64,000 nucleotides of DNA from Pseudeuparius sepicola (Eukaryota; Arthropoda; Insecta; Coleoptera; Anthribidae), in assembly GCA_963920635.1 (NCBI GenBank), contig OY987308.1, positions 7,320,225 through 7,384,224 on the forward strand. Reading direction: 5' to 3'. Shown here piece after piece: positions 1-64,000 of this stretch; position 1 is the stretch's first letter, and every line of letters starts with the position of its first letter. The position numbers were made by a program, and so were the translations under genes. The notes beneath the pieces were generated by a model, which did not search any database, had not been told where the DNA came from, and saw nothing but the letters and a program-made list of their open reading frames with translations.

Positions 1-575
1 TTTATTTTGCACATAGCTAAAGTAGCCTAAGGAATTAAAATGACTATTTTATTTTTTATATAAAACGTCATAATACTAGGAGATTGATATAGGTAAACTT
101 AACTGTGATTTGTTCAGATCCTGTCTTTTTATCTCTACCTACTTATATATACTCAGTTGTAGTTATTATTTTTTATATTGTTCACCCAAGTATCATTTTA
201 AGTTGCATAAAAAACGTGAAGACGTTGTTGCGACCAATAATACAACTTGTCTATAGACGTATCGTCTCTTTATGACTGAATATGGACGGTTGGAAAGAGG
301 TTTTCATGACTTTTCATACAAATTTTATCTGACTTGACTGGATATGACTTTTATAAGTCCATTAGGTCTTAGGTCGTGTAAATTCAAAGACACCTTAACG
401 TCATAAAGAAGTAGCTCCAAAGTTGTGAAGACCTCTATTAAGACCTTCATATTACCAATTAGTCGTAAATATGGAAAGTTCTGTTGTATAGGACGGATAA
501 AGTCATGAAAACGTTACCAACAATCCAATATGACTAAATACAACGGTCTGGTTTAATTTGGCATAATGCATAGTA
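1..575. other. AT-rich sequence with no recognised gene
   Basis: I see no coding stretch with family features, no splice-bounded exon and no clear repeat here. It is the left flank of the TA-flanked inverted-repeat element that starts at 578. Confidence 0.5.
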
Positions 576-577
576 TA

Positions 578-1638
578 CAGGGTGATTCATCAGCAATGGG
601 AAATCCCGAAACTGAGGGTAGGGGAGACCAAAATATGGCGATTCAGCCCAACATTGCTAAAACAAATGTTGTTTGTTTGAGAGATACAGTGCGTGCAAGT
701 TCTTCTTTTTTAAATTGAATTATGGCTATATCTATCAAAATAATCAAGCTGCTGAACTGAAATTTGGCACTGCTATGTTTTTGGGGTTTGAGGTTATCTT
801 TTTGGTCCTGCAGGTCCATCATTTTAGTGCATCTTTTCATTCTGCAAGAAAAAGGTACTCTTGTTTCATAACGATAAAATCAACCGTTTGCGTTGAAATT
901 GGCAAAACGTGCCCCAAAACACCTTTAACTTCAACATTCGAAACAAAAAATTTTCACCTACCGTTTTCAAACGTCACACATCGACTGTACCATTTAAACT
1001 GAGAAAAAAATTCCTACGAAAAATGTACTAAAACTTATTAGCTTTCAAAATGGAAAGGATTGAATTTAACAAAATTTGAACACCCTATTTCAAGAAAACC
1101 AATGCCGTTTTGACCAATGTTCAATTAGTATTTTTTTCCTTATTTTCAATGTACAGTTGAGCAGTAGGTGAAAATTTTATGTTTCGAATATTGGAATCAA
1201 CAGGTGTTTTGGGGCACGTTTTGCCAATTTCAACGCAAACGGTTGATTTTATCGTTATGAAACAAGAGTACCTTTTTCTTGCAGAATGAAAAGATGCACT
1301 AAAATGATGGACTTCCAGGACCAAAAAGATAACCTCAAAAAAGTTACGCGTAAAAGCGTGATCAAAAAACAGCGCAAGTGGCGCCCTCTGTGAGATACGG
1401 TGAATTGACATTTTCAGCTTATTCTCCATCCCCAAAAACATAGCGGTGCCAAATTTCAGTTCAGTAGCTTGGCTATTTTGGTAGATATAGCAATAATTCA
1501 ATTTAAAAAAGAAAAATTTGAACGCACTGTATCTCTCAAACAAACAACATTTGTTTAAGCAATGTTGGGCTCAATCGCCATATTTTGGTCTCCCCTACCC
1601 CCAGTTTAGGGATTTCCCATTGCTGGTGAATCACCCTG
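578..1638. mobile_element. Long-inverted-repeat TA-flanked element (non-autonomous)
   Basis: The ends read CAGGGTGATTCA and TGAATCACCCTG and are flanked by TA at 576-577 and 1639-1640. Most of the left arm, about 578-1010, is the reverse complement of the right arm, about 1180-1638, with a short unique centre. Apparent ORFs in the two arms are the same sequence read on opposite strands and are not genes. TA target duplications and CAGGG-type ends suit a Tc1/mariner-like non-autonomous element, but no transposase is present. A degraded relative of one arm lies at about 46730-46820. Confidence 0.75.
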
Positions 1639-1758
1639 TATTTATGTGTCTGTCTCTTTCATTCGCACCGTACGCGGACTCGAAAACATAACCTATAGGA
1701 CTTACAATCAGTACGAAGTCATATCGTGCAGTGTATATGTGTCTCGGCGGTAAGTGTA

Positions 1759-2150
1759 TGTTAACGAGCCGAGACGGTAAACGGTTTTTTAAAAAAACTA
1801 TTTATTTATTTACACACACGATTTACAATTTATAAAATGGACAGAGTGACGAGCAGCAAGACTTGCAATCAACTGATTACTTAGTACAGTACTTATCTAC
1901 TTATATACTAGTGTTGAACAAAGACCTGAGCTCTTAGCTGCAGGTGTAGCTTTTGGAAATGGCTAGGCAGAAAATATGCTTGGTTTGATGACAATGCAAA
2001 CCTTGAAGTTTAAGAAGAAAATAATAGGCTTTGTTTAAAGTAGACGTTGAATGAGCAGAAATATGATATAAATTAATAGAGATAAGAAACATTGTATGGA
2101 GGTGACTTTAAGAGAGAACAAAGGGTGCCTTGAAGAGGGCTAATATAACA
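1759..2150 (-). repeat. Gypsy element 1 3' LTR
   Basis: 392 bp. Read on the minus strand it starts TGTTATATTAGCC and ends CTCGTTAACA, the TG...CA form. Its partner is 16533-16884 plus 43679-43716, with only a few substitutions between them. The outer side carries TGTA, matching the TGTA after 43716. Confidence 0.85.
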
Positions 2151-2162
2151 CCTTCCCCCATA
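2151..2162 (-). other. Polypurine tract of Gypsy element 1
   Basis: Minus-strand TGGGGGAAGG abuts the start of the 3' LTR, the expected place for the plus-strand primer of reverse transcription. It fixes the LTR start at TGTTAT. Confidence 0.7.
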
Positions 2163-2359
2163 TTAAAAAAGCTAGTGCCATTGCCAGTAGCTTTTTACAA
2201 TTTACTCTTTGTTTTGGAAATGGGATAAAATATAAATATAAAATCTAAATGATAAAAAAATAATAATAATAAATATATAAAATAATATGAAATAGGGTGG
2301 TTAGATGAAATCAGTTAAATACAATAAAATAATATAGGATAAACTAGAATAGGAAAATG

Positions 2360-4235
2360 TTAAACGCTTGATTTATTAAGATTAATTTCTATACCTTCTT
2401 CAACGGGTCTTCGTGACGGTATAAACTTTCTAAAATTCGTTAACCTATTCCTAGGTCGATCTGGTCGATCTGGATAATCGTCATTACTATTATTTATAAT
2501 TTGGATCCCAGTGGATCTCTTGCACCTTCTTTTACATTTACAAAAACAATAAAGAAATATAAGGCTTATTGAAAGATAAGTTAATGCAGAATAATATTTC
2601 TTTTCGCTTTTCTGTTTCATAAGTTCTTCTAAGTTTTGAGAAAATTCATTAAGATTGTGTTCGGCGATTTCAAGATTATCATAATTTATGTTATTTAATT
2701 TCAAGGGTTTTAGGTTTGGAAAATGAATCCTATAATTCTCTGGTAATTCTTTGCAACAATCATATGATATCTGAATTGGATCATAATGGTAGGTTACATT
2801 TAGTTTTTCTGAATTTTGTGCTTTAATATAAACATCTTCAATATAAGCAATACAATTTTCTTTCAGTGTTAATAAAGAATTTTGTTCTAAAACATAAGAT
2901 ATAGTGTTGTCGTTACAACGAACAGTAATAGGGCTTTTTCCAGCTACTATTATTAACCATAAGTTATTTTCTAATTTTTGTACATTATATCCTGCCATGT
3001 CTACAATAGTGTTTTGGCAAGTTTTTGGGAGAAATTTGAAATTTGAATAATTGTGCTTCGCATGATGCTGAGTTATCGATCATAACTGGTATTAAGTCTT
3101 TACATAATGTGAGGTTTGGTTGGACTGATTTACATTTTTCCATATCTAGTATATTAACATATGAATTCGTATCTTCACTTCTTGCAATATAAGGTTTTGA
3201 ATTTGGGAATATCATGTGGTATAAGTTAGTTCTGGCATCTTTAATTGGAATTGGATAGAGACGATAAGCAGTGAACATTTGTGGCTCGACAGTAGGAACT
3301 TCGAGAATAAAAACAATTTTTGAGTTAGTTTGAAAAGCTTTCAATTCTACGATATCAAAATAACGACTTAATGAGCTTAATTTTGCTGGTAAAGGTAGGT
3401 AATCTCTTTGTAAATTTTCAGAAATTGTTCTTAATTGGTTGACAAAATCACTAGGTTTAATTATTGACGAATGCAAAATTCTAAGGCGTGCAAAGGTTAT
3501 GGAGTTTAAAATATCATTTAAATTATTTTGGATAAAGGTGAATGACTCCATTAGTTCTTCCGTAATTTCTAAAGTTTGTAATTTAGCTTCATGAAAGTAT
3601 AAATCATCTGTAATATTAAAAATGAATTCATTTATTTGTTTTATGTCTGAATTAAAGGTTTCCTCGTCAATTTGTAATTTACGTATAGTTTCGTTGAAAT
3701 TCTCGATAACTGAAGTTGTGACGGAGATTTGTTTTTTCATTAAAGATTCTAATTCGTGTTCGTTACTATTAATTTTTTCGATACAATCATTAAAATATTG
3801 GCCATCACTGGCATCTAGGTTTAATGCAAGAAATTTAAAAACGCTTCCTAATCCGTTTATTAGTCCTCTTTTAAGTCTAAGTAAATTTTAAATCTATGTC
3901 TTGCACGATTTGTTTTAAAAGATTAAAATGAGTTCTTGTTTCGGCATAGAATTTGTGAACATTTTTATTTGGAGAGGGTCTAAATGAAGTATCTAATATC
4001 ATTAAAATTTTCTTATGTTTATCAAAAGTTTCTTTAAGTAAGCTAGTATCATTGTAGACCAAAATTGTCCATTTATTATTCGAAATTGGGATAGTTGATA
4101 TTTGGTGATAATAGAGACCTATAGTATTTTCTAAAGGTCTTAAGGAATAGTTCGGGTTTTCTACTGATATCGGAGTATTTGATATTTCTTGGATTGACCA
4201 TAGTGAGAGGGTGAAGAGTAATTTAAACCTGTAAG
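2360..4235 (-). pseudogene. Errantivirus-type env-like gene, frame-broken
   Basis: Three overlapping minus-strand open pieces (3877-4062, 2985-3740, 2360-2998) in different frames together look like the baculovirus-F-like envelope gene of errantiviruses. About 3860-3880 encodes a furin-type R-L-K-R followed by GLINGLGS, the start of the fusion-peptide region. A coiled, Asn/Leu-rich part follows. Near 2530-2590 a hydrophobic segment (SISLIFLYCFC) precedes a Lys/Arg-rich tail, which fits a membrane anchor. A hydrophobic LLFTLSLW stretch near 4200 could be part of a signal peptide, and TTCCTTACAG just upstream could be a splice acceptor. In errantiviruses this protein is a membrane fusion glycoprotein. 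At least two frameshifts make this copy non-functional as read. Confidence 0.7.
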
Positions 4236-4258
4236 GAAATGGGAAAAATATTTTTATT

Positions 4259-5410
4259 TTACTCTAAATCTTGATTAGGGGTTTCTTCTTCATAACATTT
4301 CTTTAATCTATCGAAATTTACCTTCGTGGTTTGATTGGTTGTCGGATTATAGAGTAATGCAGAATTCTGATAAATATTCCTGATTTCGAAAGGACCATTA
4401 AATTTATTTGCAAGTTTATTTTTAATTTGGGAATCTTTTAGCCATACCTTTTCTCCAATTTTAAATTCATGTTGTGTAGATACCTTTTTATCAAATCTTT
4501 CCTTTGCCTTTTGTTTTTGTAGATTAGTTTTAGTTCGTGCAATATTATAATAGTGTTTGATTCTGGCATTCAAATCGCGAATGTATTTAGTAATTAATTA
4601 TTCCTCATTATATAAAGTTTCAGGGGTTCTTGCCAAAGTATGTCCGAATACTAATTCATACGGGGAAAAACCATGTGTTTTATTAATCGAATTATTATAG
4701 CAGATGCAGGCATAATGAAGGAGTTGTAGGAGGTTTTCTCCAGGAGTTTCTAATGTCATTGTTCTAATCATTTCTAAGAGGGTTGCATGGAATCGTTCTA
4801 ATGATCCATTAAATTGCGGGTGATTTACTGAAGAGAATGTGAGTTTAATATCATAGAGATTACAAAGGTCCTGCATAGTCTGGTTGTTAAATTCTTTTCC
4901 GCTATCACAGTGGATTCTCATTGGCGTACCATAGTGTTGGATATATAGAATTAGGGCGTTTACTACTTCTTTTGCAGTTTTATTCATTAAAGGATAGGCT
5001 TGAGTAAATTTCGTTAGTTCGTCGCGAATAGTAAGAACATTATGTTTAGTAGGGATTTCTAGTATATCAAGATTTATTCTTTCAAACGGTGCTTTTGGAG
5101 TTTCAGTGATTACGAGTGGATTTGATAAGTTTTTTCTGCAGATTTTTGCTTTTTGACAGATTTCGCATTTTTTTATAAAGTTTTCGACATCTTTCGGGAT
5201 ACCTGGCCAATTATATTTTTCGCGTATTCTTTTTATGGTTTCGTTTACTCCTCTATGAAAATTTGCTTTTCCTGAATGATAGTTGTCTATTATAATAGGA
5301 ATTTGATCATCGTCTGGTTTTTGTACAACATCTTGACAAATTATAAAATTTAAATTTTTATCTGACATTATAAAACTGAGCATTTCTAAGTTCTTTATCA
5401 TTTTCAACAT
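4259..5410 (-). pseudogene. Gypsy element 1 integrase domain
   Basis: Two adjacent open pieces (4598-5410 and 4259-4573). The first has an HHCC zinc-binding region (YHSGKANFHRG, then CEICQ) and a DDE core: LDILE, HCDSGKEF and NGSLERFH hold the three acidic residues. The second has the C-terminal GPY/F-like module (NKFNGPFEI). Integrase inserts the cDNA into host DNA. A frame break separates the core from the C-terminal module near 4574-4600, and another separates it from RNase H near 5410-5430. All catalytic residues remain visible. Confidence 0.8.
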
Positions 5411-5426
5411 AGTAAGTTTTGCCTTC

Positions 5427-6206
5427 TTAAAATTTATCCTTGCACAGAAATAGTGAAATAAATAAAACTTTTACTGCATATTCGAAATCAAATGGTAAGG
5501 GAATCAAATAGTATTTTCTGTTATTTACTGATTGACTGGTAACTATGTTAACTTTGTTTTGGTCAAAGTCTGGACTTAGTTCGAATGTATCGTCTATTAC
5601 ACTTTCGTGAAAACTAGTTTTTTTGTCTTGTCTTAAGACTATTAGGATATCTTTATGTTTTTTGTCTAGAAGTTGGTCATTAGTGTTTTGAATTTTTGAG
5701 TAGTCTATCAAAGATTGCGTTTTGTAAAGGTTAATAAATCTACTGTATTCAGATTCCATTAAGTCAATGTCATTGTCATTTGGATCGTTATTTCCTTGTG
5801 ATGTTTCTTGTGATGTACTAGGTTCATTTAGATTTGTCTGAAAAATTATATTATTTATTTTTATACGAGAGAGGGCGTCGGCATTTCTATTTATTTTTTC
5901 AGGTTTATAGAGAATTTCATAGTCATAGTCCTCGAGTTTTAGTCGCCATCTGGATAGTCTAGAAGCAGGGTCTTTAATTGAAAATAAGTGTGTCAAAGGA
6001 CGATGGTCAGTAATTAATTTGAATTTTCGTCCGTAAATATAGGGTCTGAACGTCTTACATGCAAAAACGATGGCAAGTAGTTCTTTCTCTATTGTGCTGT
6101 ATTTTGATTCTGCAGGATTCAGAGTCCTTGAAGCGAATGAGATAGGGAGGTCTTTACCGATTGTACCTTGGGAGAGAACTGCTCCTATTGCGAAAGCTGA
6201 TGCCAT
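5427..6206 (-). pseudogene. Gypsy element 1 RNase H and connection region
   Basis: Encodes the RNase H core of a Gypsy pol: AFAIGAVLSQG, SKYSTIEKELLAIVFA, KLITDHRPL and NADALSR are standard motifs. It degrades the RNA strand during cDNA synthesis. It should continue directly from the reverse transcriptase, but an indel near 6200 shifts the frame right after the first acidic motif (TTD). The preceding connector is also shorter than in element 2, suggesting a small deletion. The C-terminal third is an acidic, Ser/Asn-rich linker toward integrase. Confidence 0.8.
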
Positions 6207-7797
6207 CTGTTGTAATAATAAATTCTTCCTCGAAATTTGGATTTAGTAGATCAAAGGATTCAAAACATTCTTTATTGAAATTGAAAATGGTGTCTTTCTT
6301 TAGTAAATTAGTAAGAGGTTTAGTAATCTTTGAAAAGTTAGGAATAAATCGCCTATAATATCCGGCTAAGCCTAAAAAGAATTTTATATCTTTAGCTGTT
6401 TTAGGAGTTGGGAAATTTAGAACCGCCTTAACCTTTTCTGGGTTAGGTTCAACACCTTCTTTAGTAATATGTCCTAGATATGCAACTTCCTTTCGTAGAA
6501 ATTCGCATTTGTCAGGTTGAATTTTAAGATTAGCATTTCGTAATCTCTCAAAGATTTCTTGTAAACGGGAAATGTGATCTTCGATTGTTTGCGAGTAAAC
6601 TATTATATCGTCCATGTAAACTAGACATCTTTCATTTTGAATTCCGGTTAGAATATTGTCTATAACCCGCTGAAATGTACTAGGGGCGTTTTTTAACCCA
6701 AACGGCATGCGCAAAAATTCGAAATGTCCATTTTCTATCGAAAATGCTGTCTTTTGAATATCTTCAGAATCAATCTCGATTTGGTGGAAACCCGAGGCAA
6801 GATCTAGCGTAGTAAAATATTGGCATTTGCCTAATTGATCTAGTAAATCATTGATATTTGGAAGTGGATATTTATCATCAATAGTAACTTCGTTTAATTT
6901 TCTATAGTCGATTAAGACTCTCCATTTTTGTTTTCCGCTTGCGTCAGGTTTCTTTGGCACTACCCAAACCGGGGAACTCCAGGGGCTAACTGAGGGTTGA
7001 ATTATTTTATCATCTAACATTTTAGCGACTTGATTCTTGACTTCTTGTTTATGGACGTGAGGATATCGATAGCTTTTAGTATAAATTGGTTTGGTTTCAT
7101 TAGTCTTAATAGAGTGCTTGATTTTATTTGTAAATGTTAGTTGATCGCCTTCTAAGTAAAATATATCGGAGAAATTTAAGCAAAGATCCTCTATTAATGT
7201 CTTTTCTTCGTTATTTAAATGTTCTAAGCGTAATTGGCTTTTTATTTCGGATTCTCTATCATAATAAGGTAAAATGTTATATATAGAAATTTCTCTATTT
7301 TCGTTAACTTGTACTTGAGAAAGTTTACAAATTATTATTTCAATTGGAGTAGAATAAAATATAAAGTTTAGCATTTTCTTAACCTTTTTCCATTCGAGTT
7401 TACCTAGACCGCATCCAATTTTGGGAATAGCTAAGTGTGTTATAGAGTTTTGTAAAAGAACTGTCCTAAGATTTTGTAAGCATTTCCATAGGGTATCATA
7501 ACCTGGTTTTTCGTGACAGTACTTCTTTGTAATTAAATAGAAAATATTTCTTCCTTGACTTTTGAGACTAGCAACTTCACCTAAATCTTTATTCTGATTT
7601 TTTAGAGATTCGACATTAATAAATTTATTTTTAAATTCTAGAGCTATACCTTTATTCATATCAAGATCGGCTGAAATGCAGTGAGCTAAAGCGTATCTTT
7701 CTGGCATTTTGAATAGATCAATATTAACTTCGATTACCTTTTCTAGATTGTCTTTTTTGTGGTTTTTGTACTCTAAAAATTTTTGATCGTTTGACAA
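6154..7797 (-). CDS. Gypsy element 1 pol fragment: macrodomain plus reverse transcriptase
   Basis: 547 open codons. Residues about 21-159 are a macrodomain (own entry). Residues about 195-470 are an errantivirus-clade reverse transcriptase with WSSPVWVVPKK, DYRKLN, LDLASGFHQIE, MPFGLKNAPSTFQR and the catalytic YMDD. The thumb region with YLGH and GYYRRF follows. The first Met at 7797 is not a true start. Coding sequence continues upstream from the protease through a linker (about 7800-8250) that has a frame break near 8000-8050. A frameshift near 6200 ends the frame at the RNase H boundary. Element 2 and the right-hand Gypsy elements have no extra domain at the equivalent position. The reverse transcriptase is complete by motif, but the copy is defective overall. 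Confidence 0.85.
   Translation of the reverse strand: MSNDQKFLEYKNHKKDNLEKVIEVNIDLFKMPERYALAHCISADLDMNKGIALEFKNKFINVESLKNQNKDLGEVASLKSQGRNIFYLITKKYCHEKPGYDTLWKCLQNLRTVLLQNSITHLAIPKIGCGLGKLEWKKVKKMLNFIFYSTPIEIIICKLSQVQVNENREISIYNILPYYDRESEIKSQLRLEHLNNEEKTLIEDLCLNFSDIFYLEGDQLTFTNKIKHSIKTNETKPIYTKSYRYPHVHKQEVKNQVAKMLDDKIIQPSVSPWSSPVWVVPKKPDASGKQKWRVLIDYRKLNEVTIDDKYPLPNINDLLDQLGKCQYFTTLDLASGFHQIEIDSEDIQKTAFSIENGHFEFLRMPFGLKNAPSTFQRVIDNILTGIQNERCLVYMDDIIVYSQTIEDHISRLQEIFERLRNANLKIQPDKCEFLRKEVAYLGHITKEGVEPNPEKVKAVLNFPTPKTAKDIKFFLGLAGYYRRFIPNFSKITKPLTNLLKKDTIFNFNKECFESFDLLNPNFEEEFIITTDGISFRNRSSSLPRYNR
7321..7737 (-). other. TARG1/OARD1-like macrodomain embedded in Gypsy pol
   Basis: About 139 residues follow the ALC1/TARG1 macrodomain pattern: YALAHCISADLDMNKGIA (adenine and distal-ribose side), GEVASL, FYLITKK, KPGYDTLWKCL and IPKIGCGLGKLEW (phosphate loop). 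Macrodomains bind ADP-ribose, and TARG1-type enzymes remove it from proteins or DNA. The lysine equivalent to human TARG1 Lys84 is kept (YLITKK). The aspartate equivalent to Asp125 is Gly here (GGT codon at 7402-7404), so hydrolysis may be lost while binding could remain. It lies in frame between the protease linker and the reverse transcriptase. Fold assignment is strong; activity and role are inference. Confidence 0.85.
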
Positions 7798-8253
7798 ATC
7801 AAATTTTGGATAGCTTTCTTTTTCCTTTTGAGGGATTTCCTTTTCATTATCAATATACTCTAATTCAGCGTTAGTAATAGGTTCGATTTGTAGGTTATAA
7901 AAATTTATTGTTTTTTCTTTATCATTCGTATTTAAAACTGTCGTAAAAAAATCGCCTTGGGCATTGATATGGACTAATGAACTTGGCAGAAAGACCTTGT
8001 CAATTTGCTGAGTTTGTAAAATAGCATCCGTGTTTCGAAATGCTGGCGTAACTTACATACTTTCTCAACGCGAGGCTCTATATAGAGGATATTTTTAGAT
8101 TCCATAGTCGGAGTTTGAATTTTATTTTCTTGGGGAATTATGTTAATATTTTGGGAAATTCGATTTTGACTCTGTGATACGTTTTCGGTAAAATACAAAG
8201 GTTTAACATCATAATTTGAAACTAATAGTTTGTCATTAATAAAAATTTTACAG
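7798..8253 (-). pseudogene. Element 1 pol linker between protease and macrodomain
   Basis: Pol coding continues here with a proline- and glutamine-containing stretch and a basic RVEKVCKLR segment like the post-protease region of errantivirus pols. A frame break near 8000-8050 interrupts it. The part next to 7797 is rich in Lys and Glu and leads into the macrodomain. Confidence 0.5.
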
Positions 8254-8529
8254 TCAAATTTTTCTGAAAAAGTCTAGTCCGAAGATACCATCGAATTCAA
8301 TTGGTAATTCGCAAATATAGGCTTTATGAAGAGTGTAATTGGGACCGACTGGATAATTTACTGATTTAGTGACTAAAAATTCTTCGTCTGAAATTCCTTT
8401 TATTATTAAATTTTCATTATTAACGCCGTAGTCTAAATAGTTATTTGCAACATGAGGTTTTAGAATAGTTATAGGGGTTCCAGTATCAATGAGGTATTTA
8501 TTATTTGAAATTTTGCCTTTAACGTACAT
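8254..8529 (-). pseudogene. Gypsy element 1 aspartic protease
   Basis: A retropepsin-like domain with active-site DTG (KYLIDTGTPITIL, about residues 12-24) and the C-terminal FDGIFGLDF flap-and-core motif. It processes Gag and Pol polyproteins. The Met at 8529 is internal: the reading joins gag on one side and the linker on the other. The protease is short but motif-complete. Confidence 0.75.
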
Positions 8530-8698
8530 GAGAGTTGGCGAATCTAGAGTATGTATTCTTACATATCTAATTGGGATTGGTTCCTCGATTGATTTGGATT
8601 CATTGAAGTTTGTTTCGAGGCATTCCGACGAAAATTTGGAGTTTCTGGTACAAAAGAATGTGATTGTGGATTTGTTTGTGATCTGGGGGTTTGTGAGT

Positions 8699-9277
8699 TT
8701 ATGTGATTTGTTTGAAAATTGGGTCTGTTATTAGGGAATCTTTGATAATTTGGTTGAAAATTTTGATTTGGTCTTGGAGGATTATTAGGCCTTTGAAAGT
8801 TGTTAGAATTTTGGAAATTATTTGGCCTTTGAAAATTTGTATTTGACCTTTGAAAATTTGTGTTTGGTCTTTGGAAGTTTGTATTTGGTCTTTCGAAACT
8901 TGTACTTGGTCTTTGGAAATTATTCTGAGGATTAAAATTTGAGTTTTGAGAATTATTATAGTTTCTTTTGCGACATTCATTAATTAGATGGCCATTTTTC
9001 TTGCAGTAGTTACAAAATTTTTGGGTATTCTGAGGATGTCTTGGGGTTTTTTGGATACTAATTGGATTTCTTTGAGGATTTCTTTGATTTTCAAGGTAAG
9101 ATAATTGTAGCTCTCTTCTAAAATTGTAGGAGGGTTACTTGCCCTTATGATTTGACCGATTCTTGGTTCTAGTTCGATAAGTAAGGTATTAAGTGTCATT
9201 TCTTCAACTAACATAGCTTGAGATTTTTTCTGAGGGTGTGTGAGTTCTTGCTTAGTGATTGCCGATTGTATTTTACA
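8699..9277 (-). pseudogene. Gypsy element 1 gag, C-terminal part with zinc knuckle
   Basis: Gag continues in two frames (8984-9277 and 8699-8980). On the minus strand 8973-9014 encodes CNYCKKNGHLINEC, a CCHC zinc knuckle that binds RNA. A repetitive Asn/Gln/Phe-rich tail follows toward protease. The coding sequence is cut at 9278-9282 by Gypsy A; its N-terminal part is at 13925-14294 and again at 15463-15852. Confidence 0.7.
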
Positions 9278-9282
9278 GTTAA

Positions 9283-9489
9283 TGTTGTATCTTGTAATAA
9301 AAGGTTTAATGTATGCAACCATACATTCATATGGGGCTAGGCCATCTTAGAAATAAACACAATGTGGTTGTTATGTAAAAAACTAACAATAGAATGTCAA
9401 GTTTGATTTTTGATAATAAAAGAGTCCAGTTCAGTTTTGCCTTTTAATAATTATTGAATTACTGTAATAAATTCGGCTACTACACAGCA
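9283..9489 (+). repeat. Gypsy A 5' LTR
   Basis: Begins TGTTGTATCTTG and ends CTACACAGCA, almost identical to 13718-13924. An AATAAA lies in the first third. Just downstream, TGGCGACGATGG (9494-9505) is a plausible primer-binding site resembling the tRNA-Arg type, but not proven. Confidence 0.9.
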
Positions 9490-9634
9490 ATTCTGGCGAC
9501 GATGGAAAATAAATTTCGGAAATAGTTCTGATATTTAAAGTGAATTTTGCTTGTTAAAGAGCTGCTTTATTGGAAATTGAACCTCGTATATCGAATAGAA
9601 CAGGTTTCACTGTTATAGTCAACTTACTAAGAAA

Positions 9635-10482
9635 ATGGCAAGTGTTACCGTGGTCAACACTGGAAATGTAGCCAGTTTGAGAGTATTTAATGTTGGAGAT
9701 GACTGGGAAGTTTACATTGAGAGATTGGAGCAGTTTTTCTTAGCCGACAGGGTAGAGGATGATCGTAAGATATCAGTGTTGTTGACATCTGTCAGTGAAG
9801 ATGTTTACAAAAGGTTAAGAAGTGTATGTCATCCTGAAAATCCCAGAACAAGAACATTTGATCAGTTGATAGCTTTATTATGCAGTCAATTCAAACCAAA
9901 AGTTTTATTGTATAGAAGAAGAGTACAATTTGATTCTCTTCGTCAAAAAGAAGAGTCAATAAATGATTGGTACATAAAGGTTAAAAAGATTGCAGCCGAG
10001 TGTGATTTTGTGTTTATTTGGAAAGCAGGGTTCTCGACAAGTTTGTGGTAGGATTAAGACCTGGACCCATCCTGGATCGCTTATGTGAAGAAAGTCCGAT
10101 GAAGGGTTTAAAAGATATTCTAGAAATAGCTTTGGCGAAAGAAGCTTTACTGAAGGAGACTAGAAGTGGAACTCAGGAGGTAAATAGAATCCAGAAAGTT
10201 TCAAATCATGGCAAGTTTCGTAAGGAAATAAAGAAAATGTATGTTTTGCATGTGGTGAACCAAACCATGATTTTAAAAACTGTAAGTTTAGAAAATACGT
10301 TTGTTCGTTTTGTAAAAAGAAAGGTCATATTGTTAAAGCTTGTAAAGTTAAACTTGAGAAAAATAACAGTTTGCAAGACAACATCGAAGGTAACCAAAGT
10401 CAAGTTCAAATTGAAATGTTTAATGTTAATATTTTTAATGTGGTTGAAGTTGATGCAGACTCTTAAGTTGAACCAATTGTAA
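9635..10482 (+). pseudogene. Gypsy A gag
   Basis: The first open stretch (9635-10051) is a mag-type Gag capsid region with W-x-Y-I-E-R-L-E-Q-F-F and FDSLRQKEESINDWYIKVKK. A frame change near 10015-10030 leads to a second stretch (to 10482). In a third frame 10242-10350 encodes two tandem zinc knuckles (CFACGEPNHDFKNC and CSFCKKKGHIVKAC). Gag forms the particle and binds RNA. Frame breaks disable this copy. Confidence 0.75.
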
Positions 10483-10490
10483 TAGGTATT

Positions 10491-10925
10491 TTGGTTAATG
10501 GTTTTCCTTTGTCGATAGAGATAGACACGGGTGCGGGGTTATCTTGTTTACCCTATTCTGTTTACGAAAAATATTTTTCAAGTTGTAATTTAAAACCTAC
10601 ATCAGTACTAATACAAGTTTATAAAGGTCCATTAGTAACACCTAAAGGTTGTTTTGAGGCAGATGTAGTAATCAACGATGTCACAAAAATATGTAACTTT
10701 TTAGTAATAGATGGTGCAAAAAAATCGCTTATAGGTAGAGATATATGGAAAAAGTTTGGAATGAACTTAGATTCAGAAAACAGAGTATTTTTAAATGGAA
10801 AAGAAATTAGTGCAGTTTCTACTCCAGTATCTACTAATAATGGTAAGTTACAGGGTATTCTTAATGAATTTAAAAACCTTTTTAAAAATGAATTAGGTAC
10901 TTACAAATATGAAAAAATAAAGCTT
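10491..10925 (+). pseudogene. Gypsy A aspartic protease
   Basis: Contains the active site IEIDTGAGLSCLP and the later LIGRDIWKKFG motif of retropepsins in this clade. The frame runs on to 11000 but loses pol similarity after about 10925, where an indel moves the reverse-transcriptase N-terminus (KKPPPVPFAFREK) to another frame. Confidence 0.75.
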
Positions 10926-11565
10926 GAAGTGTTAGTCCTGTTTTTAAGAAACCACCACCAGTTCCTTTTGCTTTTCGAGAAAAAGTTATTAAAGAATTAG
11001 CTAAATTAGAAAAGGAAGGGGTAATAACGAAGGTATCGAACTCTACTTGGGGTAGGCAAATGGTATAGATGTAAGAATTTGTGCAAATTACAAGGTTACA
11101 CTTAACAAACATCTTAAGGATGTAAACCATCCTTTGCCTCGGGTTGATGAGATTTTTGCAGTTCTTCGAGGTGGAAAAAAATTTAGCAAGCTTGATTTTC
11201 TAAATGCTTATAATCAATTAGTAGTGGATGATGAAACATCAGAAAAGTTAGCTTGGAGCATCCGTATGGTATTTACAAGGTGAACAGGTTGCCGTATGGT
11301 ACTAAACCGGCATGCTCTATATTTCAGGCAATAGTAGAAAAGGTCCTACAGGGTTGTAAGGGTACAGTAAATTTTTTAGATGACGTGGTTGTCACTGGAA
11401 AAGATGAAAATGAACATTTTGAAAATTTGCGTGAAGTTTTTAGGAGACTAAATGACTCTGGTTTTAGGCTAAATGCAAAAAATGTTTATTCTTTCAAGAG
11501 AAAATAATTTACTTAGGTCATAAAATTTCTGCACAAGGTTTAGAAAAGGACGAGAAAAAAAATAG
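10926..11565 (+). pseudogene. Gypsy A reverse transcriptase
   Basis: Split over several frames but clear: VPFAFREKVIKEL, then RICANYKVTLNK, KLDFLNAYNQLVV, LPYGTKPACSIFQ and FLDD in the catalytic position, then YLGHKISAQG. A short deletion near 11055 removes part of fingers motif 1, and frameshifts near 11250, 11505 and 11555 interrupt the domain. Non-functional as read. Confidence 0.8.
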
Positions 11566-12240
11566 AAGCTATATTAAAAACTCCTCATCCTAAAAATAGG
11601 ACAGAAGTACGAGCTTTTGTTGGAATGGTTAATTATTACTCTAAATTTATTCCAAATTTATCTGAAAAATTAAAACCTATTTATGAACTCTTACAAAAAG
11701 AATCAAATTTTTTTTGGAATAATGCTTGTAATAATGCATTTAAGTATGCGAAAAATCAAATAGCTTCTGATAGAATTCTTATTTATTTTGACCTGAATAA
11801 ACCAATACGTCTCGCTTGTGACAGTAGTGAATATGGGATTGGAGCGGTGTTAATGCATGTTATGCCAGACGGTACTGAAAGACCAATCAGTTTTGTCTCA
11901 AGAGTTTTATCAAAAGCTGAAAGAAACTATAGTATGTTAGATAAGGAAGCACTTTGTATTTATTGGGCGACACAAAATTTTTTCCAATACTTAGCTGGTT
12001 GTAAATTTGAGATATTTACAGATCATAAACCTTTGGTCTCTTTATTTGGTGAATTTAAAAGCTTACCAAAAATGGCTTCGGGACGACTTCAAAGGTGGTG
12101 TTTATTTTTATCTCAATTTAACTATGTAATTAAGTATATAAAGGGAAAAGAAAATGTTAAGGCTGACGCTTTGAGCCGTCTCCCATTGCCCAATAGTGAA
12201 CCTGAAGAAAGTGAAATAATAGATAATTTAAATTTTCTTG
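11566..12240 (+). pseudogene. Gypsy A RNase H
   Basis: Within a 359-codon open stretch (11625-12704). MVNYYSKFIPNLS starts the connector. Then come RLACDSSEYGIGAVLMH, RNYSMLDKEALCIYWA, FEIFTDHKPLVSLF and KADALSRLP with the RNase H acidic residues. The best preserved part of Gypsy A. Confidence 0.85.
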
Positions 12241-13353
12241 AAAAAGTTGCTCCTATAAATTCAAATAAACTAAGGTTCGAAACTAGGAAAGATTCTTTAT
12301 TAGGTTGTGTTTTTAATTTAATTAGAAATGGATTTCCAAACTATAGTGATGATAACTTACTAAAACCATTTTTTAATAAAAAAAATGAACTATCAATAGA
12401 TAATGGTGTCATTATGTGGGGATACAGGGTAGTAGTACCTGTCAAACTCAGACAACAACTTCTTGCAGAGCTACATAGTACACATGAAGGTATTAGCAAA
12501 ATGAAGGCTAATGCTAGAGCATATTTTTGGTGGCCTTCCTTGGACAAAGACATTGAATCGTTTGTAAATAACTGTAGGATTTGTTATTTTGTTATACTTC
12601 TAGGCACGAACCTAGTAAGTCAACGGTTATGCCATGTGTTCAATCAAAGTTTTTCTTTGAGCGTATACATGCCGATTTTCTTGGTCCTGTACGTGGTAAG
12701 ATGATATTAATTATTGTTGATACTTACTCAAAATGGCCTCAAGCGTTTGTGATGAAAATTATTGATGCTTTATCGACCGTAGACAAATTTAGGGAATGTT
12801 TTTCTAGATTTGGCTTGCCAAAAGTAGTGGTAACAGACAATGGTCCACAGTTCTGCTCTGAAGAATTTTCAAAATTTTTAAGTTTAAATAATATTAACAC
12901 ATGACCTCTCCCCCGTATCATCCTTCGACAAATGGAATAGCTGAAAATGCTGTAAAATCATTTAAGAATAGTATACTTAAAATACTCAGGGATGAAACTA
13001 ATAGTGATTTATCTTTTGAAACTGCTATGCAACGATATTTGTTTCACTATAGAAATTCAGTGCATATCACTACTGGTGTCACACCAGCTAGTTTAGTTTT
13101 TAAAGGTAAACCACGAAATAGATTTGACTTATTAACAGAAAAGAGTGACAGAAATGTACTCTATGGAAATAAAAAGAAAGAAAGAGTGTTTATATTAGGT
13201 GATTTGGTGTTATGTAGGGATTATAGAAACCCAAATAAAAAGTGTTGGGTAGAGGCTAAAATTGACGAAGTTTTGGGAAATCGTCTTTATTTGTGTAAAC
13301 TTTTGAAAGAGGATATAATATGGAAAAGACATAAATCAGATTTTGGAAGGTAA
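12241..13353 (+). pseudogene. Gypsy A integrase
   Basis: The HHCC region begins LAELHSTHEGISKMKA and continues FWWPSLDKDIESFVNNCRIC. A small deletion and frame change near 12575-12585 follow. The DDE core is at 12660-12990: HADFLGP, VTDNGPQF and NGIAENAVK. A frame break near 12900 separates the last motif. The end of the module (LVLCRDYRNPNKKCWVEAKI) matches the integrase C-terminus of this clade. Confidence 0.8.
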
Positions 13354-13708
13354 ATTTAACTTTGACTCTGAAGTTAACAGTAAGAATGAATTTCTTAAGA
13401 CGTCGTTTGAGCCTATTTTGCCAACTGTGTTAAAGGGAAGTGAATTACCGGAATTACCAATTTGTGACAATAATAATAAAGGACGGTCTGATGCGGAGGC
13501 CGCAGAATTACCAATTTGTGACAATAATAATAAAGGACGGTCTGATGCGGAGGCCGCAGTAAATGCTGATTCTGACTTAACCGAGAATAGAGTTAGTGTT
13601 AGTCCTAAGGTTAGTATAGTAAAAGATGCCCACAGCAAGAATTTAGATTTAAATGTAAATCTAAGGCCAAGGAGAGATATTAAACCTCCCGTGCGTTTAG
13701 ATCTGTGA
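13343..13708 (+). pseudogene. Gypsy A pol C-terminal tail with 54-bp tandem duplication
   Basis: Reads through a Ser/Asn/Asp-rich tail and ends RPRRDIKPPVRLDL, a basic motif common at the end of this Gypsy lineage. 13451-13504 and 13505-13558 are an exact direct duplication encoding 18 residues twice. The frame differs from the integrase core. A purine-rich GTGAGGGGAG tract precedes the 3' LTR. Confidence 0.6.
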
Positions 13709-13717
13709 GGGGAGTAT

Positions 13718-13924
13718 TGTTGTATCTTGTAATAAAAGGTTTAATGTATGCAACCATACATTCATATGGGGCTAGACCCTCTTAGAAATAAACACAATGT
13801 GGTTGTTATGTAAAAAACTAACAATAGAATGTCAAGTTTGATTTTTGATAATAAAAGAGTCCAGTTCAGTTTTGCCTTTTAATAATTATCGAATTACTGT
13901 AATAAATTCGGCTACTACACAGCA
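13718..13924 (+). repeat. Gypsy A 3' LTR
   Basis: 207 bp, TGTTGTATCTTG to CTACACAGCA, matching 9283-9489 with about three substitutions. It is followed by GTTAA, the right target duplication. Confidence 0.9.
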
Positions 13925-14294
13925 GTTAAGATTGATAACGCGGTTACAGAAGTTTAGTGGAGTTTCGTTTGGCATTTGTTTAACTCTTTGCAAGTCTTGG
14001 ATTAGTGCATTTAGATCTCTCGGATCTCCAAAGTGAGTTTGAAGTAAACCAGATATGTCATCCCATGAAGAAAGATCTCTTGAATTTACGATTTGAGCTG
14101 CTCTACCCTTTAATTGATTTTTAATACGTATCGTTAATAGGACTGTTTGATTATTATCACATAATTGGAAGGCTGTATTACATGCAGATAAAAATGTATT
14201 TAGGGCGATTGAATCACCTTCGAATTCAGGGATCAGTGCAAAAATATCTTTTAAATTATAGCCAGTATCAGTTTCGTTTTCGTTATTAGAATTA
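13925..14294 (-). repeat. Duplicated gag N-terminal block, copy A
   Basis: 370 bp of element 1 gag, from GTTAAGATTG to GAATTA. The same 370 bp recurs at 15463-15832 with about four substitutions. Between them lies 1168 bp of non-gag filler. Its left end coincides with the Gypsy A target duplication. Confidence 0.85.
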
Positions 14295-15462
14295 ACAAAG
14301 GGTGCCTTGAAGAGGGCTAATATAACATGTATGTCTGTCTCGGCGGTAAGTGGTAAAAACGAAATTATACGTTGGTGATAATATTATGCAATAAAGAATC
14401 TCGGTTTTTGACGATTGTACTCAACGGAATCTATTGTGAACTTTTATTTACTGTGAAAATTAGAAATAGAGCTCGAAAATTTACAACGCGCCTTTAAAAT
14501 AATGGAAATTAAATGAAATGAAAGAAAAAAAATTAAAATGTTACTGTTGTACAAGGATCGTTCGATACATCGAAAATATATGTTTTCCACTAAAATTTCT
14601 ATGATTTGTGCCCACAAATTAAATTCGAAGAAAACATGGTTGTCCCATTTAACTGAATTTCTGATGGAAAACATGGCCGACAGTTTTTATATGACTTAGT
14701 AGTTGTACAACTTCAGTCAAACTACTAAGAGGTCATAAATAGTTATAAAGCTGTCAAACGACTATTAAGAAGTTATAAAGCGACTAAAATCCAAATTACA
14801 AAATAAGTATTTGTATGCGCATGTGCGTCGAGGATTTGTATTGATCAGGGCCGTCTTTAGGAATTTCTGCAGTCCGGGGTAGGTGCCTCGTTAAGTTAGT
14901 AGTCGTGTTAGTAGTAGCAGTATAAAAAAAGATTTGTATGACAAAACTGATTTAATACAATTAGGTACTTTTTTACATTTTTAAAAATTATGCTATCAAT
15001 TTCTGCATATTCTTGTTGCAGTGCTGGTCTATAATATAGGTAGCAATGTCGGACTGTTTTAAAATAGTGCAGCCGAACGAAAATGGATTAACAAAACTGA
15101 CAGTTGTCCCATCAGGTTGGGAAAATAAAAATATTTCATATTGGCCTACCACATAAAAATGTGATGTGACTGACCCATCCAGTAAGCCAGACAACAGCTG
15201 GAAGAAATTTTCATGTCAACTGAAACGCACAGGTTATGTTACGTATGAACAAGCTAACGAATAGTTAGACATGATGACTGGTAGATCCGACACTGATGAT
15301 GGAATTTCAGTTAACTGTAAACGACGTCGCATGGTGAAAAGGCAGAACGTTTCTGTTGATAACTTTCAGCACTTATTGCTAGGTATTCTAATTTTAATGG
15401 GTCTTTTTCGCACATTTTCTCCGATTTTTTTGCAACCGAGAAAGTCTAAAATTAAATATAAA
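14295..15462 (+). repeat. Filler copied from the element 1 LTR end and its right flank
   Basis: Matches 43685-44851 over its whole length with few differences: the last 32 bp of the element 1 LTR, the TGTA duplication and 1.1 kb of the flanking sequence. It includes a copy of the candidate DUF4806-type first exon with the same internal stop. It sits between the two 370-bp gag copies. The minus-strand 68-aa ORF here is antisense to that exon. Confidence 0.8.
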
Positions 15463-15852
15463 GTTAAGATTGTTAACGCGGTTACAGAAGTTTAGTGGAG
15501 TTTCGTTTGGCATTTGTTTAACTCTTTGCAAGTCTTGGATTAGTGCATTTAGATCTCTCGGATCTCCAAAGTGAGTTTGAAGTAAACTAGATATGTCATC
15601 CCATGAAGAAAGATCTCTTCAATTTACGATTTGAGCTGCTCTACCCTTTAATTGATTTTTAATACGTATCGTTAATAGGACTGTTTGATTATTATCACAT
15701 AATTGGAAGGCTGTATTACATGCAGATAAAAATGTATTTAGGGCGATTGAATCACCTTCGAATTCAGGGATCAGTGCAAAAATATCTTTTAAATTATAGC
15801 CAGTATCAGTTTCGTTTTCGTTATTGGAATTAATTGGATTTTCTTGAGACAT
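15463..15852 (-). pseudogene. Gypsy element 1 gag N-terminus (copy B)
   Basis: From the Met at 15852 the minus strand encodes 77 residues of an errantivirus-like Gag start (DIFALIPEFEGDSIALNTFL and LTIRIKNQLKGRAAQIV), then stops at 15619. The similarity continues in copy A frames. Copy B runs to 15463, where it meets the filler. Confidence 0.65.
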
Positions 15853-16532
15853 TTCGTATAACTTTTTGTATATAGCAAGAATGAATTTGAATTGTTTAAA
15901 TAAATATTAAGAGTAGTTTGAATGGCACAAAAAAAATATATAAAAATAGGACAAAATAGAACACAATGTGGTAACAAAATGACTTACGCTAACATCTAAG
16001 ACAGACGACAGGCACGGCAGACGCTTTTGATTCAGGGCTCTACTGATGTCTCCACTCTTCAGGTACCCAGGGATTCCAACCTTCGGAGCTCTCGTTGCGG
16101 ACAACTTCCTGCGTTGTGGATTTACTACTCTTGAATTGTCTTCTTTCTTGCTTAATTTCAGGAACTTGTAGATTTTCAGGAACTTGCAGATTTCAGGAAC
16201 TTGTAGATTTCAGGAACTTGTAGATTTCAGGAACTTGTGGATTTCAGAATTTGTAGAACTTGCGGATTTCAGAATTTGTAGAACTTGCGGATTTCAGAAT
16301 TTGTAGAACTTGCGGTTTTCAGGAAATTGCGGATTTTAGAATTTGTAGAAGTTGCGGATTTCAGGAACTTGCGGATTTCGGAATTTGTAGAACTCGCGGA
16401 TTTCAGGAACTTGCGGATTTCAGAATTTGTAGAACTTGCGGATTTCAGGAACTTATTCTTTTTCGTGGATAAGGATTCACAGGGTTTCTTGGTCTACCCT
16501 CTTTGTGAAACCCAAACAGCTGCCACCAAATT
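15853..16532 (-). other. Gypsy element 1 leader with short tandem repeats
   Basis: Untranslated leader between gag and the 5' LTR. 16150-16470 is an irregular tandem array of units such as AACTTGCGGATTTCAGGAAC and a longer variant containing AGAATTTGTAG. Next to the LTR the minus strand reads TTTGGTGGCAGCTG, where a primer-binding site would be, but I cannot match it to a tRNA with confidence. Short ORFs across the array are by-products of its repeats. Confidence 0.6.
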
Positions 16533-16884
16533 TGTTAACGAGCCGAGACGGTAAACGGTTTTTTAAAAAACTATTTATTTATTTACACACACGATTTACA
16601 ATTTATAAAATGGACAGAGTGACGAGCAGCAAGACTTACAATCAACTGATTACTTAGTACAGTACTTATCTACTTATCTACTAGTGTTGAACAAAGACCT
16701 GAGCTCTTAGCTGCAGGTGTAGCTTCTGGAAATGGCTAGGCAGAAAATATGCTTGGTTTGATGACAATGCAAACCTTGAAGTTTAGGAAGAAAATAATAG
16801 GCTTTGTTTAAAGTAGACGTTGAATGAGCAGAAATATGATATAAATTAATAGAGATAAGAAACATTGTATGGAGGTGACTTTAA
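16533..16884 (-). repeat. Gypsy element 1 5' LTR, first fragment
   Basis: 352 bp matching 1759-2110 of the 3' LTR. It ends abruptly at GGTGACTTTAA. The missing 38 bp are found, in the same orientation, at 43679-43716. Confidence 0.9.
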
Positions 16885-17744
16885 GAGGCTACGATACTTA
16901 TGAAATCCGCCTCAAGTGCCCGACTCAATTCAGGACAAACGTCGCTCGATTAGATATGCCTATCCTTTTCCTTCCTCTAGTCCCCACGACTCCCCACTCC
17001 AGCCTGCCCCTTCATAGTGCTATGATTGAGGGGCAGCCGGCCGTAGTTACTACACTGAGAAAAATCTGTCACTTTGTAAAAAAACCCTGTTTAATTCAAT
17101 ATGAGATATTATTCCTCAAACTCAAGCAAAAGCTTTTTTGCAACTAACAATAATCAATTCAATGACAATTGATATTGAATTGTAATGAATAATTTAAATG
17201 TAATATTTTATTTCAATAAATAGCATGTTCTGGAATTGATTCTATAATACTTCTTTTCTAAGCACATTCTTTTGTCAGAACAACATAACATAACGTTTCA
17301 CAACTACTGTCACTGAATTTTTGCTGGATTTGTAATAATTGTGGGTACTAATCTCAATTATAATTATTAGTAATATATCATATTATTGCCTAAATAATAA
17401 GCAAATGATGTGTAAAATGCAAATCAAGTTGCTAGTGTAGCAACTTATAATTGACAAAACAGAAATGTTGCAGATGAGATCAATAAATTAATAACATTTA
17501 ATTTTAGTGGATACAAGTTCTAGTAACCCCCAGTTTGTTAATAGCCATTCACTTGCACAGTATTCATTATGACTACGAACGATATAAAATGTATGGTTGA
17601 TTCAAAACCTTTGCGATCATTAATTTGCGATCATTGATTTTGGTAAATTACTCAGTCAAGGTCACAGCTTTTTTTACTAACGTGTTTGTAATAGGATATT
17701 AGTTCAGTCGAGTAAAAAGTACTTGATTCAATCTAACTTGTATT
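16885..17744. other. Left end of the 26.8-kb block, no gene seen
   Basis: Starts with the short terminal repeat. A C-rich patch lies at about 16970-17040, then AT-rich sequence follows. I see no convincing exon or known repeat. Confidence 0.4.
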
Positions 17745-18350
17745 TACGAAGGCGTAGAAGGGCCACTTTTCTTTAAAATATTTTCTTCGCCTTTAATTTG
17801 GTGATATAACACGAAATTAATATTTATTTCATGATATAAAGCGAAATTATATTTAATTTCGAGATAATTAACGCAAAATTAAATATCGCTTCGTGATATA
17901 ACGCGAAATTATATTTAATTACGTGAAATTAACGCAAAATTAAATATCGCTTCGTGATATAACTCGAAATTATATTTTACTCCGAGTTATAAGGCGAAAT
18001 TATATTTAATTTCGTGATAATTAACGCAAAATTAAATATCGCTTCGTGATATAACGCGAAATTATATTTAATTACGTGAAATTAACGCGAAATTAAATAT
18101 TGCTTCTTGATATAACGCGAAATTATATTTTATTTGGAGTTATAACGCGAAATTATATTTAATTTCGAGATAATTAACGGGAAATTAAATATGTATTCGG
18201 AGATACTGCTAACTGGCGTCTATTCTGTTGGTGTTGGCGACGTTCGCGTTTGTTTCGCTCATTAAACTTCAGTATATTACCTATTTGTAGTTGTGTACTA
18301 CTCCGGAAAACTGGAAAATAGGTAAGAAGTGCCAATATTATCAATATACC
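17745..18350 (+). repeat. AT-rich interspersed repeat with internal tandem array, copy 1
   Basis: Starts ACGAAGGCGTAGAAGGGCC and ends ACCATTAGGGC. The middle (about 17800-18190) is an irregular tandem array of units built from GATATAACGCGAAATTATAT and TAATTAACGCAAAATTAAAT. The same repeat occurs inverted at 40548-40945 with a shorter array. No coding capacity. Family unknown to me. Confidence 0.7.
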
Positions 18351-18354
18351 ATTA

Positions 18355-18495
18355 GGGCTTATATTATTTATGTCGAAGCTGCGATCAACGATAAAAGCGG
18401 CAATAACCATAACAACGCAGGCTTGTCAACCAATAGCCTGAAGTTACCTTCGCGTTGCTCTCGTTTATCGTAACTCCGACATAAACGCAGCAATA
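18355..18495. repeat. Short imperfect hairpin
   Basis: TTATGTCGAAGCTGCG near the left and CGACATAAACGCAGC near the right form an imperfect inverted repeat around the core. Possibly a MITE or an extension of the repeat to its left. Confidence 0.4.
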
Positions 18496-19476
18496 ATTGA
18501 TCATTTATAGTAGATGCGTGTTCTGATGAACTTCATTCGTCAGAACTTGTTGGTCGCGTACCTAAATTTTTATGGTATGGCCATATGTGCCCACCACTGT
18601 TGCCAACCTGAGCGTTACCTATGAGGTCGTAGCAACAGTTAAAAAAGTATTGTACTTTAGTGAACATGCCGAACTTTATCTGAAGCGATTATAGAAATTC
18701 TTAGTTTAATTAATTAATTTTGATAATAAATTACAAACCTACGATATAGTTAGGGGAATATCGAATATATTATATTTAATTCACCCACAAATCACAGTTC
18801 ATGTTACGTTTAAAATAAAGCAAAACCACAACAAAACACCTCATTTTAAAAACTTATCTACAGTTATTTTCAGTTCTTATTATAATTGTATTTATATAAA
18901 TGCTTAGGTGAATAAAACTCGCTACCACAGACGGACGCCTACGTCAGACGGTAATCTCTCTCTAACTCATCAATATTCGATTCGTTGGTCAGAGACAGCC
19001 TCTGATAACCTTAACAAGTATACTTACCGCAGATATAGTACACCCTATACGGAGCTGCGGATCTACGATCTACAGGTCAGAGTGGCGTTGGTTTAGTGTT
19101 GAAGGTCGCGAGTTCAAATCTCAAGTCAAAAGTGTTTTTTTTTTATTTCTATGTTTGGAGCGTACCCTGTCTTCTAGGATGTTCCTTTACTTTCAAAAAG
19201 TAACTATTGTAACTTGTACATTTTTGTCATTTTTTCCAGTAACTAGTTACATTTCTAATCTTCTGAAGTAACTGGTTACTGCAGAGGTAACTAGGTACTT
19301 TTTGAAAGTAACTTTACTAGCACTGCCATCTACAACCACCCAACCGTACTAGTCCGTAGATCGACTGGGAGCTGTATTATCGGGTAATCTCCACTATGTG
19401 TCCGTGTCCAGCCTAACCTCTATGTTTATACTGCAAAGCTGCAATAAACAAAATAAGTATAGTTCTTGTTGTGTAC
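18496..19476. other. Non-coding stretch with a possible tRNA-derived SINE piece
   Basis: Mostly unremarkable. At about 19075-19132, GCGAGTTCAAATCTC resembles a Pol III B box and is followed by a long T run, so a tRNA-derived SINE fragment is possible. 19190-19320 has several GTAACT/AGTTAC palindromic words. No gene seen. Confidence 0.3.
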
Positions 19477-19482
19477 CGCGCG

Positions 19483-19707
19483 ACTTAAATTCAGTGAACG
19501 CAGATACTGGTTTTTAAAAAGATTTATTTTTCTCAAAAGGTACAATCTACAATAGATGTGAACCGTGAAATGGCTATGTCGAGACTGAATACACAAGAAC
19601 GGGTGAAAACATAAAAAGTAACATTACTGCTGACAAAGGTGTTACATTACAATTATTACAAGAACTGCTTGTTTAACAAGTGTTTTCTAGTTGGTGTTGA
19701 TATAACT
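19483..19707 (-). repeat. Gypsy element 2 3' LTR
   Basis: 225 bp with one difference from 26674-26898. On the minus strand a purine-rich tract, GGGGATGGAGG, lies just upstream (19708-19720) and serves as polypurine tract. Confidence 0.9.
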
Positions 19708-19735
19708 CCTCCATCCCCAAATCGAGGTATATTTT

Positions 19736-21382
19736 TCAGTGGTTGAAAAATATCCGAGGGTTGGCTTGTGGATTTTCTTCCGCTTGGGCCGGTGCTACGT
19801 CTGTACATCTTCTTTTCTTGACTTGAATTATTAAAATGTACAATAAGGCAATCAGAATAAGTCCATAAATTGGTAATGTCCAAAAACTGGTTGACAGCGG
19901 ATCTAGTGATTCTTCTACCGGTGTTAATCGTTGTTGGTCCATTTGAAGCTTATGTATTTCGTCAAGTCGAATATTTTGTAGCTTTAGTGTTGGTAATTTT
20001 CTGGGGTTTTCGGTTGTTGCAATTTTGATTTCTGGTAATAACAAGGGTTGTCCCTGATTTACGGATTTGTCATTAATAAAGTTATAATGTTTCAGTCGGA
20101 ATTGGCATCCAGTCGGGATATTGATGAGATAATTTCCTTGAAGTGTTATGAAGTCGGTAGTTTCACATAATGTTTGGATTTTCGTTTTATTGGGAAAAAT
20201 TCCAATATAGTGTGAATTGTCAATTTCTTGTACGAATTCTTCGTTAACTCGAACAGGGGTGAGCTGGCAGTTCCTTGGCGTAATCGTCAGTTGAAGTAAT
20301 TGGAATAAACAATCTTCTTTAACTGCTCCTTCGATGAGAGAGTTTTCGGGACAGTAGAATTTGGGATGCAGGTTGGTGCAGGGAAGTGATACATATTGGT
20401 AGAAATTCTCATTCATGATCAGATATGTATTTTTAGGAATTATTGTGGTGGAATTTTGTGTTGGAATAGAAAATAAGTGATAGTATGAAAACGATTCTGG
20501 CATAGTGATTGGAAAGTGAACAACGAAAATTATTTTCGATCCTGAATAGTAAGATTCTACATTTAGAACATCGTAATATCGATGAATGTCTGTTTTTAAG
20601 GGAAAAATTAACTGTTCAGGTGAATAAAGAGTTTCTAAAATTTTTATAATATGTTGCAAATCATCAATTTTTAGTATGCTACTATGAACTTTACCTAGTC
20701 GGGAAAATGTCACAGCATTTTCTATGTCGTTTAATAACTGTAAAACCACGTTTAGTAGTAAATTAATTTGGTCTAAAATATCTCTGATTTTTGTATAAAT
20801 TATGAATTCTGATTCAAACTTATTAACAAAATCTTCTATTACGATATTTAAGCGTTTTGTTATAAGTTCTTGATCATGTTTAATTAATGAAACTGTTTTA
20901 TTAAAATTATTGATAATTCTTGTCGTCAATGAGATTTCTTTGTTTAACTTTTTGACAACAATTTTTTGATTATCCTGTAGATTCTTAATAGCTTGATCGT
21001 AATAGTAGGCATCGTCTGCATCTAAATTTCCGGTAATGGTTTTTATTATGGAACCTAATCCGTTTATAAGACCACGTTTTGTTCTACCAGCTGGATTGAG
21101 TGTGTCGAACTTTGTTTCTGCTGTATGTAACTGATACTTTAAAGCTTTATCAAAATTAATTAGGTCAACGGCGAAAGCATTTTTAAAGAAATCTTTCGCA
21201 ACAAGGGAAATATCACTGTACTGATTTTTAATGAGTTCAATTTCATTTTTTATGGGGTTAAGATCAATGTAATGAATAAAGGTATGGGTTCGGGAGTAAA
21301 CTTTGGCAGTTCCAAGTTTATAAGGAAGGATCCCTGGATTTTTGTCGAGTTTAGTTATGGTTATGTCTGTCTGTACCTGCAC
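19736..21382 (-). CDS. env: Env: baculovirus-F-like envelope fusion glycoprotein of Gypsy 2
   Basis: 548 open codons with no breaks. A furin-type R-T-K-R at residues 100-103 precedes GLINGLGS, the fusion-peptide start of F-like proteins. A helical region follows, then Cys-containing folds, and a hydrophobic anchor about residues 500-523 (LPIYGLILIALLYILII) followed by a basic cytoplasmic tail. No signal peptide is seen at the first Met. In errantiviruses env is made from a spliced mRNA whose leader may supply the start. The first 32 bases overlap the end of pol in another frame. The family mediates membrane fusion; whether this copy is expressed is unknown. Confidence 0.85.
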   Translation of the reverse strand: MQVQTDITITKLDKNPGILPYKLGTAKVYSRTHTFIHYIDLNPIKNEIELIKNQYSDISLVAKDFFKNAFAVDLINFDKALKYQLHTAETKFDTLNPAGRTKRGLINGLGSIIKTITGNLDADDAYYYDQAIKNLQDNQKIVVKKLNKEISLTTRIINNFNKTVSLIKHDQELITKRLNIVIEDFVNKFESEFIIYTKIRDILDQINLLLNVVLQLLNDIENAVTFSRLGKVHSSILKIDDLQHIIKILETLYSPEQLIFPLKTDIHRYYDVLNVESYYSGSKIIFVVHFPITMPESFSYYHLFSIPTQNSTTIIPKNTYLIMNENFYQYVSLPCTNLHPKFYCPENSLIEGAVKEDCLFQLLQLTITPRNCQLTPVRVNEEFVQEIDNSHYIGIFPNKTKIQTLCETTDFITLQGNYLINIPTGCQFRLKHYNFINDKSVNQGQPLLLPEIKIATTENPRKLPTLKLQNIRLDEIHKLQMDQQRLTPVEESLDPLSTSFWTLPIYGLILIALLYILIIQVKKRRCTDVAPAQAEENPQANPRIFFNH

Positions 21383-24300
21383 TGTCAGTAGTACTACTAG
21401 GTGGAACCTGCAACAGTTTTTTATGCTTTACTTTTGGTCGTCTAATATTTTGTTTGTGAAGAGTCTTTTTCGCGGTTTTTACCTGAATACTTTTATTTCG
21501 AACAACTTTACCTTTTTGGTACTTTTTGCATAATTTATTACGGTTGTTAGAAACTACTTTTCGATAGACGTCATCGTCTGGTTGATAAGTTAAAGGATCT
21601 TCTCGATTTTTATTATGATACTCTATAGTTTGTCCTTTGTGTTCTGTCAATTGTTCGTTTAATTTTTTATAAATTTGTTTTGTAGCTTCGCGGTGTTCTT
21701 CGATATAGTTATTCATTAGTTGCTGGTTAATGTCGATGTCAAAAGGGTCTTTCGTATTTAAATGTCCATTTATAACGTCGATAGGTTTTTGTTTGGTTGT
21801 AGAATGTATTGAATTATTGTATCCGAGTATTGCATAAGGCATTTGATTTAGAATGTCGATTTTTCCTTTGTTTTTATGAATTATTACTCTTAAATGTTCA
21901 AGAAGTGTCGAATGAAAACGTTCTATGGCTCCGTTTGATTGAGGGCTATTTATAGTGATATAGTGAGAGTTAATTTTGTGAGTTTTGAAAAATTCTTGTA
22001 TTATAGAATTTTTAAATTCTGTACCGTTATCCATAACAACTAAAGAGGGTAAGCCGTGATGGGTCATGAAAATAACGAAAGCTTTTACAATTTCTATTGC
22101 GGATAACCCGTTTAAGGGGTATGCTTGACTGTACTTAGAGAATGTATCTATCATCGTTAAGAATTTTTGTCCGTGTGCTTGAAAGGTATCTACGTGAACA
22201 ATTTCGAATGGTTTCGAAGGTGTGGGAGTAAGCATTAATTTTTGTTTAGGTGGATTTCGATCGTACTTATTTTGTTGGCATATTTCGCAGAAATTTATGT
22301 AGTTAGCAACGTCGTTTTTTATTCCGGGCCAGTAATATTTTCTTTTTATTCGGGTTTCAGTTTCTAGGATTCCGCGGTGGTTCGTCTTGCTTTCGTGATA
22401 ATTTTGAATAATCTGAGTTTGCATATTTGCATCTGTTACATCTTCTAGGAAAGTATTACATTTCATTAACTTGTAAGCTGCATTTTTAAATGTTTTCCTG
22501 AGAATCTCGCATATACGTGGAGCATAATCTTCTTTATCAAAATATATAGCATAAGTGAATTTAGGATCTAAATAATTTTTAAACAAGTTAATTATGTCGG
22601 TTTCTACATTATTTATGGAAATTTGGACATTTAAACGTTTTTTATTAGGAAAAGTGCTTTCGCGTTTAGGCGTCGCTGGGGAATGTAAAACAAATTTTAT
22701 TTTAATTTGGTGGTCAAAAGAATTTAAACACCTGTCAGTCGAGGGTAATTCTTGTATTGGATTTTCATGGCTAGTATGAACCGTGTTATCGTCGATTTCC
22801 TCGGCTGATATAGTTTCTTCTGATGAAGGATCCTGATTTGGGTCTTGATTAATTTGTGCATTATTTGTCGATGGTTCGTTTTGTACATGGGTTGTGCTTG
22901 TAGATGGTTCGTTCACGTCATTTAAGTCTGGTTGCTCGTCAATGTTTCCTGTAGTCGAAAAATTGTCAGTTTCTTTTTCTTTTGATTTTTCGAGAGATTT
23001 GTTAAATTCTTCTATGTAATTAAAAATTTCTTTGGTGTGTATTTCTACACGTGAAAGTGCGTCTGCGTTTGTGTTTGTCTTTCCTTTTTTGTATTGTATT
23101 TCATAGTCAAATTCTTCAAGTTTTAGTCGCCATCTTACTAGTCGTGAGTTGGGTTCTTTTAGTGACATAAGCCACACGAGAGGTCTATGATCTGTTAAAA
23201 TTTTGAATTTGCGTCCAAATAAATATGGTCTGAAATATTTTGTTGCAAATACGATTGCTAAAAGCTCTTTTTCGATGGTGCTGTAATTTTGTTCCGATTC
23301 ATTTAGAGTCCGAGAGGCGTATGCAATAGGTTTGTCATTTCCGATAGGTCCTTGTGATAAGATAGCACCGATCGCGACGTTACTTGCATCAGTGGTCAAG
23401 TTAAACTGTTTCGTAAAGTCGGGGTATTGTAAAAGTGGTTCATTCATTAAGAGATTTTTACAGTCTTCAAAGCATTTGACATATTGGGGAGTTAATTCGA
23501 TTTTTGCATCCTTTTTTAAACATAAAGTGAAGGGTTTAGTGATACGAGCGAAGTCTTTAATAAATTTTCTGTAGTAACCTAATAAACCTAAAAATCCTTT
23601 TATCTCTTTTGTTGTTTTTGGTAAGGGATATTTTTTTATAGCAATAATTTTGTCTGGGTTTGGTCGTACTCCTTCTGGGGTAACAACATGTCCGAGATAC
23701 GCGACTTCTTTTTGTAAAAATTCCGATTTATCGAGCTGAATTTTGAAATTTGTTTCTCTTAGGCGTTGAAATACTTTTGTTAAATTTATTAAGTGTTCTT
23801 GAAGCGAAGTGGAAAAGATTATGATATCGTCGAGATATACAAGGCATATCTCGTTTTGTAACCCTCTGAGGATATTGTCTATTACCCTCTGAAAGGTTGC
23901 AGGGGCGTTTTTTAAGCCCATAGGCATTCGAACGTATTCGTAATGCCCGTTCTCTACGTTAAAAGCGGTTTTAGGGATGTCTGCAGGGTTCATCTCAATT
24001 TGATGAAATCCACTTGCCAAGTCTAGTGTCGTGAAGTAGTTACAACGTCCAAGTTTGTCTAGTACGTCTGTAATGTTAGGGAGAGGGTAGCGGTCATCGA
24101 TAGTTTTTTCGTTTAATTTGCGATAGTCGACGACTATTCGCCACTTTTTCTGTCCAGATGCGTCGGCCTTTTTGGGGACGATCCATATGGGGGATGACCA
24201 GGGTGAATTACTTGGTCTAATTATACCTTGGTCTAACATCGAGGATATTTGTCTCTGTACTTCGGGTTTATGTATATACGGGTACCTATATGATTTGGTG

Positions 24301-24602
24301 TATACGGGAATTTCGTCTTTGGTCCTTATGCTGTGTTTCATTTGGTTCGTAAAAGTAAGAGGTAATTCGGGTCTATGAAAAATGTCTGAATATTTTCTGC
24401 AAATTTTTAAAATTTGTTTACGTTCTTCTTCATTCATGTGAGAGGTTCTAATTAAATTTTCTATGTCTGAATTTTCTAAATAAGTGTCATTGGGAATAAT
24501 TTCTGCTGAGTAAATAAAATGTTCGTCTAAATCAAATTCTGATGTAGGTACAGGGTCGGTCAAAGTAATTTGGATAACGTCATCTGAATTATTAACTAGT
24601 TA
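21351..24602 (-). CDS. pol: Gypsy 2 pol: reverse transcriptase, RNase H, integrase
   Basis: An open frame of about 1080 codons follows an in-frame TAA at 24600-24602. Counting from TTG at 24563: reverse transcriptase about residues 85-350 with DYRKLN, LDLASGFHQIE, and YLDD at 243-246; RNase H about 388-505 with TTDAS, TDHRP and NADALSR; a low-complexity Asn/Pro/Ser/Thr linker about 510-620; integrase with H723, H729, C759, C762 and the D792, D845, E881 triad. All catalytic residues are present. The stop means this part is made only by readthrough or not at all. The C-terminus overlaps env. Confidence 0.9.
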
Positions 24603-25150
24603 AGCCCACGCTAAATTTTCGTTTGCTGTAGAGAGAGAGCTTTTTAAAATTGCGCCTTGAAATTCCTGATATTTTAATAATACAGGTCCGTATTCTTCTT
24701 TAACGGGTAATTTAACAGGGGTTATACTATGTGGTTCTAACTGTAAATGGTAAAAATGTGATTGATTGGTTTCGTAATATCGAAGTGGTAAAATAGCATT
24801 TTCAGTTATAAGCTGATTTCGATTGTCTCTAAAATCTAAGAGTGCTTGTATTAATTTTATATTGGTAAGGTTTTGTGAAAATTGAAAAGATAAAATTTCA
24901 TTGGTAAATTTGATTTAAATTCTTGAAAACTTGGTATATTTGCGGAGTAATTTTGAGAATAACTTTGGAAAACTGAAGATACAATAAATGGATCATGCTG
25001 TATAAAATTTTTAAAATTTTGAAAAGCAATATTCGGGTTAATAAAAGATTTGGTGGAACCAGTGTCGATTAAAAGTTTGATTGGGGGGTTAGAGATACAA
25101 ATATAGGGTAATATTTTTTTGTCAGGGAAATAGTGCAATTCTATTACGTT
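24603..25150 (-). pseudogene. Gypsy 2 protease region of pol, frame-broken
   Basis: Pol begins in the -1 frame relative to gag, overlapping its end, as expected for Gypsy -1 frameshifting. Open sequence 24857-25138 holds the retropepsin site LIDTGSTKSF. It stops near 24857, while the sequence leading to reverse transcriptase continues in another frame. The usual DGLIG motif of the protease C-terminal half is missing at the switch, so a small deletion is the likely cause. Confidence 0.75.
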
Positions 25151-26448
25151 TCTAGTTCGTAATTTTGAGCGTGTTGAAAATTTGCGTCTTGCTCGGTGTG
25201 CGGTTCATAGAACTGTTCGTTATTTTCGGTTTCAATTATTGTGTCATTATAGGGTTCATACTGGTTTAGATCAGATTGATTGTCATAGTCAAGTTCATCG
25301 GTATGTTCGGTATTAAATAGTTCTTCAGATGCGAAATTGGGTTTTTGTCCGTAATTTTGGAAGTAAGAATTTGGTCGAATATTAGAATTTGGTTTTGGAA
25401 TAGTTTGATTAATTCCAGACATTGGTGTAGGTCTGTTAGTGGGTGGTTTATTGGTAGGTTTAAATTGGTTTTGGGGTCTTCCAAATACTTGTGAGTTTGT
25501 GGGATATCTCTGTGAAGGAGGATTTGGATTTCTTTGGATATTGGATATAGGTCCGCGAGGAAATTGAGAATTAAATTGTCGGGGTTGTGTCCAGTTCGAT
25601 CTTTGCATTATTTGGGGTTGATTTTGGGGTAAAGAGTAGCGATGTTGTGGTTGTGGTGGAAAATATTGGGCAGGAGTAGGTTTTCTTAAAATTTGAGTTT
25701 GGGGTGTATTAGATTTTTGATAATATTTTATATTTTCTTCTTCTGTAATAAATTGTAAAGCGGATGCTAGAGTAGTAGGTCTCATAGCACGAATTATAGG
25801 TCCCAGGGGTTCGCTTAAACCTGCTAGAAAAGTTTTTAATGCTTGTTTTGTGAAAAAATCGCGTTTAGACGGTCGACTTGCCTCATCACATTTTAGATCT
25901 ATATGGTTACAAATGGTATTTAATAAATGCATAACTTTTTCGTGAAATTGGTAAGGAGATTCGTTAGGTTTCTGTCTTAAGTTTACAAGGTCTTGATTTA
26001 GACAATTTTCGTCTCTTTGATCGCCAAAATTCAAAATGAGAGTATTTTTTATATCGTCCCAAGTTTTACAACCATTAATAGCGACAACTTCCTCTGCTTT
26101 ACCCTCTAGTTTGTTTAAAATTCCATTTAAAAGTAAAGTATTTTGAAAATTTTGAAGGTTCACTGCGTCAAAATAGTACACTAAAATTGATTCTGCTGAG
26201 GAAATAAATCGATGTAACTTATTTGGGTTTCCATCGAACAATGGAATAACACTAATATTTTTAATATCTAAGGCTGGTGCCATTTTAACACTACTTTCAA
26301 AAACTGAATTAATTTGTGATTGTTTTAATTTTATTTGATCAGATTCGATCGATAAATTTTCAAGTAATTCAGAAACTAAGCCTAACTCAGTGCCGGAGTA
26401 ATCGTTTTCACAAAAGGAATCGTTACGGGACAAAGAGGAGTCTGACAT
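25144..26448 (-). CDS. gag: Gypsy 2 Gag
   Basis: 434 codons, uninterrupted, from the Met at 26448. The N-terminal half resembles errantivirus capsid: VIPLFDGNPNKLHRFI, LEGKAEEVV, WDDIKNTLILNFGDQRD and KPNESPYQFHEKVM. The C-terminal half is rich in Pro, Gln and Asn with no zinc knuckle, as in many errantiviruses. It forms the intracellular particle and binds genomic RNA. The end (YELET, stop at 25144) overlaps the -1 pol frame. Confidence 0.88.
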   Translation of the reverse strand: MSDSSLSRNDSFCENDYSGTELGLVSELLENLSIESDQIKLKQSQINSVFESSVKMAPALDIKNISVIPLFDGNPNKLHRFISSAESILVYYFDAVNLQNFQNTLLLNGILNKLEGKAEEVVAINGCKTWDDIKNTLILNFGDQRDENCLNQDLVNLRQKPNESPYQFHEKVMHLLNTICNHIDLKCDEASRPSKRDFFTKQALKTFLAGLSEPLGPIIRAMRPTTLASALQFITEEENIKYYQKSNTPQTQILRKPTPAQYFPPQPQHRYSLPQNQPQIMQRSNWTQPRQFNSQFPRGPISNIQRNPNPPSQRYPTNSQVFGRPQNQFKPTNKPPTNRPTPMSGINQTIPKPNSNIRPNSYFQNYGQKPNFASEELFNTEHTDELDYDNQSDLNQYEPYNDTIIETENNEQFYEPHTEQDANFQHAQNYELET

Positions 26449-26673
26449 GAAAGAGAAAAACTAACTCACAGTATCCACGTCCTTTCTGTTTCCATCTAGT
26501 GCCTGAAGTTCTTCTGGTAGGTGTTGGTGCTCACGGATGTCCACGTTGGAGTCCGAAAAAGTCCAAGCCCGAAAACAACTTCGTACACGATAGGTTACTT
26601 TTTTTTTCCGTAAAGCGTTGAAACGCACCGGTTATCGATATTGATTCCGACGAAAAATCCGTACGACTGCGCC
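26449..26673 (-). other. Gypsy 2 leader and primer-binding site
   Basis: Between the 5' LTR and gag. At 26664-26674 the minus strand reads TGGCGCAGTCG, complementary to the 3' end of a tRNA-Ser, the known primer of many errantiviruses. It overlaps the last base of the LTR. Confidence 0.85.
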
Positions 26674-26898
26674 ACTTAAATTCAGTGAACGCAGATACTG
26701 GTTTTTAAAAAGATTTATTTTTCTCAAAAGGTACAATCTACAATAGATGTGAACCGTGAAATGGCTATGTCGAGACTGAATACACAAGAACGGGTGAAAA
26801 CATAAAAAGTAACATTACTGCTGACAAAGGTGTTACATTACAATTATTACAAGAACTGCTTGTTTAACAAGTGTTTTCTAGTTGGCGTTGATATAACT
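26674..26898 (-). repeat. Gypsy 2 5' LTR
   Basis: 225 bp, one substitution relative to 19483-19707. Bordered on the right by CGCGCG (26899-26904). Confidence 0.9.
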
Positions 26899-26904
26899 CG
26901 CGCG

Positions 26905-27527
26905 TTGCATTTTGGGTAAGTAGTTAATTATCAATAGTCTGTGAATTCATCGAAAACTAGCCATACATACAAACATAAATATGCTGCGACCTGAATTGTA
27001 GATACCGTCGTCGAATAATTCCATGGAAGTGGGGAAAATATGGCTACGCTATACCTAGCTTATTTTATGTATGTGCCAAATAAATTATTGGCATTAAAGC
27101 ATACCTATACAGGGTTTCCCAGAAGTATTGGGAGATATTTGAAGAACGGTTAGTTCGGTCAAAAAAAGACTAAAATGTTCTATCAAAAAATTTCGTAAGA
27201 CCCTTTTTTTCGAAACTTTTCATGCTTTAAAGTCAATCCCTGGAGAAGGTTTTTCCATAATATCTTCGAAACAGTGGAATCAATTTTAATTTTAACTTGG
27301 ACAGTATACCCAGTACATAAAGACTGATAATATAAAATTATAGCAACATTTCAATCTCGTTTTGGAAACCCCTAACATTCAATGCCCGGAAACTTTGATA
27401 CGACCTTTTTTTTCAATTGCAATTATTCACAACCAAAAAAATGAACGGTTTTCAAGGAAAAACACTTATCTACTAGAAAATAATAGGTAGTAAAACAAAT
27501 CTTACTGACACTTTATGTTCTATGTGA
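26905..27527. other. Intergenic stretch with a transposon end fragment
   Basis: TATACAGGGTTTCCCAGAAG near 27113 resembles a CAGGG-type transposon end, but no partner end was found. Otherwise nothing recognised. Confidence 0.35.
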
Positions 27528-29030
27528 GCACCGTTCAAGGATGGTGTAATAGACAGTATAGTCCGATCCCTATACTTGCAATGTTGCCAATCGCCGCCGT
27601 AGAGTGACGTCACCGCTTGCCTCGCGGCTGGGCTCACGCGTTATACTCGTATAAATGAATGTATTTTGTACATGTAGTTATAATACCCATATTCCAATTA
27701 ACACTACAGATTATTGGTTTAAAAAATACTAAATTATTATTTATTATTGATAGTAAAAATAAGTTAATAGGAATATTTCTCAGATAGATACACAGAGTGT
27801 CTACACACATTATAATATACAAATCCACAAAATCTTTATTTTTGGAGATAATCGCCTGAACTTTTTTGTTTAAAAGGCCTTCAAAAACCGCTTCTTGTGA
27901 CCTTCCTACCATTTTTAAAATGCAGGACACCCAAAAACCTCCAATTACCAAATTTGAACAAAAAATATACAGGGAGTTCTATTCTGCAGGGTGCCAAAGT
28001 TGGACGAAATAGGAATTTTAAATGTGTCTGGCCAGTTGAATGTTCCATGGAATTACTTAGAAACAGTTGAATGGTCAACAGGCACACTTAAAGTGTTGAT
28101 GTGAAAAATCCAATACAATATTATACAGGATGTTTCTGGGGTATCTCAAAATGTAGAATAAGTATTTTTAAACTTTGAAATTGTTGAAAAAATGCTAATA
28201 AACCCAAAGTGATTTTTCTTTATGGTACAAAATATCAAAACATCTAAAAAATGTCTAACATTATTGGACCCTTCTCAGCGTGCTCTGGACCCCGATATAG
28301 TTAAAAAAAATATCCTACATTTTGAGTGCATCTAGAAATAATAAATTTCCTGTATATTATTGTTTTGGATTTTGAATGGTCCTGTCGACCATTCAACTAT
28401 TTCGAAGTAATTCCATTGCACACCTGGACCCCCCAGATGCCCTTAAAATCTCTATTTTGACCAATTTTGGCACCCGGCAGAATGGAATTCCCTGTAAATT
28501 TTTTGTTCAAATTTGGTATCTGGAGGTTTTTGGGTGTACTGGTTAACGCTGTGGGGGGACAGATTTTAAATAAAAAAATCGCTAATGGTGTTCGTGAAAA
28601 TCTGGGAGAATAAAGAAAATCGCAGCCGGCCCTGGATTTCCATTTTGAAAATGGTAGGAAGGTCACAAGAAGAAATTTTTGAGGGGTCTTTAAAAAAAGG
28701 TCAGGCGATTATCTCCAAAATTAAGATTTCATGGATTTGTGTACCTATATGTTTGAAAGTAGACATTCTGTATATCTATCTGAGAACTATTATTCCTATT
28801 AACTTAATTTTACTATCAATGATAAATAATAGTATATTTTAAACCAATAATCTGTAGTGTTAATTGGAATATGGGCATTATAACTACATGTACGAAATAC
28901 ATTCATTTATACGAGTATAACGCGTGAGCCCAGCCGCGAAGTCCGCGGTGACGTCATTGCGCCAATCAGAGCTGGAGAACTTTTGCGCGGATCGGACTAT
29001 CCTGTGTATTACACCATCCTTGAGCACGGT
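27528..29030. mobile_element. Long palindromic element (about 0.55-0.65-kb arms)
   Basis: TCAAGGATGGTGTAATA near the left end recurs inverted as TATTACACCATCCTTGA near the right end. Similarity continues inward through GGCTGGGCTCACGCGTTATAC and its inverse, and on to about 28080 and 28375. The right arm has an extra segment with GC-rich words near 28540-28640. No transposase. A diverged single-arm relative is at about 51700-51960. Transcripts would fold into long double-stranded RNA. Confidence 0.75.
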
Positions 29031-29109
29031 TAACATCAATACATTTGCGTAAGCAGTGAATCAAGGTCATACGGTTGGCAACACTGGTACTGGTGCCCAG
29101 TGCTCACGC

Positions 29110-29285
29110 TGTACAGCACCCTATAATAATACAGGGGCACCGAAAAATCATTCATGGCCTTATGCACCATCGCAGCCAATCCTGGCTTAACTTCCAAACC
29201 ATTGCTACAACGATCGTTGTCAAGCAATCAAACCCGGTTTAAAAGTTAAGCCAAGCTCAAACACGACGGTGCATACGGCCATTAG
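29110..29285. repeat. Short hairpin upstream of the HECT gene
   Basis: CATGGCCTTATGCACCATCG on the left and CGACGGTGCATACGGCCAT on the right, with GGCTTAACTT and AAGTTAAGCC inside, form an inverted repeat of roughly 120 bp. It may be a MITE or part of the promoter of the gene starting at 29434. Confidence 0.5.
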
Positions 29286-29433
29286 TGATTTTCTGCGTCA
29301 TATATTTAATTTTCATTGTCAAATTCTTTATTTCGGTTAGCAATTTTTTTTCAATTTATTGCTCTAGTGCTGCTGGACATCTTGCAATGCCTCGTATTAT
29401 TATAGGGATTTATTATCTTGGGATTTTTCAGAA

Positions 29434-30838
29434 ATGGAAGAGGAGTTTGAAAAATATTTAATATCTAGAGATGCAGTTTCATCAGAAGGCCTAGAAGAAA
29501 TGAAGTCCGAGAAGGTAAGATTTTGGATTAATCTTACCTATCTAAATTTTCTGTAAATTGAATTCTTATACAGGGTGTTCCAGCGGAAACGTAACAGGCT
29601 CTATAACGGCCGGGATTTTTTTTTTGAAAAACGCAAAAGAGGTCGAATTTGTTTGACAGGGGGACATCTTTTGATATAAAATTGATAGATCTATCTGCAT
29701 CCCCCTGATCTGGGGTTGAACCACTTCAAAGAATTTAAATGGGAAGAGGGTTCATGTCGCACACCTTTGGAAACGTCTGTTAATTCTCTATAAACCTGCA
29801 TCAGATTTTCGAAAATCGATCGACTTTTCAAAAAGATACAGCGTGTAAAATGCAAAACATTGTTTTTGTTAAATTGTTAAATAATTAAGCCAAAAGTTGT
29901 GTAAACCATTAATTGTAACAAATGGTACGTATTGAACGATGTAGGAACTAAAATTCCCTCTCTAAAACAATTGCAGGCTGCCTATTAAATTCGTGGATCC
30001 TTTTTCTCATCGAGTGTGTTAAAAAAATTAACAAAAAATCTAACAGTCAGATTATAAACAAGAAGTTGTCCTTTTTATCGCTTACGGCTTCCGACCACCA
30101 CTTTAATTGTTTAAGAATACCAGCCAATAATAATTGAAAATGAATGTTTTGCGTTTTATACGCTGTATGTTTTTGAAATATCTATCGATTTTTGAAAATT
30201 TGATGCATGTGTATAGAGAATTAAGAGAAGTTTTCAAAGGTGTGCGACATGAACCCCCTTCCCATTTAATTTTTTTTAGGCGTTTAACCCCCGCTCAGGG
30301 GGTTGCAGATAGATTTATCAATTTTATGCCAAAAGATGTCCCCCTGCCAAACAAAATCGACCCCTTTTTGGGTTTTTCAAAAAAAAATCCCGGCCGTTAT
30401 GGAGCCTTGTTACGGTTCCGCTGGAACACCCTACCTCCCTAATATTATATAAGTACTCTTCAGAATCGAAGTTTATAATCCAGCCTCCAAAAATAAATGT
30501 GTATGGAGTAGTTGTTAAAATATAGTAAATCACTGTGTACTTTGATCATATTCACTTGGATGCTACATGCGCATAGCCCAGTAAAAGAGATCCAACTGTT
30601 GTTGATATAGTTGATTTCACGAATTTTGACGTCTGTAGGCATTGCGATAACGCAAATTGCATTGCTGACCATTGCTACGTGGGCGGCCAAAGTTGTGAAA
30701 TCAACTATACAAGGTGATGCCTGGCCGATCTCAGGCGGCCACTCCTTCCCAGATAGATAGATAGCTAGATAGAATGTCTGCATCATAACATGAGATAATA
30801 TTGAAATAGGATAAATAGATTGATAGATAGATATAAAG

Positions 30839-30877
<39 letters not shown>

Positions 30878-33065
30878 AGTGACGTTCAAGTGTATCTGAG
30901 CCAAGTACTTTTGGACCGTGTCAACCTAGCTTAGAAAAGAATTGTATAATTTCTCGAAAATATTAGCCTGATCTGTCAGGAGATAAAAACAATAGGGGTT
31001 TTTAAAAATGTACCGATAGATACCGCACTGCACCGGAAGTTTTCGAAAATTAAATCGGGTTATTTTACATGACGGGACTGTCAAATATATCTACCGGTAA
31101 ATGATTAATGTACCAGCGGTATCTACGGGTATAATTTTCGAAAGCTCCTAATATAAACAGTTTTTTAATTGATATGATTTTTATGATTGAATCCACAAAG
31201 CCAATCACAAGTGCAGAAATTGTGCATTGATGGAAACTGATTCATTTAAAAACTTGCCCTTATAATTAACACTCTAAATAATTTTCAGATTGACATGGCG
31301 GCTGTACTGGCTATGACAGAAGATCAATTAAAAAAGTATATCCCTAAATACGGAGATAGGATTTCTGCATTAAGCTTCTGCCGAAGAAATGGTACTGGAA
31401 GCAGTTCCAGCACCAATCAAATAACTTTAAGTTTAATCGAAAAATTGAAAAGAGGGCAAGAAGGTCTACTGGAAAAAGACACCAAAAAAGCAAAAGCCGA
31501 CATTTCGCTACAGAATGGACAAGCAGGAAGAAAAGGTCGGCCATCAGCGGAGAAACGAAAAATCCATATTGGATGGATTTTGAATGGTACTCCCGTACGC
31601 CAAAGACGGTGGTAGCAGAGAAATTACCATTGAAAAAACGGCTACAAAAAATCATATACTAAGAAGAGCCCTTGACCTCTTTTTTCCAGAAGGTGTGTCT
31701 GCACAAGGTAAACTTGACCAGTTTACATACGACCTTCTAGATTTTAAAGAAAATGAATTTGATGAAAAGCTCACTGTAGGAGAAATATATGAAATCACAA
31801 AATTAAACGTACTGCGCTTTTATTTGGCAACAACTGAGATTATTGAAAAAAATAATGGAGATGCGTTGAGTGAAAGAGGAGCAGAAGCTACTACTATAGT
31901 GCCTGAAAATAATAGCAATATAGATTTTAACAGTGACAGTATTTTGGGCGAATTTCTTATACAAGTAGTCCCTGCCAATGATGGCGAGAATAACATACAT
32001 CAGCTATTTGATTTGTCCGATAATATCTTTGCTGATATAGATCAAAGCTCAACAAGCTATACAGAACCAACTATATCCAGCAGACAAAAAATTACTGTAC
32101 ATAGAGGACATATTTTTAACGAATTAACAGAACATTTTATTGGGCTTGAAAGTTATAATGCCCTTGTAGAAATTGAGGTAATTGGGTCAAATGGACAGGT
32201 CGAAATAGCCGTTGATGCAGGGGGGGTGCTTAAAGATGCTCTAAGCGAATATTGGGACTCTTTTTATAATGTATTATGCGAGGGTACTTCATGTAAGGTT
32301 CCGGAAGTCAACCATTTGTATGGAGAAACGAAATGGAAAGCTATTGCCAAGATTTTATTAATTGGATACCAACAAGTAAAATATTTTCCTACAAAATTAC
32401 CGAGACCTTTGACTGAATATGTAATTTTTGGAAGTATATCTTCCGATTTAACAGAAGCCTATTTCAATATTATTTCATGTTATGATGCAGACATTTTAAA
32501 AAAGGCTATTCTCGACTTCAATGACGTAGATTTTGATGATTTAATAGAAGTTCTCGATAACATTGAATGTAAGAAAAATGTAAATGCTGATAACATCAAA
32601 GAAGTTTTATGTGATCTCGCCCACGCAACTATAATTCAGAAACCGATGTATATAATAAAGTGTTGGAAAGAGATCTTAGAACATAAATTTACACAAAACG
32701 ATTTAAAAACCATTTACGAAGCTAGAAAGGTCACAACAAAAAAGATTATAGATATGCTACAGGTATCAGAAGAAATTCTTACAGCCGACAAAGAAAAAAC
32801 CATGCGGTTTCTCAAAAGGTTTCTTAGGGAGGTTGATCTGGAAATATTACCAAAATTTTTAAGGTTTTGTACAGGAGCCGATATCATCACCTGTGAAAAT
32901 ATATTCATAGAATTTAATGAACTGAAGGGAGCATTTAGAAGACCTACAGCGCATACCTGTAACAACATTTTAGTAATACCTACAACCTATGATTCATACA
33001 GAGAATTCAAATTTGAACTGAATAATGTGCTTCAGTCTAATATGTGGACAATGGACATTGTTTAA
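29434..33065 (+). CDS. SAM-HECT ubiquitin-ligase-like gene, two exons, one frameshift
   Basis: Exon 1 is 29434-29514 (27 codons, donor GTAAGA). Exon 2 starts 31289 after TTTTCAG and runs to 33065, joining in phase. The joined start resembles a SAM domain split by the intron (EKYLISRDAV, then MTEDQLKKYIPKYGDRI). After a Lys-rich linker a one-base frame change near 31600 moves reading into the 31584-33065 frame, which contains GGSREITI, then a HECT-like region about residues 170-490 (VDAGGVLKDALSEYW). The end has RRPTAHTCNNILVIP; its Cys (codon 32958-32960) is in the thioester position. HECT ligases pass ubiquitin from this Cys to substrates. Similar genes are highly repeated and transposon-like in fish and corals. 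The frameshift may be real decay or a sequence error. Confidence 0.7.
29571..30432. mobile_element. Inverted-repeat element in the HECT gene intron
   Basis: Begins CAGGGTGTTCCAGCGGAAAC after TA and ends in the inverse GTTCCGCTGGAACACCCT. Inner matches include GGGACATCTTTTG with CAAAAGATGTCCC, and TTCATGTCGCACACCTTTG with its inverse. The arms are about 250 bp and the centre is non-coding. TA target preference suggests a Tc1/mariner-like non-autonomous element. It lies wholly in the intron. Confidence 0.75.
30600..31150. repeat. Intron repeats: hairpin, GATA microsatellite, second inverted repeat
   Basis: TATAGTTGATTTCAC near 30607 and GTGAAATCAACTATA near 30696 form a hairpin. 30755-30878 is an interrupted (TAGA)n tract, pure at 30844-30877. 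Around 30985-31145, GATACCGC and GCGGTATC with TTTTCGAAAATTA-like words form another inverted repeat. All are in the HECT intron. Confidence 0.6.
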
Positions 33066-33770
33066 ATGTATTCCATGTATAGAGTTTTAATAGTTATTAT
33101 GTTAAGTTACCTACTGTTTATTAGAATGTTATTTTTAGAATTTTTATTGCGTTTTTTAACACTGTGTAGCTCCTGTAACTGTAGTTATAAGTAAATATAT
33201 ATATTTTTATGGATTATAGCAGTTTTATTTTTTAAATATATACCTACTGCCAGGTTTATATACGATGTTAGAAGCATACGCATTGATATAAATAACATAC
33301 AACATTTGTTTACGCTTATAACTAAGACTCGTGTATAAACCAGGCATAAAATAATTAAACGACTTTCTAGAAGCTTTTTACGTTGCCGCTTGTATTTATA
33401 AATAATGGATAAAAGTATTCATAATGTTCCATCTCGTAACGTCAAGCACGGCAACTGCGGGCTGTATGACACTAGGTAGGTACTCAAATTATTTGACAAA
33501 AATTATCTTGAGATTTCTTAAAAAAGTATATAGGTAGGTAATGTGTTCTAACATTTTCATAGGTTTTTTATGAACTAAAAAAAAATATAAAACAAAACAT
33601 GTTTTAAATGGCTGTTTATTCAATAGAAACTAAACACCTAAATCAAATTACAACATGGAATTACCTATTACTTACAGGATAACTTGAGATATACTTACCT
33701 TTTAGCTACTATAGATAGATGATAAAGTGCAGTGGAAATAATTGTTATACCTTTCATATTAGCTGGCACG
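33066..33770. other. Region downstream of the HECT gene
   Basis: AT-rich; probably holds the 3' UTR of the HECT gene, though no AATAAA is obvious within 100 bp of the stop. No other feature seen. Confidence 0.35.
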
Positions 33771-33774
33771 CAAA

Positions 33775-34195
33775 TACTTAGCGCTGCAGGCTGAAGTGGC
33801 TCCCGATGGCATTTAAACATTACCTACATGTATTTGGCACCTGGGCCGTTTCGTGAATGTTTCCATGTGATCCGTATCGTTCTTTTTATGTTCTATGCGC
33901 AAAATAGCGGTCCTCGAAACGAGTAGTAAAAGAAGGAACATCTTAGAAGACGCGGATACATCCCAAACGTGAAAATAAAAATTAAAAAAATGTTGACGTG
34001 AGAATCGATCGGGGACTTTCTCTTAGAAACCTGTGAGGCGGTACCCCTGAGCCATCGACGCTATGCCAAATATCCTCGCGGGACACTACTTTACTCTACT
34101 GGCCAATAGGAAATGGCCCAGGTGCCAAATGCATGTACGGAATGTTTAAATGCCTCCCGGTGCTCAGTATCTCAGCCTCCATCTACGCCACTGAC
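33775..34195 (-). repeat. tRNA-derived SINE-like core inside a short inverted repeat
   Basis: Flanks 33790-33850 and 34105-34190 are inverted (GGCATTTAAACATT and AATGTTTAAATGCC, ATTTGGCACCTGGGCC and its inverse). The core read on the minus strand has TGGCTCAGGGGTACC like a Pol III A box and GATCGATTCTC like a B box, spaced as in a tRNA. Could be a SINE or a tRNA-like MITE; no intact tRNA. Confidence 0.5.
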
Positions 34196-34601
34196 ATGTA
34201 ATTATAATCTCCTCGGCAAATTTCAATAAAATCAGTTGATACAATATCCAGAATAAATTTCAAAAATATTATTTCACCTGACCAGCACCTAAATATATAG
34301 TCTGTATAGTGGAAACGCATAGAGTTGTTGCAGCCATAGTTTTTGACGCAAATCAAAAGCCGACGACACACTGGAGAAATTTGTTTCATGAATGGGACAT
34401 CGGCCACATACAGTGACAGAACGTTGAATATATTTTTGTTAAATTGGGCATATTTGAAAACCATGTATATGCCAAATTGCTACAAGTTTCATATTTCATG
34501 AAACTTTTTTCTCCAGTATGTCGTCGGGCTTAAATCAACGAAGATCTGTATCTGCGGTAACAATGTGATTCACTCTGAAAAGCCCTGTATATTGTCTTCA
34601 T

Positions 34602-37462
34602 CTACAATTTTGATAACACACCATATATTTTGGTCCTGAGAAATATATAAAGCTGTACTGCGTCATAAGGATCATTATTATCTGACTTGTAATTATTTTC
34701 CGACATAATTTTCTGGCAGAATTCATCTATTTCTTCATCGCACGAATTTTCCAGAAATGTACATTCTTCTTCCAAGCAATTAATTATATTTTGGCCAAGA
34801 CGAACAATACAGTTTTCAGTACCATACAAATTAGGTGCCTCGAACATTAAAATTGGTCTTCCTATGGGCGATCTACAATTTCGGGTGCTTCGTATTTTAT
34901 GTGTGTTCCATTCCAATGACACTTCATCGAGCTCATCCTAAAATAAGGATACCTAAATTGGACGGACGGTGCACAGAATGTTTTCAAAAATAATATCACA
35001 AAAATAAAATTATTTAGGATCATATTAATCATGAATATTGTATACAGTGCGAATTGCAGTGTGAATAAGACATGTAAAGTTTTTTTGCTTTACACTTTTT
35101 TGATATGATAAATAAACGGGTAAAAAATGGTGTCTGACAAATAGTCATTTTCTTGCGGTAAGTTGTTTAGTGTGCTAGAAAGTAATTCCGTTGAGCATTT
35201 CCTACCTCATTTAATAACAATACTGATGACTGATGATGATAGACTACTCGAATCGAACGCATGCTGAAGTAGTTGCGATATTTCGGGTAGCTCTTCTACA
35301 TCTACCTCCGATTTCTCAAGGAACAATCAGGAAAATTGAAAAAATATATTAGAGGACTATACAGGGCACGAAGAAAAATTTTAAAAAGGAAACATTTTTT
35401 CCGTACATGAAGACACCAAATTAAAGGTTTTGCTTTCATTTCTAGAATGTCCAAGTAAGTAGTTTTAGACAAATTGCCCTAGAAAATAATGTTAGCCAGA
35501 ACTTAGTCATGAGAACATTAGATAGGTACATCTACATCAAGAGAAAATGCAATTCTAGAAAGTTATACCAATGCAAGAATTAACTGATGAGGTCCCTAAC
35601 CGAAGAATACAATTCTGAAAAAAAGTGATGCTAAGATTATACACTATAACTTGATTTTAACAAAAATATTTTTTTCGCACGAATCCGCCTTTACCCTCAA
35701 CGGACAAGTAAACCACCCAAATTGTCGTTATTGGTCTACGGAAAATCCATATCGGATGAGAGAGATGCATACCTACACGAAGACCCCAGAAAGTTAACGT
35801 TTGGGCTGGTATAAGAAACGCCATTTTTCTTCAAAGAAAACGTTAATGGAAGAAATTATCTTCACTTAATTAATTAGAAGTTATGTAATTAAGCGTGGTT
35901 GCCATTTACTTATAAGACTACATAGCGTTATTTAAAATAAAATTTTGTTTTCCTCCTATCTTAACCCTAAAAAATAAAAGATGCAAGAAGAGTAAAACCG
36001 CTTATTATTTATGTAATTCAAATACTTAATGAGAAACAGCTAGAAGCATTTCTGTAGGTACCAAAATATTGCTAAGCCAGCTGTGCAGCAATGCTGGCTG
36101 ACTTTTTGTTAGGCACCATACTTTACCTCATTATTTATCTTATCAAAGAAGTGTAAAGCAAAATATAAGTCAAATAGTTACTAAGATACGACTCTTCGAA
36201 GATTTTTCCAAAAAGTGAAAATTTTTTCTGAGTTGAATACCGGCAAAATGACGTGTTTCACATTGAGAGTCATCAGAAAGGCCATCAGCATTGAGGGGAA
36301 GGGGGAGGAACCTCTTTATCCTATTAGCTGACTTGGGTTCCCATAAATGGGCAATATTTACCTAGAGATATACTATTATCTTCAAAGAGCTGCTTCTTAG
36401 TAAGTAGCAAATTTAATACGCTTTAAAATATGTGCGTAAAAATTGTTCTTTTTTTCGAGTTAGCACAGGGTTCTCAATGTTGTAAATCTGAATTTATACT
36501 ACCAATACAGGTCAAAAAACACTAGCAAAGAAACACGTAAAAACACTATTTATTAAATGTAAGTTCATGCCTTTTTAAATGTAAAGTTTGACTGGGCTAG
36601 TACGTTTCGGGTTGAATATATTTCTTACCTGAATGATTTTTAGGAAACAAAACTGAATTAACGATTTGTCCAAAAATGTTCCATTGAATAGTCCTCCATC
36701 TCTCAAGATTTCAAACAAATTGATCCAATATTGGGCGTTATGTTTTCGTAAAATTGACCACCAAGATTCAATTCTTTGGTTAGCTGTGCTTTTCCCGTAA
36801 ATAAATGCTGGCTTGCCATTTCGTTCAGTATCAAAAAGTTGCTTCAAGGATGTTTGCATCTTTTCTACAGTTCCGTTTTCTGTGCCCATATCACTTCGAA
36901 TTGTTTCTGGACATCCTCCGAACTTCTTCATTGCTTCCAGATAATATCCTGCTATTACCTTTGGATTATTGGATGTAGATCCAACACGCAACCATACAAT
37001 ATATCTTGAAAAACCGTTAATTCCTCCATTAATACATATTCCATATGGTTTTAGTTTGTCATATGAGTCCATATGCCAAACAGAATTAGGACCCTTGTTA
37101 CTATACTGTCTTCTTTGTAACCTCTTTCGTTTTCTTGTGTCAACTCCATGAGGATCCAGTAATTTTAATATTTCTCGTACTATGTTTTGTGTGACTGTAA
37201 AACCGTGCTGGATACACTTTAAATGCATCCATCTATAGCCATGCATCTGTCCAGACTTGTTAAGTTGTTCATAGATAAAGTTTGCTACACTTTCAAGACC
37301 CGAAAAATGGTTTCTTCTAAATAGATTTAGTTTGCGCAGAATACGCTTTAATGTTCTGGGGCTTATGGTGATATTATGAACCGATTTAATTATAGCAATA
37401 ATTTCTTTTTGGTGCAAACCAAGAGAAAAGTAATTAGTTACAAGTACTTCTGTTGAATCCAT
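34602..37462 (-). CDS. DDE integrase-like transposase, two exons, intact
   Basis: Exon 1 is 37462-36629 (278 codons, donor GTAAG at 36628). Exon 2 is 34937-34602 (acceptor TTATTTTAG, 111 codons plus stop). The phases match, giving 389 residues without a break. Residues 12-42 look like a helix-turn-helix. Residues about 125-245 are a retroviral-integrase-fold core: D132 (WHMDSYD), D191 (RSDMGTENG), E232 (NQRIESWW), a D-58-D-40-E spacing. Exon 2 begins DELDEVSLEWNTHKIR and includes RNCRSPIGRP, typical of the C-terminus of this integrase-core family in fish, cnidarians and fungi. TTTTTTGTAG just before the Met could be an acceptor of a 5' UTR intron. It faces the HECT gene tail to tail. Best candidate enzyme for mobilising the 26.8-kb block; superfamily not settled. 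Confidence 0.82.
35240..35870 (+). pseudogene. mariner-like transposase relic in the integrase intron
   Basis: Plus-strand fragments recall mariner-type transposases of insects: LPPISQGTIRKIEK near 35300 (second helix-turn-helix), then ESAFTLNGQVNHPNCRYWS near 35680, NPYRMREMHT and FGLV near 35760-35810. Several stops and shifts; no inverted repeats found. Antisense to the integrase gene and confined to its intron. Confidence 0.6.
35871..36574. other. Remainder of the integrase gene intron
   Basis: AT-rich and without recognised features. Confidence 0.35.
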
Positions 37463-38103
37463 TACCTACAAAAAATATTATAATTTTAACATGTACCTAA
37501 GTACATGATATTAACTAAAAATGTTGTTGTTTTTTGCAAAACTCGATTACAATTGAGATAAGGGTTTTTAAAGGAATAGTCTTAACATTGTTTTTTTTTA
37601 CTAGAACTTTCGAAGGAATGGACCAATTTCCTTTAAATTCGGCACAGGTTACTAAAACCTGCTCTTGCATGGGTGTCGGACCACTTGCGACCGGCCCACT
37701 TGCGCTCCGGGCACAGAAAATCTACTACGATTTTCTGTGCTCAAAAAAATTTACTACAATAGATTTTCTGTGCTCCGGGTTAAGATCAACCCATTTGCGC
37801 CCGTGTTATTTTTACCCATTTTCTGCGGGAGCATTTGCGCCCTTCATCATAAATGTAGGTACCTACCTAATATGCTGTTTTTTTTAGATGCACATATATA
37901 TAATAAATGCAAGAAACAGTACAAAAAAAGCTATTTATAGGTATAATATAAATATACAATTTTGTGGTAAAACAACATGAGAACGATAATAATATGTATA
38001 CCTAAACAATATTTTATTTTTTTAACATTTAAAGAATGTTGTCGATAAATATAATAGATACCAGTGAAGTGCTTCACTTTTTAATATATTAATAAGTTAA
38101 AAG

Positions 38104-38190
38104 CCGCGGTGGCCGAGTGCGTACAGTCGTCGCACCAAACTCGGCATCTGACTAGAAGGGCCGGGTTCGAATCCTGGCATCGCGTATAGC
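38104..38190 (+). tRNA. tRNA-like sequence, SINE or tRNA pseudogene
   Basis: GGTGGCCGAGTGC fits a Ser/Leu-type A box and CCGGGTTCGAATCCTGG is a convincing T arm with B box. The ends can pair weakly as an acceptor stem, and a T-run terminator follows. The middle is irregular and no anticodon arm is clear, so a tRNA-derived SINE or pseudogene is more likely than a working tRNA. It lies inside the MULE relic. Confidence 0.5.
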
Positions 38191-38510
38191 GTTTTTTTTC
38201 TTTTCAGAAAAACACCGTATGCGGCTTAGAGCAGTTGATAAATGTGGTTCCATAGTATTGTTTATTAATAATAGTACTTGTGAGATTCACTGATTATCAT
38301 ACAGTGCAGTAAGGGTTACTACGGTTTTCTGGGGTTTTCCGTAGTACTTGAACGAATGTTGCCCTACTTACAACGTAAGAGAAAGACGGCCCCAGATGCA
38401 AAGGCAATGAATGCTGAATAATAGTAATTGCTCCCCTCCCTCGCACAAGCATTAATTTGCTTCTGGGGTACCTTAGGGTATTGTGAGGGTGAGAATCATT
38501 ATTATTATTA

Positions 38511-38760
38511 TTATAGTTCAAAAAGATTTGGTTTTTGTTTGGTTAACTTATTAAGTCTGTTATGCCATCCTCCCACGCAGTTAGTGGTCCTATCTTCATC
38601 ACCCACACTAAACAAGTCTACCACGACATTTTTCAGCTTTGTCTTTTGTGCAGGTCCAAGTTTTACTATCACCTTTAACAATTTTAATTCGGTATCGGTA
38701 GCCATTCAATGCACAAGGCTTACCTTTCGTAGTCTCAATAATTTTTAGCTTTTCTTCCAT
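38511..38760 (-). pseudogene. MULE transposase remnant: FLYWCH zinc finger and C-terminal scrap
   Basis: From the Met at 38760 the minus strand reads 50 codons including TTKGKPCALNGYRYRI and TWTCTKDKAEKCRGRL, the FLYWCH DNA-binding finger common at the N-terminus of animal MULE transposases. A stop follows at about 38608. In another frame 38511-38600 encodes CVGGWHNRLNKLTKQKPNLF, like the C-terminal part of such transposases. The catalytic middle is deleted. Confidence 0.65.
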
Positions 38761-38935
38761 TCTGAATCAAACTTACAGAGATATCTACTCTTTGCAAAAG
38801 TAAAAGATTTCTTGCTAATCCCCTCTAATGAGGGGCGCAAATGCTCCGGCCGAAATCAGTTAAAGATAACAGGAGTGCAAGTGGGTCGAATTTTAACCAG
38901 AGCGCAAGTGGACCGGGCGCAAGTGGGTCTATTCC

Positions 38936-39337
38936 CTCGCATGATCCTCTAAAAGCTCTCTGATCACCTGGTCTCAATTTTTTTTACTTTTTTTACGCAA
39001 ATAATCAGGAATAAATTAATCTGCTGCTGCATGACCGTACTAAATTTAATTAATTCGGTGCAAAATACCATAGTCCTGGGGCATACGCGTAAAAAAATTG
39101 TAATAAATCTTACCGTTGAAACCTGCTCGAAGGGTCTAAATTTTTTGACCTGGTAAGTGACCTAAAGTAATAAAATATTCAAGAAATACAAGGCACAACT
39201 GATTTTTTTTTTCGTGAAACTTAGGGGGGTGCATTTTATGGCACATGTTTATACAGGAAAAAGTCTTATTTTGGTCTCAAAAATACGTCCTTAAAATATG
39301 TGCACGAAGTTTTAAATCGCACTGTACATATAATACA
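38936..39337. other. Intergenic
   Basis: No recognised feature. Confidence 0.35.
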
Positions 39338-40538
39338 TACAAGGTGTAACATAAGTAGGTTAAAATATTGAAAGGGCGTATTCCTGAGACAATTTTAAGA
39401 ACAAGAAACTTATATAAACTTGTGTCCGGAAATGCTTCGTTTCGGAGATACAGGGTGTTAAAATTGAATTTTTATTTCGTTTTTTCTAAATATCCTTTGC
39501 AAAAAATAAGTTCTTCGCACGAAATTGGGACCCGGAGGTATTTTGAGGTGGGAAATCATAATTTCGTATTAATTTTTATGTAGCACCTAGAGGGCGCTGC
39601 GTACGTACGTTGTCATTATTTACTTAAGATTGTCCCAGCTTCTTCGACAGTAGTAAACTTTTGTCAATTCTCATGAAAAAACCTCATTTTCACACCATTT
39701 TCAATTAAAAAAGGTACACTTACTCGACAACACTGGAAGTGATCGTTTTCGAGATATTTACAATTTTCTGTATCGATGCACGTTACTTAGCTCCTTGGGC
39801 GCTAAGTGAAGTTGCTGAGAACATTACAAAAACTAAGTGTGTGGTAGATCTTGTCAAAATAAACATTTTTTTTCTATAAATGTTTATCGAAAAATGATTC
39901 GTTTTCGAGATACTTATGACAAAAACCAACCATGTTTTGGAAATTTTCAACACCTGTATGTCGAAAACGAATCATTTTTCGATAAACAATTATAGAAAAA
40001 AAATGTTTATTTTGACGAGATCTACCACACACTTAGTTTTTGTAATGTTCTCAGCAACTTCACTTAGCGCCCAAGGAGCTAAGTAACGTGCATCGATACA
40101 GAAAATTGTAAATATCTCGAAAACGATCACTTCCAGTGTTGTCGAGTAAGTGTACCTTTTTTAATTGAAAATGGTGTGAAAATGAGGTTTTTTCATGAAA
40201 ATTGACAAAAGTTTACTACTGTCAAAGAAGCTGGGACAATCTTAAATAATGACAAGGTACGTACGCAGCGCCCTCTAGGTGCTACATAAAAATTAATACG
40301 AAATTATGATTTCCCACCTCAAAATACCCCCGGATACCAAATTTTGTGCAAAGGTTAGGTTATTTAAAAAAAAAAATTTAAGGTTATTTAAAAAAAACGA
40401 AAAAAAAATTCAATTTTAAGACCCCGTTTCTCCGAAATGAAGCATTTTCGGACACAAGTTTATATAAGTTTTTTTTCCTTAAAATTGTGTCAGGAATACG
40501 TCGTTTCAATATTTTAACGTACTATGTTACACCCTGTA
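39338..40538. mobile_element. Near-perfect palindromic element, about 0.6-kb arms
   Basis: TACAAGGTGTAACATA at left and TATGTTACACCCTGTA at right. Matches continue almost without interruption to a centre near 39945 (GAAAAATGATTCG and CGAATCATTTTTC). No coding capacity. The outer TA suggests a TA-targeting element. A transcript would form a very long hairpin. Confidence 0.8.
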
Positions 40539-40547
40539 TAGGCCCTA

Positions 40548-40945
40548 ATGGTATATTGATAATAATGGCACTTCTTACCTATTTTCCAGTCTTCCGGAGT
40601 AGTTCACAACTACAAATAGGTAATATACTGAAGTTTAATTAGCGAAACAAACGAGAACGTCGCCAACGCCAACAGAACAGACGCCAGTTAGCAGTATCTC
40701 CGAATACATATTTAATTTCCTGTTAATTATCACGAAATTAAATATAAGTTCGCCTTATATCTCGGAGTAAAATATAATTTCGCGTTATATCACGAAGCTT
40801 TATTTAATTTTGCGTTAATTATCTCGAAATTAAATATAATTTCGCTTTATATCATGAAATAAATATTAATTTCGTGTTATATCACCAAATTAAAGGCGAA
40901 GAAAATATTTTAAAGAAAAGTGGCCCTTCTACGCCTTCGTATGTA
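40548..40945 (-). repeat. AT-rich interspersed repeat, copy 2 (inverted)
   Basis: Inverse of 17745-18350: starts GCCCTAATGGTATATTGATA and ends GGCCCTTCTACGCCTTCGT. The internal array is shorter. It lies about 3 kb from the right end of the block, mirroring copy 1 about 0.9 kb from the left end. Confidence 0.7.
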
Positions 40946-42212
40946 TTGGACATGAATTCTAATATGAAAATTCTAAGAATTTCTTGAATACCATAAAAAT
41001 TGAAAAACATGATTTACTGATTATATTGATGAATAGGTACCTATAAAAGTTGCAATTAAGTTGTTTTGTTCATCCAATGAATTATAATGTTTTTTCAGTT
41101 GCTTCTGGGGTACTCTTAGATAGTTTGGAGTAGTCTGAGGGTGAGAATTATCATTATTTAAATAAAATAAATTTAATTGTTTAAATAAAACATGAGACAT
41201 TTTAAAACCGAGGTTATGCTTTCATTGTAGTATGCCAATTTTAGTATCGAAGTGACAATACGTCTTCTTAACGGAAATTTAAACTATTTTAAACTTATTG
41301 GTTCATCTGCAATTAAGTCAAAAGTATAGATTAGATTAGAAAAGTGACTATATACACGAACTCACTAAAATCACAAGTCTTTTTTTCCTGTGTAGATAAT
41401 ATGAAATAATAAGTCAGGTGCCGGCCGCCGCCGACGGGTCACACGAGTCTCGCCGATGCCGACGAAGAAGCGCGAATATTTAAAAAACGGCGGTGGCCTG
41501 TTTGCTTTATTGCAAAAATGATATTTTTGGGAGTTATAGAGGGCGTTCACTTTTCGTTGGCAACACACTGCATAGCTTTTTGGCGTCGAAGCAATTTTAC
41601 TATTATTTTTCATATCAGCAAAGGTGCATAGGTACTATGAAGAGTTCGTGTATAAAAAACTTCTGTAATTGCTCAATTATAAAATCTAAATTAACGATTC
41701 GATTACCGAATTCTTCTTGAACCACGTTAGGGTCAGTTGAACATCTATCAATGTTTGATTGGATAATTATTGTTCTGCATAATAGTGTTGTTACGACCAA
41801 AAAAGTGCGTTTAAATTCTACTTCTATAAAATGTTTTATATACCTAGTATTCCATATTAATATTTGTGTAATAATAAATAAATCTAACTGAAAACTTTCT
41901 ACACTGTAACAGCAGCGTCCAGAGATATACTTTCTAGACTTTGGTAAGAGTTCACTTTAGAGGGATTAGAGTGAATAATAGACAATAGGTATAATATCAC
42001 AACTATGATTTGTTTATTTAAAAACAGTAAGCGGTTTCGTTAATCTATAAAATTACATCATCAAGGACTACAATATAAGATTTAAAAAAGTAAATAAATA
42101 AAGGATAATCACTTATAGTCCAAGAGCTTCCAGGAAATTTGAAGGAGATACTTGAAAAAAGATTATAATTATGTAAATGTTTTTAATTGTTTCAACTTTG
42201 ACTTGTGGCTGA
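40946..42212. other. Region with one small unexplained ORF
   Basis: The minus strand 41615-41800 encodes 61 residues including EEFGNRIVNLDFIIEQLQKF, which reads like real protein and may be an exon fragment, but I cannot name it. A GC-rich patch lies at 41415-41470. Nothing else recognised. Confidence 0.3.
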
Positions 42213-42638
42213 ATGTATATATTTCAAATATATAATGAGGATGTAGGTAAATTTATAGAGTTGCGAAACCGGTCTCCGTTTTCAAATAAAGTAATAGTTT
42301 TGAGATGTTTTTCCCAGAAAGTTTGTTTCTCAAACCCTATGCACCTGCACTTATACCTAAATCCGAATAATAAGTGTGCAAAATGCAAAATATGTGTTAG
42401 TACCCTAGTACCCCTCTCTCAAATTCTGGGAACCATATTAGGTACGGGAATAAAAGCACACAAGCCCACAAATTACTCCTATTGGTTTCACTGTGACTGT
42501 TGCGACATCATTATCAAACATTATAGGTATTCTTGCCCTGACTGCCGTTCAGTTTCAGAACCTTCTGACAAATCTGAATTATCGAACATCCTAGAAAATG
42601 TATTAAAATGTCATAAATTCGACAGACTGGAACAATAA
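42213..42638 (+). CDS. Cysteine-rich 141-aa ORF of unknown function
   Basis: Open from the Met at 42213 to 42638. C-x2-C pairs (CAKCKIC, CDCC, CPDC) with nearby His (YWFHC, KHYRYSC) could bind two zinc ions in a ribbon or knuckle-like fold. No signal peptide or clear membrane span. AATAAA overlaps the stop, as in a compact 3' end. It may be a whole small gene or a last exon. It is the third non-retroelement coding candidate in the 26.8-kb block. Function unknown. Confidence 0.45.
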   Translation: MYIFQIYNEDVGKFIELRNRSPFSNKVIVLRCFSQKVCFSNPMHLHLYLNPNNKCAKCKICVSTLVPLSQILGTILGTGIKAHKPTNYSYWFHCDCCDIIIKHYRYSCPDCRSVSEPSDKSELSNILENVLKCHKFDRLEQ

Positions 42639-43674
42639 AATGTACCCTTTATTTTTATTTTGCCCGATTTTCAACTTAAATGACTTTCGAACAATCTTCT
42701 AACGAAGAAGTTTCTAAAACTGACTGGATGTCAGAATTATTATCGTTCCCTCTGGAAAGTATATAAATTAGCTTTTATCATGCAGCGATTTGACACAATA
42801 ATCGTATTACATAGGATATTATTCGTTTTCAAAAAATGCTTCACATGACCCATTTATTTGACAAAAATATTACTTGTACCTATCACATTTTTAAAGTAAA
42901 AATCAAGCGCACAATTTGGTCTAGAATTTAAATTTACTCTTTTTGCACGACCAGGCCATTTTCTGCCCTAGGGATTAAACCATTTTACACAAAAGCAAAA
43001 AGTACTTTGTGAATAATAATTATTTATTTATTACTCCTGGAGGAATAATAATAATGAGTATTATTATATGCCAGTCGACATACATAATGTAATATTCCAA
43101 CATTCAAAACAAGCGAAACACAAATAAGGGAGACTGAGAGTAATAAAATGAAAAATGAAACATCTGATACCGATTGAAAGTTCCCCTGACGTTGTTCCCG
43201 AGCCCGGTGAGGTAGGCCGAAGTAGGGGGAGTAGGGGAACCACGAGTTCCAGCGAACGCCCGCCCGCCCGTCTATCTCCGTACGTCTAATTCCTGCTCGG
43301 ATGGCCAATTCACGGATCATTTTATTGCCGGGCAATGGGTTCGTAGTTTTCAAATCATAGCCAAACGAACAAACGTATCGACTTGAAAGTAGTCTTAAAA
43401 TAATGTTATCGAATGCCTCAATCGTCGTTGTGTCTTTCGAATTATTTTTGAGCGGCGGAAATACTCGAAATTCTTAACCGAATATAGTCGAATTTCGGGT
43501 ATGTTTGGCATTTTTTTTAACAGTGTCGCATTAGTCCTGCACAGTTCGAGATACACAAAGACGATTCTTCATAGTTTTATCTAAGCCACAAAAAAAATCA
43601 AGTGAAAATATTAAGAAATGCAAGTAGGAGATGTAAACTACGAAACCCTTGAAAATGGGGGGTATCGTAGCGCC
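42639..43674. other. Right end of the 26.8-kb block
   Basis: Mostly AT-rich, with a GC-rich patch at 43180-43330 that I cannot assign. It ends with GTATCGTAGCGCC, the inverse of the left terminus. Confidence 0.45.
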
Positions 43675-43720
43675 TTAAGAGAGAACAAAGGGTGCCTTGA
43701 AGAGGGCTAATATAACATGT
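43675..43720 (-). repeat. Gypsy element 1 5' LTR, second fragment, and TGTA duplication
   Basis: TTAA (43675-43678) is the duplicated target of the block. 43679-43716 are the missing 38 bp of the 5' LTR, and 43717-43720 (TGTA) is the right target copy of element 1. Confidence 0.85.
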
Positions 43721-44851
43721 ATGTCTGTCTCGGCGGTAAGTGGTAAAAACGAAATTATACGTTGGTGATAATATTATGCACTAAAGAATCTCGGTTTTTG
43801 ACGATTGTAATCAACGGAATCTATTGTGAACTTTTATTTACTGTGAAAATTAGAAATATAGCTCGAAAATTTACAACGCGCCTTTAAAATGATGCAAATT
43901 AAATGAAATGAAAGAAAAAAATTAAAGTGTTACTGTTGTACAAGGATCGTTCGATACATCGAAAATATATGTTTTCCACTAAAATTTCTATGATTTGTGC
44001 CCACAAATTAAATTCGAAGAAAACATGGTTGTCCTATTTAACTGAATTTCTGATGGAAAACATGGCCGACAGTTCTTATATGACTTAGTAGTTGTACAAC
44101 TTCAGTCAAACTACTAAGAGGTCATAAATAGTTATAAAGCTGTCAAACGACTATTAAGAGGTTATAAAGCGACTAAAATCCAAATTACAAAATAAGTATT
44201 TGTATGCGCATGTGCGTCGAGGATTTGTATTGATCAGGGCCGTCTTTAGGAATTTCTGCAGTCCGGGGTAGGTGCCTCGTCAAGTTAGTAGTAGTGTTAG
44301 TAGTAGCAGTATAAAAAAAGATTTGTATGACAAAACTGATTTAATACAATTAGGTACTTTTTTACATTGTTAAAAATTATGCTATCAATTTCTGCATATT
44401 CTTGTTGCAGTGCTGGTCTATAATATAGGTAGCAATGTCGGACTGTTTTAAAATAGTGAAGCCGAACGAAAATGGATTAACAAAACTGACAGTTGTCCTA
44501 TCAGGTTGGGAAAATAAAAATATTTCATATTGGCCTACCACATAAAAATGTGATGTGACTGACCCATCCAGTAAGCCAGACAACAGCTGGAAGAAATTTT
44601 CATGTCCACTGAAACGCACAGGTTATGTTACGTATGAACAAGCTAACGAAGATTTAGACATGATGGCTGGTAGATCCGACACTGGTGATGGAATTTCAGT
44701 TAACTGTAAACGACGTCGCATGGTGAAAAGGCAGAACGTTTCTGTTGATAACTTTCAGCACTTATTGCTAGGTATTCTAATTTTAATGGGTCTTTTTCGC
44801 ACATTTTCTCCGATTTTTTTGCAACCGAGAAAGTCTAAAATTAAATATAAA
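43685..44851 (+). repeat. Donor segment present three times in the window
   Basis: The complete stretch is also at 14295-15462, and 43860-44409 is also at 50491-51038. In each other place it is a filler between direct duplications. Here it runs on uninterrupted beyond 44851, so it is probably the source locus. Confidence 0.75.
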
Positions 44852-44869
44852 GTTTTAGTTTTCTAAGGG

Positions 44870-46540
44870 AGTGACGTGTTACGCCCCTAAAACGCTGATT
44901 GCATCAAGGTTAGTGTAAAGGAAGGTTAGGACATTCCCCGCACTCTTAAGTAAATTTACGCGTAATAAACAAGAAACACGCCTTTGACTGCAAGCGTCAA
45001 ATGAATATGCCAAAAACGTCTATGTGCGCCTATGGCTGGAAGCATTAAATGTTTAGGGAGTTACTAAATAGCCAATTCACGTGTAAATGCTACCAACTTA
45101 AATTCACCGTTTCGTCCCCTTGTCTCACTAATATCTCCCCCCCTTCCCTTTCATTGCCTTCCAAGTCGTCGAATGTCCTAACCTTCCTATAAACTAACCT
45201 TGGATTACATAGATTTTAGTTCTGTTTTCAAGGATAAACGCTGTAGTACCTTGTTTATCGCGTTTTTAAATTATTATCTGGGAAATTCAATATTTCAAAA
45301 TTTGAATGAATGACAAACAGCTGATTTGTAGAATTATAAATATGGCGGTACTTGCTGCCTTTAAAGTGGCGGGATATTTAAATTTTGTTACAACTTCTTT
45401 GCCCTATAAAAATTGTGTGTCGTCTTAATGAAAATCGGGCTCCACTCCACTACGAGAAAGTGCAGAATATGTTTCTATTTGTAACATCCTCACTTCAACG
45501 TGGCCCGCATAATTTTTATATAATGTTATTATATTCAGATGGACTGTAATAGCACGATGACTTCTCAAATCAAAACACCAGCACAAAAAAAAAGGATCAG
45601 TTTTCTGTTCGTCATCACCACCATTTGTTATACTAGAAAATCGAGAAACATTACCACCTTATATGCACACTCCTTCATTACAAAACAATGAAACAGCTTT
45701 TTTCCAGTCAACACCACTTCAAGAAAAAACAGATTTTTTTAATAATGTAAAAAATACAGTAATCTCAAATTGTGAAATTTTTCGTATATACAGTGTGTCC
45801 CAGTTCTACTTACTAAAGTTCGCTTAATTGCACCAGTTATGTTGTGTTCATTCTTTCCCTAATTGGTTACCTTTTTATAGTAATGTTTGAATAGTAATTC
45901 ATGTCTAAAGTGATATTTTCATTTTCTTTTTGTCAATGACAAATATTCAGAACCTAAAAAGAAGAAACGTTCTACAATCAGAGCAGAGAGACCGGAGAGG
46001 CGGGAAGGGACGTAAACCCAAGGCTTCGTTTGGGCGACGAATTCCGTGTGGGGCGGAAGATATTAACAATAATACATTCTTTTAATAAAAGTTACATCAG
46101 GTATTTAATAATAACATAATATGCTAACAAACTATATCAGAATTCTAGTAAAATGTAGCAAATACCCATTGTATAAGGACAACTACGTCACAACCTTTGG
46201 CGGGAAGGTTTTATTTATAAAGATTAAAGCAAATCTAAAGCATAAATGAAAAAAATGAAAGACACGGGTAGATTTTTGTCATTTTCTACCGATAGATAGA
46301 AAAAATATTATTTTTGTTCGAAGTATTACATTGTTGGATTTACCGAAACTTAAATAATGGTTAGTTGAAGGATTAAATTTTTAAAGGAACTTATCGAAAT
46401 AGTAAAAGAGGAACCTAGGTATGGCAAAACAAAACGACTGAATGACGGACAAACTACGGCTTACCTTTACTGAAGTCACTTGTTCTGCTTTGCAACACCT
46501 CATTTGTTTTAATGCTCTGATATTTTACTAATTTTTGGTT
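44870..46540. other. Mostly introns of the broken gene
   Basis: Apart from the candidate exon near 45560-45750 nothing stands out. A pyrimidine-rich patch lies near 45110-45160. Confidence 0.3.
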
Positions 46541-47202
46541 TGTAATAAATAGGTACAGCAACAAGTTCTAAAAGTAAGTTAGTGTCCTGTTTCACAGGAA
46601 CAAATGTAGAAAATAATCAGGTAAGGGAAATAATAACTAATGAAGCAGGGTCATCATTATTAATGGCACATAGTGCAACCGCATATATTTTTGGCCAAAA
46701 TATTACGCTTGAGGCTAATATTCCCTATAGAAATGTTGTTTAAGAGATACAGGGCGTTGAAGTTTGTTTTTTGAAATTGAATTTTGGCTACATCTCCCAA
46801 CATAATCAAGCAGCTAAACTGAAATTCAAAGAATTAAAAAAAGAACGTGATGGCGGAGATAGTTGCTTTTATGTGAAAGTGGATAATATTACTGATATGC
46901 TCTAATTGCAACTGCAAATAAACAACACCCAGAAAACAGAACTGGGCACTGAAGACGCTAACGTAGCAATACTACAGATGTCGCCGCTTGGTTCTGAAGA
47001 ATCAATGCAACAGTTAGAAAACAAATTGGCAATTGCAACACCTAAACAGCCTTTGGTAAATAAGTATTGTACGTTTCTTATAATACAGTTTATTTTAATG
47101 GAACAAATATTTTCAGATTAAAGAATTGGAAATAATGTGGGGTTTGTCTGGGAAAGATCTAACAAGAAAATTTATGAATACCAAGGATGTTGGTAGGGAA
47201 TA

Positions 47203-49559
47203 AGGGAAATGTGTCTGAGACGGCATACACGATGAGATGGCATACAACGTGTTCCTCTACCGACATTCAAAATTTGGCGCCGGTTGAATGCGCATGCTCT
47301 AGAGTGAGGCGCAATTAACCGTCTGTCTAAGTTCCAGTTGATCCCGCAGTACGCTTTGGTCAGTGCACGTGACCAGAGTTTACAGCAGTAGCCGAATTTG
47401 TTTATTAGAAACAGTTTTTTGTGAATAACTAGAAGTTACGGATCGATCGGTAAGTGTAAATATTTCTATTAATTTTTGCATACCTTTTGGTGTCAAAACA
47501 ATGTGTTGTTTTTATCGTCGCGTTTTCCGTTGTTACGAAAAAGGAAAAAAGTGCGGGTAACTGCTTCTGGGTGTGTTGGCATATATGATATGCTGAGATG
47601 GCATAGGTGTGCCATCTCACCCAGACGATTTTTAACATTTTCAATTCCACTAGGCAGATAAATTATACTTTTTCAGGAAATGGGGCGTTATAAACGAACA
47701 TCAACCAGACATTCGTGGAGCGAAGAAGAACCACATGGGCGGTCATAAAGTAACATTTAGTGAAACCTTAGAAAATTAAATAGTAGAGCATTTAAGAAAT
47801 CTAGAAATTAGATTTTTCAGATGTCAGAAAGCTTGCATACCAAGTGGCTGAAGCGAAGAAAATACCCAACAGATTCTCGCATGTTAAGAAGATGGCAGGA
47901 TGGGACTGGCTCAAAGGGTTTCGGAATCGCAATCCGGCTATAAGTCTTCGAACTCCAGAGTCAACGTCTTTTGCTAGAGCTAGCGCCTTTAATGGAGAGT
48001 AAATTGACAACTATTTTTCACGAATTTCTGATGTATTGGAAAAGCATAGTTTTGAGGCAAACGAATGTTGACGTGGATTCTCAACAGTGCATTCAAAAAA
48101 CACTAAAATATTCGCCACACGGGGTCGAAGACAAGTTGGAGTCCTAACTAGTGCTGAAAGAGACCAGCACTTGTCTGCAATATGAATGCAGTTGGGACTT
48201 ACATTCCACCAGCTATCATTTACCCAAGGAAAAATCTAAGAACGAATTAATGGATAATGCGCCGACAGCCGCGGTAGGTTCTGTACAAGAAAATGGATGG
48301 ATGAATACTGAAGTATTCGTAAAGTGGCTGAAGCATTTCGTCAAATACGTAAAACCCTCTCTAGAGAAACCGGTCTTGCTTCTTTTGGACGGCAACAGCA
48401 GTCACAAAAATTTAGGAGTTTTGACTTATGCAAAAGAATCCGGCATAATATTATTCTGTTTTCCACCACATTGCACGCATAAAGTGCAACCATTGGATGT
48501 CAGTTTTTATGGCCCTCTGACAACCTATTACAATCAAGAAATAAACAACTGGTTGAGTAATCACCCAGGGCGCACCGTAACTCACTTCCAAGTTGCGGAA
48601 ATATTTAAATCAGCTTACATAAAAAGTGCGACCGTTCAGAATGCTCAGCAGGGATTTGCTAAAACTGGGATTTGCCCATATAACGCAAACAACATATTTC
48701 CCGAATACATGTTTGCCCCTGCAGAAGTAACAAATATCGTCCAAAATGCTGAAAATGCTGTCCACGAAGTTGGCCCATCAACATCTTCCTCATTCCCTTC
48801 AATGAGCTACAACAGCCAAACAGTCTGATGCCATTGCCGAGCCGCCCGGGAATAATGCCGAAACTGTTGCAGACGAATCTGTGGATAATTTTAATATGGA
48901 CAACAACGTTTCCGTCGCAGACATATCGCCCTTACCAGTCACAACAGAACGCAAAACTAATAGAAGGAAATAGCGGTAGGTAATTTAGAAATGTCCTAAT
49001 GTAGCACCTAACAATTTACTTCTTTTGCAGTTTTTGAAAGGAAAAATTACTGAGAAGGACGCCAAACTTAGACGAAAATCGGCACGAATTATCAAGAGGC
49101 GTGTTGGTACTGAACCTGATGAGACGGATGAGACACCAGAGGATCCTTTTAGTGTAAGCGGTGATTAAAATGAGGACGTTTCATGTATATACTATAACGA
49201 CTTGTTTTCCCGATCTCGTTCTAAATAAATATGGCTCAGATGTTATCAGTGTGGTCAGTGGTGCCACGCGGAATGTGCAGTTGTTAATAAAAAACGAAGA
49301 ACTTTGTCTGTGACATATGTATGTCATAATTTATTATGTATGCCATCTCGGCCTTATTGTTCTGGGTGAGACGGCACATACAGAGGCTGTTTTATTTTTA
49401 TGTTACCGTTTAGGGTTATTGTAATGTTCCGTTTTAAATAAACTCTTGCATATACCAAACATTGTACTAGATTTTCGTCTGATGCTGACCATTTTAAAAT
49501 AATTATTTGAAATGTTATATATATTTTTAAAAAGTATGCCATCTCAGACACACTTCCTC
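47203..49559 (+). mobile_element. pogo-family element with decayed transposase
   Basis: Flanked by TA (47201-47202 and 49560-49561). The ends AGGGAAATGTGTCTGAGA and the inverse of TCTCAGACACACTTCCTC are near-identical; TGAGATGGCATA words repeat at the ends. The transposase starts near 47680 (GRYKRTSTRHSW); 47810-48000 encodes WDWLKGFRNRNPAISLRTPE; 48151-48828 is open and holds the DDE-fold part (LLLLDGNSSHK, FCFPPHCTHKVQPLDVSFYGP). A tail near 49230-49280 reads CYQCGQWCHAEC, a PHD-like zinc motif. Several shifts and stops disable it. Confidence 0.85.
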
Positions 49560-49601
49560 TACTCATGGGAGGGAGCTAAAAAAAGATTTTTAAAAAGTTA
49601 G

Positions 49602-50209
49602 CTGTAGCTGTAGTACTTGTAAGTTGGTCTTTTTATAATAAATATTTAACTGTTTTCTTTTCAGTTTTATTTTAGGTGCAGTATGGGTTTGCTTCTATAA
49701 CGAAACAGATCACAGTGTTGTAGAGTTCATTAAATTGTGGCTAGTTCGGTCAAAAAGTCGAAAAGAAAATTTAAAAATTTAAAAAAAGCAGGATGAACAG
49801 CCTTTCGATCAACCTGATGTAAGTTATATTGTACAATTTTGTTTGCTTCGTATTTTAGGTCAGAAGCACCCAAGGATGATGGCGAAGATAAAGAAATATG
49901 TAATGAATAAAAATTATTAAAATATATACCTGGACTTTTATTTGCATTTCATTACTTATAGTACCTACCTTACATACAGTTTATTTATGGCTTATTGCTT
50001 CACATTATGAACTAACAAATTCAAGGTGGAAAAGTATGTTCATTCATATACATTGTGTTTCACCTTAAGTGTGAACAACTTCGTAAAATTTTTGTTTCTG
50101 AGATATGGAGTGCTGTTTTTGTGATGAGTGTGTGGGAAAACGCCCTTTGGCGGCATTTTCGTCTCACAGATCTCCCAAACAAGGCCTACTACAATCAGGT
50201 CTATACCTC
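49602..50209. other. Downstream region, possible further exon
   Basis: After TTTTATTTTAG near 49675 a short open stretch (VWVCFYNETDHSVVEFIK) may be an exon of the broken gene. Otherwise no feature. Confidence 0.25.
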
Positions 50210-51318
50210 AAATTGCAAATTTAAGATTAGCTAATTTTTTTATCAAAAATCTGATATCGCCATGTTGCTCAGCATCCTCGAAAATGGTTATGTACCAAAT
50301 AATATTCAGCGGTAAGATTTTAACAGAAGGTTCAATTTTACAAATACCAGGTTTTTGAAATTCCACCGAAGGAAATAGGCCAAGAAAAGATGAAATAAAT
50401 AACATTATTAAATCGAGTTTATTTTCCTAATTCGTGTATTTCATTTATATGAAGAAAAAGCGAAGATTTGCAACAAAAATTGTATTTTTTAGCTCGAAAA
50501 TTTACAACGCGCCTTTAAAATGATGGAAATTAAATGAAATGAAAGAAAAAAAATTAAAGTGTTACTGTTGTACAAAGATCGTTCGATACATCGAAAATAT
50601 ATGTTTTCCACTAAAATTTCTATGATTTGTGCCCACAAATTAAATTCGAAGAAAACATGGTTGTCCTATTTAACTGAATTTCTGACGGAAAACATGGCCG
50701 ACAGTTCTTATATGACTTAGTAGTTGTACAACTTCAGTCAAACTACTAAGAGGTCATAAATAGTTATAAAGCTGTCAAACGACTATTAAGAGGTTATAAA
50801 GCGACTAAAATCCAAATTACAAAATAAGTATTTGTATGCGCATGTGCGTCGAGGATTTGTATTGATCAGGGCCGTCTTTAGGAATTTCTGCAGTCCGGGG
50901 TAGGTGCCTCGTCAAGTTAGTAGTAGTGTTAGTAGTAGCAGTATAAAAAAAGATTTGTATGACAAAACTGATTTAATACAATTAGGTACTTTTTTACATT
51001 GTTAAAAATTTTGCTATCAATTTCTGCATTCTTGTTGCAAATTGCAAATTTAAGATTAGCTATTTTTTTATCAAAAATCTGATATCGCCATCTTGCTCAG
51101 CATCCTCGAAAATGGTTATGTACCAAATAATATTCAGCGGTAAGATTTTAACAGAGGGTTCAATTTTACAAATACCAGGTTTTTGAAATTCCACCGAAGG
51201 AAATAGGCCAAGAAAAGATGAAATAAATAACATTATTAAATCGAGTTTATTTTCCTAATTCGTGTATTTCATTTATATGAAGAAAAAGCGAAGATTTGCA
51301 ACAAAAATTGTATTTTTT
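50210..51318 (+). repeat. 280-bp direct duplication with 548-bp filler
   Basis: 50210-50490 and 51039-51318 are direct copies, starting AAATTGCAAATTTAAG and ending TGTATTTTTT. Between them 50491-51038 matches 43860-44409. Few differences between copies. No gene. Confidence 0.85.
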
Positions 51319-52240
51319 AAATTTTTTCTCCATTTTCAAATGAAGAACCTGAGTACTAAATATTTTTCATTGAGAATTTACAGGTACAATTATGTACAGG
51401 GCGATCATTTTTAGACGCCCAGCCGGTGCTAGTGGAAAACGGTCAAAGATGTGGAGATATTATATATGGGAGATGATATAGGGTGTATAAAGGAATAAAT
51501 TGGCCCATTTAGCGACTCGTTGCAAATATGACGCTAGGCGTCGCGACATCAAGATATTTTTTCCCACCAACATGCCACTTTTGTTACATTGTTCGAAAGC
51601 CATAATTTTTATGAACATTTTTTATTAATGCCATTTTGCTTTAGTCTCTTCCGTTAAAAAGTTATTCTTCAAAAACGCATTAAAATATTAATTTTTGTTA
51701 ATCGCTAATGATGTTGCATATGAAATGATTTTACTTTTGGGGATATTCCCCAGACATTTTATTTATTTGAAAGATCTTCAAAACGCGTCTTTTCACCTTC
51801 TTACTGTTTTCAATATACAAATTCAGGAAACCACAGAACCAGCATATTATACCAAATTTGAACAAAAAGTATTCAGGGAGTTCTATTCTGCAGAGTAAAA
51901 AATTTATCAAAATATGAATTTTAAAAGAATCTGGCATATAAAGAGTCAAGTATGCCATGGAATTACGTCGCAGTTAGCCTGAAATTAAGTCGGGTTTTTG
52001 ATAGTTATGCTTTTAGAAAAAAGGTAAATTCTCTTTTGCGAGCGAGGAATAGGTATTATACTGCACTCCCCTTCTACCGTTTTCTTCATTTTATTATTTT
52101 TTGGACAAATTTTTCACAGCCCAAACATGTCTACTTGTTAGGTACACTAGGTTGATAACTAGAAACAGAGAGAATTGTTTTTTATTAGTTTCTTAATTAG
52201 CAGTACTACATGATGGTGCAGAGCAAGATGGTCTGGGACT
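51319..52240. other. Diverged transposon-arm remnants
   Basis: ACAGGGCGATCATTTTTAGA near 51396 looks like a CAGGG-type end. 51700-51960 is a diverged relative of the arms of the palindrome at 27.5-29.0 kb (ACCAAATTTGAACAAAAAGT, GGGAGTTCTATTCTGCAG). No gene. Confidence 0.45.
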
Positions 52241-52273
52241 ATAAGGAATTGCAAATCCATGCTACAAACATTT

Positions 52274-52480
52274 TTATGTCTGTTCCAGAAACAGACACGG
52301 GACTGCAGATTGCTTTAGAGCTCTTCCTCCTTGTTCACCACGATGCACACCAAAAGGATCTGCAGCAAAATGTTGTGAACAAATAAATTTATTTGACCTC
52401 CAAGTCCCATCAGTACCCAAATCTAGAATTTTTAACCACATATTCAACATCTTATCATCTTTGGGAAATATGCAATAATT
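52274..52480 (-). pseudogene. THAP-type zinc finger fragment
   Basis: The minus strand encodes AYFPKDDKMLNMWLKILD, W-R-S-N-K-FICSQHF and ALKQSAVPCLF, matching the F-P-K, W, C-x2-H and AVP signature of the C2CH THAP DNA-binding domain. The first two Cys are not in this piece and would lie upstream, perhaps in another exon. THAP domains occur in host regulators and in P-element and Kolobok transposases. The stop follows soon after, so the rest is missing or spliced. Confidence 0.55.
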
Positions 52481-52499
52481 GTATTATTATAAATATGTA

Positions 52500-53341
52500 G
52501 GTATTATTTTACTTGTCAGTCATTATACAGATGCGCGCCTATGACGCCCAAAATTCCAAGGATTCTTTTTGCTAAACTTACCAAAGAAATGATACTCCCA
52601 GAGGTCTCCTGGATTTATGATTTTTACAGATTTGTACCGCACACGACATTTTGACGTAAAATGCGTCCAAAAATACTGAAAACCATATGCGCAGTGTATC
52701 CAAGCGAGTTCTCCCACATTCTAGTTCTCCAAATCCTCCAAATTTTTTCGCCGCTTTTCAAGTTCAATCTGCTAAAAGTTGGTTGAAGTTTTTGAAGAAA
52801 GTTAGTAAATGACAACTTGAGTGTTGACATTACTCGCTCTGGTGAAACCGGCGTTAACTTTTTAACTTGCTAACTTGCCGCTGCGGCGCTACAGTATTGG
52901 TCAAACAGTATCAATCGAAAATAGTTAATAAACGATTTAACCCGAAAGCGCGTTGTATATTTACCACCTGTGAAAAAAATTGTAAGTATTATAAGATTTT
53001 ATACGTAAGATCATAAAGTGAGTAACTTGTGCATGATGATTTTCGTGTTTGTCTTCAATAATCTAGGATATGTAAGGTTAAGTTTAGAGCAGCGACAAGA
53101 AACCCATGTAGAACAGAAACTGAATAGTTGTAGATTATACCCGCTGGTGCTGTTTGGGGCAGATTGGGACAAATTCATAGGGGCAGTTCGGGACAGTGTA
53201 CCAATCTGCCCCACTGATATTTTGAGAGTGAACATTAATTGCTACAATAGTATTACGACTGAGAGGTTTGAAATTAAGTCATATGTGTTCAAGTAAAATT
53301 AAGGTTTAATTTTATGCCAGCATCCACTTGTTTTCTTTACA
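52500..53341. other. No confident gene
   Basis: Short ORFs on both strands lack family features. Nothing else recognised. Confidence 0.3.
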
Positions 53342-53640
53342 GAATGTTTAGAACGTATAAACGAAAAACGGATCGTACTGAAATAAATTTTGCACGTTTA
53401 AAAAAAACGTTTTGGAAGTAGTGAAGAACGGAAGGAAAGTACGATATGCTGCTTTATTGTATGGCATAACAAAAACTACCCTCCACAGACATGTAAAGAA
53501 ATGCATTTGAAACACTCCCAACAAAAAAACGAATTAGGAAATGAACCATTTAGTGAGGAAGAGAATCAATAATTTTCAAAATACGCATCTGGACAGGTCT
53601 TCTGTGCGTCGGAAGAATCCAAATTGGAGCAATACTTTTT
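53342..53640 (+). pseudogene. pogo-type psq helix-turn-helix fragment
   Basis: After a good acceptor (TTTCTTTACAG) the sequence reads MFRTYKRKTDRTEI, then, after a frame change, VRYAALLYGITKTTLHRHVKK, the psq-like DNA-binding helices of pogo transposases. FSKYASGQ and LEQYFLTSSAMNFALTYAK near 53570-53685 resemble the following helical segment. The catalytic part is absent and a recombinase sequence follows instead. Confidence 0.55.
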
Positions 53641-54010
53641 AACATCCTCAGCAATGAACTTTGCTTTAACATACGCCAAGGCTAGATCTTTAGAAATAAC
53701 AAGAAGCCTGAGATTTACAGGACAAGAATACCTCTTTTTAATAACCAAACCGGCTTATCATCGGGCGAGTAGCCAGACACTAATAAGATGGATTAAGGAA
53801 ATGCTAACAAAGGAGGGAATAGACACGCGAGTATTAACAGCTTATACGACCAGACATTTATTAGCGTCAATGGCTTTCCGCAAAGGTATATCTTTAGCCG
53901 TTATTAGGAAAACAGCGGGGTGGTGGGATAACTCTAAAACTTTTGCAAAGTTTTACAATAGGCCACTCTCATCACAAAGAGATTTTGCAAAGGCCATACT
54001 GAACCCATGA
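53624..54010 (+). pseudogene. Tyrosine recombinase C-terminal domain joined to a pogo-like N-terminus
   Basis: 128 open codons. The first about 22 resemble pogo sequence. From about residue 23, LEITRSLRFTGQEYLFLIT, SSQTLIRWIKEML, TAYTTRHLLASMAF, IRKTAGWW and FAKFYNRPL match the C-terminal half of eukaryotic YR-type recombinases (DIRS or Crypton-like). The box II Arg is in TTRH and the likely nucleophile Tyr is in FYNRP. The usual His of H-x-x-R is Tyr here (AYTTR). Upstream catalytic Arg not visible. A chimera or an insertion junction. Confidence 0.6.
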
Positions 54011-54137
54011 ATGTTGGATTCTTGGCATGAATTATGCAAATAGAGAAAAAAGAAACATTTTGTTTTAATCAAAAAACAACACTTTAAACTGCGCTTCACA
54101 ATGATCTATTCGGCCGACATATAATTATTAGATCAAA

Positions 54138-54455
54138 CGAATTTACCTGTGAAGTTCGATCGTAATTATATGAGGCTTGCTGTCCGAATAGATCATACTT
54201 TTCTCATCCCAAGGGAGTAGTATGCCCAGACCCGGAAATAGGATTGTTTTTTTGAAAACTTCAATCTAATGACTCGACTCGTGCTGTTCCAGTAAAGATG
54301 AGAACTGCAGGGAAGCGTTCCTTTTAACTACGTAATCCGTTTTGCACCAAGACACGTTACTACTAAGTTGCACACTTGCACAGTAATCTACTCGGACGGG
54401 ACGCCTCATATAATTACGATCGAACTTCACAGGTAAGTTCGTTTGATCTAGTAAT
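54138..54455. repeat. Short inverted-repeat (MITE-like) element
   Basis: TAGATCAAACGAATTTACCT on the left and AGGTAAGTTCGTTTGATCTA on the right, extending inward through TGAAGTTCGATCGTAATTAT and its inverse, make about 48-bp arms around a 215-bp centre. No coding. Family not identified. Confidence 0.6.
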
Positions 54456-54459
54456 CAAC

Positions 54460-54895
54460 TGTAATATGTTTTAGTTAAGGTCTTTTAAAAAATGAAAAAA
54501 TATGCCGAATGCTTCCCGAATAGATAAAAAGGTACGGCCGGGGGCAACCTTCGAGCTTCTGAAGTCCATTTTGCTTGCTTGCGTCTGTGCGATCGGACCG
54601 TGCGGTCAGCTCCAAATCCAAAAAGGACCGTAAGATGGGGCGAATTCAGACAACCAACCGAAGCGAATTCGGACAAGCGGTGGTGGGGAGAAATTGGGTG
54701 AGATATTTCGCGTACGATAAGTTCTAACAAGTCAGCATGAGCTGAGACTTGAGAAGTATTGTTTGTTTCGCGGTCGGCAATTAAGGTCAGTATGCATTTT
54801 GCAGTTGTTTATAATTACTGATTATATTTTGGTTATCGGGACTAGGAGTGGCGGGCGTAGGGTTGGCGGGTCTATTTACTAGCTGTTTGTTCCTG
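54460..54895. other. Non-coding, moderately GC-rich
   Basis: May include the 5' or 3' end of the Penelope-like piece that follows; no clear gene. Confidence 0.3.
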
Positions 54896-55285
54896 AGCAC
54901 TGGGCGCCAAGCTCTGCTGATTTTTAGGCCGTCTCCTCTGTTGAAATTTCTGGGTGTAGTTCAATTTCTAATGCAGCTCTTCTTGCTAGATTTTAGAAAC
55001 CGTTCTCCCTAACCGGTGTTTTCAAAGTCGATCCGATGCCCCTGGTTCCAAGCATTATCTGCGATTGCTGATTTTTCTTGTTGACCTAACCTAATGGCGC
55101 GTTGATGTTCTTTCTTTCTTGTGGCCACGCTGCGTTGTGTCATCCCTATGTAGACTTCGTTGCAATCCTTGCATGGTATTTTGTATATACCTGGTGTTAG
55201 TAAGGGATCGAGTCGGTCTTTGATTGGTCGTAGCTTCTGCTCGATCTTTTGTGTTGGTAGAAATGTATAAATCCTTTTAAGTATG
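54896..55285 (-). pseudogene. Penelope-like element 3' end with GIY-YIG endonuclease
   Basis: The minus strand encodes FLPTQKIEQKLRPIKDRLDP, then the GIY-YIG nuclease: GIYKIPCKDCNEVYIGMTQR, SVATRKKEHQRAIRLG, SAIADNAWNQGH. GIY and YIG are both present, with the Arg and the C-x2-C of the Penelope type. This domain nicks target DNA during retrotransposition. The reverse transcriptase is missing. It meets an inverted copy at about 55285. Confidence 0.75.
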
Positions 55286-55289
55286 GCAT

Positions 55290-55570
55290 GCCTGCCATAC
55301 GTAACAGGAGTGACGGACAAAATCTCGGAGATTCTTAAGAAGAAAGGTATAAAGGCAACATTTCTACCAACACAAAAGATCGAGCAGAAGCTACGACCAA
55401 TCAAAGTCCGACTCGATCCTTGACTAACACCATGTATATACAAAATACCATGCAAGGATTGCAACGAAGTCTACATAGGGATGACACAACGAAGCGTGGC
55501 CACAAGGAAGAAAGAACATCAACGTGCCATTAGATTAGGTCAACCAGAAAAATCAGCAATCGCAGATCAG
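55290..55570 (+). pseudogene. Inverted partial copy of the Penelope-like 3' region
   Basis: The plus strand repeats the same coding region in the opposite direction: VTGVTDKISEILKKKGIKAT, FLPTQKIEQKL, YKIPCKDCNEVYIGMTQR and RKKEHQRAIRLGQPEKSAIA, with a stop in RLDP-stop-LTP. Head-to-head layout around GGCATGCC. Such partial inverted copies are common for Penelope-like elements. It ends at 55570 where Gypsy sequence begins. Confidence 0.7.
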
Positions 55571-55772
55571 TTTAATAAAAGTTAAATAAAAGTTAAATAA
55601 ATTCAGTTACTTTCCATGATAAAATTGCAATAATTCCTATGTTTCAAAATTTTAACACAAATCAATTTTATAAATTTTATTTGTATAATTTTTCCTCGAA
55701 CTACGATGGACTTATTGGAATGGATTTAATCAAACTTTTAAAAGCAAACGTTCTTACTAATGAAGTTTTTTT

Positions 55773-56102
55773 AGTAATAATAATATTGGGAATAGACCGC
55801 AATTTTACATTCCAGTCACTGCAGTATTAGCCACTAGAATATTTTAAAATGTTTGTTAGACGTGTTTCTGTGTGAAAATTTTTATATTGTGACATGCACA
55901 CAACTACGAATTTTAACGTATTAATGTAATTTTAACTTCTCGATAAATATTATTTATAAATTACAGTGAAATGTAATGTTATAAATAATGAAATATATAT
56001 AGTTCTGATGATGGCATTATGCCGAAACGCGTAAACTATTATGTATGTTTTGGAAAATAAACTAATGTAAAATTGTGGTCGATTCCCAGTATTGTTATTA
56101 CT
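55773..56102 (+). mobile_element. Short inverted-repeat element carrying a hammerhead motif
   Basis: The ends AGTAATAATAATATTGGGAA and TTCCCAGTATTGTTATTACT are inverted; similarity runs about 39 bp including CGCAATTTTACATT and its inverse. About 330 bp, no ORF. It interrupts the Gypsy fragment right after the protease. Penelope-like elements have short inverted terminal sequence and hammerheads, and a Penelope fragment lies next door, so a Penelope or retrozyme-like origin is likely but inferred. Confidence 0.6.
55999..56039 (+). ncRNA. Hammerhead ribozyme-like motif
   Basis: The conserved box CTGATGA (56005-56011) is followed by a GGCA-TTA-TGCC hairpin (stem II), then GAAAC, then a short self-complementary ACGCGT (stem III). 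GTA at 56031-56033 is the cleavage triplet. AACTAT (56034-56039) pairs perfectly with ATAGTT (55999-56004), closing stem I. One extra unpaired T lies between CTGATGA and stem II, which is not canonical. The very short palindromic stem III suggests a dimeric form, as known for Penelope-like elements. Confidence 0.6.
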
Positions 56103-57252
56103 AAATAACGAATGTTACGATCAGGATAATTAGAAGAAATGAAGATTTTTTTAGTCACACCCTATGCTCAAATTGCTTTGAATTAAGATCACACTATACC
56201 TTCAAAAAATTTCCAAAAATGTTACCACACCATAGTTATTCCTCCGAGAAATCAAAAGGTTATAAAAATTCCTGTTTGTTACGAAAATGGTTTGACTATA
56301 TCAATTTTGACATTAATTTGGAATCTACAAAAGCAGTAGTAAATATAAAAAATTTTGCAATCACAACTATTTTAAATTCTAATACAGAGCCCTATAAAAT
56401 TACCATAACAGAACATTTTCACCTAGAACTTTTAGACATTAACGAAGTAAATTTTATGGACAAAATGGAAACAAATTTCGAAATTTCTAAACAAGAAGAC
56501 GACTTACTTAAAGCAAATCTTAAGACTTTGAGACTTGGTCACTGTAGCAGAGAAGAAAAAGATGCAATCCGTAAACTATGTTATAATTACCGCGATATTT
56601 TGTGTTGTGAAAACATTCTACTAAGTTTTTCAAACGAAATAAATCACAAAATAAATCTTTCTGGCGAAACCTCTATCTATACAAAATCTTATCGCTTTCC
56701 CGAAATACGCCGGGAAGAAGTAAAATCACAAATCAGTAAAATGCTTCAACAAGGCATCATAAAACCATCTACTTCACCCTGGAGTAGTCCAATGTGGGTA
56801 GTCCCCAAGAAATTATATTCATACAGCAAAAAGAAATGGCGTGTAGTAATAGACTATAGAAAACTTAACGCCAAGACGATAGACGACAAATACCCTCTTC
56901 GCAATATCACCGTTATTTCAGACAGACTTGGGCGTGCCAACTATTTCACGACCTTAGACCTTGCTTCCGGCTTTCACCAAATCCAAATTGATCCGAATGA
57001 CATTCAAAAAACCGCTTTCTCAACTCAAGGAGTTTGTTCGTATGCCTTTTGGGCTAACAAAAAACCGCTCCGAGTAGTTTCCAGAGAGTTATGGACAATG
57101 TCCTTAGAGGGCTTAAATAACGAAATATGTTTGGTTTACCTTGATGATATAATAATTTTCAGCACTGTCTCACTTCTCTCCTACAAAAAACGCGTCCTAG
57201 ATTTACTCTTTGAAAGAGAATCAAAAATCGTTTACAATCGTCGTTTTAACTA

Positions 57253-57540
57253 AGAGTTAAGTTACCCGCATTTATAAATACATTTCTTTATTTCTTCAAC
57301 TATTTCACAATTTTGTATCTTTTTACAAATTTCCTGTAACTTAATATATATTTTCTTGTTTCGTTTGAAAACTTGAGGATCTCGGAAACCATAATAGATA
57401 TGAAGTCGGTGAAATTGGGGTAAAGTTGCATCTTTGGGTGCCATTGAGAAAGTTAATATATTTTTATGGGTTGCCGAGATATTTAAGAAAAACCGATTTT
57501 TTTACAATTATACAATATTTTTTCTGGCGCCATTTGAAAA
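57253..57540. other. Sequence between the two right-hand Gypsy pieces
   Basis: No recognised feature; a 60-aa minus-strand ORF has no family features. The start of the next LTR cannot be fixed because its partner is beyond the window. Confidence 0.3.
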
Positions 57541-57823
57541 TATAATTTAACGAAATAAAGTAAATGTTTTCGTACATATTTTGTTTGAAACTAAGTGTTG
57601 TTCCAATTATGTCATTTAAACAGGAACAAAAACCTAGAGGAAGTTATGTTCTTTAAACTGTCTACCTTAATGAAATAGTAGACTTTGCTGAATTCACAAA
57701 AATGTCATGTATATAATCCATTTCAAGGCTAGACGCCTCAGTCTGTCTGTCTTCACCTCTTGAGAGAAATAAAATTTTTAAAAATAAATTCGTTTTCCGC
57801 TCTGCGAAAACTGGCGCAGTCGG
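57541..57823 (+). repeat. Gypsy 3 5' LTR (3' part) and primer-binding site
   Basis: TATATAATCC near 57711 may be the TATA box and AATAAA near 57766 the poly(A) signal. The LTR ends CTGCGAAAAC. TGGCGCAGTCGG (57812-57823) complements a tRNA-Ser 3' end, like the site in Gypsy 2. Confidence 0.7.
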
Positions 57824-58297
57824 CCAGTAGCATTTGTTGAACGAATCCTCGCGTCGCGATTATTCGGTCAGTTTTTACGGTTTATCAACGAACAACCCTA
57901 CGGGAAAATTTTGTTGCTCCAAGAAGAAGAAGGCTCGCAGACCAGGGGAGCAGGACCAAGCATCGCCTACAGCCCTATTGGTATGGACGGAAGGACAAAA
58001 ATCGCCTGAAGCCCATAGGTAGATCGACCAGGGGAACGAGACACGCATCGCTCATCACCCTATTGGTACGGACAGAAGCACAGCATCGCCTGAAGTCCAT
58101 AATTAAGAAGTCAATGTCAATCGCAGTTGTGTTACTGTAAGTGCATCCTTTCTTTTCTTTTCATTTTTATTGTACATATTTTGTTGTATTTTCCATTTTT
58201 TTATTTTCCTTTTTCCCCAATTTTTCCAAAAGATTTAACTGCAGCCTTTGAAAACTTAAAATTTCACGAAAATAAAAACTCAAAAAAGTCAAAGATA
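57824..58297 (+). other. Gypsy 3 leader with a duplicated segment
   Basis: Two similar units, about 57938-58010 and 58029-58105, each run from GACCAGGGGA to CCTGAAG...CCATA. The rest is pyrimidine-rich toward gag, with possible splice-acceptor-like TTTTCCAAAAG. No coding claim. Confidence 0.45.
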
Positions 58298-59577
58298 ATG
58301 GCAAACCCAAATTTTACCATGATCAGATACCAAGCTGATAACATACCCAATTTTGACGGTAGTACTAAGCATTTGAACCGATTTATTAGACTTTGTGAAC
58401 ATTTTCTTTCCACTCATCAAAATAGAACCGATCAGAACGCTAGTGTAAATATTTGTCTTTTTGACACCATATTTGGTAAACTTTCTGGTAGAGCTGCAGA
58501 CTTAATAGCCTCTAGATGTGAAATAAATTCCTGGCAAACTTTAAAACAATGTCTTACTGACACATTTTCCGATCAGAGATCTATCGATTGTTTAGTGCAA
58601 GATATTTTATCACTTAAAAGAGACCGAAATTAAAACCCTTTAGATTTCGCTTTAAGACTACAAGATGTCCGAAGCCTTTTATTTGCAAAATTAACAACCG
58701 CTAACTTTACACAAGAAGTGTTAAAAATTACAGAATACGAAGATTTCACCCTAAAAACTTTTATAAATGCTTTAGATTACCATATGCAACTAATTGTTAG
58801 ACTTAAAACACCCCAAAATTTAGAAGAAGCCATGTCTTTTGTTAGAGAAGAAGAAAATTTCCTTTTATTTAGGAATCGCTCTCATTTAAATCCTTAACCA
58901 CCAAAACCACAACCTATTTATTCTCCTCAACCTAATAGCAAGGCAAGTACTCTACAAAATTTTATGTATCTACGTATCAACCACAACCAATGTTTGTTCC
59001 TCAACCTTCAAAATTTTATCCTCAGCCAAATTACTTTAGACCAACATTTCAACAACAGCCTTTGTTTCAACCTAATTTCCAAAATAATACACAGAGATTT
59101 TCAAATCAAACTCAATCAGGACAATTCAAAAATGTTACAAATCCACCCAGAAGTCAAATGTCAACATATCAATAATTTAAACCTAATAATAATTCTGATT
59201 ATAAACCAGAACCCATGTATACGACAACAAGCACGGTATCGAAAATGTATACTCGACAAACAAAACAACCCTTTAAACCAAAATTTCGATCTATTAGAGA
59301 ACATCCTTTAAATAACCACTTAGTTGAACAACAGAACTCAACTATTGACAACCCTGAACAAAGCGAATTTTATCCAGAAGATGAAATCAATAATATCAAT
59401 AACCCCTATCAATACTATCCAGAACCAAACGCTGAATGTGACGATTTTAACGATTACTATCCCACAGAATATTACTCAACCTTTAACTATGACACCTACG
59501 ACTATGACGAAAAATATAATGACCCCCAAAGTTCTCAAAATTTTCAGAAGGCACCGAATTTAGATAATATGAGGTAA
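58298..59577 (+). pseudogene. Gypsy 3 Gag
   Basis: Starts MANPNFTMIRYQADNIPNFD. Capsid motifs GSTKHLNRFIRLCEHF, LSGRAADLIA and WQTLKQCLTDTFSDQRS match Gypsy 2 Gag. Stops occur at about 58631 (after DRN) and 58896, and frame changes follow. The tail (58964-59577) is Gln/Asn/Tyr/Pro-rich without a zinc knuckle. The end overlaps the -1 pol frame, as in Gypsy 2. Confidence 0.75.
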
Positions 59578-60737
59578 TTTATCTCAATAATTACGAAAAA
59601 AACGAACTTCCCTATATTATTATTCCCGAACTAGGTTATGCTAAATTTTTAGTAGATACAGGTAGCGGCAGAAGCTTTATTAAACCCAAATTAGCTTACA
59701 AAATTTATCCACAATATATTCAAAACGAAATATTTTCTGTTAGAAGTGCACACGCCACCTCATTTCACGACGAAGTAGCGGAAATTCCTTTCTTTCCAAT
59801 TTTTCAAAAATTAGGGTACCACAAGTACTTTCTTTTTGATTTTTCACCCAAATTTGACGGTCTATTAGGAATTGACCATTTAAAAAAATTCGACACTAAT
59901 ATTCAAATAGGAAAAACCAATTTAGAACTTGACGAAGTATCTATCCCTCTACATTATATACAACACCCCAAAAACGAAATTTGTCAGTCAAATATTAAAT
60001 CTCAAATTAATCAGAATACACATTTTAAACCGACGCAAATAACTGTTCCGCCTCGTACGGTACAGAAGGTTAAAGTACCAGTCACCTTATCACATGGCAT
60101 AGGTATATTAGATTACACGGATCTTGGAAACTCAACTGAGATGCCCGCAGCAATAGTAACCGTAGTAGATTCTTTCGCTCTTACGACAATAACAAACTCG
60201 AACGAAACGCCTGTTAAAATCACGTTTTATGAACCTCTTGATATGGAAACATTGCACGAAGACGAACACTATTTTTTAGACAAAACAGAAACAGATAACG
60301 AACCTCTTGAAATTGACGATAATCTATTAAAAGCCAATTTAAAACATGTGCGATTAAGTCATTGTAACTCAGAAGAATACTATGCTATAAGAAAACTTTG
60401 CTTTGAATTTCGTGACATTTTTTATTGTGAAGGGACACCACTGACTTTCACAAATGAAATTAAACATAAAATTGACTTAACGGACGATAGACCTATATAC
60501 ACAAAGACCTATAGATACCCTGAAATACAAAAACCAGAAGTAAATTCTCAAATTAAGGAAATGCTAAAAAACGGAATTATAGAACACTCAAACTCTCCCT
60601 GGAACAGTCCTATTTGGATTGTGCCCAAAAAATTGGACGCATCCGGAAAAAAGAAATGGCGCATCGTAATTGATTTTCGAAAACTAAATTTAAAGACTAT
60701 AGACGATAAATTTCCACTGCCGAATATCACAGATACT
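59575..60737 (+). CDS. Gypsy 3 pol, protease and N-terminal reverse transcriptase
   Basis: About 385 open codons. Protease: KFLVDTGSGRSF and FDGLLGIDHLKKF. Linker with VPPRTVQKVKVPV, then DNLLKANLKHVRLSHC. Reverse transcriptase: IYTKTYRYPEIQKPEV, NSPIWIVPKKLDASGKKKW, DFRKLN, KFPLPNIT, then the foldback insertion inside the target CAGATACTT. No macrodomain between protease and reverse transcriptase. The open frame appears intact up to the insertion. Confidence 0.85.
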
Positions 60738-63515
60738 TACCGGTGTGAAGACAGCCACCGTTTTCAGCCAGCCACCAATATACTAGGCGATCCAAACTTA
60801 GAAACAAAAATCGCTGTAAAAAGTTTATTCTTTGGTTGCCGGCCCCCATATTGGGCAGAAATGACTACAAACACGTTCCGGACAAGATAGTGGCATCTGA
60901 ACAATTTGCCACCCCCAGCCTTCCTCCCCACACCCCCAAACAGGAAAGTGAAATGTAAAAACTTTGTTTTTTGGTCGCTGGCGCTAATATTCGGCACGGG
61001 TGACTATACAACAGTTCCGGACGAGTTACTGCCGCCCCTATAATTTGCCACGCTCTGGGTCACCCCCACACACCCCTATGCGAGGAAAGTGGCCGTAAAA
61101 ACTTTGTTTTTTGGTCGCTGGCTCTAATATTCAGCACAATTGACTAGACGACCGTTCCGGACGAGACAGTGCCGCCCCTATAATTTGCCACCCTCTCGGT
61201 CACCCCCTACACACCCCTATTCGAGGAAAGTGGCCGTAAAAACTTTGTTTTTTGGTCGCTGGCGCCAACATTCGGCACAAGTGACTAGAGTACCGTTTCG
61301 GACGAGCTAGTGTCGCCTCTATAATTTGCCACCCTCTGGGTCACCCCCACACACCCCTATTCGAGGAAAGTGGCCGTAAAAATTTTGTTTTTTGGTCGCT
61401 GGCGCCAACATTCGGCACAAGTGACTAGAGTACCGTTCCGGACGAGTTAGTACAGCCCCTATAATTTGCCACCCTCTGGGTCACCCCCCCACACACCCCT
61501 ATTCGAGGAAAGTGGCCGTAAAAACTTTGTTTTTTGGTCGCTGGCGCCAACATTCGGCACGGGTGACTAGACAACAGTTCCGGACGAGTTACTGCCGCCC
61601 CTATAATTTGCCACCCTCTGGGTCACCCCCCACACACCCCTATGCGAGGAAAGTGGAGGTAAAAACTTTGTTTTTTGGTCGCTGGCGCCAACATTCGGCA
61701 CGGGTGACTAGACAACAGTTCCGGACGAGTTACTGCCGCCCCTATAATTTGCCACCCTCTGGGTCACCCCCCACACACCCCTATGCGAGGAAAGTGGAGG
61801 TAAAAACTTTGTTTTTTGGTCGCTGGCGCCAACATTCGGCACGGGTGACTAGACAACAGTTCCGGACGAGTTACTGCCGCCCCTATAATTTGCCACCCTC
61901 TGGGTCACCCCCCACACACCCCTATTCGAGGAAAGTGGCCGTAAAAACTGTTTTTTGGTCGCTGGCGCCAACATTCGGCACGGGTGACTAGACAACAGTT
62001 CCGGACGAGTTACTGCCGCCCCTATAATTTGCCACCCTCTGGGTCACCCCCCACACACCCCTATTCGAGGAAAGTGGCCGTAAAAACTGTTTTTTGGTCG
62101 CTGGCGCCAACATTCGGCACGGGTGACTAGACAACAGTTCCGGACGAGTTACTGCCGCCCCTATAATTTGCCACCCTCTTGGTCACCCCCCACACACCCC
62201 TATTCGAGGAAAGTGGCCGTAAAATTATAGGGGCGACACTGTCTCGTCCGGAACTGTTGTCTAGTCACCCGTGCCGAATGTTGGCGCCAGCGACCAAAAA
62301 ACAAAGTTTTTACGGCCACTTTCCTCGAATAGGGGTGTGCGGGGGTGACCCAGAGGGTGGCAAATTATAGAGGCGACACTAGCTCGTCCGAAACGGTACT
62401 CTAGTCACTTGTGCCGAATGTTGGCGCCAGCGACCAAAAAACAAAGTTTTTACGGCCACTTTCCTCGAATAGGGGTGTGTAGGGGGTGACCCAGAGGGTG
62501 GCAAATTATAGGGGCGGCACTGTCTCGTCCGGAACGGTCGTCTAGTCATTTGTGCCGAATATTAGAGCCAGCGACCAAAAAACAAAGTTTTTACGGCCAC
62601 TTTCCTCGAATAGGGGTTTGTGGGGTGTGACCCAGAGGGTGGTAAATTATAGGGGTGGCACTGTCTCGTCCGGAACGGTCGTCTAGTCATTTGTGCCGAA
62701 TATTAGAGCCAGCGACCAAAAAACAAAGTTTTTACGGCCACTTTCCTCGAATAGGGGTTTGTGGGGTGTGACCCAGAGGGTGGCAAATTATAGGGGCGGC
62801 AGTAACTCGTCCGGAACTGTTGTCTAGTCACCCGTGCCGAATGTTGGCGCCAGCGACCAAAAAACAAAGTTTTTACGGCCACTTTCCTCGAATAGGGGTG
62901 TGTGGGGGGTGACCCAGATGGTGGCAAATTATAGGGGCTGCACTAACTCGTCCGAAACGGTACTCTAGTCAGTTGTGCCGAATGTTGGCGCCAGCGACCA
63001 AAAAACAAAGTTTTTACGGCCACTTTCCTCGAATAGGGGTGTGTAGGGGGTGACCCAGAGGGTAGCAAATTATAGGGGCGGCACTGTCTCGTCCGGAACG
63101 GTCGTCTAGTCATTTGTGCCGAATATTAGAGCCAGCGACCAAAAAACAAAGTTTTTACGGCCACTTTCCTCGAATAGGGGTTTGTGGGGTGTAACCCAGA
63201 GGGTGGCAAATTATAGGGGTGGCAGTAACTCGTCCGGAACTGTTGTATAGTCACCCGTGCCGAATATTAGCGCCAGCGACCAAAAAACAAAGTTTTTACA
63301 TTTCACTTTCCTGTTTGGGGGTGTGGGGAGGAAGGCTGGGGGTGGCAAATTGTTCAGATGCCACTATCTTGTCCGGAACGTGTTTCTAGTCATTTCTGCC
63401 CAATATGGGGGCCGGCAACCAAAGAATAAACTTTTTACAGCGATTTTTGTTTCTAAGTTTGGATCGCCTAGTATATTGGTGGCTGGCTGAAAACGGTGGC
63501 TGTCTTCACACCGGT
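60738..63515. mobile_element. Foldback (FB-like) element with 9-bp target duplication
   Basis: 2778 bp. The ends ACCGGTGTGAAGACAGCC and its inverse are exact, and CAGATACTT occurs on both sides (60729-60737 and 63516-63524). Each arm starts with about 220 bp of unique sequence, then a tandem array of about 140-142-bp units (AAAACTTTGTTTTTTGGTCG...CCCCTATAATTTGCCACC). About nine units in the left arm meet about eight inverted units near 62225. No transposase. 9-bp duplications and tandem-repeat arms match the FB / Mutator-related foldback type. Confidence 0.9.
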
Positions 63516-64000
63516 CAGATACTTGACAAATTAGGCAAAGCTCACTACTTTACAACCCTCGATTTAGCAAACGGTTTCCACCAGATCGAGATGTCACCAG
63601 AAGATATACCCAAATCGGCTTTTTCTACAGACACTGGTCACTATCAATTTAAACGCATGTCATTTGGTCTCAAAAACTCTCCCAGTACATTCCAAAGAGT
63701 TATGAATAATGTGCTCCGTGGCCTTCAAAACGAATATTGTCTTGTATACCTCGATGACATTATCATTTTTTTCTACTTCGCTCAAAGAACACATTGAAAA
63801 ATTATCTGCTGTATTTAATCGCCTAAGAAATTCCAATTTTAAAGTCCAACTCGATAAATGTGAGTTTCTCCGGAAAGAAGTATCATATTTAGGACACGTA
63901 GTAACATAAAATGGAGTTAAACCTAATCCCGACAAAATCAAAGCTGTCAAAAATTTCCCAATACCTACACCCAATAATATTATTTATAGTATCGAAATTG
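63516..64000 (+). pseudogene. Gypsy 3 reverse transcriptase, second part
   Basis: Continues from the target duplication: [34 protein letters not shown] and YLDDIIIF. A one-base frame change near 63775 (T-run) is followed by [20 protein letters not shown] and SYLGHVVT, then a stop and VKPNPDKIKAVKNFP. Runs off the window. Confidence 0.8.

Follow-up and report, generated by a model that had tools for sequence, protein, structure and literature searches.

A 26.8-kb block within an LTR of a beetle retrotransposon: recent nesting of a TTAA-specific DNA transposon and a new variant fitting the IS3EU/GingerRoot type

The window, by which we mean the whole 64,000-nucleotide stretch of Pseudeuparius sepicola DNA that was analysed, contains an LTR element (element 1) whose 3' LTR is uninterrupted (1759–2150, minus strand, with limits TGTTAACG..ATATAACA set by eye) and whose 5' LTR is split by a 26.8-kb block; TGTA lies outside both outer LTR ends (1755–1758 and 43718–43721). 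The split falls at TTAA, which is present as a left copy at 16881–16884 and as a right copy at 43675–43678, after which the LTR sequence resumes. At the left junction GGTGACTTTAA is followed by GAGGCTACGATAC, and at the right junction GTATCGTAGCGCC by TTAAGAGAGAACAAAGG. The partner LTR reads GGTGACTTTAAGAGAGAACAAAGG without a break at ~2100–2150, across the insertion point at ~2107–2110, and thus shows the target of the TTAA insertion in its empty state. As imperfect inverted ends, GAGGCTACGATAC and GGCGCTACGATAC at the two limits of the block agree in 11 of 13 bases, and they are shared by a family of copies, so that the inverted repeats proposed in an earlier note, made from the sequence alone, are real. 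The same note had described an LTR split at TTAA by a recent insertion: the split is confirmed by both junctions together with the intact partner, and the recency is supported by the difference of the two LTRs at only 4 of 347 aligned bases.

The outermost parts of the block belong to one TTAA element, with a left part of 860 bp (16885–17744, plus strand, starting GAGGCTACGATAC) and a right part represented among the copies of that end (40948–43674, plus strand, ending GTATCGTAGCGCC); its length without the insert, 3,587 bp, agrees with that of other copies. Copy numbers are lower bounds, since only the best 40 of 949 (left) and of 1214 (right) first-look candidates were scored: the left 860 bp has at least 40 full-length places at 98–100% identity, the window included, plus one partial place, and the right-end query (43200 to ~43678) has at least 39 places at 98–99% (the window itself at 100%), in addition to a partial place at 94% and a match confined to LTR sequence. 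Twenty copies were fetched, 15 with ends ~3.6 kb apart, one with ends ~9 kb apart and four chosen by the left end alone. Eighteen measure 3.3–3.6 kb and two are longer through other insertions. The left part joins straight onto the part starting at 40942 in 19 of the 20, and the inner 23.2 kb of the window is absent from all of them, L054 and L057 showing only short stretches 70–84% similar to the window at 27.8–28.8 kb, which in L057 lie outside the element. All 20 copies have different flanks and exact TTAA duplications, beyond which the bases differ; the duplication, earlier put at 4 to 7 bp, is therefore 4 bp, and 7 bp is out. Among 18 aligned copies (17 fetched plus that of the window), divergence from the majority sequence is 0.17–0.50%, with 8 differences over 3587 bp in the window copy. 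No frame longer than 165 aa was found in 19 outer sequences, nor any Pfam match above the cut-off in frames of at least 100 aa of the window's element. L054, of 8896 bp, and L058, of 5534 bp, were considered as autonomous elements and rejected, as their 339- and 374-aa frames look by eye like nested Tc1/mariner transposases. Judged by its sequence, the outer family is best described as young, abundant TTAA-specific DNA transposons in which no transposase can be recognised.

Positions 17745–40941 are a second, separate element of 23,197 bp with its own ends (TACGAAGGCG..CGCCTTCGTA) and its own 6-bp duplication, TGTATT, at 17739–17744 and 40942–40947. Its left terminal inverted repeat (TIR; 17745–18363, plus strand) includes ~30-bp tandem repeats, and its right one occupies 40537–40941 on the minus strand; the outermost 116 bp of the two arms are identical, and 8 differences fall in the inner 171 bp. 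The 62-bp terminus, beginning with TA, occurs 10 times in the 769-Mb genome (nine times at 100%, once at 98%), and these termini pair into five elements of 23197, 19902, 15711, 15161 and 12066 bp. The window copy, of 23197 bp, is here called W, and the other four go by the letters A to D. Both ends were read as TACGAAGG..CCTTCGTA in W and B, and both of the copies for which the two flanks were read carry 6-bp duplications (TGTATT in W, GGAGCC in B). The flanks of A (left), B (both sides) and C (left) have no match to the outer TTAA element. W and B differ by ~0.4% (41 mismatches over a 9.7-kb alignment at 27923–37599, relic stretches included), and private changes in W amount to 4 of 4988 sites. 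The inner element has recently spread, and its family may still be active.

The inner element encodes a transposase in two exons on the minus strand: exon 1 (36629–37465; 279 codons) holds the putative catalytic residues D133, D192 and E233, taken as the triad by motif and invariant in 15 sequences, and exon 2 (34602–34937; 111 aa) looks by eye like the C-terminal region of full-length relatives, P0009 among them. In W both frames are open, with a GTAAG donor and a TTTTAG acceptor. The protein matches PF24764 and has no match to a zinc-binding domain; sequence searches of the PDB matched no chain, and the closest named transposases among the matches listed are from beetles. A, too, has an open exon 1. 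B keeps exon 2 open, but its exon 1 differs in length by 1 bp close to the start, which puts it out of frame; in C a single stop lies by the edge of the exon 1 match, as judged from the match and not from the letters; and D gave no exon 1 match. We suggest that this two-exon DDE transposase most likely mobilises any DNA lying between TACGAAGG..CCTTCGTA ends. If so, the relics, the HECT gene described below and, in the W/C lineage, an LTR retrotransposon would ride as passengers.

Within the inner element, at 19475–26899 (minus strand), lies a nested, env-bearing Gypsy-type LTR retrotransposon of 7.4 kb with reverse transcriptase, RNase H, integrase and Baculo_F matches, whose LTRs (19475–19708 and 26666–26899) differ at 3 of 234 positions. 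Its site is clean and empty in A and B and holds a solo LTR in C, and D has no full nested LTR element, judging only from the distances between matches. The solo LTR in C, at the site of the full element in W, indicates that the W/C lineage probably moved after gaining the retrotransposon. The intron stretch 35200–36000, which contains a mariner-like relic, is shared at ~100% identity by the five inner copies; outside the family, it is matched by three partial stretches ~150 bp long at 68–69%. Older transposable-element relics at 38199–38942 show 76–77% (38199–38515) and 85–94% (38593–38942) similarity to relatives among the matches listed. A palindromic element with CAGGGTGT.. ends and arms ~90% alike (39337–40539) abuts the right TIR and is also found in B. 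The relic frames gave no Pfam match above the curated cut-off. The earlier note had named decayed mariner and MULE relics that travelled inside the block: relic-like sequence is present and did move within a mobile element, the carrier being the inner transposon rather than the block; the mariner label is by eye, from the frame at 35600–35794 and that of L058, and the MULE label was not confirmed.

All five inner copies also carry a HECT E3 ubiquitin-ligase-like gene, which in W consists of two overlapping reading frames (31250–33065, plus strand). Its protein matches PF00632 at 35.3 bits against a cut-off of 23.9, its profile matches include UBE3C, HUWE1 and E6AP, and its best Foldseek hit is the HECT domain of HUWE1 (E 8.4e-13, TM 0.47/0.58). 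T458-C459 is invariant in 15 sequences, in agreement with a HECT fold with a catalytic Cys in the C-lobe, and the product may work as a ubiquitin ligase. In our literature searches no paper brought HECT and IS3EU together, and nothing relevant on HECT in transposons was among the papers listed. Outside the family, linkage was examined with 41 integrase-like places and 17 HECT-like ones, neighbouring matches being merged by eye. Most of them are without a partner, and the nearest pairs, which lie on C9 at distances of 10.3 kb and 25.8 kb, are convergent as in the window. Under a uniform distribution the expected number of pairs is 0.02 for distances up to 12 kb and 0.05 for distances up to 30 kb; jittering of positions on C9 gave P values of 0.14 (12 kb) and 0.04 (30 kb), so that support for linkage in this genome is weak. 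In other species, short HECT-bearing contigs (21953 and 302370 bp) had no integrase match among the matches listed (120 + 120), and little can be drawn from one chromosome-sized Photinus contig that has both kinds of match. Of the nine species named among the HECT matches, seven also appear among the integrase matches listed, a weak sign given how widespread the integrase is.

We favour, with a probability of about 0.9, a sequential nesting of the three elements. LTR element 1 would have inserted first; the 3,587-bp TTAA-specific transposon would then have entered its 5' LTR at TTAA; and the 23.2-kb IS3EU/GingerRoot-type transposon would finally have entered the 3.6-kb element, duplicating TGTATT. 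That the TTAA insertion came before the inner one is suggested by parsimony and by small counts: the private changes of the inner copy (4/4988) against the departures of the outer copy from its majority (8/3587), a comparison of measures that are not quite equivalent, are consistent with a later inner insertion. The earlier note had taken the 26.8 kb for a single unit, which the 20 outer copies lacking the inner part and an inner element with its own TIRs and 6-bp duplication, present in five copies, argue against. A variant of that idea, in which a TTAA element elsewhere first received the IS3EU element and the outer ends then carried both into the LTR, seems unlikely to us. It would agree with the intact outer ends, with a partner LTR empty of the whole block and, for cut-and-paste movement, with the single composite copy observed. 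However, another copy of the composite was not encountered, only those 10 occurrences of the inner terminus are found in the genome, the flanks read in A, B and C are free of the outer element, and private divergence of the inner copy is not above that of the outer; the outer sequences also lack long frames, though a transposase could act from elsewhere.

Polinton/Maverick elements carry genes for a protein-primed polymerase B, an ATPase, a protease and a capsid. It is highly improbable that the inner element is a degraded member of this group: no polymerase B, packaging ATPase, protease or capsid match was found in the 17 stop-to-stop frames of at least 100 aa in the block outside the LTR element, a scan that reached few of the shorter, decayed pieces, and the TA..TA ends match IS3EU as characterised in the sections of PMC10045372 used here. 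Its long TIRs, integrase-like DDE enzyme and size would fit a Polinton, as would its 6-bp duplications, which those sections give for Polintons too (PMC10045372). That the junctions are false joins of the assembly we regard as scarcely credible. They are known from the assembly alone and lie in a region made of repeats, but TTAA stands on both outer sides and TGTATT on both inner sides, and a false join is not expected to recreate target duplications; moreover, the inner termini are identical with those of four other paired elements, and the outer length of 3587 bp recurs in other copies.

Under sequential nesting, the block is a recent nesting that includes a new variant of a known transposon type, and the 26.8 kb need not have moved as one unit. 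The presence of decayed relics within a young insertion would also be explained, as a low-copy transposon lineage may persist for long, gather nested elements that decay within it, and still move with them. A further implication is that an animal DNA transposon may have a ubiquitin-ligase-like gene as an accessory, possibly a factor for counter-silencing or for the control of transposition.

Kolobok elements combine a TTAA duplication with a Kolobok transposase. The outer element is like the piggyBac or Kolobok type in its exact TTAA duplication (20 of 20 copies) and its 13-bp imperfect inverted ends, but unlike piggyBac, whose termini are CC..GG in the sections used of PMC10045372, its ends start GAG/GGC and not CC. 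The same sections describe IS3EU by TA..TA ends, usually 6-bp duplications and a first catalytic D 100–300 residues into the protein. By its ends, duplications and transposase features as described there, the inner element appears to fit IS3EU/GingerRoot: it has TA..TA termini (in W and B), 6-bp duplications in both readable copies, and a DDE integrase-like transposase without HHCC whose first D lies ~133 residues in; it differs from the elements in that part of the account in that its 12–23 kb include relics, an LTR element and a gene with a HECT domain (PMC10045372). With Teratorn-type composites, as presented in the portions of PMC10175614 consulted, it shares the form of a DNA transposon with a large payload that includes virus-type genes, whereas the LTR element that brings in env is a normal nested insertion, keeping LTRs of its own, and not a fused genome. 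According to the excerpted text of PMC12730594, TET/JBP and alpha-kinase genes occur in fungal IS3EU elements; the inner element likewise has a second, regulatory-type enzyme beside the transposase, in the opposite orientation as for the fungal transposase and alpha-kinase genes, but its cargo is a HECT ligase-like protein and its host an insect (PMC12730594). We speculate, tentatively and by analogy with the TET/JBP and alpha-kinase genes of the fungal elements, that a HECT-type ubiquitin ligase might be a regular accessory of an animal IS3EU lineage, perhaps degrading a host silencing factor or tuning the transposase, and that with it the element might move at least ~10 kb of unrelated DNA, a complete env-bearing retroelement among it.

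The 26.8-kb block that splits one LTR of LTR element 1 (16881..43678) is a nest, in which a 3.59-kb TTAA element and a 23.2-kb IS3EU-type element with passengers lie within that LTR. The observation in the earlier note is confirmed, since direct reading of the window bears out both block junctions, while its interpretation is partly supported. Element 1 has an intact LTR on its left-hand side (1759-2150, limits set by eye), which reads GACTTTAAGAGAGAACAAAGG; in the split counterpart, the block separates GACTTTAA from TTAAGAGAGAACAAAGG. This comparison identifies the partner LTR as the empty site and TTAA as the duplication; between the two LTRs, 4 of 347 bases differ, and TGTA lies outside both outer LTR ends. 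A 372-bp direct-repeat pair (13924-14295 and 15462-15833, spanning 13924-15833) encloses 1172 bp that are present again, at 98%, beside the split LTR (43684-44854) and partly at 50.5 kb (50209-51319); the final ~33 bp of the LTR in element 1 are shared by this recurring segment. Away from the block, 141-bp tandem repeats at 60922-63438 form two arrays of opposite orientation, about nine copies each, with arms up to 98% complementary, and G+C is ~53% at 61-63 kb versus ~28-42% across the remaining window.

The ends of the block belong to a repeated family. In the 769-Mb genome from which the window comes, the left 860 bp have at least 40 full-length matches (98-100%) and the right end at least 39, the window counted in both; these are lower bounds because 40 candidates were scored per search. 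Of the twenty loci fetched, 15 were picked by left and right ends ~3.6 kb apart, one by a spacing of ~9 kb between its ends and four by their left end only, and all 20 have the same ends and an exact TTAA at either side amid differing flanks. Other loci carrying both ends, a check the note had proposed, thus exist, and the suggested duplication of 4 to 7 bp narrows to 4 bp. Lengths are 3287-3597 bp in 18 of the 20; L054 (8896 bp) and L058 (5534 bp) have extra insertions, which hold Tc1/mariner-like frames of 339 and 374 aa (assigned by eye). The 18 aligned copies (17 fetched plus that of the window) lie 0.17-0.50% from the majority sequence, the window copy at 8 of 3587 positions, and no frame exceeds 165 aa in 19 sequences, so that the family is young and looks non-autonomous. 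Two small frames of the TTAA element, 42213-42638 (141 aa, with several CxxC-like pairs) and 43024-43473 (149 aa), have no Pfam match above cut-off; of the 19 sequences, 10 keep the first and 16 the second open at unchanged length, which may reflect the mere youth of the family.

The claim that 26.8 kb moved as a single unit finds no support, as none of the 20 fetched outer copies holds the inner element (17745..40941), which has its own ends, its own duplication and five copies. In 19 of the 20, 17744 joins 40942 directly with a 6-bp overlap, and in L054 another 5.5-kb stretch occupies that position. L054 and L057 contain short stretches that resemble window 27.8-28.8 kb at 70-84%, those of L057 lying outside the TTAA element. 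The overlap is TGTATT, of which uninterrupted outer copies have one and the window has two (17739-17744 and 40942-40947), bounding 23,197 bp with ends TACGAAGGCGTAGAAGGGCC. The most parsimonious order is TTAA element first, IS3EU-type element second: with the element-1 LTR in place, the 3.59-kb element would have entered it, and the 23.2-kb element with its passengers would then have entered the TTAA element.

The inverted repeats of the inner element are long, their outermost 116 bp identical and an inner 171 bp with 8 differing sites. They contain ~30-bp tandem subrepeats (17796-18192 and 40709-40894), possible transposase-binding arrays, whose length varies from copy to copy; 18193 has its counterpart 387-479 bp from the terminus in copies A, B and C. 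The terminal 62 bp have 10 genomic matches, which pair into five elements: the window copy W (23197 bp), A (19902 bp) and C (15161 bp) on contig C10, B (15711 bp) on C7 and D (12066 bp) on C11. GGAGCC stands at either side of B, and no outer-element match (cut-off 120 bp, over 85%) was found in the flanks of A (left), B (both) or C (left). C10 accounts for 3.65% of the genome and carries three of the five copies (binomial P 0.0005), possibly through local hopping or a chromosome effect.

The transposase gene lies on the minus strand, with exon 1 at 37465-36629 (GTAAG donor) and exon 2 at 34937-34602 (TTTTAG acceptor). Its product matches PF24764, keeps D133, D192 and E233 invariant in 15 sequences and has 1004 homologues at E 1e-3 or better, the best named ones from beetles (Phaedon, Brassicogethes, Photinus, Pyrocoelia), which points to a probable beetle host. 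IS3EU families are described in PMC10045372 as having TA..TA ends, usually 6-bp duplications and a first catalytic D 100-300 residues in; the inner element has all three, and the assignment is made from these published features. W and A have an open exon 1. The exon-1 frame of B is broken by a 1-bp length difference close to its start, exon 2 being open; C has one stop near an edge of its exon-1 match, and D has no exon-1 match.

A 7.4-kb LTR element lies in copy W and carries reverse transcriptase, RNase H and integrase as well as an envelope-like frame (Baculo_F). Its site is cleanly empty in A and B and bears a solo LTR in C; the spacing from left end to HECT match indicates no full element in D. 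On the simplest reading, W and C inherited the LTR element from a common ancestor and their lineage moved later, either as the full 23.2 kb or after the C form had become solo. Gene conversion between inner copies on the same chromosome may offer another account. Small gaps give mixed signals on grouping: one 1-bp gap is common to W and C, another to B and C, and a tetranucleotide run is at its shortest in both A and B. Across 4988 sites common to W, A, B and C, private changes number 4, 5, 12 and 13, respectively; none of the substitutions sorts the copies into pairs. W and B differ by ~0.4% (41 mismatches in a 9.7-kb alignment, 27923-37599, relics included).

The stretch 35200-36000, which contains a mariner-like fragment within the transposase intron, is ~100% identical in all five copies, versus only three matches outside them (~150 bp each, 68-69%). 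The matches listed for the relics at 38.2-38.9 kb include relatives elsewhere at 76-77% and 85-94%. For the first relic at least, divergence from relatives therefore predates the spread of the five copies. The idea that relics travelled inside a mobile block holds in that a mobile element carried them, but the vehicle was the inner element, which explains old relics within a young insertion.

The second inner gene, present in all five copies and in W formed by two overlapping frames (31250-31615 and 31584-33065), encodes a HECT-like protein that matches PF00632 above its cut-off, gives profile matches to solved HECT ligases and keeps Thr-Cys (residues 458-459) invariant in 15 sequences. Its AlphaFold2 model (mean pLDDT 78.9, pTM 0.65) retrieved only HECT-type ligases among the best 50 of 225 PDB matches (E down to 8.4e-13, with TM-scores of 0.26-0.48 over the query). 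Beyond HECT and transposase, none of the 17 block frames of at least 100 aa outside the LTR element has a Pfam match above curated cut-off. Outside the inner family, C9 has integrase-HECT pairs 10.3 kb and 25.8 kb apart, convergent as in the inner element; a local jitter test was weak (P 0.14 and 0.04), C9 being rich in both. In other species, the short contigs with HECT matches had no integrase match among those listed, and our literature search found no paper naming both IS3EU and HECT. Fungal IS3EU elements carry TET/JBP and alpha-kinase genes (PMC12730594) and thus provide a precedent for regulatory cargo in the superfamily.
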